From NCBI GenBank assembly GCA_963969365.1, contig OZ017750.1, forward strand, positions 1,302,001 to 1,366,000: DNA of 64,000 nucleotides, written 5' to 3'. The position numbers and the translations under genes are program-made. How positions within the stretch are numbered: the first letter of the stretch is position 1; each line of letters opens with the position of its first letter. Below the pieces are notes generated by a model. That model was not told the DNA's origin and made no database searches. It saw nothing but the letters and a program-made list of their open reading frames with translations. Below, in pieces: positions 1 to 64,000 of the stretch. The stretch comes from Asterochloris sp. CNOR1. Lineage: Eukaryota > Chlorophyta > Trebouxiophyceae > Trebouxiales > Trebouxiaceae.

Positions 1-3000
1 GGCAGGGTCCGGAGGTGATGGCACGGCAACACTGTCAACATCTGTTCCTGCCCAGCAGACAATGCTGACATCAATGCTAATAGTGTTCATCTTGGTGCCA
101 GAGCACCGCTCACAGAGTGCTGTGCTGGCTGCAGCTAGATGTGTAGAAGAGGCAGAGGCCAGCCTGAGCCAGTGTGTGCATGCCTGCAAAGATGATGCGC
201 TTGACTTTGCCTTCCTGTGTGACGAGCTCGCTGCTGCAGTGGAGGCCAGGAGCCTGGCTGAGCCTCTCATCGGCTGGCTCCAGCAGCAGCTGCAGCTAAT
301 GCTGTCTCAGCTGGTGGTGCAGGGCTCCCCGGCTGATGCACAGGTTAGCTCCTCAGTGAAAGGTCCTGCACCGAACCACATGTCTGAGGGGCATCTGCTG
401 ACTGCACCTGTGCCTGCTGGTATAGGTGCCTGGGGGTGAGACCTTGCAGGGCCAACTTTGGTTTAGTGACAACAGCTCAGACGATGGGCACATCCCCATC
501 CTGCAATTCCTCACCGCCGCAGATCCTGCAAAACGGTGAGCTTGCTACCAGCATTGTGTACCACTCTTGTATGTGCTCCCTTGTCTGCCTTCCACATCCT
601 ACAGCACTGTACCCAATGGCCTGTGCCCTGTGTGTGACGACTGGAAGCGGCCCAGCGCCAGCAGTACTTCCCCAAAGCAGCAGCAGTAGTTTCCTGCAGC
701 AGCAGCTGTAGCAGCAGATCATTAGCTCCACCCTGCTGCCTGCAGGGACAAGCTGCTGACAATGTGCTCCCTTGCACGAGTTTGCTTTGCCCTCCAGCAG
801 TCGCAGACCAGCCTGCACTCCCTGGATGTGCTGCGGGACGCACCCTTCAGCATGTTCAGTGCAGAGCTGCTGGAGCCTGACACCTTCTCAGCACTGCCCC
901 GCGAACAGTAAGTGTGTGCTTTGTTGCCTTTCGTCACTTAGTTGATGCAGCTGTGGCGGGCAGCATTCAGTGCAAAGTTGCTTCAGCATGGCATGTGCTC
1001 AGCGATTTACTGTGAGCAGAGTGAGGTGCTGCTTTGTTTGTCTCCCAGCACATGACTGGGCACAGTCATATAGCATTCACTGCACTGCATGGTTTATTAG
1101 CACATGCATGCTACTATTGGGGGTTTGTGCTACAGCGCACCCACTGGCACAAAGGAATCTGCTGCAAGTCTGCTGGTGAAGGGGAGGCTTGTCCTGGCCC
1201 GAACACTGATCTCTCAAGGTGCAGACATTGCAGCCCAGATGCTGAGCTCTGCATGCTACTGCAGGCAAGGGGTGCTGCTGCTGGCTCTGTTCTATGCAGC
1301 CAACTGGCTCCGCGAGGTGGTTAGCGCTTGGAGCCCCATCTGTGCACTAGCTAGCAGGTCAGCAATCCAGTCCCTCTGCAGTCCTGCAGCCACATGCAGA
1401 ATCTGCAAGCTTTTGCAGGGACACTGCAGCAGCAGTCTGCTGTGCCATCTGCACAGGGCTGGCTCCGTGCAATGAGGTTTTGCATCTTGCTGAAACTCCG
1501 TGTTCAGCCCACAGCAGCTGACTTGTGCTTGTGCAACTGAGGCTGACACATTCAAGCAGGAACCCCTACGCTCAGTCAGCATTGCTCTGCAGTTCTGCAG
1601 AGCCTGCAGCAGCGGCAGATGCTGCCCATGTTGGGCACCCGAAGGCAACTAATCTGATCTGCATGTGACATTCGTACCTTAGTGTTGTTTGCGTGCAGGG
1701 AGGGGCTGGAGGCTGATGAGGTCCTGCAGGCCACCCTGGTGCGCCTGCAGCACCTGTGCCTGCTTGAGGCAGTGCTGGAGCAATGCCTGGAGGTCGCCCA
1801 GACTCCTCTGCCTGCCTTCCCATCCCTCCGGGCCTGCTTGTACTTTGACCCTGCAGCTGTGAGCCTGGCCAAGGTATGGTCTGGCAGCGTTCTGTGCTGC
1901 ACAGCTAGCATGCTTTCAGCGCATGCTTGCATGATCAGCATGCTTATGCCACCCATCCCAGCACAAGGTTTTGCTCAAACAAGGCCATGTTCTGCACCAT
2001 CTGAGCGATCGTTGGTGTGGCTGCCATCCACAGGGTCTGCCATGCTGTGAGCATGCAGGTAGGCTTGCATGCATGCACATGGGAGGCGCTCACCAAGCTC
2101 TGCTTAATGCAGCCAAGCTGCATGCAGGTGAAGGCTGCTGGGCCAGTAGTCAGAGTTAGCGCCCACAACAGTGGCAAGAAGCGCAAAGCTGCAGAGGCCT
2201 CAGCTGAAGACAGAGAGGATGCTGGCAATGAGCATGAGCCTGATGCCCTGAAAGCTTCAGATGCTTCAGGCACGGCAGGCAGCGGGAGCAAGGCATGGAC
2301 TGGGGCTGCGCCTGCAAGTGCCAGGTCTGCTGGTAGTTCTGCAGTCCAGCGAGTTGTCTCCACAGGCATGCCTGAGTGTACGGCATCAGCAACAATTTGT
2401 CAGCATGCTGGTGGACATCCTATCTGCAGCAGCTCTGTGCTGCCTTCGCAGGCTGCCAAACATGCCTGTGCAGGACAGCCATTGTCCGCCAACAGTTCAG
2501 AGAGCTGCACTCCTCAGTGACACACCTGGTAGCTGGGCTTGTGGAGGCATGCCCAGCCGTTTCAGCCATGGCCCCAGCTGCGTACTTGTTGGACAACCTG
2601 CAGCACAGCCTGAAGGCAGGGCTTCCTCAGGGAATCATGCCTTTTGGCGGCAAGGCTGCAGGCCAGTCTGGTGAGTTGGTTTCCTGGCACGTGCAGCTTG
2701 CACAACATACTGGGTATGACATGAATGCTTTTCGGCCTGTGTGCTCCTGCAGCTGACAAGGCAGCGCAGCTTTTGGCCGAGGTTCTGCCAGCATTGCCGG
2801 CCATCAAGAGGCTCTTTGAGAAAGCAAGAGGGCTGGCCGCTGAGGATACTGACATGGCAGGTAAGCTGCAGGCGGCTGTGGGTGCTTGGGTGGCTCTGTC
2901 TCCTGTGCATGTAGTGTGAAAGCGGCTCTGGCCAGGCTGCTGCCTTTTGTGTGCTGTGCTTTCTGCTAGCTGCTCAAGCACAAGGCTGTAAGGCCTGAAG

Positions 3001-6000
3001 ACTGCTGTACTGCAGAGGAGGACAGTGCAATGTCGCAGTGTAAGCCAGCAGCCATCCAGCTGCCAAGTCCGGGCGAAGGGGCCACAGGGCAGGTGCTGCA
3101 GAGGAGCTCTCTGGCAGCAGCTGCCATGGCTCACAGGCCAGCTGCAGCTAGGTGAGCTGCACATGCATTTGGCCACCATCGTTGCTGGCCGATGGCATTG
3201 CAAAGGCAGTGCACACATGGTGGGAATGCAATCAAAGCCTGATGCCCAACAAACAGGAGCTGACAGCGCGATACCTTTTGCTCACGGCCTCCTCTCCAGG
3301 CTGCAGGTTAATGGCCCTGGCACTGGCCTGCATGCACCTCATTGCAACATCAGACCCGATCAAGTCTGGCAGTGATTCCCAGCTCCTGTGCACCTTCCTG
3401 GCAACCTTTACTGGCCAGGATGCCCTACCTGCAATGCATAACACCTGGACAGCAACCGAGGTGAGCATGCAGCTGTAGTGCAGCATGTATGTGCAGGATA
3501 CCTCATGAGCAAAAAGGGTCCTTCATGTCGGCTGCCAATCCATCTTTCTTTCACAGAGCCATAACTTGCTGTTGCAGCGTGTGAGTGCTTGTGGGAAGGC
3601 CAGCAAGTATTTCATAAGCCTGTCTGATGAGAGGCTGAGCAATTTTGACCTGGAGCTCACCCTCGTCCGCCTCCAAGCAGACTTGCTCTGCCTGGTCAGA
3701 GATGTGCCTGTTGGGTCATCTGGGCGCACAGTCGTGGAGGAGATGCAAGGTCCGATGCACAAACGATCACCTAAGGCTGTTCCCACAGCAGCTGCCTGGT
3801 GCTTGGTTGCTCAGGAAGTTTGCAGGCATGCAGCAAGCCAGATGGTGCACCATCAGCAGTGCACCGATTGTAGCTCCAGGCCTGCAAGCCAGGTGAGCTG
3901 CAGAGGAGCGGCCTGCTGCCTCCCTGATGGGCACACATGCCTGAGCTGGCACCTGAGCCATCTCGTGTCTGCTTGCCTGCAGGCAGCCTCAGTGAGGCTG
4001 CACACAAAATGCTGCTGGAGGCCTGGGACGACTGTCCCAAAGACCCCGAGCACAAGGGCAGCAACGGTTGCGGCTGGAAGGGCAGGGGAGGCCTGCTGGC
4101 AGAGCTGCTGCAGGTGCCCAGGGGCTTGCGACATGGTGCATGGCACTTCAAAGAGCTTTTGTTTGCACAGAACCATGTGTCAATGCAGCATGCGCATGCT
4201 GACAGGTCAGGGGTGGCCCCCTGGCCGAGCTGCTGCAGGCTGACGCTTGCCCCATGGCTTCAAAATTGTCGTGCTCGATGCCCCTGATGGTCCTGTCAGA
4301 AGCTCAAATGCTGGAACACACAATGCAACTGCAGATGTACATTCGACACTCAGAGGATCCTGTCAGCCTGCTGGCTCAGCTTGTTAGGGACGCGGTGATG
4401 ACAGTGCCAGCAGCTGCAACAGGGAAGGAGATGCACGAGCCAGTGGAAGCGTTCTCAAGTGAGCACTCAAGTTGCAACCGCACGACTTGCTTCACACCTT
4501 GACGCATGCCATAGCCACTTGCGGGTATGACGCCTGCTGGGCATGCAGCCCCTCCCAACATGCAGCCTGGGAAGAGATCATGCATAACAAGCAGTGCAGA
4601 GTGATCTGAAGTGAACACATGAGTCACCACTTTAGACCAGGAAGTGCGACGGTTCCCTGCGTTCTAATGCAGATAGGTGTCACAGGAACACAGATTCCAG
4701 CTTGTCAACGAAAAGACTGCAAGGCTTGACTTGAGCAGCATCTGACAGCAGAGCAGTGAGTCTGTGCTGAAGAGTGCCCATGCTGAGCATTCAGCCCCTT
4801 TAGCCTGTGTAGTCGATCTGGCTACAGGCCTTTCCAGTGCCACACTGTCCACCTGGTTCAAGACGCTGATGGCCGAGCTGATGCACCAGTGGCAGGAGCT
4901 GGCCTCGCTGACAGCCACCCTGAGCAAGGCGCACAGGCTGAGCTCCTCGAGCGCACACACGGTGGGCAAGCTCATGCCAGCGCTTGAGGATACGGCCACT
5001 CAGAGTTGCTTTGGTCTGATGCTTCCACGTGTGAGGCAGAAGCTGGCAGGTGAGCAAGGAATTTTGGCAGAGTAACTCCAGGTTACATACTTGTGCATGT
5101 CCTCGCTTGATATTGCTGCACTTCTGACCGAGCAGAGCCCAGGTTTCTAATCGACGGCATCTGCTGCTGATTCAACGAGAACCGGCTCTCTGACTTGACC
5201 TCACAGCACTGCACTGCTGCAGCACATGTTGCTGCAGGGACTTCGAGGGCTGCTGCTCCAGTGACAGCTGCTGATTCGAGCAAGTTTCATAGACTCAGGT
5301 CCACCTCATGCGCCATGGGTGTGACTGTGTGGGATTGCTGCTTTTCAGAGGCCATGACTCTGGCGGGGGTGGAGACTGCTGGTGCATGTGTGGTGGGTTG
5401 CCATCGTGCTTAGAGCACGCATCTGGCGGCTCATTCCAAGCATCCCCTGGCTGTGCAGGTTTCTGATGACAAGGTGGAGCACCTGCTCCGGCAGATGCAG
5501 GTGACCACTGGCAGTTTCACAGCGCTGCTGGATGTGGTCAAGATCCATGAGAGAAGGAAGCTGGTAAGAAAGCTGCAGCCCTTCTGGTTTTGGGCTGACA
5601 GTCCAGCGGGATGAATCCCACTGTGTATGTGGCGGGCTCATAGCTACATGTCTGGGGTGAGAGCTTGTATGCCTCAGCTCAACAAGCAGACTGCAGTGCA
5701 AGCAGGCCTCGCCCCTTTGTGGTGCAGATGCAGGCTCAGGCTGTGAGGATGGGTTCTAGAATCATTCAGGTGTGGCTGTGCTGCAGCTTTGCAATGTTTA
5801 CCAGAGCAGAGCCCCTGATGCTGAGGGTTGTGCTGCAGGCCTTCACAAGGATCCTGCCTTTTGTTTCCTGGTGGATTAAGTTGCACCAGGATACATTTGA
5901 CCACCTGTACAACGTGGGTCAAGCAATGCGCTCTGTCTTACTGCTTGATTACAGCAAAACAATGCACCCTATTGTATGCCTGCAGAGAGTCATAAAGCAT

Positions 6001-6734
6001 TTCCAGAAGGACTGCAGACTCCTGCAGGTCTGGCTGCTGTCGCTATGCCCTTTACTGCTTACCTCCCCAAAATTTCAGGTGCCTGATGTTATTTACAGAC
6101 CCTTTGTGCTGAGGGCAAGGCCCGCAAAGATGTGCAGGTGTCTAAGCTGGTGAGGTGCTCTACTCCTTCTCTTGCAGGCAGCCAGGCTGCCTCTGTTGCT
6201 CTTCTGCGTGCATCTGTCTAGCGCCTGAACTGTAGGCTGCCAGAACACTGTCAGGCACCACAGTAACTGTGGGGGGGACCTGAACTGCCTGTCACGGCAG
6301 CTCATCATAGAGAAGAACTGCTTGCTGCAGGTTCCTGCAGCAAAGAAGAATCTGGAGGCATTCATCAGCGCTTGCCAGGACTGCTTCAAGGCTGCAGGGG
6401 CCAGCCTGACTATTGGAAACCTCAAGCACAAGGATTTGCAGGGTCAGGAGGTGGCCAGTCAGGTGCCTAAAAGCTGTGCTGCTTTGCCACCCCAGTGCTT
6501 TCGTGTCAATGTTGCAAGATGTCCCTATCTGTTTGCAGATCGAGTGCCCTGATGCTGATGAGGAGAGCGAAGCCCAGGTGAGGTCAAAATTTTAAGTTAG
6601 AATACACTGGCAGGCCTTTACTCACATCACTGCTTGATCACACATATTGCTGAATGCGTAGTTGCTTGCAGAGTGGGGACGAGGCGGGAGGGAAGACAAC
6701 AAGTCGAGACCAAAGCCAGGGCTGTGAGGACTAA
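1..6734 (+). CDS. FANCD2: FANCD2 homologue, C-terminal part (5' end outside window)
   Basis: Core Fanconi anaemia DNA-crosslink repair protein, which is monoubiquitinated and clamps DNA with FANCI. Many short exons give segments in the same order as human FANCD2. They run from 'FLCDELAAAVE' (about 220-250) through 'NWLREVV' (about 1300-1325) and 'AAYLLDNLQHSL' (about 2580-2615) to 'WFKTLMAEL' (about 4855-4885). Next come 'LLRQMQVTTGSFTALLDVV' (about 5485-5540) and 'LKHKDLQGQE' (about 6420-6450). The last exons encode an acidic tail ('DADEESEAQ', then 6672-6734 ending in TAA), as in animal FANCD2. Visible homology starts at roughly human residue 600, so the monoubiquitinated lysine lies to the left of the window. 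A Lys-rich low-complexity linker (about 2150-2350) matches a charged linker of the human protein. The neighbouring minus-strand gene stops 16 bases beyond this stop. The family assignment is firm; inner exon edges are approximate. Confidence 0.93.
4081..4238 (+). repeat. Duplicated exon end flanking a FANCD2 intron
   Basis: The last 33 bases of one exon (4081-4113, ending GAGCTGCTGCAG before donor gtgccc) recur at 4206-4238 with 28 of 33 identical by hand count. The CAG that ends the second copy is the natural acceptor for the next exon, which reads 'ADACPMASKL' from 4239. The intron 4114-4238 therefore lies between two copies of the same exon segment. Confidence 0.75.
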
Positions 6735-6750
6735 GGTGTCTCAACTCCAA

Positions 6751-8325
6751 TTAGCCTCTATGCCTCACCACTTTAGCTACATAGGATGCACAATAGGGAC
6801 AATGCTGCTTAACGACTTCCTTTGCACACCGCCTGCATCGAGATAAAGGATACAATTTGTCCTGCCCTCTTGAGATAAATCTGCATTTATGAAGCCAGCA
6901 GCAGCATCCACGCGCCCACGTAATCTCCTGTGCTATGAAAACAGCAAGCAGAACCCACCCACCCGCATGTGATGACATGTAGACAAGGCATGGCCTTGAA
7001 GTCAGCCGCTATCTCGCCGCAGATCCAGCAGGTGGAAAAGTCAACTGTGCTTTCATTGAAGCTGCCCCCCACGCTGCCAGAATCGCTGCGCCTGCCATTG
7101 TCTCCTAGGGCATCTGGCCCTAGGCCAGGGGGTGGCCTTGAGGTGGAAAGCATGTGGGCCACAGGTGCAGTCTCAGGCGCCAACGTCTTTCTGATCTGTG
7201 CAGCCACCTGCACAGCAGCATGCTTGGCTTTGCTCGACGGCACATGGATGTGATGCAACTGCAGCCCTGCACCAGCTGTGGGCTGCTGTGCTGCCAGGGC
7301 CATAAACGCAGGTCACAGCAGCTTCAGCATCCAAGTTCACACCATGCATGAGGTGGGAGCCCCAGCTGCACCAGCTCAGCAGGAAACATGAAGCAGTGCT
7401 CACCTGGGCCTCCCAGTGGGCGTGCCTTGCCATGATTCTGTCAGAGGTGGCCCTGGCATCCAGGAATGAGCCATCTGGCAGCTGCATCAGGCGCAGTGTG
7501 TTGACAGCGTCATTGATGGTGTGGGGGGCCTTCAGTGACACCAGGGCCACATCCTCCTTGATCACCATGATGCGCTCAGCCTGCAGTGGGGGAAGCGCCT
7601 GATGTTGAAGGATGAGTTGGAGAGGCACATGGCCTGCCATGGTGTGCTCAGCTTGCAGCCAGGGAGCTGCTTGTCAGCTGCAGTGGACAAGTTCATGAGC
7701 ACAAGGCTCCTGGAGCACAGGGCCCTGCCCAGGCTGCAGTAAGCACTGGCCTCCCTGTAGCACATGCTCTGTGCAGCAGCCAGCTCGTGTGCTCAGCCTG
7801 CAGTGGGGAAGCTTGCCAGCGCAAGCTTCCATGGTGCAGACTTTGAGCAGCACTGGCTCATCTGGGGCAGCGCCACCCCGAGGAGACACCCCATGCAACA
7901 CTGCATCTGGACAACACTAGCTTAAAGCACGATTAGCCACGGATGCTCATCTCCAGACGCACACCCTGTGCGCACCTCTATACCTGCGCTGGACAGCAGC
8001 ACCAGAATCTCCAGTGAGTCGCCCTCACGGTCATCCTCCCAGCTGGGGTCTCTGAGGGGCCCCATCGGCATGAGCAGCTTCAGATGGTTCTTTGGTGCTG
8101 GAGGCCTGTAATCACTAAACTTGAATTCGCCATGCTCATCTCTCTCACGTGGCTGGTGTGGGTCCCCCCCTCCCCCTCTGTGGTGCCCTCTGTGGGCCCT
8201 GTGGCCTCCCTTGCCTCTCCAAGGCTCAGACTCCCCCTGCTCAGCACAAGATCAACGTCAGATGCCACTGAATGCAGTGATCTTGGCAGGCAGGCCCCAG
8301 GCAGAGCACTCACATGGCTGGACAT
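6751..8325 (-). CDS. Small C3HC4 RING-finger protein, probable E3 ubiquitin ligase
   Basis: Five exons join in phase: 8325-8314, 8236-7976, 7580-7404, 7285-6963 and 6832-6751. The predicted product is 284 residues. The N-terminus is 'MSSHGESEPWRGKGG' followed by an Arg/Gly/His-rich stretch. A conserved-looking middle follows ('KFSDYRPPAPK', 'PDGSFLDARATSDRIM', 'HHIHVPSSKAKHAAVQ') that I do not recognise; its last part is faintly KH-like. The C-terminus is a RING split by the last intron: CWIC, then PCLH, then TCGRC, then CPYC, giving C-x2-C-x11-C-x-H-x3-C-x2-C-x8-C-x2-C. A RING at the extreme C-terminus after an RNA-binding-like region recalls MEX3-type proteins, but that is only a resemblance. 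Ubiquitin ligase activity is inferred from the RING. The gene is convergent with FANCD2 and divergent from the Mpv17 gene. Confidence 0.82.
7566..7817 (-). repeat. Three copies of an acceptor plus exon-start block in the RING gene
   Basis: The true acceptor and exon start (exon from 7580 leftwards, 'ctgcag|GCTGAGCGCATC' on the minus strand) is echoed upstream in the intron. Echoes lie at about 7638-7668 ('GCTGAGCACACC') and about 7781-7817 ('ctgcag|GCTGAGCACACG'). The second echo keeps the polypyrimidine-like lead and an intact CAG. Together they account for much of this roughly 400-base intron. Confidence 0.7.
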
Positions 8326-8422
8326 GCGGATCGGAGTCGGTCAAGTCTTGAGGCAGCAAAGAAAACAAGTGACACACAGCTGCTCGGAGCTGTACATCTG
8401 TACGCCTCCGCTGCGCTCTGCC
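8326..8422. promoter_or_regulatory. Putative bidirectional promoter, RING gene / Mpv17 gene
   Basis: Only 97 bases separate the two divergent start codons (ATG at 8325 minus and 8423 plus), so both genes must draw on this short spacer or on sequence inside each other. I see no TATA-like element in it. The extent is inferred from the two predicted starts. Confidence 0.45.
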
Positions 8423-9966
8423 ATGCAAGTAGTGTTGCCCGCGAGAACCGCCCTCAGCAGGCAATTCGTAGCCAACTCACCCCGCCTCAGGACCGTCCGC
8501 CTGCCCAGGCCCTCAATACAGAGAGGCATCCTGGCTGTCCACAGCACAGAACAGAGCCTGTTCACCACCACCAGGCGGGGGGGCAGCAGCAGCAATGCAT
8601 GGCACCGCCCGGTCACAGATCTGCCCCAGCGCATGTGGCAGGTGAAGGCAGTCCGCGCTGCATGCAGCCCCATCTCCATACCTGTTGGAGGGCTCCTTTG
8701 GAGGGCTGTGCATTCTAGGCGGCATTGTGTACTGCAGGGGTATCTCGCCCACCTGAGCAAGCACCCTCTGACCACCAAGGCCGTGACAGCCTGGTTTGGC
8801 GCCTGCCTGGGAGACCTCCTGGCCCAGGCTTGTGCCGGTGGGCCATTTGACCTAGCTCGCAATGTGCGGCTTGGGCTCTTTGCCCTTTGCGCCGGCGGGC
8901 CTGTGGGGCACTACTGGCACAGATTCCTGGACAGGTGAGCAGCAGTTTTGTCCAAATCGTGCCTTGCCAACACCTGGCCACATGCCAGCTGATTCCTGAG
9001 AGCTTGTGCTTGCCACCAGCAGCAAAAGCAGGAATTTGTGCTCTTGGGGTTTGTGACCTGAGGCAGCACTGCTGACCTGCCAGGCTGAGGCTTTGCTGTC
9101 AGTGCACCGTCCTGTCTTCCAGCCAGACGTGTTGCAGCCCTGCTTGCATGCTGGCGCCCGTCGACTCACACGCTCTTGTGCCTGCAGGACGATGATGCCC
9201 CAGAAGAGTGGCAGCATGAGGGCTGTGCTGTCCAAACTGGCAGCGGACCAGCTGCTGCTGACCCCCATCTTCACGGCCATGTTTCTGAGCTACATCAAGA
9301 TCTCAGAGGGCAGGATAGACCTGGTGATGCCCTACCTCCAGGTAAGCTGCAGCTGACGCTGGTCTGCAGCACTCTGGACCTTGCTTGGTGAGTGCATCAG
9401 CATTCATGTGTGAGCATTGCAGTACATGGACGAATTATTGCCAGGCTAATGATGATGGAGGTGCATGTTGGCTGACACCCCTCAGAAACTACACGCATCT
9501 TGAGCTGGAGGTGGCAAAGAACAGCCGCTCTGTCCTTGCCATTCAGTCCAGTACATGTTGAAATGAAGTGATGTACAGGCATGCTCCTGATGCAGGACAA
9601 GCTCTTCAAGACGTTGAAGGCCAACTACGCCCTGTGGCCTGTGGCCAATCTGATTGCCTTCCGCTTTGTCCCCGGCGACTTGCGGATTCTGTACTGCAAT
9701 GCCATTGGGGTGAGTGCAACCTCGCTGTCTCTGCTGAGAGTGTGAGAGCTCGTGCAGACCTGTGTGGCGAGGCTTGCTGCTGAGCATTGTCATAATGTTG
9801 CAGGGCTTCATGTTTCCGCTAAATTGCCAACTTTCATCTTGTGCTGCAGGTCTTGTGGGGAGCCTACATCAGTGTGCTGTGCTACACCAGCGGGGCAGGT
9901 GCCCCTATCCAGGCAGAGCTGCTGGACACACAGCAGGCACACGCTGTGGCAGAGTCCATTGCTTGA
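8423..9966 (+). CDS. Mpv17/PMP22 family four-helix membrane protein
   Basis: Five exons: 8423-8641, 8738-8934, 9188-9341, 9596-9709 and 9850-9966, all joining in phase. The family signature is clear: 'WQGYLAHLSKHPLTTKA', then 'GDLLAQ', 'GPVGHYWHRFLD', 'KLAADQLLLTPIF', 'NYALWPVANLIAFRFVP' and 'LWGAYISVL'. This is the standard order for Mpv17/PMP22/Sym1 proteins of inner mitochondrial, peroxisomal or plastid membranes. The roughly 70 residues before the first conserved block are rich in Arg, Ser and Thr ('MQVVLPARTALSRQF') and look like an organelle transit peptide, which is why I chose the ATG at 8423. An Ala/Glu/Gln-rich tail follows the last helix. Members form or regulate small pores; the substrate here is unknown. 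Confidence 0.95.
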
Positions 9967-10348
9967 GACCGGACTCAGCTTCCCCTCAGGCTCAACTAGA
10001 TCTCAAGTATGTGCGCAAGGGCTAGCGCCCTCACAGCTTAGCCAACTTGTCAGTCAGACCTCAGCAGTTAGCCTGGCTAGGGCTATGGTCCCTGTCACCT
10101 GGCGCGACCAACCTATGTCCCGCACTAGCTGCTCCACCCGCCAATTCGAGATTGGCAGTGTGAGCCCTTCTACAGTGTGCCCCCACCCCTTTCTGTCAGA
10201 GCATTGCCATTTCTGAATCTAGCAATGCATGCTTCCAAGCTTTGAGAGACCAGAGACTGTTCCATCCATTTCATGCTGTTTCCTTTGAAAACCAGTGAAC
10301 ACATGCCAGGACTGCCTGACAGCTCAGGGAAGATGTGTGCATGGCAGG
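9967..10348. other. Convergent 3' spacer, no gene seen
   Basis: This 382-base stretch lies between the stop codons of the Mpv17 gene (+) and TTC29 (-). It presumably holds both 3' untranslated regions. I see no further coding exon, RNA gene or repeat in it. Confidence 0.6.
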
Positions 10349-13300
10349 TCAGTGGGCTGACAGCATCTCTGGGCTGTCAAATGGCATCTTGATGGCCTTC
10401 CAGAGAAGCAGTGTGGGGAGATCCTTGGCCACAACCTGCAGCACAGCATGGATTTCTTGGACTGGACTGCGGCTGAACACGCCAATAAATGTGTCAGGCA
10501 AGCCGTTGCCTGCACTGTTGCATGCCAGTGCATCTGCAGGGTGTTGAGGGGCGGCCCTGTAGCGTGACTGGTCACACACTGCTCCTGGGAGACTTGCCTG
10601 TGAATAACTCTCAAACTTGACAGCAGCTCTGGCTGCCCCCAGGTTGGCGCGCGCAATGGCCAGCGTCTGCTGGTCATGTAGGCCCCTCGCCTTCTCAAAG
10701 AATTTCTCAAAGTGGCCTACGGCTTCGTGATACTGTTGCTGCTTGAAGTAAATGACACCCAGGTTGCAGCAGGCGCGCGCCTGTCCCTGGACAGCAGCAG
10801 CCGGCATGACTGAAGGTGCCGCCATGCTCCCGGCCCAGCCCCATTGTATCCGCAGGCATGTAAGGCTTCAGAGCTCTGTATCTTGTGTGCTGAAGCAGCA
10901 TGCTGGGGCTGCTCTGCTGCACCTGTCCACAGCAGCCTGAGCCCCATGCTAGCAGTCAACCTCACAAGTCTTCTGCTGGCCAATCTCCAGGCATGCCAAA
11001 ATACACCACTGGCCATAGACAGGTTCTCTTGGCCACCAGAAAGCCCCGTGAGAATTTTTGTCGGGTTCAAGACAGGTGCTGCCCACTCCTCACGCCCCAA
11101 TGCTCCGGCGAGAACCCCAGCAGCACCTCCTCATCTACCTTCAAGCATGATTTCCCAGGCTCCTGGTCCCTGCATCAAGCTCACTTCTGCATCATCCTGC
11201 TTTGTCATCTCCAGGAAGGTCTCCAGCGACAGCATGGCACTGGTCATGTCTCCCAAGGCCTGCTGGCAGTCAGCCAGCGTGCAGAATGCGCGCCCCTCGG
11301 GCGACAGGCAGGTCTGCTCGCTGCACAGTGCAACATAGCTTTCCAGAGCTTCCACTGCCTTCTTGGGGTCGCACTGCAGGCATGTCAAGCAAGAGGATGG
11401 TACGTTACGTCAAGCAAGATGATGGCAGAGCAGCCAAGGTGAGCGCAAGCATGCGCACAGCCTTCACGGACCCGCCCTGCAGAGCACACCACCCCACTGA
11501 AGGCCGGGTCTGCAGGAGTCGCCAGGGAGGCTGGAGAGCACTCCTTTCTGCACATGCAGACGTCTCATCAGGTGCCGAGGGTCCTCGGACGTCTCATCAG
11601 GTGCCAGGGGTGACCCTCGCCTGTGGCCAGGCCGCAGCACATAGCCCATCAGTCACTACATGTATTGGCTGTGGTGGCCGCCCTCAAAGCCACAGGTCGG
11701 GGTGTGTCCTGTGCAATGCTCCTTGGGCAGCCTTGCTGGCCGCACCTGGCTGTTGTGCAGCAGGCCCAGACGCAGGAGCGCCTCGGCTGAGGCTGCAACA
11801 TCGCCACTGCGCTGCCCAGCCTGCAGCCACTTCCGCATGGCTGCCGCTGCCCCGACTGCATCCCCCTTAGCCTCCATCTGGTCAGCTCGCCGGCTGTACA
11901 CCTGCAGGGAGGCAGGCAAGTGGAGGCCGCTCGCACACACTGCTTCACAGGCGAGCGACTGCGACAATCGAGGTGAGGCTTCCTGTTGGTAGATCCCATG
12001 GATTGCTGAGTACTTGGTTGATGTGGTAGCCGCCTTTTGCAGGGACAAATACCTGCAAGCGGGGGCAGGCACCTATCAGCTATGCCGTGGGAGCTTCATG
12101 GGGCAGCATCTGGACGTGCTGGCGCGGCAAGCTGCATTGTGAATGGGGGATGCAAGACAGGGTAGAGTTCCAGCCAGCTGCATGTCCAGGTGTATCCTCC
12201 CCCTCTTTGGTCGGGGAGCCTGCAGGGCACTCAGTGAGCGGCCAGGCATCAGAAGCAGGCCACACAAGCAGACCAGGACAAGCAGACCACCAACACAAGA
12301 GCCTCTGCAGCTGCAGGAGCCTCTGCATGGTGTCTCACCGGCGGCCAGGTCCTGCAGACCATCCCCGTAACCATGAGCAGGCCACCGGATGCAGATGCTC
12401 CCAGGTTCTCATTTCACTGGATGGCATCTGCGTGTGGCCGGCAGGTCCTTGCTGGCTGTCCGAGCACTCACAACCAGGGCCCCTCTTGCACGAGCTGGGA
12501 CCCGATTCGAGGCTTTCACTGGCCATCAGCTCCTCCCTGTGTTGTCGCGAGCAGGCCCGGATCCTCAGGAACCTTCTGATGTCTTCCGGATCCCAAGAGG
12601 CTCTCATATGCTGGCATCTACCCCAATTTAAACACACCCATCTGAGCTCTACAGCCCCTGCCACACCTGGATCAGGCTCTCATGCGCTGCCAGCTCCTCC
12701 ATGCTGGCAGTCTGCACCCTGGGGCCCTGCTGCATCGCATCAGCGCCTCCCAGGGGCTGCTCCTCCCCAGCGAGTGCACCCACTGCATGCCCAGCCAGCT
12801 GCAGGTGGCGCTCATGAAATGCCTCTGCCATCTCCAGGTCACCCAGCTGCTCGCAGATCATGCCTGCAGGAAAGCAGCGGTCCTCTGAGGACGCGTAGGG
12901 TTGCCGCCTGAGCACACTACAGGCTGCAAGGGGTTGCTGCAAATGCTGCAGACACCAGGCAAGGCTCCCACCAACACCAGGCCATGCTCCCGCTGACACC
13001 AGGCAGGCATCACTCGATCTGTTGCGATAACTGAACTCCCCCAGCACAGCAGGTGCCGGGCGCATGCATGAGGGGAGAAGGAGCAGTCCAGCAGCTGCCT
13101 TGTAATAAGGTTCTGGTGCCGCTACACCAGGCTCATTCACGCAGCAGTTGACCTAGGTTCAGGCTGGCAGCGGCCTCCCCTTCCCGCCAACGGTGCTGCT
13201 GGGCCACGCTGAGCCCCTTCTGGTAGAAGAATCTGGCCTGCTGCAGTTTGCCCTGGTGGGCAAAGAGCTCTGCAAGGTTCATGTACGCCCTGCACATACA

Positions 13301-14095
13301 GGGAGTCCATATCTTCAGTGCGTATACCACTCCAGGTGCGGCCAGCAGGCTGTACACATGCTGCCTGTACATCGCATGCACAGACAACATATAGCAGCCT
13401 GGGGCACACTGCGGCGTCCCCACCCTCCAGACCTGCCATCACCCCACCCCAGGGAACCGAAGGAGGACACAGGCAAACAATGCAGTCAGCAGGCTGCAGC
13501 CCAGCAGGCATCAGAAGGCACTCAAGAGGTGGCCAGCAGGCAGGCCTCACCCATAGGTCTCCTCGAAGGCGCCCGCTCTAGCGGATGCATGTGCTGCAAT
13601 GAGCTCCTGCTGCAGCATGCTGAAGTTCTCAGGCGCAACCTGTGGCTGCACCTCTGGCTGCACATGGCTGTCAGAGCTGGCCCCTCCTGAGATGCTGTGC
13701 TGCTGCTGGTGGGCTGCACGCTGCCCATGGGTGAGGTGGAAGAAGTCTGCATACAACAGAGCGTCCGTGAGGGCCAGGTGCCTCTGCGCCAGAGCTGCAG
13801 TGTCAGGATGCTCTCTGCGTCTACACTGCAGGGTCGCAGTGCTCTCTGCACCCCACCTGCAAATGCCTGAGGGTGGCCTGACACCAGCAGGAAAATGCAT
13901 GCTGAGGCCTTGTCGGCCAGTGATTCCTTTGGCTGAATGGCTTGAGGTGCCTGCAATTGCAAAGGAAGTAATGCACGGAGGTCTTCGTGAATGGCAGGGC
14001 GGACTGAGGTGCAGCAGAACCTGCGATGCAGCCACAAGTCCTTGCAACTTCTGCTTGAAATCAGCTTGATCTTTGCCAGACAGTCCGGCTGCCAT
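10349..14095 (-). CDS. TTC29: TTC29 homologue, ciliary tetratricopeptide-repeat protein
   Basis: TTC29 is an axoneme-associated TPR protein needed for motile cilia and sperm flagella. Minus-strand exons give an ordered series of TPR helices. They include 'ICEQLGDLEMAEAFHERHL', 'YMNLAELFAHQGKLQQA', 'RADQMEAKGDAVGAAAAM', 'AFCTLADCQQALGDM' and 'CCNLGVIYFKQQQYHEA'. Each lines up in order with human TTC29, and the C-terminal exon 'LPTLLLWKAIKMP' matches the human 'LNYLLSWKESR' end. The start is put at 'MAAGLSGKDQADF' (14095); an in-frame ATG at 14158 is possible. The stop codon is at 10349-10351. Introns carry several short tandem repeats, for example 29-base units at 11559-11619. The gene is divergent from the TBC gene. 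Confidence 0.88.
11559..11619. repeat. 29-base tandem repeat in a TTC29 intron
   Basis: Two adjacent units begin with the same 18 bases, GACGTCTCATCAGGTGCC, at 11559 and 11588, and diverge slightly afterwards. They lie in a predicted intron, so no protein effect is expected. Confidence 0.8.
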
Positions 14096-14273
14096 GTTAG
14101 CCAACGGTATAGCAGGAGCTGAATGCAAAGTTGCACAGCGAACTGAAAACAGAAACAACTTGTACCCATTTTTCTGACCCAGCTGTCAGGTGGCAATGAT
14201 GCACTATTATCTCGCTTCTGGAGGACAAGTACTGGATAAAAGGTCCTAAGGACCCTGTGACATAAACAACACA
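14096..14273. promoter_or_regulatory. Putative bidirectional promoter, TTC29 / TBC gene
   Basis: The divergent starts are 178 bases apart. A TATA-like string, GATAAAAGG (14235-14243, plus strand), lies about 30 bases before the TBC start codon. That is close for a TATA element unless the 5' leader is very short. The promoter role is inferred from position. Confidence 0.45.
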
Positions 14274-17200
14274 ATGCCCATGAAGCACAAATCTGGAGTC
14301 AAGGCCCACTCAGTGACCACTGCCAGCATTAGGGATGTCTATGGCTTCGAAGTGAGTGCCTTGCTTGATCAGGGTACAGATTGGGCGCCTATTCTGCTGG
14401 TGTGCCCATGCATAAAGTCATGGTGCATCTGAGCTGCAAAGCTGATGCTCACAATCACACTGCTGTTCGGTTCTGCAACAGGTCAAAAAGGACCTGCTGT
14501 ATTTGTACCAGAAGTATGCACCGCTGTGGGAGAAGGAAGAAATGGAGAGATCTCAGCGCTGGAATGCTTTCCTGTCCAATTTCCCTATTGCCTATGCCCA
14601 GGCAAAGCCTGAGAGGTATGCAATGGCCCCACGCTTACTGTAAGCTGGCGCTGCTGTCCCTGTTGCGATGTCACCCTTCCAGCAGTGCTGATCAGACTCT
14701 GCCTGTGCTGTGACCCACCTGGGTGCATTGTAGACTTTGTGCCCTTGTCCCTGCTGGGGGCAAGCATTTGCTTTGCACAGCTCTCTGACGTTCTGGCTTG
14801 TTTAGCAGCCCTGGGTCACTCGGTATGGCCAGGTTCCTGAGTGGTGATGCATGCTCCTGCCTGCACCAGGCAGGTGCTCCAGACCCCGGTGGCACAAAGC
14901 TCGAGCCCTGGGCTGTTGGCAACAGTGCACAGAGCTGTGCTGCAGTGTGCTTCCGCTGTGTGATCTGCTCACTGGCGATGGTGGTGGGCTCACCCTGCTG
15001 CACACAGGCCTTGCAGCATTGCATGAGTGATCGGCTGCCTGTGCCTTTGCAGGGAGCTCTCCCCCTTCCTGTCTACCCCAGCAGCAAGCAGGTCCTGAAA
15101 GCACCGCTGCCCTTGGTTTTGATCACGTGTCTGTGACCTGTGCAGGGAAGTCCCCAGCAACCAGGTGCCCATCAACCTGCTGGACTCGGCCCTACGAAAC
15201 TGGGCGGCTGGCCAGCGGGGCCAGCAGGGAGAACAGGAGGACTGGCAGCACCAGCTGCGTATGCTGGTGCAGTCTGGCGTGCCCATGGTGAGGCATTCCA
15301 TGCATGCCCGGGTGCCCGTCATGAGGAATGTCGTGCTTGCTGGTGCTGCATATCTATCTTGGGGCCCAAGGACGTGTCGGGTGGGCTGGCTGGCGCAGTG
15401 TGGCGTACTCAGGGTCACAGGACTTCAAGGAGTCTGGCATGCAGGCCCTGCCGCTGTTGTGGCCCCATGGCGAGCCCCAGTAGGCTCTTCCTGAGCCCTT
15501 AGGGCACCAGCAGCACCAGGCACTGATACGAGCATCTGCGCTGGGAGCAGCTGCTGGAAGGGTGCCACAGGCGATGGGTGTGCTTGTGGTGGGTGCAGGC
15601 GCTGCGCGGCAGGATGTGGAAGTCCTTCCTGGGCCTGGAGAGTGTGAAGAAGCCCGGGCGCTACGACCAGCTGGTGGCAGAGGCGTTGGGGAACCGGCAC
15701 CCCAAGCGGAAGGTGCAGGGGCCTGCTAGTCCAGGAGGGGTGGTGCAGCTGTGAAGCTCTGTATGCCTGAATGCCTCATAGCACCCATGGCCAGACGCTG
15801 GGGCCCCAGGGGCAAGGCGTGGTGGCCTCGCAGTCTGTAAAGGGAGCTGCAGCTGTGCAGCGGCATATGTGCATGCAAGTTGCTTGCAGTCTGCTGCGTC
15901 CATGGGTGAGGCGTGGAGGATCAGCCACCCCAAGCGCGGGCCACATCTGTCAGAAGATCGGACCAAGCCTAGGGTGCGAGTGCTGGTTCTTGACGACATG
16001 TTTGAGGATAGCGGTGTTGGCCTGTATGGCTGGTACAAATCTCAAGGCCCGCATGGTTTGACTGTGACTTCCAACTGAAATGCAGAAACCAGGGCACAGT
16101 CATGGCAAGGAGGCTCATGACGTGCCGGCAAAGGCTGTGCCGTCTTCTATTGATGTCCCCAATGGAGCTGCTGGCAGCGAGGGGCACAAGCAGCCAGCAC
16201 AGCAGGCTGACTCAGCAGAGGCTGCCGCGCCTGCTTCAGAGCAGGGGAGCACTGGGACCGCAGCAGACCATGTGGCTGATTGTGGCGCTTTGGTGGAGCC
16301 GACGCACCCTGCCATCCAAGGTGCTGCCTCATCCCTGGCTGGGGCTGCCAGCAGCCACAGCTGGATCCAGCTGGCCAGCAGCGTGGATGAGGCTGGCGAT
16401 GAGGGACAGACCCCACGGCCTAGTACGTCTCAGGAGGGCCACGCAGACACCCCAGGGCACGTCACCTTTCAGGAGGATGGCTTGACGACCAATCCAGGCA
16501 AGCCTCTGCCCTGTCTATTTCAGTCACTTGTGTGTGCCTGCCTGAGAGTGCCACAGAGGGCCTGCCTACTTGCATCCTGCAGGGCATAGAGGTGCTTTTG
16601 CACGCCAGGCAGTGGCCTCTGTTGTCGCCAAAAGGCAGACTGCATGCACGCCCTGCATATTGCAAGCAGCCAAAGCTCTGGGCCCTGCCCAACACCTCAC
16701 TGGCACATGTTGCAGCATGCATCCTGCCAGGCCCTGTGCACACACTGGCAGCAGCTGCCAATGCATGAATGACATTGTTTCCTGCAGACGCTAGCCACGC
16801 CAGACTGGGCTCTGCCCGGTACTCCATCAGCAGCGACTCGTTGCCACCAGTGGCATCGCCCACTGCTCCAGGCGGCCAGATGCCACCAGCATTGGCTCAG
16901 AAGCTGAACTCAGACCTGGGGCGCTCCCTGCTGCAAGAGCCAGCCTGTGGAGAGCAGGGCGCCAGCACAGTGGCTGCTCGGATAGAGTCTCCCCTTGGGG
17001 TTGGAGGTGGGCACAGGCGCTGCAACACGCGATCAACAGGGCCTCTGTGCCATACTCTGCATGGAAGCCCAGGCTGTCTCAGGCGCTGTCTGTTGCCGTC
17101 TCAGTCTTCTCATTAGCAAGGCAATGGCTGCACCACCTTGCTGCATGCTGTCCCGCCACCACTGTTCCTACCCCTCACACGTCACCGACTGGGGACCTGA

Positions 17201-20200
17201 TAGTGCATATGTGGACCTGCACCCTGCAGCAGCAGAAGCACTAATGCTGTTTAAAAGGAAACTTGCTGGCACCCCACATACAGCCTTAGCTGATCAGCCT
17301 CTGTGATCACCGCCGCCAGTGAATTGATGTGTCTGTCTGCGCCTGCAGCCCGCAGCAGCAAGAGCAGCGGCGGTGCGTCCAGCCGGGGCTGCTGGCACCC
17401 CACCAGCCGCGACTGGAACCTGCAGATCGAGAAGGACCTGCACCGCACCTTCCCGGGGCACCCTGTCATGGACGGCAGCGGGCGCAGCGCTCTGCGGCGC
17501 ATTCTGGCGGCGTACTCGCGGCGCAACCCAGCTGTGGGCTACTGCCAGGTGGGCTGTGTTCTGCAATCACCACTACACATGTGTGGCGACAGGCACTGTG
17601 CAGCATATACTGACGCGTGCACTGAACTGCAAGACATCAGGGCGACGGCTGCCATGCCAGAATGGCCTTCAGCTAGCACGCAACCCTCCCACAGGGCATG
17701 CACCTCATTGTCAGGGAGCTTGCTGCTTTTGATGTCACCTGATAGGCCTGTTCATGTGTTGCAGGGCATGAACTTCATTGCTGGGTGCCTGCTGCTGTTT
17801 ATGGCCGAGGAGGACGCCTTCTGGTGCCTCGCAGTCATTGTGGAGGAGCTGCTGCCAGGGTACTTCAGCCTGGCAATGGTGGCACCACAGGTGACGCCCA
17901 GCAAGGGGGGCTGCATCACCCTGGCCCTCGTTGCTCATGTGCTTCATCCTTGCCCCCTCTGCAGTGACTGCCGCTGGACTTTCTCAACCCTGTAAATTGT
18001 CGGCCCCCCTCTGCAAGCGCGACCTGCAGGCATCTTTGCCGGTAGGGTCAGTCAGACGCCTGCTTGGCTCAATCTCCTGTTGCAGCGCCTGCGTCCACAT
18101 CGTCTGACTGCCTCAGCAGATGGGGCAGCAGGCGTGCAAGCCCCTACCAAACCTGCACTTGTCATCAGTGCTGGCCTCGAATGTATCTTGTCGACTCTGT
18201 GCCTGCTTGGGCCAGCACACCCCTGGCTGCCGCTGCAGGTGGACCAGCTGGTGTTCAAGCACCTGGTGGACCTGCACTTCCCCAAGCTGGGCGCCCACCT
18301 GGAGGGCCAGGGCGTCAACGTCAGCAGCGTGTCCACCAACTGGTTCCTGTGCATCTTTGTCAACAGCCTGCCCCTGGAGAGCTGCCTGCGCGTGTGGGAC
18401 ATCTTCTTCTTCCATTGCTGCAACAGCGTCCTCTTCCGGGTCGCGCTCGCGCTGGTGGACATCTACAGCCAGGTGGGCCTGACTGCTGTTGTATCATTAT
18501 GATGCTGGGATGTGCTGCACTGAGCTGCTGCGTGAGAGCAGAGGGCTGGCCTGCACCCTTGCATGGCGCGCTTCTGCTGATGGCCTATCTGGCACCCCAT
18601 TCAGCCGCTGTGTGGATGTCAACCTGTTGTCCGTCCTGCCTTCTGCAGGCTTTGGTGGCCACCAATGACAGCGTGGATGCCTTCTCGCTGCTGCAAAACA
18701 TGGCACCCATGTCATACGATAGCAGCCGCCTGATCGATGTGGCCTGCATTGCCTTTGCTGGCGTGTCGGACAAACAGCTGGCTGTGCTGCGCCAGGCACA
18801 CCGCCAGACTGTCATCGCGCAATTTGCGGTGAGACTGACACTGCCATTGAAGGGCCTTTCTGCTGTCACTGCTCTGGCAGCTGTCAATGGCAGGCGCAGT
18901 TGACCTCCACGCCCTGCCTTTGCAATTGTTACGGGGGCAAATCAGAGGGCGAGATTCCTGCGCAGCGTGGTCAAAGCCCTGGTCAAGCCCTCGTCAATGG
19001 GGTGATTAGGCATGGGTCTCAGGCTTCAGCCCTATCAGGGGGGTGCCTGTACTGCCTTGCATTCTGTGTCCCCCAGCCCCCCTCTTCACTTCGCCCCATG
19101 GAGGCTGACAGCCCGAGTCCTGACCAGCTCAGCCTCAGTCCCCACTGGACGGCGGTGCACCCTGCATTGCAGGAGGCACCGTATGACGAGGAGGGCTGGG
19201 TCAGCAGCGGGGACGAGGCGCAGAATGGCACCCTGGTGCCAGGTAAGGACCAGCCATGCAGAGTAGGCTGCGAAATCCTGCCTTGTGTGCAGTGGGCATC
19301 GTTCACCTCTACAGTCTATGTAGCATCTGCGGCGCTTTCCATGCATCAGCATGCGGCAGACTGCTGCTTTTTGGCCACAAGGCGCCATGCTCCTGAGGCC
19401 TGAGGCCCTCACCTGATCACTGCTGCGCCATGAGCAGAGAACCAGAGCATATCAGCACCTGTGAGTGGTGTCGCTGTGAATCTGACTTCTCAGTTCCCAG
19501 CAAGATTAGAACAATCAGGACAATGGCCCCAGGCCAACCTCCACTGACCCACCATATGCAGAGCGAAGCGCGCACAGCACGCCAGTGGCCATCCCTGTGA
19601 CAGCCTTTGCCGCCCTCGATCCTGCGCTGGCAGCCGCAGAGGCCTCGGCTGCAGCTGAGCAAGGGACCTCATCCATTGGCCATGCCTCTCAGGCGGGCAG
19701 CCAGGAGGAGAGTGATGAGGAGCTGCAGGTGGCTGAGCGCAGCAGGAGTGCGTTTGTGCCGAAGCGGCGTTACGTCGAGGTGGGCTGCCCCTGCACAGCC
19801 TTCCAGAGTTTGCTGATCTAGAGGGAAGAGCAGCTCACCGCAGCAGGAGCGCGTTTATGCCCAGGCGGCAGAATGTGAAGGTGTGCTGACTTTCCACGCC
19901 ATGAAGATGGGGTTCACGCTTGAATCAATTCTTCACGCTGTGAAGGGGGCCTAGGAGGGGCATGGGTCTTGGAGGGCGGCTGTGTAGTAAGACCCCCTGA
20001 AACAAGATTGACTGATAGCTGAGCGCAGCTGGAGCGCCTCTGTGCCCAAGCGTGCCGTCCCAAGGCGTGCCTGCATTCCCAGGGTGTGCAGTCTTGCGTG
20101 ACAGCTGTGCAGATGCTGCCTGACATTGCTGCTGTCAGGCATCATGTCACACCACTAGCAGGGAGGTCTGCCGGCATCTCCTTGCATGTGGTAGCATTGA

Positions 20201-23200
20201 GATGTGCTGGCGAAGATGCTGCTGCCTTGACAGCAAGCCTCAGCATGGTTGACTGTCTCTGTCCCGTTGTCTGCACACACTTCATCTTCTGCATGATGTG
20301 CAGCCTCCCTGCTGCAGCTGCTGAGGGGCTCAGAAGGATGTTGCTCTCTGACTGTGGGTGGTCCCCAGGCGGATGACGGCTCCCCTCTGGCTGCCCTGCC
20401 TCAGTCTTCAGTGCTCACCATAGTGCAGGCCATGCAGGCATGCACATGCCACACAGCATGCAGGACTGCACGGCCAACACCCCCATCCCTGCCTGCTGCA
20501 GCCGCTCAAGGGCTCAGGAGGGCCAGACTCGCTGTGCGGGTCCCCCCGGGGCGACAACAGCTCCCCTCTGGTGTCCGACTCTGCAGAGGGCAGTCAGGGG
20601 GGGTCCCCGTGGAGCACGGTGTCCTCCCCTGAGTGGCACGACACCCCCAAGTGGCCGGAGTACGCAGACTTCAGCAGGCGTGCGCCGTCACGCCAGCCCA
20701 GCAAGCTGTCTCAAATGTCGCTGGCAGACGTGGCTGGGGTGGGGCCTGGGTCCGGGCTGCACCGCACACTCAGCCGGCGGGGCAGCACGGTAGGTGCCCT
20801 GCAGTGCTGTGGACAGGCAGAGCTCCACCTTCCGCCCCAGAGCTGGCACCTGGCACGTGATGCAGCACCGCACCCTGCTTGTGTTGGCTGTTTTGAGACT
20901 TCTGAGAGCCTAGGGTGTTGTGTTGTGGTGGTGCTGCTACAAGTCAGTCTGGGGAGTGTTTGGAACAAGTGGTGAAGAATGGACTGGAACGGTGCCCCCT
21001 TGCTGTGGCTGGTGCTGCCCTTCCTTGCTGTGTCTGACCCTTCCCCACCAGGGGCATTCCTGCTTATTCAGCCTTGCATGCCAGCCCAGCCTGTGCCCCA
21101 CTTAGGTAGGTGTTTGCTGCCGAGTGAAGGAGCAGCTCTTAGGCGCTCAAGCCTGTGCCCTCAATGCTGCAGCCGCGCCTGATGAGGCAGCCAAATCCTG
21201 CAGCTGCCTTCCATTCCCTTGTGACGGTGATGCCCACACCTCACCCTCATGGCTGCAGCCACGCATACACATGCAACCTGCGCCCCACTCAGAGGAGGTC
21301 TATGCTGCCGAGCGTCAGAACAGCATGCAGGCAGCCACGCTGGCAGCTGCCATCCAACAGACGCAGGAGGTGGGGCACCGCCTGCCCTCCATTCGGACGA
21401 GCGTGGCATCCCCTCCTGCACAGCACGGCGACATCAGCCTCGGGCAGAAGATCTTCAACAGGTTCCGGAACCAGGAGGCTGTTCTGAGTGAGTGCTGGGC
21501 TGGGTGACCTGCATGATTATGGGCTGCTTGCGGGGAGGGATGGCCAGAGTGTTCTGGGACCGTGATGCTGTTCTGAGTGATCGCTGAGCTGCGTAACCAG
21601 GAAACAGAATTGCTGGCCCAAGGGAGAGCTGTTTGCAGTGGTCTGGGAGCTGCCCGTTGTCTTGAGTGCATGCTGACCTCAGTCGTCAGTAGCTTTGCAG
21701 ACTGTGCTGCATGCGGATCCTTGCTGTCTCAGCAAAGCCTGGGCCCAATGAGCCACTGCAGCCTCTCAAGGCTGTGAGCGCCCTGCCCTGCAGGCAAGCA
21801 GCTGCAGAGCATTGTGCCGCAGCGGCCGGAGCACAGGCGCTCTGGGGAAGAGCAGGCTGGCTCTGCCAGCACTGCACAGGGCGAGACAGCAGCCACCTCG
21901 GGATCTCAGGTACACATCTTGCTCGAAGCCAGCCAGCAACGCAACCTGACTTGCAGTGATGCTGCTTGACCGGCGCTGCTGCAGAAGGCAAGGCGGTGGC
22001 CAGGCTGGGGTGCTGGTCATGCAGGGGCACCCCCAAGTGCAGCCACAACTGCATGGATTACTGCAGAGGGTCAGTCACCGGCCAGCACCATGTCTCACCC
22101 TGATGAAGGCCGCCCGCCTGTGTCATATTTTGCCAGTTCACGTGTCAGCTTCCCCTCGCTGCCTGCTATCTGCAGCTTCCCATGCACAGCTCCTGAGCAG
22201 TGCTAAGCACAGTCCTGCAAGTTGTGCTCCATCAGCTTGCCTGCTGAGAGCTTGCCAAACATGCTCCACCTGCTTGTTTGCTGAGGGCCAGCGCCCGATA
22301 GCAGTGCAACTGTTGTGTGCAGGCTCGTGAGGCAGCAGGTGGTCCCGACCCCCAGCAGTATCCAGCTGGGGGCCCCACTCCAGCGCCCTCCCCAGCCCAC
22401 CGTGTAGCGGCCCTGCACCCGGCCTCCTGGGGGGTGGAGCGGCGCACGCGGCTGGCAGCCCCATCTCAGGCGGGAGCCGTCTCTGGGGGTCCCCACGCGC
22501 CTCCCACCACTCCGCAGGTGGGGCTGCAGGTCCTCACAGGAGGTCTGCAAGCACCTATGATTGCCAAATGCCTCTGCCTGAGCCAGGATCCAGCTCTGCT
22601 GGGCATGTCGCCTTCAAGCCTCTCGGCAGGTGGCATCCTGATGCACAACATGTCAATGCGTGTATGGCCCTCCTTGAATGGTCTTCTGCCTGCTGTGCTG
22701 TGCCTGAGTGGGGGAGGGCATGGCGTGGACACCCAGCATGCCCACATTCAGTTCATGTGCACCTCACCTCTGTCCCTGCTGTCGTCAGCGCTGTGCCTGG
22801 TCTCCATGCGCCCAACTGCAGAATCTGCCAGCCTTAAGCCTGACCTGGACTGCCAGCTGGCTTGCGTCGGCACCCTTGAAGCCCAGAGTGAAGGTGGCGG
22901 CCTCCTGTGCCTGCAGGACACCCCCAGCCAGAGCCAGGGGGCTACGCCCAAGGCAGCTGCCCGCGCCAGTCCAGACCCTGGGGACGCTCGGGATGCTGCC
23001 GCACGCAGTGGCAGCAGCAGCAGCCTCCCCCAGGCTCCCCAGCTGCAGGGCCAGCAGCCCCAGAGTGCTGACCCCAGCAGCAAGCTGCAGTCCTATTGCC
23101 CAGATTTTGAGGACGCCAGCCCCACGGGCAGCCCTTCCGCTGCCTCCCAGGATGGCCTGCCTGAGCACCAGTCCCCAGCGCAGCTGGAGCCTGCCTCTGG

Positions 23201-25636
23201 AGTTGAGAGCAGCCAGAAGGATGAGCATGTGCAGGTGAGGTCTTGAAGCTTTTGAGTCTGATGCATCTCCGCAAGCTGGGTCCTGCTGATGGCCTGCCTG
23301 AACCCTGCATCAGCTGGGGCCACCTTCGTCAATATCAGAGCCCAGCAGCCAGTGTCAGCAAGGGCAGAAGTAGAGTGCAGTGCTGCATTTGTGGTGCTGC
23401 TGCCTTTGTGCAAGTATGTCCTGCGGCTTTTGCTGCTGCTGCTGCATCTGAGCAAGTTTGCCCTGCCAGCCTTTGATGCTACTGTAGACTGGGCTGCAAC
23501 TGCATCTTTTCTGGATGGCAACTGGGCAGAGGCAGAGCACAGGCAGCCAACCTCTGACAGCCAGTCCAAACGCTGTTGTCCTCTTCCCTTTGTTTGTTGA
23601 TTGGGCGCTGGTGTTCGCCTCTCTGTCAATTTGATGTTCCCATATGCATCCTTGCCCATCAGCATCGTCTCAGGGTCCCAGACAATAGGAGCACACCTGT
23701 ACCTGCAGGGTCACCCACTGGGAGCTCTCACACAGGAGCTTAGCCAGGAGTCCCTGCAGCACGGCAGCTGCTCGGCCGTGTCACCGCCTTCCGCCGGCAG
23801 TGCCGAGCAGGCGGCAGGGGCCGCAGGCAGCAGGGATAGCAGCCAACCCCCGTCCCCTGCGCTGCGGCAGACCCGCGCAGCAGCCCAACGCCCAGCTGGC
23901 GGGGACTCCTCCCTGCTGGCAGCGCTGCCTGCAGGGGTCCCCGTTGAGGGGGGCTTGGCGCCCGCTGAGATGGCTCAGCTGATGGCAATGGTGGAGAGGC
24001 TGGAGGAGGAGCTCTTCTCCTCAGAGACCATGCGCAACGAAGTGGAGGTGGGGTCGTGCCGCTTTGCTGGGTGGCACTTCTTGGTCCAACAGCCTGCACG
24101 AGCTATGTGAAGCTGGGAACGGCGGTGGTTGTTTCCAAAGTTCAGCGGGTGTGCTGCTGCTGTGCTGGGTATTGAGGTGGGGGCCAAGCTGTTGTCTTGG
24201 CCCAGCCTGTAAGCAGGTCCCAGAGTCTTTCACCTGGGAGGCCGTGCGGAGCTGGGATTGCCATCTTAGGGGGCACCCTGCTGCTGTCTTTGGCATTCTG
24301 CAGCCTCCACGGTACGCTATGTCCCGGTTGATTGAACCCAGGGTTGTATGGCATGCCCGGGCAGCTGTGCATAAGTCTGTGGGCCTGTCAACAAGTGGCA
24401 GCGTGAGCTGATCTGCTGGAGCCCTGAAGCCTTCGGAGGCAATCAGCATTCGTCACCTCATCAAGGTACTGGCTGCCTTCTCCAGGCACAGGCGGGGACA
24501 CTGAAGGCCAATGCAGAGGAGCTGCGCCAGAAGATCAGTGAGGCTCACGCCACGCTGGACGAGAAGCGCCACACAGTCTCAGTGCTCGATGAGAAGTATC
24601 AAGCGTGAGTGGGTGGTGACGCCAGGCTTGCGGAGGGTTGCCTCCTGCCTGCAGCGGCGCTGTCAGTGCTGCCCTGCGCTGCCTCCAGCGCAGATGGTGC
24701 GTCCAGCTGCCTGTATGCTTTCTCCTGACGGCGCTCACAGTAGCCTATGTGATGGCAGCCTGGTGCCCAAACCCCTCAGTCCACTGCCCACAGCAGTTGT
24801 TGTGCTGCCCAAAGGGACTGGCTGCTGCCCACAGCTGCTTCAACAGCTTGCTGGGCCTGCAGTGTTACATTGGAGGCACCCTCTGCACGCTGCCCGCCGC
24901 TGTTTGCATGGACCTGTGGGCTGCCCACCGCTGCCTGCAACACCTTCTCTGGGCCTGCAGGGTGGAGCTGGAGCTGCAGCAGGGGGACGCCCAGCTTGCC
25001 AACAAGGAGGCTGCTGTGTACGGTGTGGAGCAGCAGTTAGCAGCTCGCGAGGCCGACATTGCCAAGCAGGATGCACTCATAGCCTCACTGAAGAAAACGG
25101 TGAGCTGCGTGCTCACACTGTGAGGAGATGATGGCTTGTGCAAATCGTAATGGTGCTGGGCAATGCTTACAACAGATGTCTGATGTATGGCAAATTTTGC
25201 TGCTGCTGAGGGATACTGCCATCTAATGTGCTGGCGCTGAGCAGCACTTGCACAGGAAGACTCTGCAGTCTTACATGTCCATGTCTGGTGTTTGGGCGGA
25301 CTCAGGGTGCCAGCCTGTGTCGCGGCAACCAACTGCAATCTCACACCGCCAGAAAATAGTGCTGGACAGCTCTTGCAGGCCAACCTGGTGCAAGCCGGTC
25401 TGATGTCCAGCAGTCCAATGCTCCTGTGGAGAAACGCCTGGCAGCTGCTGTACATGTCATGCGGGCCCTGAGAAGGGCAGTGTCTTTTGCAGGGAATGCT
25501 CGGCTTTGGAGCCACCTTCATGCGCAACTTCAACAGGTTCAGGCGCGGCAGCGTAGAGGCCACCGCAAGTTCTAAAAGTCTCCCTACCAAGACCACAACC
25601 CCTCAGTCTGGAGAAGCAAAAGATGCACAACCATAA
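14274..25636 (+). CDS. Plant-type TBC-domain Rab GTPase-activating protein
   Basis: This long multi-exon gene is the homologue of plant RabGAP/TBC proteins, which start with a DAYGF motif. Exon 1 (14274-14351) ends 'SIRDVYGFE', and the next exon has 'YAPLWEKEEMERSQRW', matching the plant N-terminus. The TBC domain lies at about 17350-18830. It carries both catalytic fingers: Arg in 'IEKDLHR' (the IxxDxxR motif) and Gln in 'VGYCQGMNF' (the YxQ motif). Later TBC blocks are 'LVFKHLVDLHFPKLGAHL', 'STNWFLCIFVNSLP' and 'VWDIFFF'. The C-terminal half is low-complexity and acidic ('SQEESDEELQ'), with coiled-coil exons at about 24490-24600 and 24960-25100. It ends 'GMLGFGATFMRNFNRFRRG', with TAA at 25634-25636. 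The full role should be switching off a Rab in membrane traffic; the Rab partner is unknown. Several introns hold degenerate copies of their own splice junctions. Confidence 0.93.
19731..20063 (+). repeat. Three copies of an exon-end/donor block in the TBC gene
   Basis: The true exon end (19731-19779, donor gtgggc) contains GCAGCAGGAGTGCGTTTGTG. It is echoed at 19834-19880 (GCAGCAGGAGCGCGTTTATG, followed by AAG|gtgtgc) and at 20016-20063 (GCAGCTGGAGCGCCTCTGTG, followed by AAG|gc). The copies grow less like the original with distance, and the first echo keeps a GT after its end. Confidence 0.78.
20305..20590 (+). repeat. Two copies of an acceptor/exon-start block in the TBC gene
   Basis: The true exon begins at 20502 after CTGCTGCAG and reads 'PLKGSGGPDSLCGSPRGD'. 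An upstream copy at about 20305-20395 has CTGCTGCAG, then GGGGCTCAGAAGG, then GACGGCTCCCCTCTGG in the same order. It therefore spans the acceptor and about 80 bases of exon. It could be a decayed copy or an alternative exon. Confidence 0.75.
21088..21320 (+). repeat. Acceptor/exon-start block duplicated in the TBC gene
   Basis: The true junction at about 21275-21320 (GCCCCACTCAG then AGGAGGTCTATGCTGCCGAG) is echoed at 21088-21133 (GCCCCACTTAG then GTAGGTGTTTGCTGCCGAG). The copies are 187 bases apart. The echo keeps an AG at the acceptor position. Confidence 0.72.
21461..21600 (+). repeat. Exon-end/donor block duplicated in the TBC gene
   Basis: The exon end with donor (21461-21509, 'GAGGCTGTTCTGA|gtgagt', then a GGGTGACC string) is echoed at 21551-21600 ('GATGCTGTTCTGA|gtgatc', then a GCGTAACC string). 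Similarity extends about 20 bases into the intron side, so the unit includes the donor and is not purely exonic. Confidence 0.7.
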
Positions 25637-25889
25637 AGCAGAGTTGGCAGAGCGCCAGCCCATTCCCTGAAGCTGCTCCCGCCCACATCTTGAGAATTGA
25701 CTGTTGCAAGCACTGACGTTGCATCTGCTGTTGTTCAACACAGAAGTGCACCTGAGCGGGCGGCTCAATGCTGAGCAGGCCTGAACTGCACCCGTTGCAT
25801 GACCCGACAGCTGACCCCTGCCTGCAGCATTCAGGCTGATCATATCTTATCTATGAAGCTGAGGAACTTCTGAGCTGAACACACTCTGT

Positions 25890-28800
25890 CTAGCGCCTTC
25901 CTCGCAGCTTGCCCTTGCGGGATTGAAGGCTTGCAGCATCAATCTTGGGGAAGTAGTCTCCTAAAGTTTTGCGTGCAGCATCTGTTGTCACAGGCAGCAG
26001 AGCCAGATCATATGTCTTGGGGCCAGTGCCAGCAGCAGGCTTGACCGCAAAACCCAGCTGCCTGCATGAGTCAATTTCGTCAAGTCAGCTTGGGGCATCG
26101 CAGATGCTCAGGGGAGACCGCCAAGCATGTGCATGTCATCATGCATTGCAGCTGTCAACCAAAGCAGATACACAGCAGCTTGCCAGGTGGGGCTGATGCG
26201 TCATATGCTGCAGTGCCTGCTGGACACTTGTTGATTGCAGAGACCAATCTGAATTGACCAAATAGGTTGTCCAGCTGCAAAAGCCGGCTTTGCAGAGTTG
26301 TGTGGCACTGCCTCTCAAACCCTAATGAACGTAGTACAAGCCTTGCACAGAGCAGGCAGGAGGAAGCCTCACCTGGCAGCAACCAGAGCATCTGAGAGGC
26401 GTATGCGCCCATTCAGCAGCGCGCTGAAGTCCCCAGCCTTCAGAGCCCCGCCCTGTGACTGCACCGCTGCCAGGAGCATCCACTTGAGCATGTCAGCCCT
26501 GCCATCTGCCTTGAGCATGTACATGCTGGAGGACGCCTTAAAGGCTATGTCATCATTCTGCTGGGTGTAGAACTTGCTGAGCAGGGCACCTGCCATCTCG
26601 TGCTGCAGACCAGGCTTGAGCTTTCAGTGGTCAGCCATGATGTGAAGCAAGGCCATCCATGCTTGTTGCTGAGCAGTGCATTGGCCATGTGTCGTGGTGC
26701 CCGTCAAAGGGCAAGACGTGGGCATATGATTGATCACAGGCAGGGGCATCCGTTGGTTGCTTCCAGACTGGGGCCCGCAGTTGGGGCATCTCAGCTTGCA
26801 GTTGAATTTCTTCTTCGACCATCCTCTTGACCGCTTGAGACCGCCTGTGCATGCTTGGCTTGCACAGCACCACAGCACAGCATGCAGCAAGCAATGGTGC
26901 ACACAGGGCTGGCCAAAGCCGCCTGCAGCCCCTCTCAGCAACCTCACTGCACTCGTCACTACCTGAAGCTTGAGTTTCCTGGCAATACACCCAATGCTGG
27001 CCTCTTCTGTGGCATTGCTGCCCCGCGCGCCCACCAGCTTGGACGGTGCTGACAGCAGCTTGAGCACTGCGGACAGCAGGCTGAGCCACTGCACCCTCTG
27101 CCGCTGCTTCCCTTCGGGCAGGCCCTGCAGGCTCGGCAGGCGCTGCAGCACCCAGTCTGCACACTGCACGCAGACCAAAGCACTCTGTCTGTGTTGCTGC
27201 CCTGTAAGCTTTGCAGTCTCTGGGGCACCCAGAGAGATCGGCGCACAACAGATTAGCCAAAAACGCAATGACCACTGCCACAAGTTTGCAGGGTAGCTGG
27301 CTGACTCCCCACAGTAGGAAACAGGGCTAGCTGGCTGACCTGCCCAGATTGCTGCAGCACTCCCTGCCTATAGCCAGCGTCGGCTGCGCCCTTGAGCAGG
27401 TCGGCCACATCCAGATCACGCGCGCCCTCAGGGCACACCTCCTGCCACCTGCAGGGGAGATGCGGGTGATGAGATGCGCAGCAGACACGTTCGGCAACCA
27501 GCACGCGGTACTACTTGCCTGACCTCACACCAGCATGCCAAGCAGGCCCACCAGCAGCACGCTGGTGTCACTGCCTTTGCAGCTGTGGGCCTGGCCTGGG
27601 GTCAGCAGGCCAGAAGGCCCTCAATCCGCCCACCTGTAAGCATCTGCAGCAGTGGTGGCTTCCCTATGGTGGGGCGGCAGGTCGAGTCGCGCATCCAGGG
27701 CAGCCGCAACCTCTGCCTGGGCCCCTGCCGGGCCTTGCTGCTCCACTGCGGCCCTCACCTGGCGCTGCATGTGCGCCAGGGTGCCAGGCTGGACTGAGGC
27801 TGGGTCCATGGCGGCGCCTGTGGCCCGCTGCGCGACTGCCTTGAGCCTGGTCTTCTGGCCCCGGCGCCCAAAGTTCTCTGCCAGCCTGCAGCTGGGAGGT
27901 GTGTCGCGTCAGTGGTGACATCTGGAAACTAGACTGCCTGGTAAAGCCCTGCACTTGGTTCCTTGGGCCACAGCCCTCAGCCTGCAGTGTGGAGGTGCTG
28001 CATCCCAACGCGGATTGTGGCCGCCTGGGAGCAGCTGCACTACCTGCCAGCAGGGCTAGCACACAGGCCCTGGTTGTGAGCGGCCAGGTGACTGCCCACT
28101 GGGGTCCAGATCAGGTAGGAGAAGCAAACTTAGCAGCCAAGGCCAGCTTGGTTCTCCAGAGGGCATGCATCGTGATGCAAGAGTTGGCATTGAGATGGCA
28201 CTGAATCATCATCGCTATTTCAGAGCTGGCAGGGAGTGAGCTGGCAGGCAGCCAGGCACAGAGGCTGGCTCGTGCCCATTGGTTCCAGAGAGCGCAGCGT
28301 GCTGCAAGGTAGCAGAAGGGGCTGGCACAGGACCTCGCGCCAGTGTGCAGCGTGTCAGCCATGTCAGAAAGCAAAGGCAGCAGCTGCAAGGGACTGTGTG
28401 CTCACCGCTGCTTCCTGGCCTGCTCTGTGGCCCGGCCTACCTCCTCATCTGCACCAGCCTGGGTTGGGGTCAGGCTCAGCTCTGATGGCTTGCAGGTGAG
28501 ACGGATGGGGCGGCCTCCCTCAACCTCAGCCAGCTTCATTTTGCCGGTCAACTTGTCTAGGACGCCCAGTGCATACCTGAGCGCAGCAGGACAACAAGGT
28601 GAGGGTGTGGCAGGGCGCAGAGTGCACACAGTTGAAGTTGAACGCAAAGCATGCAGGCAAGGTGCAGTCAGAGTTGCGCATAAAGATGCACAGGGCCAGA
28701 TTGCACAATGCCTGAGCAGCACTGAACATGCAGCATCGCAGCAGAGCAGCTCTGCTTGGCGCCTGAGCACTGGTGGGCCAGACCGCTTGCTGTGAGGCCT

Positions 28801-29122
28801 GCAGACAAGCTGCTCCATGGGCCATGCCAGTACCTGATCACCTGCAGCAGTGCTCGTATCCCTGGCTCTCTTCGGCAAAGGAAGTGCCTGTGAAAGTCGC
28901 GGTGGCCTCCCTCAGGCCCTTGCCAGCCCTGTTCCTGGCCACCAGCATTGTCTGCATGGGGCTTTCGGACTGCCTGTATAGCTGGCCGTCTAACTTGATG
29001 TCTGCATCAATGGCTGATGGAAGGTAGGCCACAAAGGGGTATGCCCTGTCCTCGGACATGGGAGCTGGCTTAAAGTGAAGCACATCTGGCATCTCCCAGG
29101 CCTCCCTCTTGCGTTTCCCCAT
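25890..29122 (-). CDS. RPA49: RNA polymerase I subunit A49 (PAF53) homologue
   Basis: A49 is a nucleolar subunit of RNA polymerase I that acts with A34.5 in initiation and elongation of rRNA transcription. The start is 'MGKRKREAWEMPDVLHF' (29122). The N-terminal dimerisation-domain hallmark 'RYALGVLDKLTGKMKL' is at about 28530-28575, like 'YVLGV...G' in the family. Next are 'NFGRRGQKTRLKAVAQRA' and 'LDLPPHHREATTAADAYR', the latter matching human 'LYLPPCYDDAAKPEDVYK'. The C-terminal winged-helix region follows ('WVLQRLPSLQGLPEGKQRQ', 'AGALLSKFYTQQN', 'DMLKWMLLAAVQSQGG'). The protein ends in a basic tail, 'SRKGKLRGRR', with its stop at 25890-25892. Length and domain order fit the family. The gene is convergent with the TBC gene (253 bases between stops). 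Confidence 0.9.
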
Positions 29123-29667
29123 GCTGGCTTACAAGTCGCTGGGGGCTAGCCCAGACGACGCTGCAATGCATATTCCATGACTGCAATGGTATGATTGCTT
29201 AGCTCTGAGATACGAAGCAGCCAGACCTTAGAAAAGCAACCGGGAGCACATTGGGTCTGAGAGAGACAAGCTTGAGCCACAGGGGTGCTTCAGCACTTCA
29301 AGGCGAAGCACCCTGACCTATAGGTGCCCATAGGTCACAGATCTTTTCTATTTGAGCCAGACCTGGTCAGCAGATACTTCTCGGCAGACACTTCTCCCCA
29401 CCCACGTGGGGCCCTCTTTCTTCCTGACACTTGCTCATGAATGCTTGTAAATTTGAAAGACCTGTGCCTCACATGCACCTGCTTCCCACCCTGCAAACAG
29501 CATGCAGGGGGAGTCAGCGTTCTTTTGGAAGCTGATCGAGCAGCCCTGTGCAAATGTGTATTTACAACGTGGATGATAGCAGCATGGACACCATCGAGAA
29601 TGCAACACAGTGAGAACGGCCAAGCTGCTGTTGAAGACCTCAAGGGAGGTCAGAACTGCTGGCGGGC
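29123..29667. other. Intergenic spacer upstream of the A49 gene
   Basis: This 545-base stretch between the A49 start and the predicted CCDC81-like stop holds two adjacent perfect hairpins (29283-29337) and no convincing coding exon. It should contain the A49 promoter and 5' leader and the CCDC81 3' end. Confidence 0.5.
29283..29337. other. Two adjacent perfect inverted repeats
   Basis: The first is GGGTGCTTC (29283-29291) with GAAGCACCC (29305-29313), a 9-base stem with a 13-base loop. Immediately next is TGACCTAT (29314-29321) with ATAGGTCA (29330-29337), an 8-base stem with an 8-base loop. The stems abut with no spacer. A structured non-coding RNA, a 5'-leader structure or a palindromic binding site are all possible. 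Confidence 0.7.
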
Positions 29668-32600
29668 TCATTGAGCGCTGAGCGCCAGCAGCACATTGTC
29701 TGTGAAGCGTACCATCTCAAGTTCCTGAGCCAGCATCTTTAGCTCAGAGCCACCCTTGTCGGGACTGAAGGCCCAGAATGTTCAAGCCAGCCCCTCTGAC
29801 AAGTTGTGGGGCCTCGGCTCACAGGCTGTGAATGCTCCTGCAAACATGAGCCAATGAGACCAGAATCATCTGTGCGAAGCCTTCAGAATGTCGGAGCTGA
29901 ATGCATGAATCCTTAAGGGAAAAGGTTCACCTTGTCAAGCCTGTTGTTGGCAGCTGATGATGCAAGGGCCTACTGATGTGGAACACCACTCTTTGCTCGC
30001 TCCCCACATCACTTCACGGATCAAGCAATGTTTTGTGGACTGAGACTTCACAGAGACCTGCTAACCACAGGAGTGCAGTCACACTGTTACAAGCAAAGTG
30101 GGAGGATCACAAAGCCTTCAGCCAGTGGCGTGGCGGCGACAGGGCAACCTTGACCCCTTGATGGGCAGGCAGGTACGGCCATCCTTTGGCCTCTGCGTCG
30201 TCAAACTCTTTTTGAACCGCCAACTTCTCTGCTTGCTGCTCTGCCCATTGCTGGCGGATCATGCGCGGTGTCAAGGCCTGATGCAGCACCTTCCCCCGGC
30301 CCCCAGGGGACATGCATCTCTCCTGCAGATTGTGAAGCTGGCGTCAGCAATGTGGCTGGCATCAGCTGCAGATGAACGGCAGATGCGCGGTCGTGCTCAG
30401 GTCCCCGGCGCTTGCTGGAGCATTCCCTGACACTGGGCAGCATCAGCCACACACATGTTGTCTGGAGTTGCCTGCAGCTGCACCTGATGCTGCCTTGCTA
30501 TGGGGGCAGATGCTGGCCGCAGCTGGGGATGTGATGCCATGGTGAGCGGCTCCTGGGTCACCTGCACATTGAAAGGCTGCAGATGATCGCCTCCTCGATG
30601 AGCAGTCCCAGGCTGGATCAGCATGCACAGGCTGCAGCTTCACGCTGCCAGGCAAGCTTAACAGTACGGATGCTCTCTCAGTGCAGAAGCCACAGCTTTC
30701 CCTCTGCGGGAGCCATGGGCAACTGGCTGCACGGAAGCTGCAGAGTGCATGCGCTGCAGACTACCTTCGGAGTGACAGCAGTGGGGCGATGGCTGTGCTG
30801 CCGCGCCAGCCTCAGCTGCTGAAAGTGCATCTTGTTGAAGGCATCAGTCTCTGCCCTGGACTGCGGCCGATTCAGAGCCTGCAGCAGGAAAGTTGAGTAT
30901 ATGGCCATGCTGCGCATGGGGTTCTTTTGAATGGGCTTGTGGCGGTTGCGTGCCCTGCAGGCTGATGCAGCATTGGGACTGCACTTACTCCTCACCTGCT
31001 GGTAGTAAGGGTCCAAAGGAGCATCGGCCTCTGTTTCGAGCTGCCTGGCTTCTGTTGCCTGCTTTGTGGCAGCTGCCTCTGCAGCAGCCGCCTCTGCAGC
31101 AGCCGCCTCTGCAGCAGCCGCCTCTGCAGCAGCCGCCTCTGCAGCAGCCGTCTGTGGCACCTCTACCTGCAGGCACATGTGATGACTTGCAGCAGCCATC
31201 AGCTCTGCAGCAATTCAGCAGTGGCAACCCCTATTTGTGGCAACCCCAGAATTCATCCTTTATTTCATTGATCCCGCTCAGCCCCTCATGGCGACTGCTC
31301 AACAATCAGAGAGACTGTGCCAGCAAGGCTCAAGTGCAAGGCAGCAATGCTGCTGCCATATTCAACTCATGATCAGGTCACCAGCCCTGCATGTCGCAGA
31401 AGCTCTCCTGACCTGCTCAGCCTCTGCTGGCAGCTGCTCTGCCAGCGGTGACTGCGCCTCAGCTGCCCCCAGCCCCCAGCGTGCATCCAAGTCCGCCAGG
31501 TGCTGCTGCATGTCCCTAAGGAAAGGCCGCCACGCCACAAACTTGAGGCTCTTCCCTGCAGAAGTGCCAGAATGGTCACTTGCTGCCGTCACCATTTCAC
31601 TCAACAGAGTGTTGCCAGAGTGCGCGCTGGTGGTCATGCATTTATAGCTTCAAGCTCTGGCAGCCACGATCAATAGCTTATGACATCATGCTGCTCCAGG
31701 CACGTTGCTGTAAGTCACACCTGCTGTGGCATCCTCCTGCCTCAGGTACTGCTCTGTGTGCCAGCTGCTGTGCCATACTGCAGCTTTGATCACGCAGCTC
31801 TGTGCCCCACCTGCCGTAGCTGCATCCAGCAGGGCCAGGAGGTCGCTGCTCGCCACCATGCCCGTCAGCACGCGGCTCCGCTTGCGCAGCCAACGCTCCA
31901 GCTCCAGACGGGAGAGAAACCCTGAGCGCAGCCTGCAGCAGCCTGCGTCGTCCCAGCCTGCCACAGCATCAGCAAGAAGCCCGATCACTGCGCAGCAGTT
32001 CTGCTGCCTGACCAGGGGACCCAGTTGGGGTTGCACTGCCATGCATCAGCAGGCGCTGGCAGGCTGCATGCCATTGCACTCCATAGGAAGTATTGGGCAC
32101 AACATTCATGATGCAGCAGCTCTAAAATCACTGAGGCCTGGCCTGTACTGTGTGCTACCTAAGTGTGGCAAGCAGCCCACCTGTCCACCGTGCTGCACAT
32201 TCGCTGCAGGGCTGCCAGCTCCTGCTGGCCCCTGACCAGCTGCTGCTCCCAGGCCAGCTGCTGCTCGCCTGCACCCTCATCTGGCAGGCTGACAGCTGTG
32301 GGGGGCACCAGCCTTGGGCTGAGCTCCACTGCAAGGGGCGGCTGCGGAAGCTGCAGACGCCAAGGGACTGGACTGTCAATTGCAGACAGTCCTTGGCTGG
32401 CAGGGGCCGCTACTGCACTCACAAAGGCAGGGACATCACATTGGCCGTTGTCTCTGCAGCTGGTCTCTCTAGCATGCAGTTTTACGAAGCCTCTCTGTAT
32501 GGCAGGTGGCTTCAAGATGCTGCAGAGTGCGGGCAGCAGGCATGCAAGAGCTGCTATGCCTGGCTGGTCTGGCATTTCACCCAGCAGTGGTCATGCTGCT

Positions 32601-33983
32601 GCTGACGGCAATGAGCAGACGAGATGTGCAGCTCAATGCAGCACTGCCAGGTGGCTTCCTTCATCACAGTTGCCCATTCCGCCTTATGTCAGTACTACTA
32701 TCACTGCTTGCTGCCAGCACGCCATGCGGGAGTGATCAAGCTGCTGCCAGATAAATTGAGCAGGCATAACGTGCGGGCACAGTGGCATTGCAGGCATGCT
32801 CACCTGTGCCTGCTGCCTGCAGAAGCGGACCAGCTCTGGTCGGGGCTGCAGGGCCAAGTGGCCCTTCCCCTCCGAGGCCAGCACTCCCACACTAGGCAGC
32901 TCCACCTCCACCCTCTCAGGGCCGGCGACGTGGATGCTGAGGCGCCTGCAGATCTCCTGGATAAGGGCCTTCACCACAGCTGCGTGCAAGCAGGCGGGGA
33001 AGTGATCAGACTTCAGGGCAAAACACATGGCACTGCCTCCTGTCAGAGGCCAGGCTAGCAGTTGTGGCAAGCCTGCCTCAATGCCACTGGCCCTGCCTCA
33101 CAATCTCAAGCAGTCTCTTACTGTTTGCATGCAGACCTCACCCACACTCGGTATCTCACCCGCATGCAGGCAGCTCCTGTGCGCCACAGCAATGTAGTTC
33201 ACCGCCTGGCGGGAGGCTGAGGCGCAGTTGCCGTGCAGCTCTGTTCCTGCAGGCACGCACTGCCAGAGGTGTAGGGCCTGTAATGTGGGGCGCGCAGTCA
33301 TCACCAAACTTCTGCACAGGCCCGGTGGTGCCGGCAGATTAGGCAGAGCTCAGCTGCTTCTGCCATGACTCTTGCTGATGCTGTCAAGGAGCTGCACCTC
33401 ACTCAAGCTGCTGTTACTGATAAGCACAGCAGGCTGTGCAAAGCACACCTGCAGCCATGCGCCGTGACGGCATCTGAATCGCCAGTGTCTTGGCTGAGAT
33501 GATCCCAAGAGAGGGCAGATGAACATCCTGGCGTGCTCGCAGGCGCAGAGCAATGTGCCAACCAAGATCATGCCAGACGCTCATCACATGCTGTGCTTGT
33601 ATTCTGCGGCTGACTGCCCAGGGGCTCCTGGATGGTTGCGGCAACATGCAAGTTACTGGACAGCCCCTCAGAATTGTGTCCTCCAGGACTATGCATTGAC
33701 GCCCACGATGGCTTCAGGTTGCAAAGCTCGCCATTGCATGCACCAGAGGGGCTCAGAAGGCTTGCAATGTGCCTGGCATCTTGTGCATCTGGACTGTGGC
33801 CAAAGCTGGCACCGCTGGCGGAGCGTTGCCATGTTGCACAAGCAGCATGATGCTGGGCTGCACATGCACGTTGTCTGGTGCAAATTGTATGCAGGCTGAC
33901 ATGAGAGGCCAGGCAGCCCCAGCTGACCTGCCTATCTCCTCCAGGAAACTTCTGGAGGTGAGTTTGCTGCTGGCAGTCGGCAT
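29668..33983 (-). CDS. CCDC81: CCDC81-like protein with HU-type domains, probable centriole/cilium protein
   Basis: CCDC81 proteins carry tandem eukaryotic HU-like domains and localise to centrosomes and basal bodies. The N-terminus is 'MPTASSKLTSRSFLEEIG' (33983). An HU-like block follows ('SVWHDLGWHIALRLRARQ', then 'VHLPSLGIISAK'), matching 'IWGNVSEFV...GVQIPAFGTF' of human CCDC81. The second block has 'ASRQAVNYIAVAHR', 'AAVVKALIQEICRRLSIHV' and 'VELPSVGVLASEGKG', like 'CVKETLLFLSRSI...FKGIGVL'. A helical, Gln/Glu/Ala-rich C-terminal half contains an (EAAAA)n repeat and 'MIRQQWAEQQAEKLAVQ'. The last exon (29762-29668, 'PDKGGSELKMLAQELEM' to 'LLALSAQ' and stop) is joined by matching splice phase across a roughly 400-base intron and is the least certain part. 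A TATA box lies about 110 bases upstream of the ATG. Confidence 0.74.
31081..31140 (-). repeat. 15-base coding minisatellite, (EAAAA)n helix, in the CCDC81-like gene
   Basis: Four perfect copies of the 15-mer GCAGCAGCCGCCTCT (plus strand) lie in tandem, with degenerate part-copies on both sides. On the coding strand they encode repeated Glu-Ala-Ala-Ala-Ala. Such a run should form a stiff alpha-helical spacer, and unit number is likely to vary between strains. Confidence 0.93.
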
Positions 33984-34302
33984 GTGGGTTTCAACCTTTG
34001 GCAACAGATGCTGCCCGTCAGGGTTCAGGGCCTGGGATATTTTGAGATGCCCAGCGCGCGGCTAGGAGGACCGTGAGCAGTTGTGGTGGTCTTTTATATA
34101 TATTCAACCATGGAGCCTTAGTTACTACTACTGCTCTGAGTGCATGTCAATTGGAGTCATTACAGGTTGCAGCCATTCTGCAACAAAAAATGGTGCCAGA
34201 CACTCAGGCAACAAAATGGATGAATGAATTGAACCAAACTCCTGTTCCATAAAATGGTCATTCTCACGACACACACTTGCCCAGTGGTCTTACTGTCCCT
34301 GT
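33984..34302. other. Promoter region of the CCDC81-like gene and 3' end of the SAT gene
   Basis: This 319-base AT-richer spacer lies between two minus-strand genes. Apart from the TATA box near 34093 I see no gene or repeat. Confidence 0.55.
34093..34100 (-). promoter_or_regulatory. TATA box of the CCDC81-like gene
   Basis: The minus strand reads ATATATATAAAAG here, containing a consensus TATATAAA, about 110 bases upstream of the predicted ATG at 33983. The surrounding 200 bases are clearly AT-richer than the rest of the window. Confidence 0.55.
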
Positions 34303-36560
34303 CTAGATCTGGTAATCAAGCAAAAACTCAGTGCACTGGTCCATGTCTATGCTGGGCTCCTGCTTGATCTTGCTCTTGATGACCCTGGCAGGGACACCGA
34401 CAGCCACGCAGTGGTCCGGCAGGTTCTGCACGACCACACTGCCAGCGCCGACCTTGCTGCCGGCTCCTACAGTAATGGGTCCCAGCACTGACACACCCGC
34501 CCCCAAGAGGACGCCATCACCTGCAGCATGCAACAGCCAGCCTACAATCACTGACTGAGGAAGCGTTCTATGCATGGAGAGCTGCTGCACAGCAGCCAGC
34601 ACGTGTGGGTCTGGTCCAGTTGCAGATCATGATGCATTTCACATATGATTTTGACAGACATGTAACACCCTTCGACCCCCCTTGCAAGGTGATGCTGAGA
34701 GCAAGGCAGAGGAACATTACCAAGAAGGTGGTGCTGCTTGCAAACGTCTGAAAGAATGACCAGCCAGAACCCACCAATGGTGGGATGACGGACGCCCTGC
34801 CCTGTGCCGCTGCCGCCCAGGGTGACGTGGTGAAGCATGGACACATTGTCACCAATCACAGCTGTCTCCCCTATGACGACGCCAGTCGCATGATCCACTA
34901 GGATCCCACGCCCAATGCGGGCTGCAGGGTGGATGTCCACCTGCATCACCTCTGACACCCGACTCTGGAGGGCGATGGCCAGCGTCTGCAGAGCAGTAGC
35001 ACGCCGCTATCAGTCATGGCACAGGGGCTCTCAACCACAGCCTTGGTGGGGATGTAGCTGTGAAGGAGTGAGAGACGTACGTGATATGCAAGACGCATGG
35101 TGGCATGTTGTGCTAGGGGTGGGCCAAACCGGTGCTCCTGCCAGCACGAGCAATGCCTGGTTGCAACACAGGAGGCCTGCGAGCTATGCAGTGATGCAGG
35201 CATTGAGACTCACATGGCGCCCCTGCATCCACAGCCAGTGGGCCACCCGGTAGCACTGCACTGCCTGGAACCCCTTGAAGTTGAGGATGCACTGCGTAAA
35301 CTTCTCACAGGCGGGGTCGCGCTCCCGCACTGCCTGAATGTCTGCCACTGACGCCTCCAGGATGGACTGCAGCCAGCCCAACATGTATGGGTCAGTGGCG
35401 GAGGTCAAGGTGTCAGCCCAGTGCAATGACATTTCATGGCCGTGCCACAATAGCACTGGCTGTGCATAGATGAGGGATGTTACTGCCCACAGTCATGTGC
35501 ATGGACAAACAGGACTGAAGGGCAGCCAGCCAGCAATCACACCGACAAGGTGTCTGCTGCAGCCCCCTGCGCAGATGCAGCATGCTCACTGTCGCAGCTC
35601 ACTGGCTCATCCTGGCATGCGTCAGCAGTGGAGGCACACCAGCTCAGCATTTGCAGCAGCAGGCAAAGCAGTTGCCAGTTTGAAAGGCAGCAGACATTCA
35701 CACACAAGACGCTGTCTTCAGCCTGGCCAGCCTGCCAGCTGGCCAGGAGTATGTGCGGCAGCTCACCGGCTCATCATGGTATGCATCAGTGATGAGGCGC
35801 ATGAGCTGAGTGCCGAGCAGGGTGCGGCTGCTCATCTTGTTGGCCAGCAGATGGGCCATGGCCTTGGCCAGGCTGCCATGCATCAGGATGTTGGTGTGCA
35901 GGCTGCTAGCCAGCAGGGGCTCACGGTCCTGCAGGGAGAAGCTGTGACATCAGCACACAAGTATTCACTTGCATGCGATTACAGCTTGTGCAGCAGGTGC
36001 GGCAGTGTGAGCACAGCACACTTGCTTTCATGCTAGGTCTATGGCGAGCTTGAAAATCGGTGCTGTGACGGGAAGCAGAGAAATGCCAGCGTTCATTGCT
36101 TACAGCATCCTCCCGTGCTTCCCGCCTGATCTCTGCCCACAATGCAGCCAGGGGCAGCTGGCCGGCAAGCTGATTCCGCCCCAACCTGGGCAATACAAGT
36201 CCTGCAGATGGAGCCACATCATCAGTCGTCACCAAAAAGCAACTGATGGGACCTCACTGCATGCACTACTGGATAAACACACAAGTTATGCACAGCTGCA
36301 GATCCTTACCTGATTCCTGCAAGTTGACGTTCATCTGCTGCTGCCATGACTGTGTACCCGCCAAGTTGTTGTTCAGCACCACCTGGGGCGCCTCTGCCTC
36401 TGCTCTCCGGTTGGACTGAAAGTGGCTGCCAGATGCCGCTGCCCGCTGAGTTTCTCCGATCCTGCCGCTGCGTCTGCTCAGGTCGTGAGTATGCACTGAG
36501 CTCCGCCCGCAGGAGCTGCATGGACCTGCATGCGCACAGGGCAACAGGGAATGAGCTTGC
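34303..36560 (-). CDS. SAT: Serine O-acetyltransferase
   Basis: Acetylates L-serine with acetyl-CoA, the first step of cysteine synthesis. Exons are about 36560-36325, 36199-36106, 35932-35769, 35366-35214, 34985-34775 and 34520-34303. The N-terminal helical domain is present ('[13 protein letters not shown]', '[17 protein letters not shown]', '[19 protein letters not shown]'). The left-handed beta-helix contains '[20 protein letters not shown]', '[12 protein letters not shown]', '[13 protein letters not shown]' and '[13 protein letters not shown]'. The catalytic His/Asp environment is intact. The C-terminus 'EFLLDYQI' ends in isoleucine, the residue that in this family inserts into O-acetylserine (thiol) lyase to form the cysteine synthase complex. 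The start is unresolved: no in-frame ATG precedes the conserved part in the first visible exon other than 'MNVNLQESG', so an upstream exon encoding a targeting peptide is likely. Confidence 0.95.
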
Positions 36561-36562
36561 AA

Positions 36563-37950
36563 GATGCAGCGTCAATAATCATGAGTTTTGGGAGTAGGCA
36601 ACGCACCTGCGGCTTGGCGAGAGGGTAGCACTGACATGTTCATGTTGCTGGGCAGGCCCCACAACGTGAAGCCCTGATGAGATCAGGTGTGCACACTCCG
36701 CCTCAGGCCTGTGAGGCTTTCTTTCTAAGTGCCGTTATCTCGAGCTTGACATAGACACACTGGCCGCAGCACTTCATGGAAGGGGCCACCCATGCCGCTG
36801 GCTTCCTCTTGCTGCGTGGTAGGTGATTCCAAAGGGTAGCTGAAGGTGTGGTGAATTCAGGAAACTTGTAGCTGCCAACATTGGGAGTATGGCAAGGCTA
36901 CATGAACAGTCTGGGACTATTGCTAGGTCTTGCGCTGGCATCCACTGCAGCAGCTGAGGAGTTCCAAGACGGTGCAGCTCATGGTGGCTCAGCAACTAAA
37001 AGCTTAGGAGTGTCTGCCTGCAACTGCTGGCAGTGGTGAGGAAGCTGCTTGTCTCCATCTGGGCTTCCAGGTACCAGCAGGAGCTTGCTGCAACTGTGCA
37101 TTGAGACCATCTAGCTTTCAAGAGACTGTGGTGACTCAGGAGGAGCTGCAAGCGCTTTTGCTGCTGGCATACGAGCCCTGTGGGCTTCCTGGCAGACATG
37201 GAGTGCAGGCACCACCGTGTGGCAACAAACGAGTTGCGATGTCATGCCTTTTGGAATTCAGACAGCTTCAGGCTGCCTTTTGGAGATTGTTGTGCAAAGC
37301 ACACCTTATGCTTCTAACCCATGACATCCACAAAACGCAATATGAGGTGATTTGATTGGTCATTGCCAAGTGCGCACTGGCTGTAATTTGAACCTGCACA
37401 AAAGAGCTCAAAGCAACAACATGGAAAGCTTTTGGGCCGATGTCACACAGCAGTGAATGGAGAGAGCACATGGGGCTCAGCAGGACAGGCCAGACTTGCT
37501 TGCATGTTAGGGGCGCCTAAATTGTGGCTTGAGTCTGTGGAGGAGGCACATGCCCCATCTGGACATTGCTATTGCCATTATTGTCTTGGCGCCGGCTACC
37601 AAAGGGATGGCTGAAGTCCTGACGCACATGTCCCCTGCAGCCAGCAGGCTGCTTAAGAAGACAGCATGGACTCCTTGCATGAGTATGGACACAGCTGCAG
37701 CTGCAGTCCCGATGAAACCCTGCCAGGCAGAGCAAGCAGGCTTGGGGATACAGCAGGTTGGGGCGCCTCCCATCTGCACAGCTGCACGCACCTCTGTGTC
37801 TGGCTGCACAGAGAGCCAGACACAGAACCACTGCTGCAGCAGATGGCAAAGGCAGTCCTGCTGAGCCCAGCCAGCCAATGAAGCAGATCTGACCTGCGGA
37901 GCACACACCGTGACCTGCACCCCTGTCCAAGGTCAGGCTGGTCAGCCAGC
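36563..37950. other. Largest gene-poor stretch, no supported gene
   Basis: These 1.39 kb lie between the SAT 5' region and the stop of the Cys-rich membrane protein, both on the minus strand. Reading frames on both strands (for example at 37101-37355 plus and 37517-37954 minus) show neither family resemblance nor splice-consistent exons. The stretch may include the missing first SAT exon, the SAT promoter and the long 3' end of the next gene. Confidence 0.5.
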
Positions 37951-38963
37951 TCACCAGAAGGTTGGGGGCATGTCTGGTGGGTAGCCTGTAACAGTACCCT
38001 GCGCTGGTGGGTAGCCCTGAACTGGGGCACTGCTGCTGCTTGTGCCTGTGTTGGTGCCGTTGGGATATTTGTTATCCCATCTGCAAAAGGCGGTGTCACT
38101 CAGCTGACATGGATGCAGCATGGCAAGACCCAGGTGCAGGCTTGTGTGGCTGGTGCGATGCAGCATTTCAGCAGCAGCGCCAGGGGCATTTGCATTCCCA
38201 GACAAGCCTGGGCTGCAGGGCACGCCAGCGTGACTACCCCTGCTTGTGCTCGAACAGATGTTACATCAGAGGCTGTCAGGCGCATGACATACTTCCACAC
38301 TCACTGGTTCTGTCCTGCATATTGCTCCCCACGTGGCTGGTGCGCGGCGGGCACATAGCTGTTCTGTGCTGGGTACCCCTGCTGGGCTGGGTAACCTTGC
38401 TGAGCTGGGTACCCTGGCTGCTGCTGCTGGTGCTGAAGCTGATTTGCCTGCAGCAGTAACGAGAGTTCAGCCAACTATCTTGGCTGCAATACCCCAATAT
38501 GATATGGGAGATAGCTGGCAGTCACCTAGCTTCCCTAAGCAGCATAGCTTGCGGCATGATATACACACTCTCAGGAAATGCATTGAGGACGCCAGGCTGG
38601 CAGCTTCGATGACAGCAGGCTGTGGTGGCCCCGCCATCTGCAAAGCAGTCTGAAAGGGAGACTGAGGACCTCAAAGCATAGCACAACAGCATCCCACTCA
38701 CGTGCCAATTCGCATATGCCCTCCTGCGGCGTTGCACCAGGCAGCAGCTGTAGATCAGGATGGCGCACGCAACAGCAAAGCAGATGGCTGCAATCACGAT
38801 TCCCACAACCCTTCCGCCACTCCAGTTGTAACTGCAACAGCATGTGTGTGTGTGAGGCACAGTGAGAAAACGTGCATTAGCATGTCTGGGGTCTTCTCTG
38901 TCCTGATCATGCTCACCCATCATCACAGTAGTAGCCGTAGCACTGAAGCAAGCTCCTGGCCAT
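37951..38963 (-). CDS. Small Cys-rich single-pass membrane protein with Gln/Pro/Tyr tail
   Basis: Four in-phase exons: from ATG at 38963, then about 38831-38700, 38452-38305 and 38082-37951. The product is roughly 120 residues. It begins 'MARSLLQCYGYYCDDG', a short Cys/Tyr-rich extracytoplasmic segment. One transmembrane helix follows ('VVGIVIAAICFAVACAILIY') and then a basic stop-transfer 'QRRRRAY'. The tail has three QGYPAQ-type repeats and two 'GYPP' motifs and ends 'MPPTFW' and stop. The layout (CxxxYYC, membrane helix, Arg cluster, PPxY/GYP-rich tail) recalls the animal Shisa/WBP1/VOPP1/CYYR1 group of adaptor-like proteins, but I claim no orthology. The tail could bind WW domains or drive clustering. 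There is no cleavable signal peptide, so insertion would rely on the membrane helix itself. Confidence 0.66.
38305..38452 (-). repeat. QGYPAQ repeat exon
   Basis: This exon encodes three near-identical QQGYPA-type hexapeptides. The plus strand shows the matching 18-base period (GGGTAACCTTGCTGAGCT and relatives) at about 38360-38415. It forms the low-complexity cytosolic tail of the membrane protein. Confidence 0.75.
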
Positions 38964-39300
38964 GCCTTGCTTTTGTGAAGTATCTGCCAGCAGGTAAGGC
39001 CCTGCAACACAAGGTGCTCTCGGGGTTGTTGCAGAGGTGGCAGAGTTCTCAGGGAAGCAGTGGGCTCTGCTGGGAACCTGCCTTCCACCAAGCGGACACG
39101 CACCGGGCGGGGCACGTGGGTCGATGTTGGTACAGCAGTCAGCTCCTCACAGTATGGAGAACACGGTACCTGGTAACTGGTCTAAATTAGTCCAGCTGGA
39201 GCTTTTTGCACTGTTCCACATTTTGTCTTCCATCAAGTTGTTTTACATCACCCTTCAGTGCACTCCTTCGTGTATTGGACAACACACCCAGCAGCAACAC
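38964..39300. other. Spacer between the Cys-rich membrane protein and RPL24
   Basis: These 337 bases should hold the promoter of the membrane-protein gene and the RPL24 3' end, including a TGTAA polyadenylation-like signal at 39243-39247 (minus). No other feature is seen. Confidence 0.5.
39243..39247 (-). terminator. TGTAA polyadenylation-type signal for RPL24
   Basis: TGTAA is the common poly(A) signal of green algae. A copy lies on the coding strand about 54 bases after the RPL24 stop. The motif is short, so chance occurrence is possible. Confidence 0.4.
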
Positions 39301-41078
39301 TCAGCGCTTTCCAGCCTTGGCACCAGCACGGGGGGCAATCTTGGCTGCCTTGGGGCCTGAGGCCTTGATGTCCTTGGCCTTCAGGGCAGTCTTGGCATCC
39401 CTCTGCTTCTTCATCCGGTCCTTGACCTGCCTGCAGCACAGAATCGGGGACAGCCTGGTGTCAGCAAAAATCCACCTGCCTCTGCATCGGGGACATTTGC
39501 CCAGGCAGCCCCCGCTCTCACTCCAGGGGCCATGCAACTCTGTTTTTGTAGCATGGCTGGACAGCCGCCACCCCGCACCCATGCTGGCCATGTCAGATGA
39601 CTAGTGCCAAAGCACGACACACAGCTGCCAAAGCAGCTCTGCTAAGACAGAGGGAGCGCTTCTGCAGGCAGCTGTCTGCTGCACAGGCGTTCATGCTGGC
39701 CACAGCCAGTGACCACTTGGCCCCAAAACGCAGGCCTCTGCCATTGGAGATGCCACCGCTGCACTGAATCAGGCCGAGCATTCCATTCGAAATAGAAACC
39801 TCGGACTGCTGCCATTATCACTCATGCTGTCAGTCCCGGACTCATGTGACAGTGGACATCCGTGGAAAATTTAGCCCAGATTCTGTGGAATACAGCCCAA
39901 ATTCTCAAAGCATTAGGCTAAATCCACTCAGTCGGGAAGCAGTGCTGGACAGCATCTGCCAACTGACCCCTACAAGCGTCCACTCACACTGCAGAGCACG
40001 TGGAGAGCAGCCAATCGCTCAGAACGCTGAGCCCAGGGCGACAGGCCTCACCATCGAGCTCGACAGAGCAGCACCACTCAGGATGGTGATGCAGACAGCG
40101 CACATATATGCTGCCCAGCGTCGCACCTGACAGCCTCTTCCCGCTGCAGCTTGCGCTGCTCTGGCTTCTCCTGCCGGCGCTTCTGAAGCACCTCCAGGGT
40201 GGCGCCGCTGATCGCGCGCACAGATGCCTTGTGCACAGTGCGCCGCTTCTTGCGGGTCACCACACCCTCCATGTCCTGCAGGGGAGTCCAGGGCCAATTT
40301 CAGAGTCACCATCGTTAGCTTGCTTGCCCAGGCGCTGGCAAATTGGCAGCCTGCTGTCATCAAGGCCCCGTAAAGTGTGGCACATGACAACATGCAACAC
40401 TGCCATCCCACAGCTGCTGCCCACTTGACGGGGCAACGTGAAGCCGACAACCGTTGCCTCACAGACATCGGCAGCTGCAAGCAAGTAGTGGCAGCAAAAT
40501 AATTGACAGCAATCTGCGCCTGCTGATAGCAAGGCCTGCAGCGCACACTTGCTCAGCCTCTACCCAAGCCAGCAGCCAGGAGGCAGCTCTGCTTGCAGGT
40601 GACCAGACCGCTGCAGCGAGCGCCACGCATGCTGGGCTGACCTTGCGATGCTGCTTCCTGTATGTGACTGTCCATGCAATCTTTGCAGGCCTCTTCCGCT
40701 GGTGATACAACCGCCTTGTTTTCTTGTTGAGGAACAGGTAGCTCTGCAGACAAGATGAGGCTTGAGGTGGGTATGGCGCCCTGCAGGGCGCTCTGCCAGT
40801 CACATGCAGCTTGCTGTACGCCCGTGACAACGTTCGAGGGCAGTCAGCATCTGGCTCATGCTTGACTCCAGCGAGGAGCAGAATGGCCACAAGCTCACCT
40901 GGCCATCATTGCGCACAAAGAAGATCCCCTTGCCAGGATAGATCTTCAGGCCGCTGAAACGGCATGTCTGGGTCCTGCAGCACCATGGCAGCAAGCAGAT
41001 TTTGCAGTGGCTTCTGGTGCTGCCAGCAGCCGCAGACACATTAGCCCAACATGCCTCCTGCACTCACTTGATCACCAT
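39301..41078 (-). CDS. RPL24: 60S ribosomal protein L24 (eL24)
   Basis: Structural protein of the large cytosolic ribosomal subunit. Exon 1 is only 11 bases (ATGGTGATCAA, 41078-41068) and joins in phase to '[17 protein letters not shown]', the eL24 signature. Then follow '[20 protein letters not shown]', '[14 protein letters not shown]', '[20 protein letters not shown]' and a Lys/Ala-rich tail ending 'GAKAGKR' with the stop at 39301-39303. Length and order match the family. The last intron (about 39430-40125) is long for this gene and holds a hairpin. The gene is divergent from the dynein gene, 152 bases between starts. Confidence 0.97.
39862..39927. other. Imperfect inverted repeat in the last RPL24 intron
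   Basis: GTGGAAAATTTAGCC (39862-39876) can pair with GGCTAAATCCAC (39916-39927), leaving a three-base bulge and a loop of about 39 bases. Between the arms, AGCCCAGATTCT recurs as AGCCCAAATTCT. Ribosomal protein introns often house snoRNAs, but I cannot assign C/D or H/ACA boxes with confidence. Confidence 0.45.
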
Positions 41079-41230
41079 CTCGGCTCTCGCAGCAGCTGAA
41101 AGGCCGCCAGGTCAGATGGACCGAACAGATCCCGGCGGTGGGCGGTGGCCATGGTCACAATGTTCGACAAAGACTGTGCTTACCATGTGCTCGTGACTGG
41201 CGCTGACAGTGGCAGCACCGGGCAGGAATC
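41079..41230. promoter_or_regulatory. Putative bidirectional promoter, RPL24 / WDR63
   Basis: The two start codons diverge from a 152-base spacer. One side is a housekeeping ribosomal gene and the other a cilium gene, which normally have very different expression programmes. The assignment is positional only. Confidence 0.45.
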
Positions 41231-44200
41231 ATGAGCAAGGAGGAGGCTGGAGCTTTGGTAAGACCTGCCGCAGAGGCACAGGTGAAGGCATGCCTCAGCT
41301 GATTGATGCATCTCATTGCCTGATGTGCTATGGGCCCCAGGATCTCACTGCACCCCTCTTCGGCTCTTCTGCAGGCTGATGGCAATGAGGCTACAGCAGA
41401 GGATGTCCCCCTGCCCCTGCCATATGCAGTGCAGGATGGTGGCAAGTGCACACCCCTGCCTGGGGTGTTCTCCCTGTTCCTCACCAGTGAGTGGCAGTGT
41501 GACTACACATCGGCTGCACTCTCATCTCGACTTGCTCTTGCTTGCTGCACTCCTGTCGCCAGGTCACCTAAATTAGCTTCCTGCCTGCATTGTTGTTGTT
41601 GCACGCTGCCAAGCTGCTTCCCAAAGTGGCAAAGGCCTGCCAAGGCCCTTCCTGCTGTCCTCCAGGCACCACGCTGGACATCATTGGGGTCGCTCCGGTC
41701 TTCACAGACCCCCTCAAGGTGCTCATGGCCTATGTCAGCCGCGACAAATTGGCACATGACATCCAATTCAGGGGAGCCATCTCAGACTTCCACCCCATCA
41801 AAAACGCTGTGTTGGGGGCTGACTATGACCCCCTCATGCTCCGCACCAACCCAGATGATATTTATGGCGACGGAAACAACTTTGAGGTGTGCACAGCTGC
41901 CGACCAGTCAGCTTCTTTGTTATCTTGGCAATGGCACAGATTGTCTAGCCCTGTCTGACGACAGCCTCTGTGTGTTGCAGCTGGCCACACTGAGGAAGGC
42001 TGCAGAGACGTGGGAGTTCATAGAGGCTGAGCTGGAGCGGCGGCTGCAGGCTGGAGCCCAGGCCAGCACAGCAGTGCAGGCAGCGAAAGCCCAGCCACCC
42101 TCCAAGAAGGAGTGGGTGGCCAGGCCATGGCAGTCACTGGTGAGCCCCTCACGGCAAAGCTAGGAGCCTGCTTCACAATCAGCGTCAGCAGGCTGCCAGA
42201 ACAGGTCAAGACAGCTGGTGCAGCGCTGTGGCTGCAGCTCACAGCCAGCATCCAGGCGAGGACTCAGCCAGGACGCCCATTCCCCAGTGTAGCTGCCTGC
42301 GCCAATGCACAAAGCAGAACAGGGTTGATTGTCTTGGCTTCAGGCGTCTCACCTTGGGATATCTGCCAGCCCTCAGGAAGGATCTGCCCTGTCCTGATGC
42401 AGGGCAGTGAGGTGGACATGGAGGAAGAGTCTGAAGGACAGAGTAGGCCAGGCCTGCTGGTGCTGGCACGCCGTGCTCGGCAGCACTTTCGACGGCCATG
42501 CGTCCTGGCAGACAAGGACTCTGCAGAGCTCTGGAACTCCTCACAGGCAGGCGGCCAGTATTTTGTGGTGCTGTGCATACAGCTAGGGGGGGCCTGCCTA
42601 ACAGGCCTGCTGCCAATATGCAGCAGGAGCTGCCTCCCCAATCTCAAGACAAGCTGCAGCCCACATTCAGACCTGTTTGTGCTGACTAGGGGGCTGCCAT
42701 GAATTCATGCTGTGCAGAGGTGCCACAGCAGGGTCCCCAACCACACCTTTTCTGATGGCCATGCTGCAGATGGAGGTCCGCCCCTTCAGAGACAGCAACT
42801 ACGATTTGAGAAGGGTGGAGCAGGACATCGCTGTACAGGCAGTGGTAGTCGTGCAGGACACTGGTGTCCAGGCCACAGGGGGGCAGGTGCGTGGTGGAAA
42901 GCCAGCTTGGTGGCCAATGCGACATATGCATGGGCAGTGCAGACAGCATTGCCAGTCCAGGCTGCACACTCACCTGTATGCTGCATCAAGTGGGCCTTCA
43001 TGCAATGGTAGCCACTCTGGACGTTGTTTGGCGGCCTGCCACAAGCAGACACTGCTGCCCCATGTTGTAGCTTGCAGTCTGGGCAGCCTCAGGGCAGGCA
43101 TAACTTTGCCGCCCACTCCTTTCATTGCACGTCTGCAGCCGCGCCACAATGCTGCCCAGTACCAGGCCAGGCAGTTCAGCGAACAGGTGAAGCAACAGCT
43201 GCTGGATGCGCCGGGGATGGCAGACTTCCTGCAGTCTGCCTGCAGCAGGTGAGCCCAGGTTGTAGGTGAGGGAGACTCTGCAGTTGAGGACTGTGTCTCT
43301 AGGTTCATGCAGCACTTGATCTAGCTGTCAGTCACCCATCGGCAGCAGCAGACAGCACTAACTTTGCCAGCCTGGGCTGGCGTGACCAACATGCTGAAAT
43401 GAATCATGCTGCCCCGCATCTGCAGAGTTGCCCTGCAGCAGAGCAGGGCTCCCTCTATGACCCATCTTGTCTGCAGAGCTGCCATTTACTCCCCCAACAA
43501 CTCTGCGACTCTGCTGAATGATGGTGCCCATGCCCTGCAGCTGCAAGGATGCTCTGCAGCAGAATGAGGTGACCAACATCTTTGAGGACGACTTTGCAGC
43601 CCTTGGTGACGAGGAGGCATCCTCAGGTAGCCGGCGGGAGAACTCCATCACAGAGTACCAGTCCTTTGTGGACCTCACCTTCAGCAAGAACAAGGTGGTG
43701 TCCGCCATCCAATGGCTGCCACACCGTAAGGTCAGCAGACGGCCTGGCAGCTGGTGTACCTTGGCAAGGATGGGCCACTGTTCACTCTGGCTGTCTTTGA
43801 GGGACGTGCCCGCTGAACGCCTCGCTCTTGCACCTGCCTGCTGCCACATGCAAGGTCAGTGCACCGTTGACACTGCAGGCGCTGCTTGTGAGCAGCTTCT
43901 GCCAGTGCAGCTAGCTTTGAGGCTGCAAAATGGCTGTGGCCTGACTGGGGGTCACCACCTGTCCTCACATGGAAAGTGAGCGGCTGCAGATCCCAGCATC
44001 CATCAATCAGCAAGCATTGTGCTGTCTCGTTAAGGCAGCATACAAGCCTCTCAGGTGGTGGCTGCAGCTGCCTACACAGAACAACAATGTTGCTGCAGGT
44101 GCATGAAGGTGGCGGCTCCGTTGAGGCGCACAAAATTTGATAAGGAGTGCTGCACACATTCATGAAGCCAGCAGCTGCAGCTTCACTTTGGCTGTATGCA

Positions 44201-47200
44201 TGCAGGGGGCCAGTGGCCTGCGTTTTGCAGCACACTTGATGGCAGGTGGCCTTGTCATGTGTGCAACTACATTCCAATCTTGGTCTGCAGGGCATGGTCG
44301 CAGTAGCCTGCACAGAGCCGTTGTCCTTCAGCGAACGTGTGGAGGTGGCGGGCACCCCCAAGGCGCACGCCGTCCTCATCTGGAACTTCAAGGACCCCAT
44401 CCACCCCGAGATGGTGCTGGAGAGCCCCTTTGAGGTGTTCAGCTTCCAGTGCAACCCTGCGCAGCCAGATGCTGTGGCTGGCGGCTGTCACAACGGGCAG
44501 GTCATCCTATGGGACGTCAGCGCAGAGGAGGTGATTGAAGGGCGCGACCCCTGATGTGGCGCACACAAGTTGGAGGCCGTTCTGGGGCCGCTTTTGAGCC
44601 AGGTCACATAGAGGGGGAGCTGCAGCAGGGCAGACAGCCATGCAGCCCTGCATCTATGCCTGCTGCAGACCTGAGCTGTGCTGCAGTGCCACTCCGAGCT
44701 CTGATCAGACAGCCGCCTCTTGGATTGCGAGTAAGGTTTCAGTCGGCCGTGACTGCTGAGTACGCCAACATCAGCTTCATTGCGCCCTGTTCCTGCAGGC
44801 CTGCATTGCCAGCAATCACACTGGCCTGAAGTCAGACTCTGCCTGAAGAGCTTCCATTCAAGTTTGCCCTGCCCCTTCAGGCATGCATTGCCTGGCTATG
44901 TGCATCTACAGCAACCCTGCAATTGTTGCCGAGTCTTTCCAACAGGAGCTTCTGCCCCTGCAGGGAGCACATCCGGGTCTGTTGCTGCAGGCAAACCTCA
45001 CAGCCTTCCACCCTCAAATAGAGTTGGGGCCTCGTGCAGTGCTCCTTTTCTGTGCCCCCGCAGGAACGCATTGCCCAGGCGCGCATCGCCAGCAATGACG
45101 AGGCCAGCACCAGCAGCGCGCATCGCAGCCGTGTGCCTGTTGACCGCAGCGTCAGCACTGCAGCAGAGTTCGGTCAGACAGCCGACAGGGCAGCCATTCC
45201 TGTGGTCCGACACCAGCACCTGTCGCTGGTGGATGCCTCCCACCATTCCAGTGTCACAGATCTGCAGTGGCTCCCAGGGATGGCCATCACAGGAAAGGGA
45301 CGGCCGCCCACTGCCAAGGTGGGATTCACGCAAGCAGCCGCAGATGCAGGATTGCTGCCCACGCGCCATGCAGAGACAGCCGAAGGCGCTAGAAGGCTGG
45401 CCCTTTGCAGCAGTTCATGGTCTGTTGGCATTACTCATAGCTCTCTGGCGACGTGGCAGCGCTATGGGAAGCGCAGCTGCAACAGGGCCCCAGACTCATC
45501 ATACCTTCAGCTAACGGGGACAGCTTTGACTTTGTCCCGGAGTCGGCGGCTGCTTTGCAGCTCTTCAGCCATACAACAGCATCAGGCTCAGCCTGGCAGC
45601 GACCAGTCTGCAGGCCTTCAGCCGGACACCCAGCAAGCTGAGCCAGGAACTCAGAGCAGCCTGGGGCTGCCTGTGCAGGCTTGGCCATGGCTGCAAGAGG
45701 GCATGGTCAGAGCTGCGTGAGCTGCTGGCTGCCTGGCAGCAGCTGCCTGTAGAAGCAGCAATGGCTGCAGAGAGGCCTGCTGAGTCCGAGGTACTGCAGA
45801 AGACGTTCTACACGTGCCAGGCGGCTGCTGCCACATGACGCACTGACTGGGTCCCCATCCCACTGCCTGCAGCCCACAGATGAGGGCAGGGCAATGCGGG
45901 AGTGCAACTTCTTTGCCACCACTGCGGCAGATGGCAAGGTCCTGTTCTGGGACATGCGTGTTGGCCGGGGCAAGCGCAAAGTCAAGAGGTGCGGCTGGCA
46001 GAGCCACAGTGCCATCAGTGCCTTGTGATCGTGAAAGTGCCAGCTTGGACCCGATCATGTCATTGCCTGCCAGAATGCCTATGATCTCCGCTGCTTCTTG
46101 GCACATCAATATTCACTTGGAGACGTGTGCATCTTGGTCAGTATTTAAGTCACGAAATGACAACAGCCTCCAGCGGTCCAAGCTGGGCGCATGCCAGCCC
46201 TGAGCACAGCTGAAAGTTGCAATTTCAGCATCTTTTCTGCCTGAGCATTAATTCCAACAGGCTCAGTAACCGATGTCAACAGCTTCAGCTTTCGCGGTTG
46301 GGCGCGGGAGAATAAGGGTATTGGTCGAACATGGTGCATGCGCAGCTCAGCACACCTGTGACAATACCAGGGCTGCCATGCAGGGAGGTGAGGATGAGCC
46401 CCTACCCCAAGTGCATGCGCAGCTCAGCACACCCAGGACTGCACCCACAGTGCCGCTGGCTGCTGTGCATGGAGGGGAGGATGAGTTCCTGTCTTGAACG
46501 AGCATGTGCAGACCTGCTCACCTGTGACAACAGCAACACCGCCCTTGGCTGCTGTGCAGGGAGGGTGACGACGAGGAGGTTGAGTGGCGCCCCACGTTTG
46601 CTGTGACGCTGCTTAGCCTGGAGGGCGCAGAGCTGGCCTGCATGCGCCTGTGCATCAACATCAAGGGTGCTGCGCAGAGCACCTTCTTCGTCAGCAGTTT
46701 TGACGGGGAGCTGGTGTATGCCGACTGGATGCGGCCAGAGGTGCGCTCCACTGCTATCTGTTTCCTCAGTCTGCTGAGGGCCCTTGTGTGTTTTCAAGTG
46801 CTGTGTCAGCTGCCTCGAAAGGCGCTGCCATGCCATGCATGCGCCGGCAGTGGACGGCTGCGTGTCTGCCACACAACCCGGCTGGTGATGAGCACTGCTC
46901 AGCAGCCCCCATGGCTGCTGCCTGGCGAGGAGCACCCCACAGCGCTGCATACTAGTCTTGCTGCTCCCATAGGAAGGTGGGTACTTTCACAATGAGCACA
47001 TCACGACTGCTGATGTTCCTTCAGCAGCCAGCTGCCTGGCCTGCAGGGTGAGGAGCACCCAGAGCACTGCAAGTCCATATCCAAGGCCCACGCAGGGGCA
47101 GTGGTCACCCTGCAGCGATCCCCCTTCTTTGATGACATCCTGCTCAGCACGGGCGACTGGAGCTGGGCCCTGTGGCAGGAGGGCCGCCACGACATCTGCC

Positions 47201-48611
47201 TCTTCCAGTCGCTGCTGGCTGCTGCACAGTACACTGCAGGCTGCTGGAGCCCCACACGTCCAGGTGAGAGTTAGCCTCTCGGTGCATGTTATGTTTGCAT
47301 GTGCAAGGCTGCAGCAAGGCACAGCATGGGCTGCTGAAGCCCTAAGTGTCACGGAGTGGATCACACACTGCCTGCTGGCCGCTGAGCGATGGGCATGTTT
47401 GCTGCCATTACTGGCCTGATTCTGCAGACCAGCTCTGACTGGCTGACGTCTGTCGAGATGTCATATGTCGGCAGAGCTGACAGATTGCTGGGCGCTGTGC
47501 GGTCTGTCAAGACTCCCCTCTGGCTGACCTGTCCCTCTGTAGGTGTGCTGTATCTGGGCAGGGCAGATGGCGTCCTGGAGGTGTGGGACCTGCTGGACCG
47601 CAGCCATGAGCCCTCCATGACAGCCAACCCCACCTCCTCAGCCATCACCTCCCTGTCCTTCAGCCCGGCTGGCGCCCCTGCGGCCCCAGGCGGCCGTGCT
47701 GTGCAGCAGCTGCTGGCTGTCGGTGAGCCCAGCGTGCCCTTCGTGCAGTATGCCCGCCCAGTTCCAGCAGCAGCGGCTCGTCTGGTGTCAGCCAGCTGTC
47801 CTAGGATGCAGTCGCAGAGTCGCTGGGCAGGCACTTATAGGTGGCAGATGCTCACACTGCTCACAGCTGTCTGTCTGGTGCCTTTGGCAGCCCTGAGATG
47901 CTCCACGTGGGAACTCTGCCACAGCGCTGCTTTCATGGCGTCCAGAATGGTAGCGGCCTGCCTGCTGCAGGCGACAGCACTGGCGTGCTCCATGTGATGG
48001 ACCTGCCACGAACGCTGCGGCGCAGGGTGATCAATGAGGTCAAGACAGTGACCACCTTCATGCAGCGGGAGCAGCAGAGGCTCGGGTACTTGGCCTCTCG
48101 TAAGCCCATCCGGGCAGAGGCAGCCAAGGTGATCCCTTGCAGACGGGAGTGCGACGAAGTCCTGCAGGCCAGTGCTGGCTATAGGATGCAAGCAGGCAAA
48201 TGCCGCAAAGTTGAGCAGCATGCAGAGCTGTGATTGGATGCAATGCTTGGCTGCAGGTGCAAGCGGAGGCGCAGAAAGCGGCGGAACAGAAACGTGAGGC
48301 AGAGGCAGCTCAGGCGGCCGCAGCTGCAGCAGCATCTGCAACCGGGGCACCTGTCGCGCCGCAGCTCAACAAGACAGATGTAAGCCTCATGACACGACCT
48401 CAACATGCAGACTGCTGATTGGCTCATGTGTGTTGTGTTACAACAGAGCTGACACTGCTGGGATGTTCAGCTCATAACCAGTGATTCAATGAATTGCTCC
48501 ACACTGCAGGAGGTGGACGAGATGGCTGAGCAAGCATATCGCAAAATGGAGCAAGCGTTCAGAGAGCAGCTGGGCCTCGCTGCTCAGGCACCAGCTGCTG
48601 CTGTGCGCTGA
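41231..48611 (+). CDS. WDR63: Axonemal inner-arm dynein intermediate chain WDR63/DNAI3 (IC140)
   Basis: Intermediate chain of the two-headed inner dynein arm (I1/f), called IC140 in Chlamydomonas. Exon 1 is 41231-41257 ('MSKEEAGAL'). Next come 'GVFSLFLTS', 'GAISDFHPIKNAV', 'SKKEWVARPWQSL', 'VDMEEESEGQSRPGLLVLA', 'RPFRDSNYDLRRVEQDI' and 'QQNEVTNIFEDDF'. The block 'ITEYQSFVDLTFSKNK' follows. These match human WDR63 block by block. The WD propeller follows ('AVLIWNFKDPIHPEMVLES', 'AGGCHNGQVILWDVSA', 'TVADGKVLFWDMR'-like at about 45930, 'SPFFDDILLSTGDWSWALW', 'GVLYLGRADGVLEVWDLL'). The C-terminus is a charged coiled coil ending 'QAPAAAVR' and stop. One intron (42547-42769) may use a GC donor. Two introns hold multiple echoes of their acceptor junctions. 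Confidence 0.97.
44785..45095 (+). repeat. Three copies of an acceptor/exon-start block in WDR63
   Basis: The true junction is GCAG|GAACGCATTGCCCAGG (about 45060) followed by CGCATCGCCAGCAATGACGA. Echoes lie at about 44797-44820 (TGCAG|GCCTGCATTGCCAGCAA) and about 44876-44900 (TTCAG|GCATGCATTGCCTGG). All three keep a pyrimidine-containing lead and an AG before the shared GCATTGCC. Confidence 0.68.
46332..46590 (+). repeat. Three tandem ~80-base acceptor units in WDR63
   Basis: Each unit begins near CATGCGCAGCTCAGCACACC (about 46336 and 46416; degenerate CATGTGCAGACCTGCTCACC at about 46503). Each ends in a GCTGC-rich acceptor and exon-start string: CAGGGAGGTGAGGATGAG (about 46381), ATGGAGGGGAGGATGAG (about 46469) and the true CAG|GGAGGGTGACGACGAG (exon from 46560). 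Only the last copy is expected to be used. Confidence 0.78.
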
Positions 48612-48633
48612 GCAGTACATTGATACAATGGCC

Positions 48634-48638
48634 TGTAA
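48634..48638 (+). terminator. TGTAA polyadenylation-type signal for WDR63
   Basis: The green-algal poly(A) signal TGTAA occurs 23 bases after the WDR63 stop codon, inside the 82-base gap before the convergent HCAR stop. Its position is plausible, but the motif is short. Confidence 0.45.
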
Positions 48639-48693
48639 TACATCAACTGCATGCATTCTATCTGAGATCTGGGTTTCGCTGTTCCCACATGCT

Positions 48694-51600
48694 CTAGATT
48701 GGCAAAGTCTGGCCCTTGAATGCCTGCCACAGTAAGAGCCCCGCCAACGTCACAGCCCCCAGCAGCAAGGCAGGGTTGGGGGAAGCTGCCTGGGAGGCTG
48801 CTACAGCCCCTGACAAGCCAGGCTTCAGCTGCAGGCGCTGGCTGACAGCGCCATCTTTGTTGTACATGGCCACCAAGCGCTTTGCAAACTCAGGTATGTG
48901 TTGCTCAGCACGCTGCGGCTTCCAGGCCCGCTTGACATAGATATAGTTGCGGATGTAGTGATAGTCAATGGAATAGCGCCCGAACTCAAGACCCTGCACG
49001 CTGCACATCAGCATTCGCAAGCTGCTAGCCAGACGTCGTGATGGTGGAGTTTAGTGTCAGGCACTAGCTGACCTTGGGGCCCAGCGCTGTCAGAATCTTT
49101 GCGATGATGTTACCCACCCACTTGGGAGCAGGGTCTGGCCCCTTGCCAAGCTTGGCCCTGCATTCATTAGCAAGCAATTGCCTTGATGTGTTTCTGAAGC
49201 AGCAAGACGCATGCCTGCAGCAGCTTTGCGTCAAAGACTTACACGTCATCTGCAACCACAGTCTGCATCACAAATGACTGCCTGCTGCCCTCTGACATGG
49301 TGGGAGTAATTTCTAGCCTGTCCTTGACAGCAGCCAGCATGTCTTGGCCCCTGTCATTCCGCACTGTGATGTACTGAGGGTGCCTGGTCATGTCTGTGTT
49401 GTAATAAGGCACGCCCATGTACCCCACGACCTGCGAAAAGGGCTGCCTTGTGAGGATGGGCCAGCTTCTTGCAGCCAGGTGACGCAGCAGTAGGTAACAG
49501 CCACTTGCTTGCACGTTAAGCGGACACCTTTTTCATGAGATATGGCTGACCCTCAGCTGCCAGCATTGCAGCAGCCAGTGTGGCAAGCATGCACGGCATT
49601 GTGGGCGCAGTGAACGTGTCAGCAGCCGGGGACACGCACCAGCCAGGCTGGCGATGCTTCCTCACCAGGTCAGCCAGGGCGTTGGGGTAGTCGAAGCAGG
49701 AGTAACAGGAGGGTGCAATGACCTCTGTCAGGTCGTTGGCAGGCAGGCTGAAGTAGGGAACATACTCAAAGGTGCCGTCTGTGTGCTTGATGTGCACCCG
49801 GTAGTCCTGCAGCACTAGCTGGAGGGTCAGCTGCATCCCAGCCTACAAGGGCTTTTTGGCAGCGACAAAGCAGACAACCTCGCTGACGCTGCACAGATGA
49901 TGAGGCAGGCAACAGGCAACTTGCAGGTAGCTTCAGTGTGCTGGCGCTGCAAAGAGAAAGCAGCGATGCAGGTAGTGCATGTGTCGAGTAACAATGCAGC
50001 GCCTATTAAGCTGGTGGCCAGCTGTAGAGGGCGCAGCTGAGCTGCTGCAAGTCACAGTACAGCCTTTAAGAGTGCAGCCGCTGTCGTGCAAAAGCGGCCC
50101 CTGCTTTGCGTGAGCTGTGAGTGTGCAGCCCCAGTGGGCAGCTGCTGGCCAGCAAAGCAGCGCTCACAGTGCAGCTCCCAGGGAGCACCCCGGCGAGCCA
50201 AGCAGCCCCAGCTTGCCTGCATGAACTCATAGTGCAGCACCTCGTCGGGGCGGGTGCTGGCTGCCCGCAAGAACTTGTCCAGCCCCTTGCGGGGTCCATT
50301 GTCGACACAGTTGGTGCCCAGCACGTACAGCTTCTCAAGTCCCAGATGCTGCTCAATGGAGCGCAGCGCTTGAACCTGCACCAGCACACCTCACTTGATG
50401 CGTTCAGAGACTTCGTCAGGCTGCCAAGCACCCTGATGTGTGCTAAGATGCCATTGCAACACCTGGCTTCAGCAGAAAAGGGACTGCAAAGGTCAACTTG
50501 CCACCTTAGTCAGCAAAAGGCAAAGGGCAGAAGGCAGCAGCGTAGGCATGTGATGGTGCCGTGCAGTGATGCACGTGCGGACCATGACCCCTGCTGTGAT
50601 ATTCAGGATAATCACTTCACGCTGATGGACATCAATGACCTGACAGCCAACCCCAATGAACAGCAAGCGCTTGACGTCCAGCGCCTCAACAATTGCCAGC
50701 GTGTTGAGGTTTGGCGACAGGGTGGGCTTCACACCCTTTGCTTTGAGGATGTCGTCTTTGCTCCTGGCAACCACCTGCAGCAACAGACTTGCAACATGGC
50801 AAGACACAGCAGGCTCTGGAGCTTTCGCAGTGCAAGGGGATTGGCCTGGGCACATATGCTTCTGTGCGGGGCCTTCTGGATGGAAGTACAGTGGCAAGAA
50901 CCCGATGGGATAGCCATCTCTTTCTGCACAGCAATGCCAGGCAGTCCTTTTGAAGCTGTCTGAGCACAAATGCCTGCCCCCCACAGGCTGGCCCATGCTG
51001 GCCAGCCCAGCATGGCACCACCCAGTGAGCCCCTCACCCTCCCCCTGACAGAGGTGCCCTTATCTCTGGCATCTCTCAGGCTGAGCGCTGACCCAACATG
51101 GGTGAAGACAAGGCTGAGTCCACCTCCGGGTGACGCCAGGCCAATAGGAGCTACCAGATCCCTTGTTTGAGGAGAGGTGACCTGTCAAATGCTCTACGCA
51201 ACACAATAAAACCGTCTTGGAAACAACCGTAGTGGCGCCCAATGGCTGTGGAGATCGAGCTTACCGGCATGGGCGCAAACCTGTCCTGCTCTTGGCTCTG
51301 CACGCAGACGACGGCCTCCACCTTGCCAGACTCCAGCATCTCCATGGCAATCTGGGTAACGATGCCCGTCCACTGGGCGCCCTCCACTGGGGGAGTGTTC
51401 CTGGCGACATGGCAGCCACTGATCATCAGCAAAGCAGCATAGTCTTGCAGCACAGAGGCAGAGTTGCTCAGCAGTGCAGCCATTGCGTCTCATGACAGCA
51501 GTGACCTTGCTTGACACAGCAGCAGACGAAAAGGGCTCAATTGGCTTCTTTGAGGCAGCCTGGATGGAGGCTGGACATTGTGGCAGCTCTCTTGGTGCAG

Positions 51601-52519
51601 CCTGCTGCAGGCAGGCTAGACCTGAAACGGCCTGTGCAAATTGGAGATCTTAGCCAGCAACACATCGAGTGAACTGACCTGGCATACATCATGTCTTGAT
51701 GCACTCCAAAGTGGAGGTCGTCCATGTTGTCCAAGTCCCTGCAGCGCCATTGGCAATGTCAAAATCTGCCCAGTGCTTGTCATGGCTGCCAAAGTGGAGC
51801 AGCCGAAGCACTGTCAACGCTGCACGGGGTCACGTGGCATTATCAAAGAAGCCAGCTGCACGCAGCCTGCTGCTGCCAGCTATCATCCTGATGACATTGA
51901 ATTTCCAGCCTCGAGGCACCCTTCAACAAGCATGGACCCACCACCCTTATGCCTGTTCCCACTGCAACAATCACCCATCATGGACCGAGCTTATCTTTGA
52001 CAGAAGTTGCAAGACAGGATCATGATTTGCAGCAGGAAACAGCTTCAAGTGCCCGGTCGATGCCAGCTACATCTTGAGGCCAAGCGACCACTCCTCGAGC
52101 TCACCTGCCTCGGCCATGTACCTGCTCCTCCAGCTGATCAATCTTGGACATGCCTGCAGGGAACCTCAGCAATGCCCTGGAAGTGCTCATTGTCAGGGGA
52201 TTGCCGCACTCAAGCTGCAATGCTGTACTGCTGACACAGATTGCAGTTTGTAGAGCACACCTGAGCCCAGAAAAGCACATGCCTCCTTAACATGCGCAAC
52301 ATAGTAGGTGTCACACAGGCCGCAGTGCGAGCAGTGCTCCTTGGCTGGGTATGTGCTGCCTTCCTGCACAGGCTTGGCCCTGCGCCGCCAGTTGTCCTGA
52401 GCATACTTGGCAGGCACTTCAGCTGTGCCTGCCAGGGCAGACAGCTGCCATCTCCGTTTACGTGGCGCAGGGCTCAGGCATGTGTGCTGCTCTGCCCAAT
52501 GCACGCTGGTGGTACGCAT
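48694..52519 (-). CDS. HCAR: 7-hydroxymethyl chlorophyll a reductase, plastid, with C-terminal membrane helix
   Basis: Iron-sulphur flavoprotein of the FrhB family that reduces 7-hydroxymethyl chlorophyll a to chlorophyll a, using ferredoxin, in the chlorophyll cycle. The N-terminus from ATG at 52519 ('MRTTSVHWAEQHT') looks like a plastid transit peptide. Then follow 'GSTYPAKEHCSHCGLCDTYY' (4Fe-4S cysteines), 'FGVHQDMMYAR', 'VEGAQWTGIVTQIAMEML', 'GVKPTLSPNLNTLAIVEA', 'RLLFIGVGCQVQALRS' and 'LYVLGTNCVDNGPRKGLDKF'. Later blocks are 'PSCYSCFDYPNALADLV', 'YMGVPYYNTDM' and 'SIDYHYIRNYIYVKRAWK'. All agree closely with the plant enzyme. After the usual end there is an extra roughly 50-residue tail with one hydrophobic segment, 'ALLLGAVTLAGLLLWQAF', ending 'KGQTLPI' and stop. 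The gene is divergent from CFAP70 and convergent with WDR63. Confidence 0.97.
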
Positions 52520-52714
52520 ATTGCCTATATGATATATGCCACAATGCCACAATGCCAAAGCCTGTGGACGTTGGGCTCCGCTGAGATCGACTTGGTCAAA
52601 GCTGTCATTCCTTAAACATTCCACCCAAAACTTGTTTGCACTGGCATACGCCGTCAGGATCCTTCCATGAACACACAATCAGTGTAGCGGTCCAGTTCAG
52701 CTCAAAGTGTTGTC
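52520..52714. promoter_or_regulatory. Putative bidirectional promoter, HCAR / CFAP70
   Basis: This 195-base spacer lies between divergent starts of a plastid pigment enzyme and a cilium protein. I see no clear TATA element. The role is inferred from position. Confidence 0.45.
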
Positions 52715-55700
52715 ATGGCCCCCAAGAAGGCAGAGCCTGTGGTTGAGGCAGGGCCACAGTGCTACATCAGTCTGAATGTGACAGCCTCTGGAGTTCTCTT
52801 GGTGAGCCTGGGGTGATTGGCTCACCCTTCTTGGCCGCTCATGAGGGAACTCCTTGCTTACAATCATCCTTCATGTTTCATGCAGGCACCCCACTGTGCA
52901 GCAGGCACCACATTAGCTCTGTCCTGTTCTGGCCTGCCCGGCGAGCAGGAGGCTGCCAAGTCAGAGGAGGCGGCCTCCGCTCCAGATGGCACCTGCACAT
53001 TGCAGCTCAGCAAGGCGGTTTCCCACAGCCTAGGCAAGCCCCTTGGCCAGCTTTGCCTGCCGCTCACCAACATATACCACGGCCACCATCATCATTCATC
53101 TGCAGGCCCTACTCTGCTACCAAAGCTCCTCAACACCTCACTGCAGCTGACACTGCTGGCTGCTGGCAAGCCTCTGGGCTCAGCGTCACTGGACCTGCTA
53201 GAGTTTGCAGCAGGGAGAGACAGCGTGGAGGTGTCCAGTCTGCTACTGAGAGCTGTGATGCCCCCAGATGCGATACCTGATGCGCTGCAGCTCGCTGCTG
53301 ATGCCAGCCTGAGTGTCAAGGCAAGTGCTTGCACACTCTGACACGGGTTGTGGACCAGACTGTGGCACCATCTGGGCTCTGCCAGCCAGTTGATACTTTG
53401 GGAAGCTGGGGCGGGGTGCCAAGACTGCCAGCCTTTTCTGCACAGGCCTGCCTCTTGCGCTTGCCTAGGCCCCAACATGTGCTGCACTTCCCCTGACAAA
53501 CTCTGTGGCATTGCTGCAGCTCAGCTTGTTACAGGAGACAGGGCCTCCCAAGGTGCCCCCGACTCCCCAACCTGCCAGCCCCACCAAGCCAGGTGCTAAG
53601 GGGGTGCCGCCCCCAGCGGCGCCAGTGGCCGTTGATCTATCGCAGCTGACCCTGGGCCCTCTCAGGCTGGTCACGCCAGAGGATGCCAAGGGGGCACAGG
53701 TGGTGACGCTGAGCATCAGCTCGGTGGGGCCCCTGCCTGAGGGGCTGGCAGCAGCGGCAGCAATGGCAGGTGAGATGTACAGCAGCTACCTCTCATGGGC
53801 CTGAAGCGGCTGGCTCAGCAGAGACATGCAACAGGACACACTCACGCAGCCAGGCAATGCAGATCTTGGCTTCATGGCATGAGGCCAGACCTGGACAGGT
53901 TGCATGCTCTGAGCAGCGCCAGCTGCGGTGTCATCGTGAGCTGTGAATGCAGGTGGTGCCCTCTCGTTCAGCTGTGGGCTGGTGTTGCCTTTGGAGCTGG
54001 GGGCAGAGGGCGCACATGCAGGCACCCATGCCTTCATGCTGCCAGGCGGGGTTTTCAAGGACGGGGCACTGGGCTGGCCTACTAGCAAAGTCAACTTCTT
54101 TGCCCCAGTGGCCGCTGTGGCAGCACTGAAGGTGCGCAGTGGCACCACTTTACGCTGGGCCGTCTGCAGTGCAATGAGCAGGGATGGTGTTCATGGCCAG
54201 GCCTCTGTTTGACTCCATCTTACAGCAGGTAGGAGGCCTAGCGGCAGCCGCTATATATATGAGCAACTCATGCTGCTGGCGTTGTCCACAGCTGCAGGGC
54301 TCCTTGCACGCGCTCCTGTTGTCACTACAGCTGGGCAGCGTCACCCTGTCAGGGCCACAATGCTTGCCCCGCATCACCGTGCAGCGGCGGCCACGCAGAG
54401 CTAGCCGGCTTCAGTCGAGAGCACAGGCAGCAGGTGACATTGAACTCCTCGGCCTGCAGGCAGCTGCTGATGCTAAGCGGCCCCTCCTGCTGGAGCTGGG
54501 TCGCTACCTCACGCCAGGCACAGATGCCCTGACAGACCCAGCATATGAGGCCTACCACGGCATTGCAGAGGCTTCTGTGGGCAAGCTGCTTGCAGAGCCA
54601 GGCAGGACCTCAGTAGCGTTCAGTGCAGCGGTGAAGCTGGGGTGCCAGGAGGCTATACAGGGAGGACTGCTGCCGCAGGCAGGGCTGCCTGCACCAGAGC
54701 CATCTTCAAATGCAAAGGCAAGCATGTGGTGCGGCACAAGTGCAGTGCATGCCCAGGTGTTTGCATGGTGACATTCCGGAAACGGGTTGCAGAGCTGACA
54801 GCGCCGGCCAGCTGCCAGGCAGCAACCCCTTTGAGCAAAGCTCCGGTTTGTCACATTGAGTATGTGCTGTTCAAGGCAATGACCTGGCTCTCGTCTGTCA
54901 CCGTGTCCTGCCCCCTGTCACACCCTGGCAGGGCTAAGAAGCTGAAGCTGCGTTCAGGCCAAGCCGCTGGAGGAGGCCCCTGCAGCTGGCAGCGCCTGTG
55001 CTTGGGTGAAGGCAGGCACCGTGATCAGCGCAGAGCTGCAGCTGCAGCAGCCGCTGTGTCCGGCTTGGAAGCCGCCGCCACAGCCCAGTGTGCAGCTGCA
55101 GGTGCGTGATCTGCTGCAGCCCTGGCTGCTGGAGTCGTGCTGTCCTGGCAGCTGCTGTCATGCTGTCCAGCTGCCTCCAGAGCCGCTGAGAGACAGGCAG
55201 GCATCTGTGGCTGGGCGCAGCCACAGCAGCAGCTTATCAGGGACCCGGCCCCGTGGTCTGTCGTCAGCGGGCAGGACAGCTGCTTGCACTGCCTGCAGGA
55301 CCTCATCCCGAGGCGAGACCTGGCCCCCAAGGTGGTGGTGCCCACTGCGGCAGAGGCCTTCAGGCAGCAGGTGCAGGTGGCAGCCAAGCAGCTGGCCCTG
55401 CAGTACCAGCAGGTGAGCATCGGCGGCAGGTCCAGCGACACCAGGTGAACAGCAGTACCTGGCCTTGTGAGGGTGGGGCTGTCCATCTCTGTGTTACTTC
55501 TACCCTGCTTTGACGCTCACAGTGTGACAGGCATCTGCTCTGATAGAGGCTGCATTGCATGAGGGCTGTGCACTGTGAGCTGCTGGTGTACACATCTACA
55601 GTAATCTTGCAAGCCCTCTTGCCAGAGCCTAGGGCTCATCTGACCTGCCACGCCCATGGTGCTGCAGACGTTTGGCGACCACCTGAGGGACCCTGTTGCA

Positions 55701-58700
55701 TCGGCAGATCCGCAGAAGGCAGCGCAGCGGCGCAAGCAGATGATGTTCGAGCTGAATAGGAGCGGGCAGTACCTGCAGCTGCAGGAGCAGCTGCGGGCAT
55801 GCGTGGTGCGCATCGTGCAGGAGCACTTCCACAAAGCGGGGACGATGGACAGGCAAGACATGCAGGTGAGGGCAGTGCCATTCATGCTTTCGCAGGAGGC
55901 GCTTGTCAGTCTGTTTGGGTTTCCACTCCTCATGCAGGGCAGCCGTGATGGACAGGGGGAACATGCAGTGGGGACAAAGATCTGAAGAGTGTCCACATGC
56001 GATGTCGCGTCTGCTGGCACAAGGGAGAAGCGAGGATTAATGACAGAGCCACAGGGCATGCAGCTGATTTGTTCATCAACTCCATGCTGAAGCAGTGCTG
56101 ACTGCAGAGTTTCCCTCACAGGCTGGGGACATGCATCTGAGTTGGGGTGCTGGGTCGGCTGCACGCAGCCACAGAAGGGATCGAACACCCTCCTGGACTA
56201 CTGTGTACTGCAGGAGCTGCACACCAGGCTGTGCAGTGTGCTGACATCTGAGGAGTGCAAGGTGCTCAACCCAGAGCTCTGCACATTGCAGGGCCTGCAC
56301 AACAAGCTGTACGTCGTGCTGACGACGGAGATGCATAAGGCCCTCAACCAGCTGCGTGAGCAGGGAGGGGAGCCAGCACCCGCGGCAGAGGGCGCACAGA
56401 TGGCTGAGGCTGCGCCGAGCTCTGCGCTCCTGAGCACAGAGAAGCTGAAGCAGCTGCAGGGGCTGGCAGATGAGGCAGAGCTCAATGGGGATGCCCGGGC
56501 TGCTGTGGGCTACCACGAGCAGCGTGTCATGGGCAGCACCAGCGCTCAGGTGGGCTGCCAGCAGGCCTCCCTTTGTCATGCCGTACCCTTGCTGGCGTCC
56601 CACTGCCTTGTCTGCACATGGCAGGTCCACCTGCCACTGTCTGCCTTGCGTCACACTGCACCTGTGACAGCTCTCTCTGTTGATTTTTCGCATACACTGA
56701 CCAACAAGACTACCATTGCTGCTCCTGCAGGCCTGGTACGAGTTTGCAGCCTTCAGCATGCGTACTTGCAGCCTGGATCGCGCTGAGCAGTGCCTGCGCG
56801 AGGCTCTGGCCATCGACCCTGGGCACCAGGACGCCCTGCTGGCACTGGGCTGCCTGCTGTGGCACAGCGGCTTGCACACAGATGCAGCCTTCCTGCAGCA
56901 AGCAGCAGTGCTGCTGCTGCATGCCAAGGATGATCTGCTGGCGGCTCACCCTGTAGCAGCAGCCATGGCCCAGGAGCAACAGGTGCTGCCAGGGACAGAA
57001 CCGCAGCCAGCAGAGGAGCAGCAGGGGCAGCCAGCGCTTGCAGGCCGGCCGCCACCAGCCAGCAGCCCTCGCGGCGGCGTGCAGCAGAGCGTGGCGGTGG
57101 TGTGGGCGCTGCTGGGGCTGGTGTACGGGGCTGCTGGCCAGGACGAGGAGCGCCGCAACTGCAGCTTTGAGGCCTACCGCCTGGGGCTACTGCAGCTGCA
57201 GGGGGCCCTGGCCAGCCAGCCATTGCTGCAGGTGTGCTACTCTGCATGGCAGGCCCAGTGCTGGCTCTTCTGTTGTCACACAGGCCACCTTGGGCACTAC
57301 CCAGCCAATGCTGCAGGTGGGCCACACCTGAGCTGTTGTGGTCATCAGCTGCCATCTAGGCCTGCAGTGGTCTGTTGTTCAGGGAAGCGTCAGTGGGGCA
57401 CCCTGTGTGGCCGACAGCATCTCCGTGAGAGCCTAAAACATAGGTGTGCTGGGTTGCTGGGGTCAGTGTGTGGCCAGCCAGAGCCCCACAGCCTTCTCAA
57501 ATGATGCACTGGCATGCTTGCCAAACTGCAGACTGCGACCAAGAGCTATGGGGCTTGCTCTTCAGACCAGCTTCATCGATGTCCAGGTTCCAGCGTGTGC
57601 CCTGCAGGCTGCGCTGCTCCTGCTGGACCTGCAGCTGGGGACCTGCGCCGACTGGGCGCTGCAGGCGCTGGCAGATGCTGAGCCAGCAGCCAGCCTGGCA
57701 GCAGACATTGCGGTGTGCAAGAGCCGGGCAGCCTTCCTGTGCGGCCGGGAGGAAGGTGGGACCCCAGCACGGCAGCCAGCGCAGCGAAACAGCAGTCGTT
57801 CACGGCAAGCTGTCACTTGATGCCTGGCTGCACCTTTCAGGCTGCTTCAAACCTTCTTCTAGGTAGCAGGCACCACATCTCCCAACCCTTGACGGCCTGA
57901 AGCCTCCCCCCCTCTCTGCAGAGGCCATGGCTCAAGCGCATGAGGCCACTCGGCTGGCGTCCCCCGAGGACATCCGCCCTCATGTGCTCCTGGGGAACAT
58001 GCATGCAGCAGCTGGGCGCCCGGCAGAGGCATCGGCCGAGTACCAGGCAGCCCTGCAGAAGCAGCCGACTGCCTGCCCCCTGGACGTCTACCTGCGCCTG
58101 GGGCGGGCCTTTGCTGAGCAGGACCAGCATGAGTACGCACGCAACGTCTTTGTCCAGGTGGGGGGGCCTTGCTGCCAGTGCAGGCATCATCATCGCTGAG
58201 GCCGCTCCTGGTGTGGCAGGCCCAAATCCTGTATGCATGTCTATGTCCAGGCAGGGCTCAGCATGGTGCCAAGACCAGCCTAGCACAGAGCTGGGCCAGC
58301 AAGAGTACGCATGCAATGCGTTTCTCCAGGTGGGCTCAGTATAGTATAGAGATCAGCACTTCAGCGCAGAGGGGGCCCAGCATCAGTCCATCCCCGCTGT
58401 GTTTACTTAGGTGAGCTGAGCGCAAGCATGGGTGTGGTGCTTGCACCTCCCACAGCCCTTGTCCATGCTGCTGCAAATCCTCCTGCAATCCATCCAACAG
58501 CAGCCGTCAGGTGGACCCTTGCAGGGCAGGAGCAACATAGGCATGCACACACTGTGCTTGTCCATGTGTGGAGTGCTGAGACTGAATTTGCCAGCGCAGG
58601 CTATGAGTGAGGGCTGGAGCCACGCGCCATGCACCTGACAGTGCCTGCATGGTCTGGCAGCTTGCCCCACCCCTTGCTCAACAGAGGGGTTTGCACACGC

Positions 58701-59653
58701 TGCTTCTGTGCTGCTCACTGGCTTGCAGGCTGCAGATGGCATTCTCAGGCAGTGCTCACGCTGCTTCACCCTGTTCTGACGGACACTGCAGGCGTGCACG
58801 GTGCGACCCTGCGCCTCCACCTGGCTAGGGGCAGGCACGGCCTACCTGAACCTGCGCGATCTGCAGCAGGCAGACCTCTGCCTGATGGAGGCCAACACTC
58901 TGAACAACCAGGTGGGCCCGCCGCTGAGCAGCCCCACCATGCATGCGTCAGCCTCGCAGTTGAGGGATGTATTCCAATGTGTGACATACAGCTGTGTGAC
59001 ATACAGCTCACTGCTGGGCAGTGCAGCACTCAGCCTCCTGATGATGGATGCGTCCCGCTGCATTAGACCTCAGTGCTGGGATTGACATCCATCCAAGCTG
59101 CAGGACGCAAACATCTGGGGCCATGCAGCCCTCCTGGCCATCCTGGCAGATCATGCTGCTGAGGCAGAGCAGGCGCTGACCTGGGCGCTGAAGCTGCGGC
59201 TGCAGGACACTGCCCTGGTGGCACAAATTGCAGAGCAGCTCATAGAGCGCCACAGGCAAGCCCGCGTCCTGCCACTGCATCTGATGACTGCTTGCTGCCT
59301 GTGGTCCACTTGCAGTCTGCTGACAGGATGACTCCAACCTTGCATCTTGCCAATGCAGGTATGTGCAGGCAGAGCAGGTTCTGAGGCATGGCCTGGCAGT
59401 CAAAGACTTGCCCCGCTTGCGATGGTTGCTGGGAGATGCTCTGTATGAGCAGCGGTGCCTGCCTGCTGCGCAGCAGCAATATGAGGCCACAGTCCAAAGC
59501 GGCCAGGCTGCTGCTGCGGAGGAGCAACACGCTGTACAGCAACTCATCAAAATTCACAGGATCTCTGGCAACAGCGAGCAGCTTGCACATTATAAGGAGC
59601 ACCTGAAACAGCTGCGCAACAAACAGAGTGGCGCACCACCAGTCTCTACTTGA
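52715..59653 (+). CDS. CFAP70: Cilia- and flagella-associated protein 70 (CFAP70/TTC18)
   Basis: Axonemal protein with a C-terminal TPR array, needed for normal ciliary beating. The start is 'MAPKKAEPVVEAGPQCYISL' (52715). N-terminal beta-rich exons follow ('LLNTSLQLTLLAAGKPLG', 'LLPLELGAEGAHAGTHAFML'-type blocks at about 53970-54040). The diagnostic central block, 'TFGDHLRDPVASADPQKAAQ' then 'QYLQLQEQLRACVVRIVQE', lies at about 55670-55830 and matches 'KFGTHLNDPHVSSDPKAASQ' of human CFAP70. TPR exons run from about 56290 to 59600 ('AWYEFAAFSMRTCSLDRAEQ', 'RPHVLLGNMHAAAGRPAEA', 'WLGAGTAYLNLRDLQQADL', 'LMEANTLNNQ', 'DANIWGHAALLAILAD'). These end 'GAPPVST' with the stop at 59651-59653. Introns include degenerate donor copies (58130-58330) and a 15-base tandem repeat at about 58979-59010. 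Confidence 0.96.
58130..58330 (+). repeat. Exon-end/donor block and echoes in CFAP70
   Basis: The true exon end GAGTACGCACGCAACGTCTT then TGTCCAG|gtgggg (about 58130-58157) is echoed at 58302-58330 (GAGTACGCATGCAATGCGTT then TCTCCAG|gtgggc). A weaker echo is at about 58230-58250 (GTATGCATGTCTATGTCCAG|gc). The strong echo keeps an intact donor. Confidence 0.75.
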
Positions 59654-59842
59654 CAAGAGTTGCGAGCTGTTAAAAGGAATGATTGAGAACCAGTTCAAGC
59701 ACTAAGCAGTGACAGCCAGGCAGGTGTGAGGACGGAAGCAAGGGATCTGCACGGACACAGTGCGCTCGAGGCACACTTGAGTGACCCTACGTCATAAATG
59801 CTCCCACCAATACTGCTGCATGGCGTCAGTGCCCAAGCAGAA

Positions 59843-61234
59843 TTATTGATGTCTGTTCACCAGAGCCAGCCCCTGCTCCAAGATGGTGTCTGGGGTGGCG
59901 TGGGCTCCCGTGGCCGGATCATAATGCTGCCAGACAGCAACTGTGCCATCGTAAGCAATTTGCCCGCCTTGCTGAGTGGACTGCACAGCAAACATCTGTC
60001 ATGAAGGGCTGCTGGCATCTGAGGCTTGCAGAGCGGTAAGTCTCAACGAAGGACTGCACTCTTACCCCGCCACGCTTGGTGGGGATCCAAGCCTTCCAAC
60101 CCCCAATGGCCTGCCTCAGCTCCTTTGCCCCATTCTTCCGTACGCGGTCAAGGATAGATAGAGGGGTTCTGACATTAAACAAGGTGTCAAACCTGCAGGT
60201 TGAGATCATCCTGTCAGTGATGCCTCCTCAGACCTGTACACACACTGATGCTACATGTTAGTACATCCACTGAACTAATCAGTTGATGTTACCAAGTATT
60301 CTTGAATTTGAGCGCCTCATATATGTGCATCTCAGGGTCTGCCAGGAGCTTGTCCTCAGGAAACCCTGTCAGCTTGCTGAATTCCTTGCCCCGCTCTGCA
60401 GGGCCGATGGTAACAAAAAGGACGCTCACTCCAGCATCAGTCAACTTCTCCAGCACGGTGCCCTGGAGCTTGCCATTCCCTGCAGTGTTGCTCACATGCT
60501 GTTCTGGCTGTCGGCCTGGCAGGCATGCAGAATCTTCCTGGCTGCTGTCAAGCCTGCAGCGTGAGCACCAAAGCCAGTGGAAAGCCCCCAGCCACTGCAT
60601 GCCATCACCTGATAACTCTCGGGCAAGCTCCTGGCTGCACAGCAGGCAAATAAGCTTAGCCATGGCTGGGTGACATTGCGCCACATCAATGCCTCTCTGA
60701 CTCACCAGAAGAATCATCCCTGCAGCAGCAGTTGCTGTTGGTGATGGGATCAAGGCATGGCTGAGCAATCAGGCAGGGACCACAGGAAGGTTGCATTGCT
60801 CACCATCGATCGTGCAGCAACCAACATAACCTTTGCCTGCTCAGGCTGGTCACCCCAGAAGCTGAAGACTGGTACCTTCTCCTGCTTGGACACGTGCCAT
60901 GCCTGACGCAGAGATTGCACTGGTGTGAGGGCATTAGCTGTCGTGAGAGCATTAAGAGCAGCATTCTCGCAGCTTCTGCTGCACAGTCCATGGAGATGCA
61001 GCCATGTGTCTCAAAAGCTTCAACTCTGATGAAGAGGCAGGCAGCCACCTGGACATTCTTCAGCACATCGAATTTGCTGTTGTCACTGATTCTTTCCCCT
61101 TGTTGGGAGCTTGCCATGGTTCTGGGACCTGCCTGGCGAACCCTACCCCGGCACCCAAAACGCACTTGAGCCTGGGATGACGGTGCAAATCTGCTACCGT
61201 GAGACCTCGAATGGCCAACTACAGCGTTCAGCAT
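59843..61234 (-). CDS. Peroxiredoxin-like AhpC/TSA family protein (AAED1/PRXL2-like), probably plastid
   Basis: This is a thioredoxin-fold peroxiredoxin-like 2 protein. The ATG at 61234 gives an Arg/Ser-rich leader ('MLNAVVGHSRSHGSRFAPSS') suited to plastid targeting before 'MASSQQGERISDNSKF'. Then follow 'EKVPVFSFWGDQPEQAKVML', 'CQELARELS', 'KLTDAGVSVLFVTIGPAERG', 'LTGFPEDKLLADPEMHIYEA', 'ILDRVRKNGAKELRQAI' and a final exon 'QQGGQIAYDGTVAVWQHYDP' to 'LALVNRHQ' and stop. The order and spacing agree with plant AAED1-type proteins, which end in a 'QGG..F.G' strand and a 'D..GDH' segment. The redox site is not settled: 'ICLLCSQELARELS' offers a CxxC just before the conserved helix, but the exon carrying it has no clear acceptor. 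The role is inferred as peroxide or lipid-peroxide reduction. Confidence 0.86.
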
Positions 61235-61619
61235 CTGCTTGTGACGTGCAAGTTGCAACTCAGTATTGAGTGTCAGACCTGGTAAGAAGGGTCTGAGCAG
61301 AAAAGTCAATGCAGGGAGCCCCATGGCCAGCAAAGCTTGAGTTCCCCAGTCTAGGCAAACTGCACCTGCTATGTGTGATGCAAAATTTAACACATTTAAA
61401 TGCCCCAGCTGCTGCTGCGGAGGGGGGGGGCGCGGGGGGGAAGGGGGGGGGCCAGGCATGAACTTGCAGCAGGAGCATGCAAGGGTGCCAACAGATGAGG
61501 CACAAGCAGCTGCACGGGGACTGATGTACAGACCAAAGTTACCCACAATATAATACATTCAACCTTTGATGTGCTCAATAGAGGAAGGGCAATCAGTTTA
61601 GACTTGAATGGTCAGCAAG
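61235..61619. other. Spacer with G-rich tracts upstream of the peroxiredoxin-like gene
   Basis: These 385 bases lie between two minus-strand genes. The notable content is a purine tract of three near-contiguous G runs at about 61422-61452 in an otherwise AT-richer spacer. No coding exon is seen. Confidence 0.55.
61420..61452. repeat. G-run cluster (possible G-quadruplex)
   Basis: Three runs of about 7-9 G are separated by one to three bases (pattern G9-CGC-G7-AA-G9, approximate) on the plus strand. The cluster lies about 190-220 bases upstream of the start codon of the minus-strand gene, so the C-rich strand is its sense strand. Confidence 0.8.
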
Positions 61620-64000
61620 CTACCAGGCATATGCGTTCCTGGATGTATTGAGGACACCCCAGGACTGAAACACGTGAAGGTGGGAGCAGAAGGCCTCCAT
61701 TGCTGGAGTCGTGTCTGACCGCCCCACCATGAGGCCATGCACCTCCAGGCCCAGCTCCTCTTTGGCAGTCTTCAGCTTGTCACAAATGTCTTTACTGGGC
61801 ATGGGGATCTCCCCATCTGTGACCATGAGGATGTCCGCCTGCGGCAACTCAGCTCTTATCAGTGCAGCACAGCAGATGTAGGTAGCGCTTGCACTCTAGC
61901 TGCTTCCTAGAAGGTCCAGGCAGATGCAGTAGCTGCTGAACAGATGACGCTGAGATATTCAGGGCTTCACACAGGCTCCATGGAAGGGCCGCCCTGCCTG
62001 CAGCAATGCGCTGCAGGAGTGGTACTCGAGCTAGCAGCTAGCCTGCTGCCACTCCTGCCGGCAGCATGAGCACACTGCCAGACAACCAGCTGGAGGTCTT
62101 CTGAGCTCACCTGGTCTACTCCATGATGGTCAAGCGCTTCAGGCTCAGCTCCCAGGGCATGCCCACACAGCTATCAGAGGCTGCCTCTACACCAGTCACA
62201 AGGTGACCTACCTGGTTCCAAAAATGACTGGTCAGGCACTTCAGGCTGAGCTGGAAGGACATGTGCAGCTAGGGAGCTCTCAGCCCAGGCACCACCCCAC
62301 ATACTGAGGCAGCTTACCTGTGTCCACCCCACATCGGTAAGGCGCTTCAGGCTCAACTCCAGGGGCTTATCCACATCAGTGCCGCCAGTGAAGCCGCCAC
62401 TCAGGAAGTCCAGCAGCTGACGTATGCCCTTCGCAGTTGTATCGAGCTCCAGCTCCATGACCTGACCTGGACCGCTGCAAAGGCACACACATGAGGGCCA
62501 CTTGGGTGCTGCAGCATGTGGCGGGCTGGCTCATGGCTGGGGGTTTGGTCAAGCTCAAGCTCCATGACCCTAACCCTGCGGCTGCAGAGACACCAGACAG
62601 GCACGCTACCAGCGTGCTTGATGCCAAAGGGCATGCCAAGCCAGCACGCCTACACTTCATCACCAGACACCGCCCGCTGCACAGGGACACGCGCACATGG
62701 CTGCTGAAGCCTGTGCTGCAGTGCGGGCAGGCCTTTGGGGCTGGCATTCAGCCGCAGCTCCATCACCTGACCTTCATCACACATGAAAGCTGTCCCCAGC
62801 CTTGCTGCTGCGGCCCTGCTTGGCACGCCAGGCCGGGGCAGCTGCTCAGGTAGCTCACCACTTGCCACTGCTACGCAGTCCAGCCTGATCTGCATGACTG
62901 GCACTAGCACAATCCCACCAACTGAGGGCGCAGGTGCACCTGAAGGCATAGAGGTAGCACTGCCGCTCCTGCCTGTGGGCCCCTCGCATGCACTCCAGCG
63001 CGACCGCCTTGGCCACAGTCTCACGAGCACCAGCCATGGACCCTGCACAGCGCAAGGAGCTGCTCAAGACATCGCACCAAGTGGCAGAGCCGCATGCAGA
63101 GCTTCCCTGGCGCACAGTGGGGAAGGTGGGCTGCCAGGACACTGGCTAGCCAGCACATGCCACCACAGTCATGGTGGCATATGACGTGAGGCACTCAAGC
63201 TCGGCCCCGATGTCAGGGGTCCCCAGCTGCATGTCAGCTGCATGAGATGCCCTGCACCAGATCAGCACAAAGGAGCAGAGACGAGCCCTGCCAGGCCTGT
63301 GAATCTAACCCAGCATAGTGGCAGGCAGTCCATGTGCAGCAAGACAAGCCAGCACATCAGTTGCATGGTTCCGGTGCTCGGCGCACCTGAGGTGTCCAGG
63401 CAGCAGATGATGGGCCCCATCTCTGCAGCTGGCCGGATCTCCATCCTGGCAGTCACCCGAGTGGGCTCCCCCTGCAACCACCCTGCACAAGCCCAGAACA
63501 GGAGTCTCATCAAGCCTGCGTGTCGCAAGCAACATCCCTGATGGGTGCTCTTTGGCATAAAAGTCAATAGGTGCAGGCAAGACCTGCCATATTCAGCAGG
63601 GGGGTATGGTCTCTGAGCGGCATACATGCAGCGGTGGCAGCCCGTGGAGGGCTCTCATCCAGGCAGGTAGCCTGCTGCTGAGCGAGACAGCAAACAGCTG
63701 CTGACCCGGGAAGCGGCTCTCAAGGTGCCCGCCTGTGCCCCCACCTGTGCGCTCATAGCTCATGAGATTGCGCTCCACGCGGCGGACCATGTGGAGCAGG
63801 CGCGCAGCCCGGGAGCCCTCAGGACTTTGGCCACTGCGCCCACTCTGGTCCTGGAAAGTGAGGGGAGTTGGGTTCATGCCTGTCATCACTTCTGCATGGC
63901 TGCACCAGCCACACTGGGTATGACGCCCACAATTCATTTCTGACACATCAGTGGAGCAATGACTGGGCGTTGGTCCTCCTCGCTAACACCAGCATACACT
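61620..64000 (-). CDS. ViaA/CoxE-like von Willebrand factor A domain protein (5' end outside window)
   Basis: This is the C-terminal part of a VWA protein of the ViaA type, which partners MoxR-like AAA ATPases (RavA in bacteria). Exons from the right: 'QSPEGSRAARLLHMVRRVE' and 'LMSYERTGGGTGG' (about 63860-63720), then 'RMEIRPAAEMGPIICCLDTSG' (about 63460-63390) carrying the MIDAS DxSG. Next is 'SMAGARETVAKAVALECMRG' with 'CYLYAFS' (about 63045-62945). The exon 62475-62318 has 'GPGQVMELELDTTAKGIRQL' and 'GFTGGTDVDKPLELSLKRL', with the MIDAS Thr. The last exon is 'ADILMVTDGEIPMPSKDI' (MIDAS Asp) with 'GLEVHGLMVGRSDT', ending at 61620. All three metal-site motifs are intact. The introns on both sides of the 62475-62318 exon contain degenerate copies of that exon's ends. 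Confidence 0.9.
62102..62800 (-). repeat. Exon flanked by echoes of its own two ends, VWA gene
   Basis: On the minus strand the exon 62475-62318 starts GTCATGGAGCTGGAGCTCGA and ends CTGAGCCTGAAGCGCC-type sequence before CAG|gtaagct. Its start is echoed upstream at about 62548-62590 (after CTGCAG: GTCATGGAGCTTGAGCTTGA) and about 62745-62795 (GTGATGGAGCTGCGGCTGAA). Its end is echoed downstream at about 62208-62255 (CTCAGCCTGAAGTGCCTGAC, CAG|gtaggt) and about 62109-62157 (CTGAGCCTGAAGCGCTTGAC, CAG|gtgagc). Start copies lie only upstream and end copies only downstream. Confidence 0.8.

Follow-up and report, generated by a model that had tools for sequence, protein, structure and literature searches.

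In rice, tandem duplications of 50-200 bp are reported to be the commonest insertions and are attributed to the repair of adjacent nicks (PMC7971508, which cites Vaughn and Bennetzen 2014). Breaks with 3' overhangs are also reported to yield small tandem duplications, through CST-guided Pol alpha-primase (PMC8355091), and introners are described as elements that create introns (PMC9860276). In a 64-kb window (the whole stretch of DNA analyzed, 64,000 nucleotides) from the 56 Mb genome of a trebouxiophyte-like green alga, blocks at exon-intron borders recur in the adjoining introns. We consider it probable that these echoes are what decay has left of direct duplications made locally across the whole genome, usually 50-250 bases in size, and the copying most likely has no special attraction to exon-intron borders.

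Three samples of this genome were used: the window, 18 other 10-kb loci and 8 held-out loci. All exons, introns and junctions are predictions of a self-trained, sequence-only HMM. Densities were counted from ungapped pairs with a score of at least 18 (+1/-1), the near class having offsets of 70-299, and repeat clusters were listed from a score of at least 17. Low-complexity pairs were excluded from the junction-coverage, unit-filling, offset-frame, cluster, splice-site and echo-codon tests and from the held-out offset counts; they were retained in the offset-density, shifted-annotation (window and 18 loci) and direct-versus-inverted tests. The names FANCD2-like, WDR63-like and CFAP70-like are those given from sequence alone by the first-pass annotation. 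In Pfam searches with fragments from five proteins, TBC and TPR repeats were confirmed and VWA matched under its cut-off, while the FANCD2-like piece and residues 1-471 of the WDR63-like protein matched nothing; when part of the FANCD2-like protein served as query for homologues, none of the 7992 candidates scored reached E 0.001.

Echoes in the window and short-range direct repeats

As the first-pass annotation had noted, boundary blocks recur in introns: the window holds 12 clusters of junction-spanning plus intron copies and 5 clusters of exon plus intron copies (coordinates in Table 1), and junction-spanning blocks match ungapped over 21-65 bases at 66-95% identity. Its description of serial copying also held, with 58102-58163, 19732-19796, 7565 and 46502 each recurring at two further positions. 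Among the genes that it named, the FANCD2-like, TBC, WDR63-like, CFAP70-like and VWA genes have clusters, but the RING gene was not identified. Three more genes of the window carry echoes, one for a serine acetyltransferase and two others on the minus strand.

Table 1. Echo-bearing tracts in the window, with the position of each copy and the strength of the match
Gene and feature	Position	Strand	Details
FANCD2-like gene, exon copy near donor 907 and intron echo	855..1003	+	exon copy 855-892; intron echo 966-1003; offset 111, score 20
FANCD2-like gene, exon end plus intron start, and echo	4058..4264	+	exon end 4058-4113; echo 4185-4264; predicted intron 4114-4334; ungapped, 42 bases at 83%, offset 125
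Minus-strand gene, acceptor side, three-copy cluster	7565..7813	-	junction copy 7565-7593; acceptor 7580/7581; exon 7404-7580; intron copies 7637-7668 and 7787-7813
TBC gene, acceptor echo	17203..17366	+	intron copy 17203-17240; junction copy 17329-17366; offset 126, score 18
TBC gene, donor echoes	19732..20052	+	junction copy 19732-19796; intron copies 19832-19897 and 20017-20052; offsets 101, 286, 185
TBC gene, acceptor echo in the same intron as the donor echoes of 19732..20052	20304..20571	+	pieces 20304-20337 (again at 20488-20521, offset 184) and 20363-20390 (again at 20544-20571, offset 181)
TBC gene, donor echo	21462..21598	+	block 21462-21509 spans donor 21487 and recurs at 21551-21598; 79% over 48 bases, offset 89
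Serine acetyltransferase gene, donor echo (donor 35766/35767)	35594..35789	-	offset 164, 32 bases at 88%; unit filling exceeds 30 of 30 nulls
WDR63-like gene, acceptor echo	43410..43563	+	offset 121, 33 bases at 82%
WDR63-like gene, copies upstream of exon starting 45040	44784..45075	+	copies 44784-44810 and 44866-44892; weaker copy 45046-45075 at exon start; offsets 82, 183
WDR63-like gene, three-copy tract ending at acceptor 46559/46560	46334..46565	+	copies at 46334, 46411, 46502
WDR63-like gene, acceptor echo (acceptor 47970/47971)	47865..48009	+	offset 87, 58 bases at 66%
CFAP70-like gene, donor echo (donor 57231/57232)	57216..57325	+	offset 85, 25 bases at 88%
CFAP70-like gene, exon end and two echoes	58102..58571	+	exon end 58102-58163; echoes 58288-58334 and 58510-58571, within 634-base intron; 83% over 47 bases, 71% over 62 bases
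VWA gene, three-copy cluster	62114..62375	-	intron copies 62114-62167 and 62229-62263; exon copy 62322-62375
VWA gene, acceptor-side junction copy and intron echo	62426..62593	-	junction copy at 62426-62488 and intron echo at 62549-62593; 73% over 45 bases, offset 107

Detailed gapped alignments cover 13 repeats, two of them from one region. The FANCD2-like echo at 4058..4264 had a gapped score of 74, against a maximum of 59 among 400 far-apart window pairs, and in the WDR63-like gene the aligned copies 46390-46476 and 46477-46565 adjoin with zero gap.

Local direct duplication probably happens throughout this genome. Direct repeats at 70-299 bases are tens of times denser than those more than 1 kb apart in the window and 18 loci (in the window, 0.8-4.7 versus 0.02-0.04 pairs per million cells), and about 13 times denser than those at 600-6000 bases in the 8 held-out loci; in all of these samples the excess drops away beyond about 300 bases. 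At offsets of 70-299, direct versus inverted pairs numbered 28 versus 0 in the window, 107 versus 14 in the 18 loci and 19 versus 2 in the 8 held-out loci, with a smaller inverted excess in the 18 loci (14 at 70-299 versus 5 at 600-3000). In a 50 kb control from E. coli K-12, direct pairs numbered 2 at offsets of 70-299 versus 1 at 600-6000, a small local excess there too, at a near-pair density of 0.175 versus 1.05 per million cells in the held-out loci. The repeats formed 45 junction-spanning, 27 exon+intron, 36 intron-only, 38 exon-only and 21 other clusters, and median offsets were about 115 for junction-spanning, 103 for intron+intron and 196 for exon+intron pairs. Repeated local copying across unrelated genes, proposed for the window, was found in all three samples. 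The copies add sequence to introns and lengthen them, as had been suggested; in the sampled sequences, a recognisable local repeat copy occupies 15 bases or more in 96 of 539 predicted introns, which makes local duplication a visible contributor to the introns of this alga.

It is extremely improbable that the similarity is a chance product of a GC-rich genome in which CTGCAG and CAGGTGAG abound in the splice consensus. Matches between far-apart sites do show some enrichment at exon edges (0.5-1.0%, versus an exon average of 0.35%), but near repeats cover 6-9% of exon edges, and the other-intron, far-offset and reverse-complement controls, all near zero, refute chance similarity.

An introner or transposon origin was rejected as well: four tracts found only themselves in a genome-wide search, which also missed their own local copies and therefore detects long close copies only; no second long match was returned for the TBC tract at 19732..20052 or the CFAP70-like tract at 58102..58571. 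Strong copies were absent from the other sampled sequences: junction copies of the 45 clusters reached a maximum score of 20 against the other 26 sequences (1 of 45), with scores of at least 17 in 17 of 45.

Placement of copies relative to splice junctions

The first-pass annotation read the echoes as copying aimed at intron edges. Such copying, which we regard as unlikely, would be a splice-site- or transcription-linked process (e.g. R-loop nicking near junctions) that duplicates borders and serially lengthens introns. It is favored by the number of pairs joining a junction-spanning copy to an intron copy, which was 34, versus 19.0 when the annotation was shifted (0 of 300 shifts), and, in the held-out loci, 11 versus 4.0 (3 of 500). 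Some echoes, such as 58288-58334 in the CFAP70-like gene, match nothing beyond the exon end and some 5 intron bases, which also points to the edge. Held-out exon+intron pairs numbered 1, versus 4.3 with shifted annotation, which counts against the local-duplication reading. At least three copies were present in 14 of 45 junction-spanning versus 2 of 36 intron-only clusters; however, extra copies per junction cluster are also expected if the exon copy is a lasting reference.

Exon ends were also compared with their own introns (45-base block, score of at least 15, 270 of 409 introns within length limits). Matches were found for 17 of 270 donor-side blocks, 8 of 270 acceptor-side blocks and 7 of 270 random mid-intron blocks; thus, the donor side exceeds mid-intron and the acceptor side does not. 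Other introns of similar length gave 0 of 1080 (donor) and 1 of 1080 (acceptor), and the reverse complement 1 of 270 and 0 of 270, respectively.

Intron-only (36) and exon-only (38) clusters are nearly as frequent as the 45 junction-spanning ones, which argues against aimed copying. Repeat copies crossed 24 donors and 22 acceptors of 409, whereas random intron positions gave 13.6 +- 3.2 and random exon positions 19.1 +- 3.3. Junction crossing is above random intron positions, but just slightly above random exon positions. Edge-targeted copying is not needed to explain the echoes. There is little likelihood that splicing- or transcription-linked repair duplicates borders at a higher rate than other DNA, with introns of this algal lineage growing by serial edge copying, filler between copies and spare splice sites.

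A further reading, which we judge highly improbable, is that the introns arose when AGGT-bearing exon segments were tandemly duplicated (Rogers model), the echoes being birth marks. The FANCD2-like gene offers a candidate: with an alternative acceptor, an intron at 4114-4238 would be as long as the 125-base offset, and donor and acceptor have similar sequence on either side. However, the segment 4239-4334 has a coding score of -14.9 bits, which 88% of stop-free intron segments match or exceed, and thus the short intron is not supported. In-register similarity of donor and acceptor scored at least 8 in 11 of 362 introns (3.0%) versus 67 of 2532 mismatched pairs (2.6%), and at least 12 in 0 of 362 versus 4 of 2532, counts in which wrong gene models would hide cases.

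Splice signals and coding state of the intron copies

The echoes mostly keep the splice dinucleotide, as had been claimed: in the window and 26 loci, GT is kept in 21 of 26 donor-homologous and AG in 15 of 21 acceptor-homologous echoes (21 of 25 and 9 of 14 under other flank rules, window and 18 loci). This would be consistent with echoes that function as alternative or decoy splice sites or as selected alternative exons, as would the 8 of 26 donor and 6 of 21 acceptor echoes that score at least as high as the annotated site, and a synonymous share of changed echo codons of 0.262 versus 0.214 +- 0.018 if free. Nevertheless, we regard a functional role as very unlikely. Mean strength is lower in echoes than in annotated sites (5.9 versus 9.3 bits for donors, 5.5 versus 10.4 bits for acceptors), a gap that is biased because the HMM picks the stronger site. 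Drift of the exon copy would likewise be expected to raise the synonymous share. Read in the exon frame, the echo codons of 84 pairs held 11 stops in 896, near the 15.9 +- 3.8 expected if free (as low in 64 of 500 free simulations), which suggests that echoes are mostly not kept open; evolution as coding sequence, in the manner of alternative exons, was not found in this stop count.

Exon-intron mismatch by codon position was 0.194, 0.222 and 0.272 (chi-square p 0.0006). The third-position rise was nearly equal in exon-intron and exon-exon pairs (ratios 1.31 and 1.40), so the codon-position test alone cannot separate free from coding echoes. In clusters with multiple intron copies, identity averaged 0.716 between intron copies versus 0.779 between exon and intron copies, and intron-intron identity was below both exon-intron values in 19 and above both in 4 of 31 comparisons (16 clusters, not independent); these values lean to exon-intron because the columns were aligned to the exon copy.

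Duplication models and known systems

Local direct duplication, the preferred reading, might proceed as follows. A break or a pair of nicks would be repaired with the flanking stretch doubled, and filler may sometimes be left between the copies, or more rounds may give three or more. Within exons, survival would be limited to frame-preserving duplications. Across a junction, the outer splice site would stay in use, leaving the mRNA unchanged and a spare exon-edge copy in the lengthened intron; the arrangement pointed out in the first-pass annotation, with acceptor copies upstream and donor copies downstream, is the layout that keeps the mRNA unchanged. Selection would hold the exon copy while intron copies drift, so that exon-edge pairs would be recognisable longest and similarity would seem junction-centred.

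Of 19 exon-exon pairs (11 of 30, of low complexity, having been dropped), 17 had an offset that is a multiple of 3, compared with 19 of 71 pairs of unlike exon and intron content. In the held-out loci, 6 of 12 exon-intron offsets were multiples of 3, which counts against this reading. Among the 13 gapped alignments, adjoining copies also occur elsewhere, with no gap at L012 (7623-7729 and 7730-7833) and with gaps of 4 at L003 and 8 at L006. In 18 of 71 pairs, where chance would give about 2, unit-filling similarity lay above every one of the 30 nulls, whereas simulated, strictly abutting two-copy duplication filled the unit in 47-67% of pairs under seven settings. The purely abutting simulation was rejected for this over-prediction, and filler, larger indels or multi-copy tracts must account for the pairs that do not fill the unit. 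In a young pair at L016 (4444-4633 and 4674-4846), unmatched sequence already lies between the copies.

A further simulation combined uniformly placed tandem duplications with a selection filter and decay. The fitting settings had an indel rate of 0.1 and mean ages, in substitutions per neutral site, of 0.25 and 0.35, a fit chosen among nine settings over which the ratio of exon-involving to intron-only pairs spanned 0.87-4.89. The simulated span, exon+intron and intron+intron classes stood at 583:613:768 (age 0.25) and 275:427:243 (age 0.35), versus 34:29:27 observed; mismatch was 0.225 and 0.239, respectively, versus 0.218, and exon extents were 38-39 versus 26 bases. Within this model, uniform placement with selection and decay can yield a similar class mix at suitable ages, which argues against edge-targeting. 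Uniform or exponential ages gave exon-involving to intron-only ratios of 1.0-1.2, and the observed ratios were 2.3 (63:27) and, in the held-out loci, 1.1 (12:11). Constant-rate age simulations were rejected, as they gave an excess of young pairs and too few exon-involving pairs; only 7 of 99 observed pairs had less than 10% mismatch, versus 22-37% in these simulations, which gives no support to the earlier description of the process as ongoing.

If the duplication reading is true, exon-edge echoes would be datable fossils in which the exon copy keeps the ancestral sequence and the intron copy logs neutral decay. They would supply a within-genome neutral clock, and duplication rates could be estimated without a second species. 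Reading the echoes as an edge-targeted mechanism or as intron birth marks would then misdirect work on intron origins. A literature search for splice-edge echoes found no paper with a title on this subject, which does not prove that none is in print.

Among known systems, introners share with the echoes a repeated sequence inside introns, but introners occur in many genes, and recurrence across genes was not found in the alga by the searches described above. As in duplication-born intron gain, the duplicated stretch crosses a splice boundary and carries splice signals; unlike that process, which makes a new intron, here the existing intron is longer, and the gain geometry is without excess. 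Products of CST and Pol alpha-primase are likewise short local direct duplications, but that process was shown in mouse and human cells (PMC8355091). In rice (PMC7971508), the duplications are, like the algal ones, direct, local, of a similar size range and more frequent outside exons than inside; the algal copies differ in their age (mean mismatch about 22%), in coming from a single genome with breakpoints unreadable, and in that many pairs have unmatched sequence between the copies.

Short-range direct repeats

The window lies on contig C5 (1302001–1366000) of an assembly comprising 56.38 Mb in 21 contigs. For comparison we used one 10-kb stretch from each of contigs C1–C18 (2.0–4.5 Mb each; loci L002–L019), and eight further stretches served as a held-out set (L024–L027 and L029–L032). 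The best named relatives of the serine acetyltransferase, among at least 120 homologues listed, were from Myrmecia bisecta, Trebouxia and Elliptochloris (56–67% identity), and the highest identity among those listed was 73%; we regard the source as a trebouxiophyte-like green alga. Gene models were predicted from the DNA sequence alone by a self-trained HMM; they gave 409 predicted introns in 244 kb, with a median length of 226 bases and the consensus CAG/GTGAGC at donors and CTGCAG/ at acceptors (slash, junction). Of 19 exon-exon repeats, 17 kept the reading frame, which favours these models as a whole. Pfam found TBC and TPR repeats in the predicted proteins, with VWA below the cut-off, and gave no match in the FANCD2-like and WDR63-like pieces submitted.

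In ungapped self-comparison, direct repeats at offsets (distances between copies) of 40–300 bases were far denser than those beyond 1 kb. At 70–299 bases, direct pairs scoring at least 18 (+1/-1 per base) numbered 28 in the window and 107 across the 18 loci, and inverted pairs numbered 0 and 14, respectively. The held-out loci, counted after removal of low-complexity pairs, had 19 direct pairs (1.05 per million cells, vs 0.079 at 600–6000 bases) and two inverted ones, an excess of the same kind as in the first sample, but weaker. Thus, the recurring local copies that the first-pass annotation had reported are real and beyond chance. The 14 inverted pairs in the 18 loci exceeded the 5 found there at 600–3000 bases. 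The E. coli K-12 control (L028, 50 kb) had two direct pairs at 70–299 bases, a low local excess even in a bacterium. Individual repeats are listed in the table.

Repeats at individual locations
Feature	Sequence	Positions	Strand	Description
Young duplication	L016	4444-4846		Copies of 190 and 173 bases, 95% identity over ungapped 111 bases, unmatched sequence between; the two copies, each of an intron with exon edges, flank a predicted 92-base exon, with ~35 unduplicated bases between copies
Minisatellite	L026	8383-8632		84-base unit, ~three copies, ~90% identity, within predicted intron
15-base repeat	Window	31069-31150	minus	Five and a half units in predicted coding exon, giving Ala-Ala-Ala-Glu-Ala repeat
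Eighteen-base repeat	Window	38364-38420	minus	In predicted exon, giving GYPAQQ repeats

Position relative to splice junctions

We compared 158 pairs (offset 40–600, score at least 18) with 300 random shifts of the annotation. Pairs of a junction-spanning and an intron copy numbered 34 vs 19.0 ± 4.4 after shifting, a count reached in none of the 300 shifts. The remaining classes, observed vs shifted, were exon-intron (29 vs 29.8), intron-intron (27 vs 35.7), exon-exon (30 vs 20.6), exon-junction (9 vs 12.3), both copies junction-spanning (2 vs 3.4), intergenic (8 vs 19.0) and other (19 vs 18.2). Among 32 held-out pairs, 11 were junction-spanning plus intron, vs 4.0 ± 2.1 (3 of 500 shifts as high); exon-intron pairs were 1 vs 4.3, intron-intron 11 vs 9.1, exon-exon 2 vs 2.9 and other 7 vs 11.7. 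Near-repeat coverage was 8.8% at 1–20 bases before donors, and inside the intron it was 3.5% at 20–39 bases from the donor and 7–9% at 60–119 bases. Across the first 40 exon bases after acceptors it was 6–7%, compared with 1.6% at 21–40 bases before the junction. Exon edges therefore pair with more distant intron positions, and intron sequence adjoining the junction pairs less.

Probable origin by duplication, selection and decay

The most likely reading of these echoes (degenerate intron copies of blocks at or near junctions) is that ordinary local duplication produced them, with selection on exons acting as a sieve, and that they have since decayed. If a duplicated stretch crossed a donor and the first donor were still used, or crossed an acceptor and the last acceptor were still used, the mRNA would be the same and a copy of the exon edge would sit in the intron. 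One copy of the exon edge would be conserved as the other drifted, and the intron part would drift in both, so that similarity would appear junction-centred.

We simulated uniform tandem duplications over the gene models, keeping those that left the mRNA unchanged. Relative to the neutral rate, we assumed exon rates of 0.15 at codon positions 1 and 2 and of 0.45 at position 3. With an indel rate of 0.1 and duplications that averaged 0.25 or 0.35 substitutions per site in age, the ratio of exon-involving to intron-only pairs was 1.56 and 2.89, respectively (0.87 to 4.89 over nine settings); 63:27, or 2.3, was observed, and 12:11 in the held-out loci. Mean mismatch averaged 0.218 in the 99 pairs observed, and the simulations gave 0.225 and 0.239. 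Simulated intron extents were 22 and 16 bases (observed, 15.5), whereas exon extents, at 39 and 38 bases, were too long (observed, 26). The first-pass annotation had proposed that introns are lengthened by ongoing copying centred on their own junctions across unrelated genes. Pairs of junction-spanning and intron copies are indeed in excess, but the simulation shows that targeting of duplication to exon-intron borders is unnecessary; it shows that much and nothing beyond, and we consider such targeting unlikely.

Simple tandem duplication does not fit in every respect. Uniform and exponential age models predicted ratios of only 1.0–1.2, and uniform ages predicted 22–37% of pairs below 10% mismatch vs 7 of 99 observed. 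Recombination may remove young tandem copies again; alternatively, duplication may have become slower. If copies abutted strictly, they would fill the repeat unit in 47–67% of cases, vs 18 of 71 observed. Irregularly spaced tracts with three or more copies (32 of 167 clusters) account for part of this gap, and filler DNA or larger indels probably explain another part; the L016 duplication (table) is a young example with unmatched sequence between its copies.

Across 362 introns, nothing supported the birth of introns through AGGT duplication. The one promising candidate, 4114-4238 in the window, would require an exon at 4239-4334; this segment has a coding score of -14.9 bits, which does not support it. 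A genome-wide search with four tracts returned self-matches only; it also missed their known local copies, and so excludes just long close copies. When the junction copies from 45 clusters were matched against the other 26 sequences, no score exceeded 20.

Exon-intron mismatch by codon position was 0.194, 0.222 and 0.272, a mild third-position rise close to that of exon-exon pairs; codon position therefore does not separate coding from free echoes. Stops numbered 11 in 896 echo codons, vs 15.9 expected if free; this is near the free expectation and argues that most echoes are not maintained as coding sequence. Echo sites often retain GT or AG, some scoring no lower than the annotated site, and judged by sequence they may occasionally be used in splicing.

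Relation to known duplications

Small tandem duplications in mouse and human cells are attributed to fill-in at breaks with 3' overhangs (PMC8355091), and a potato gene is reported to carry a duplication across an intron-exon boundary (PMC4974935). The algal echoes fit this known mutation class of local duplications, to which they contribute a record, both dense and old, from a trebouxiophyte-like alga.
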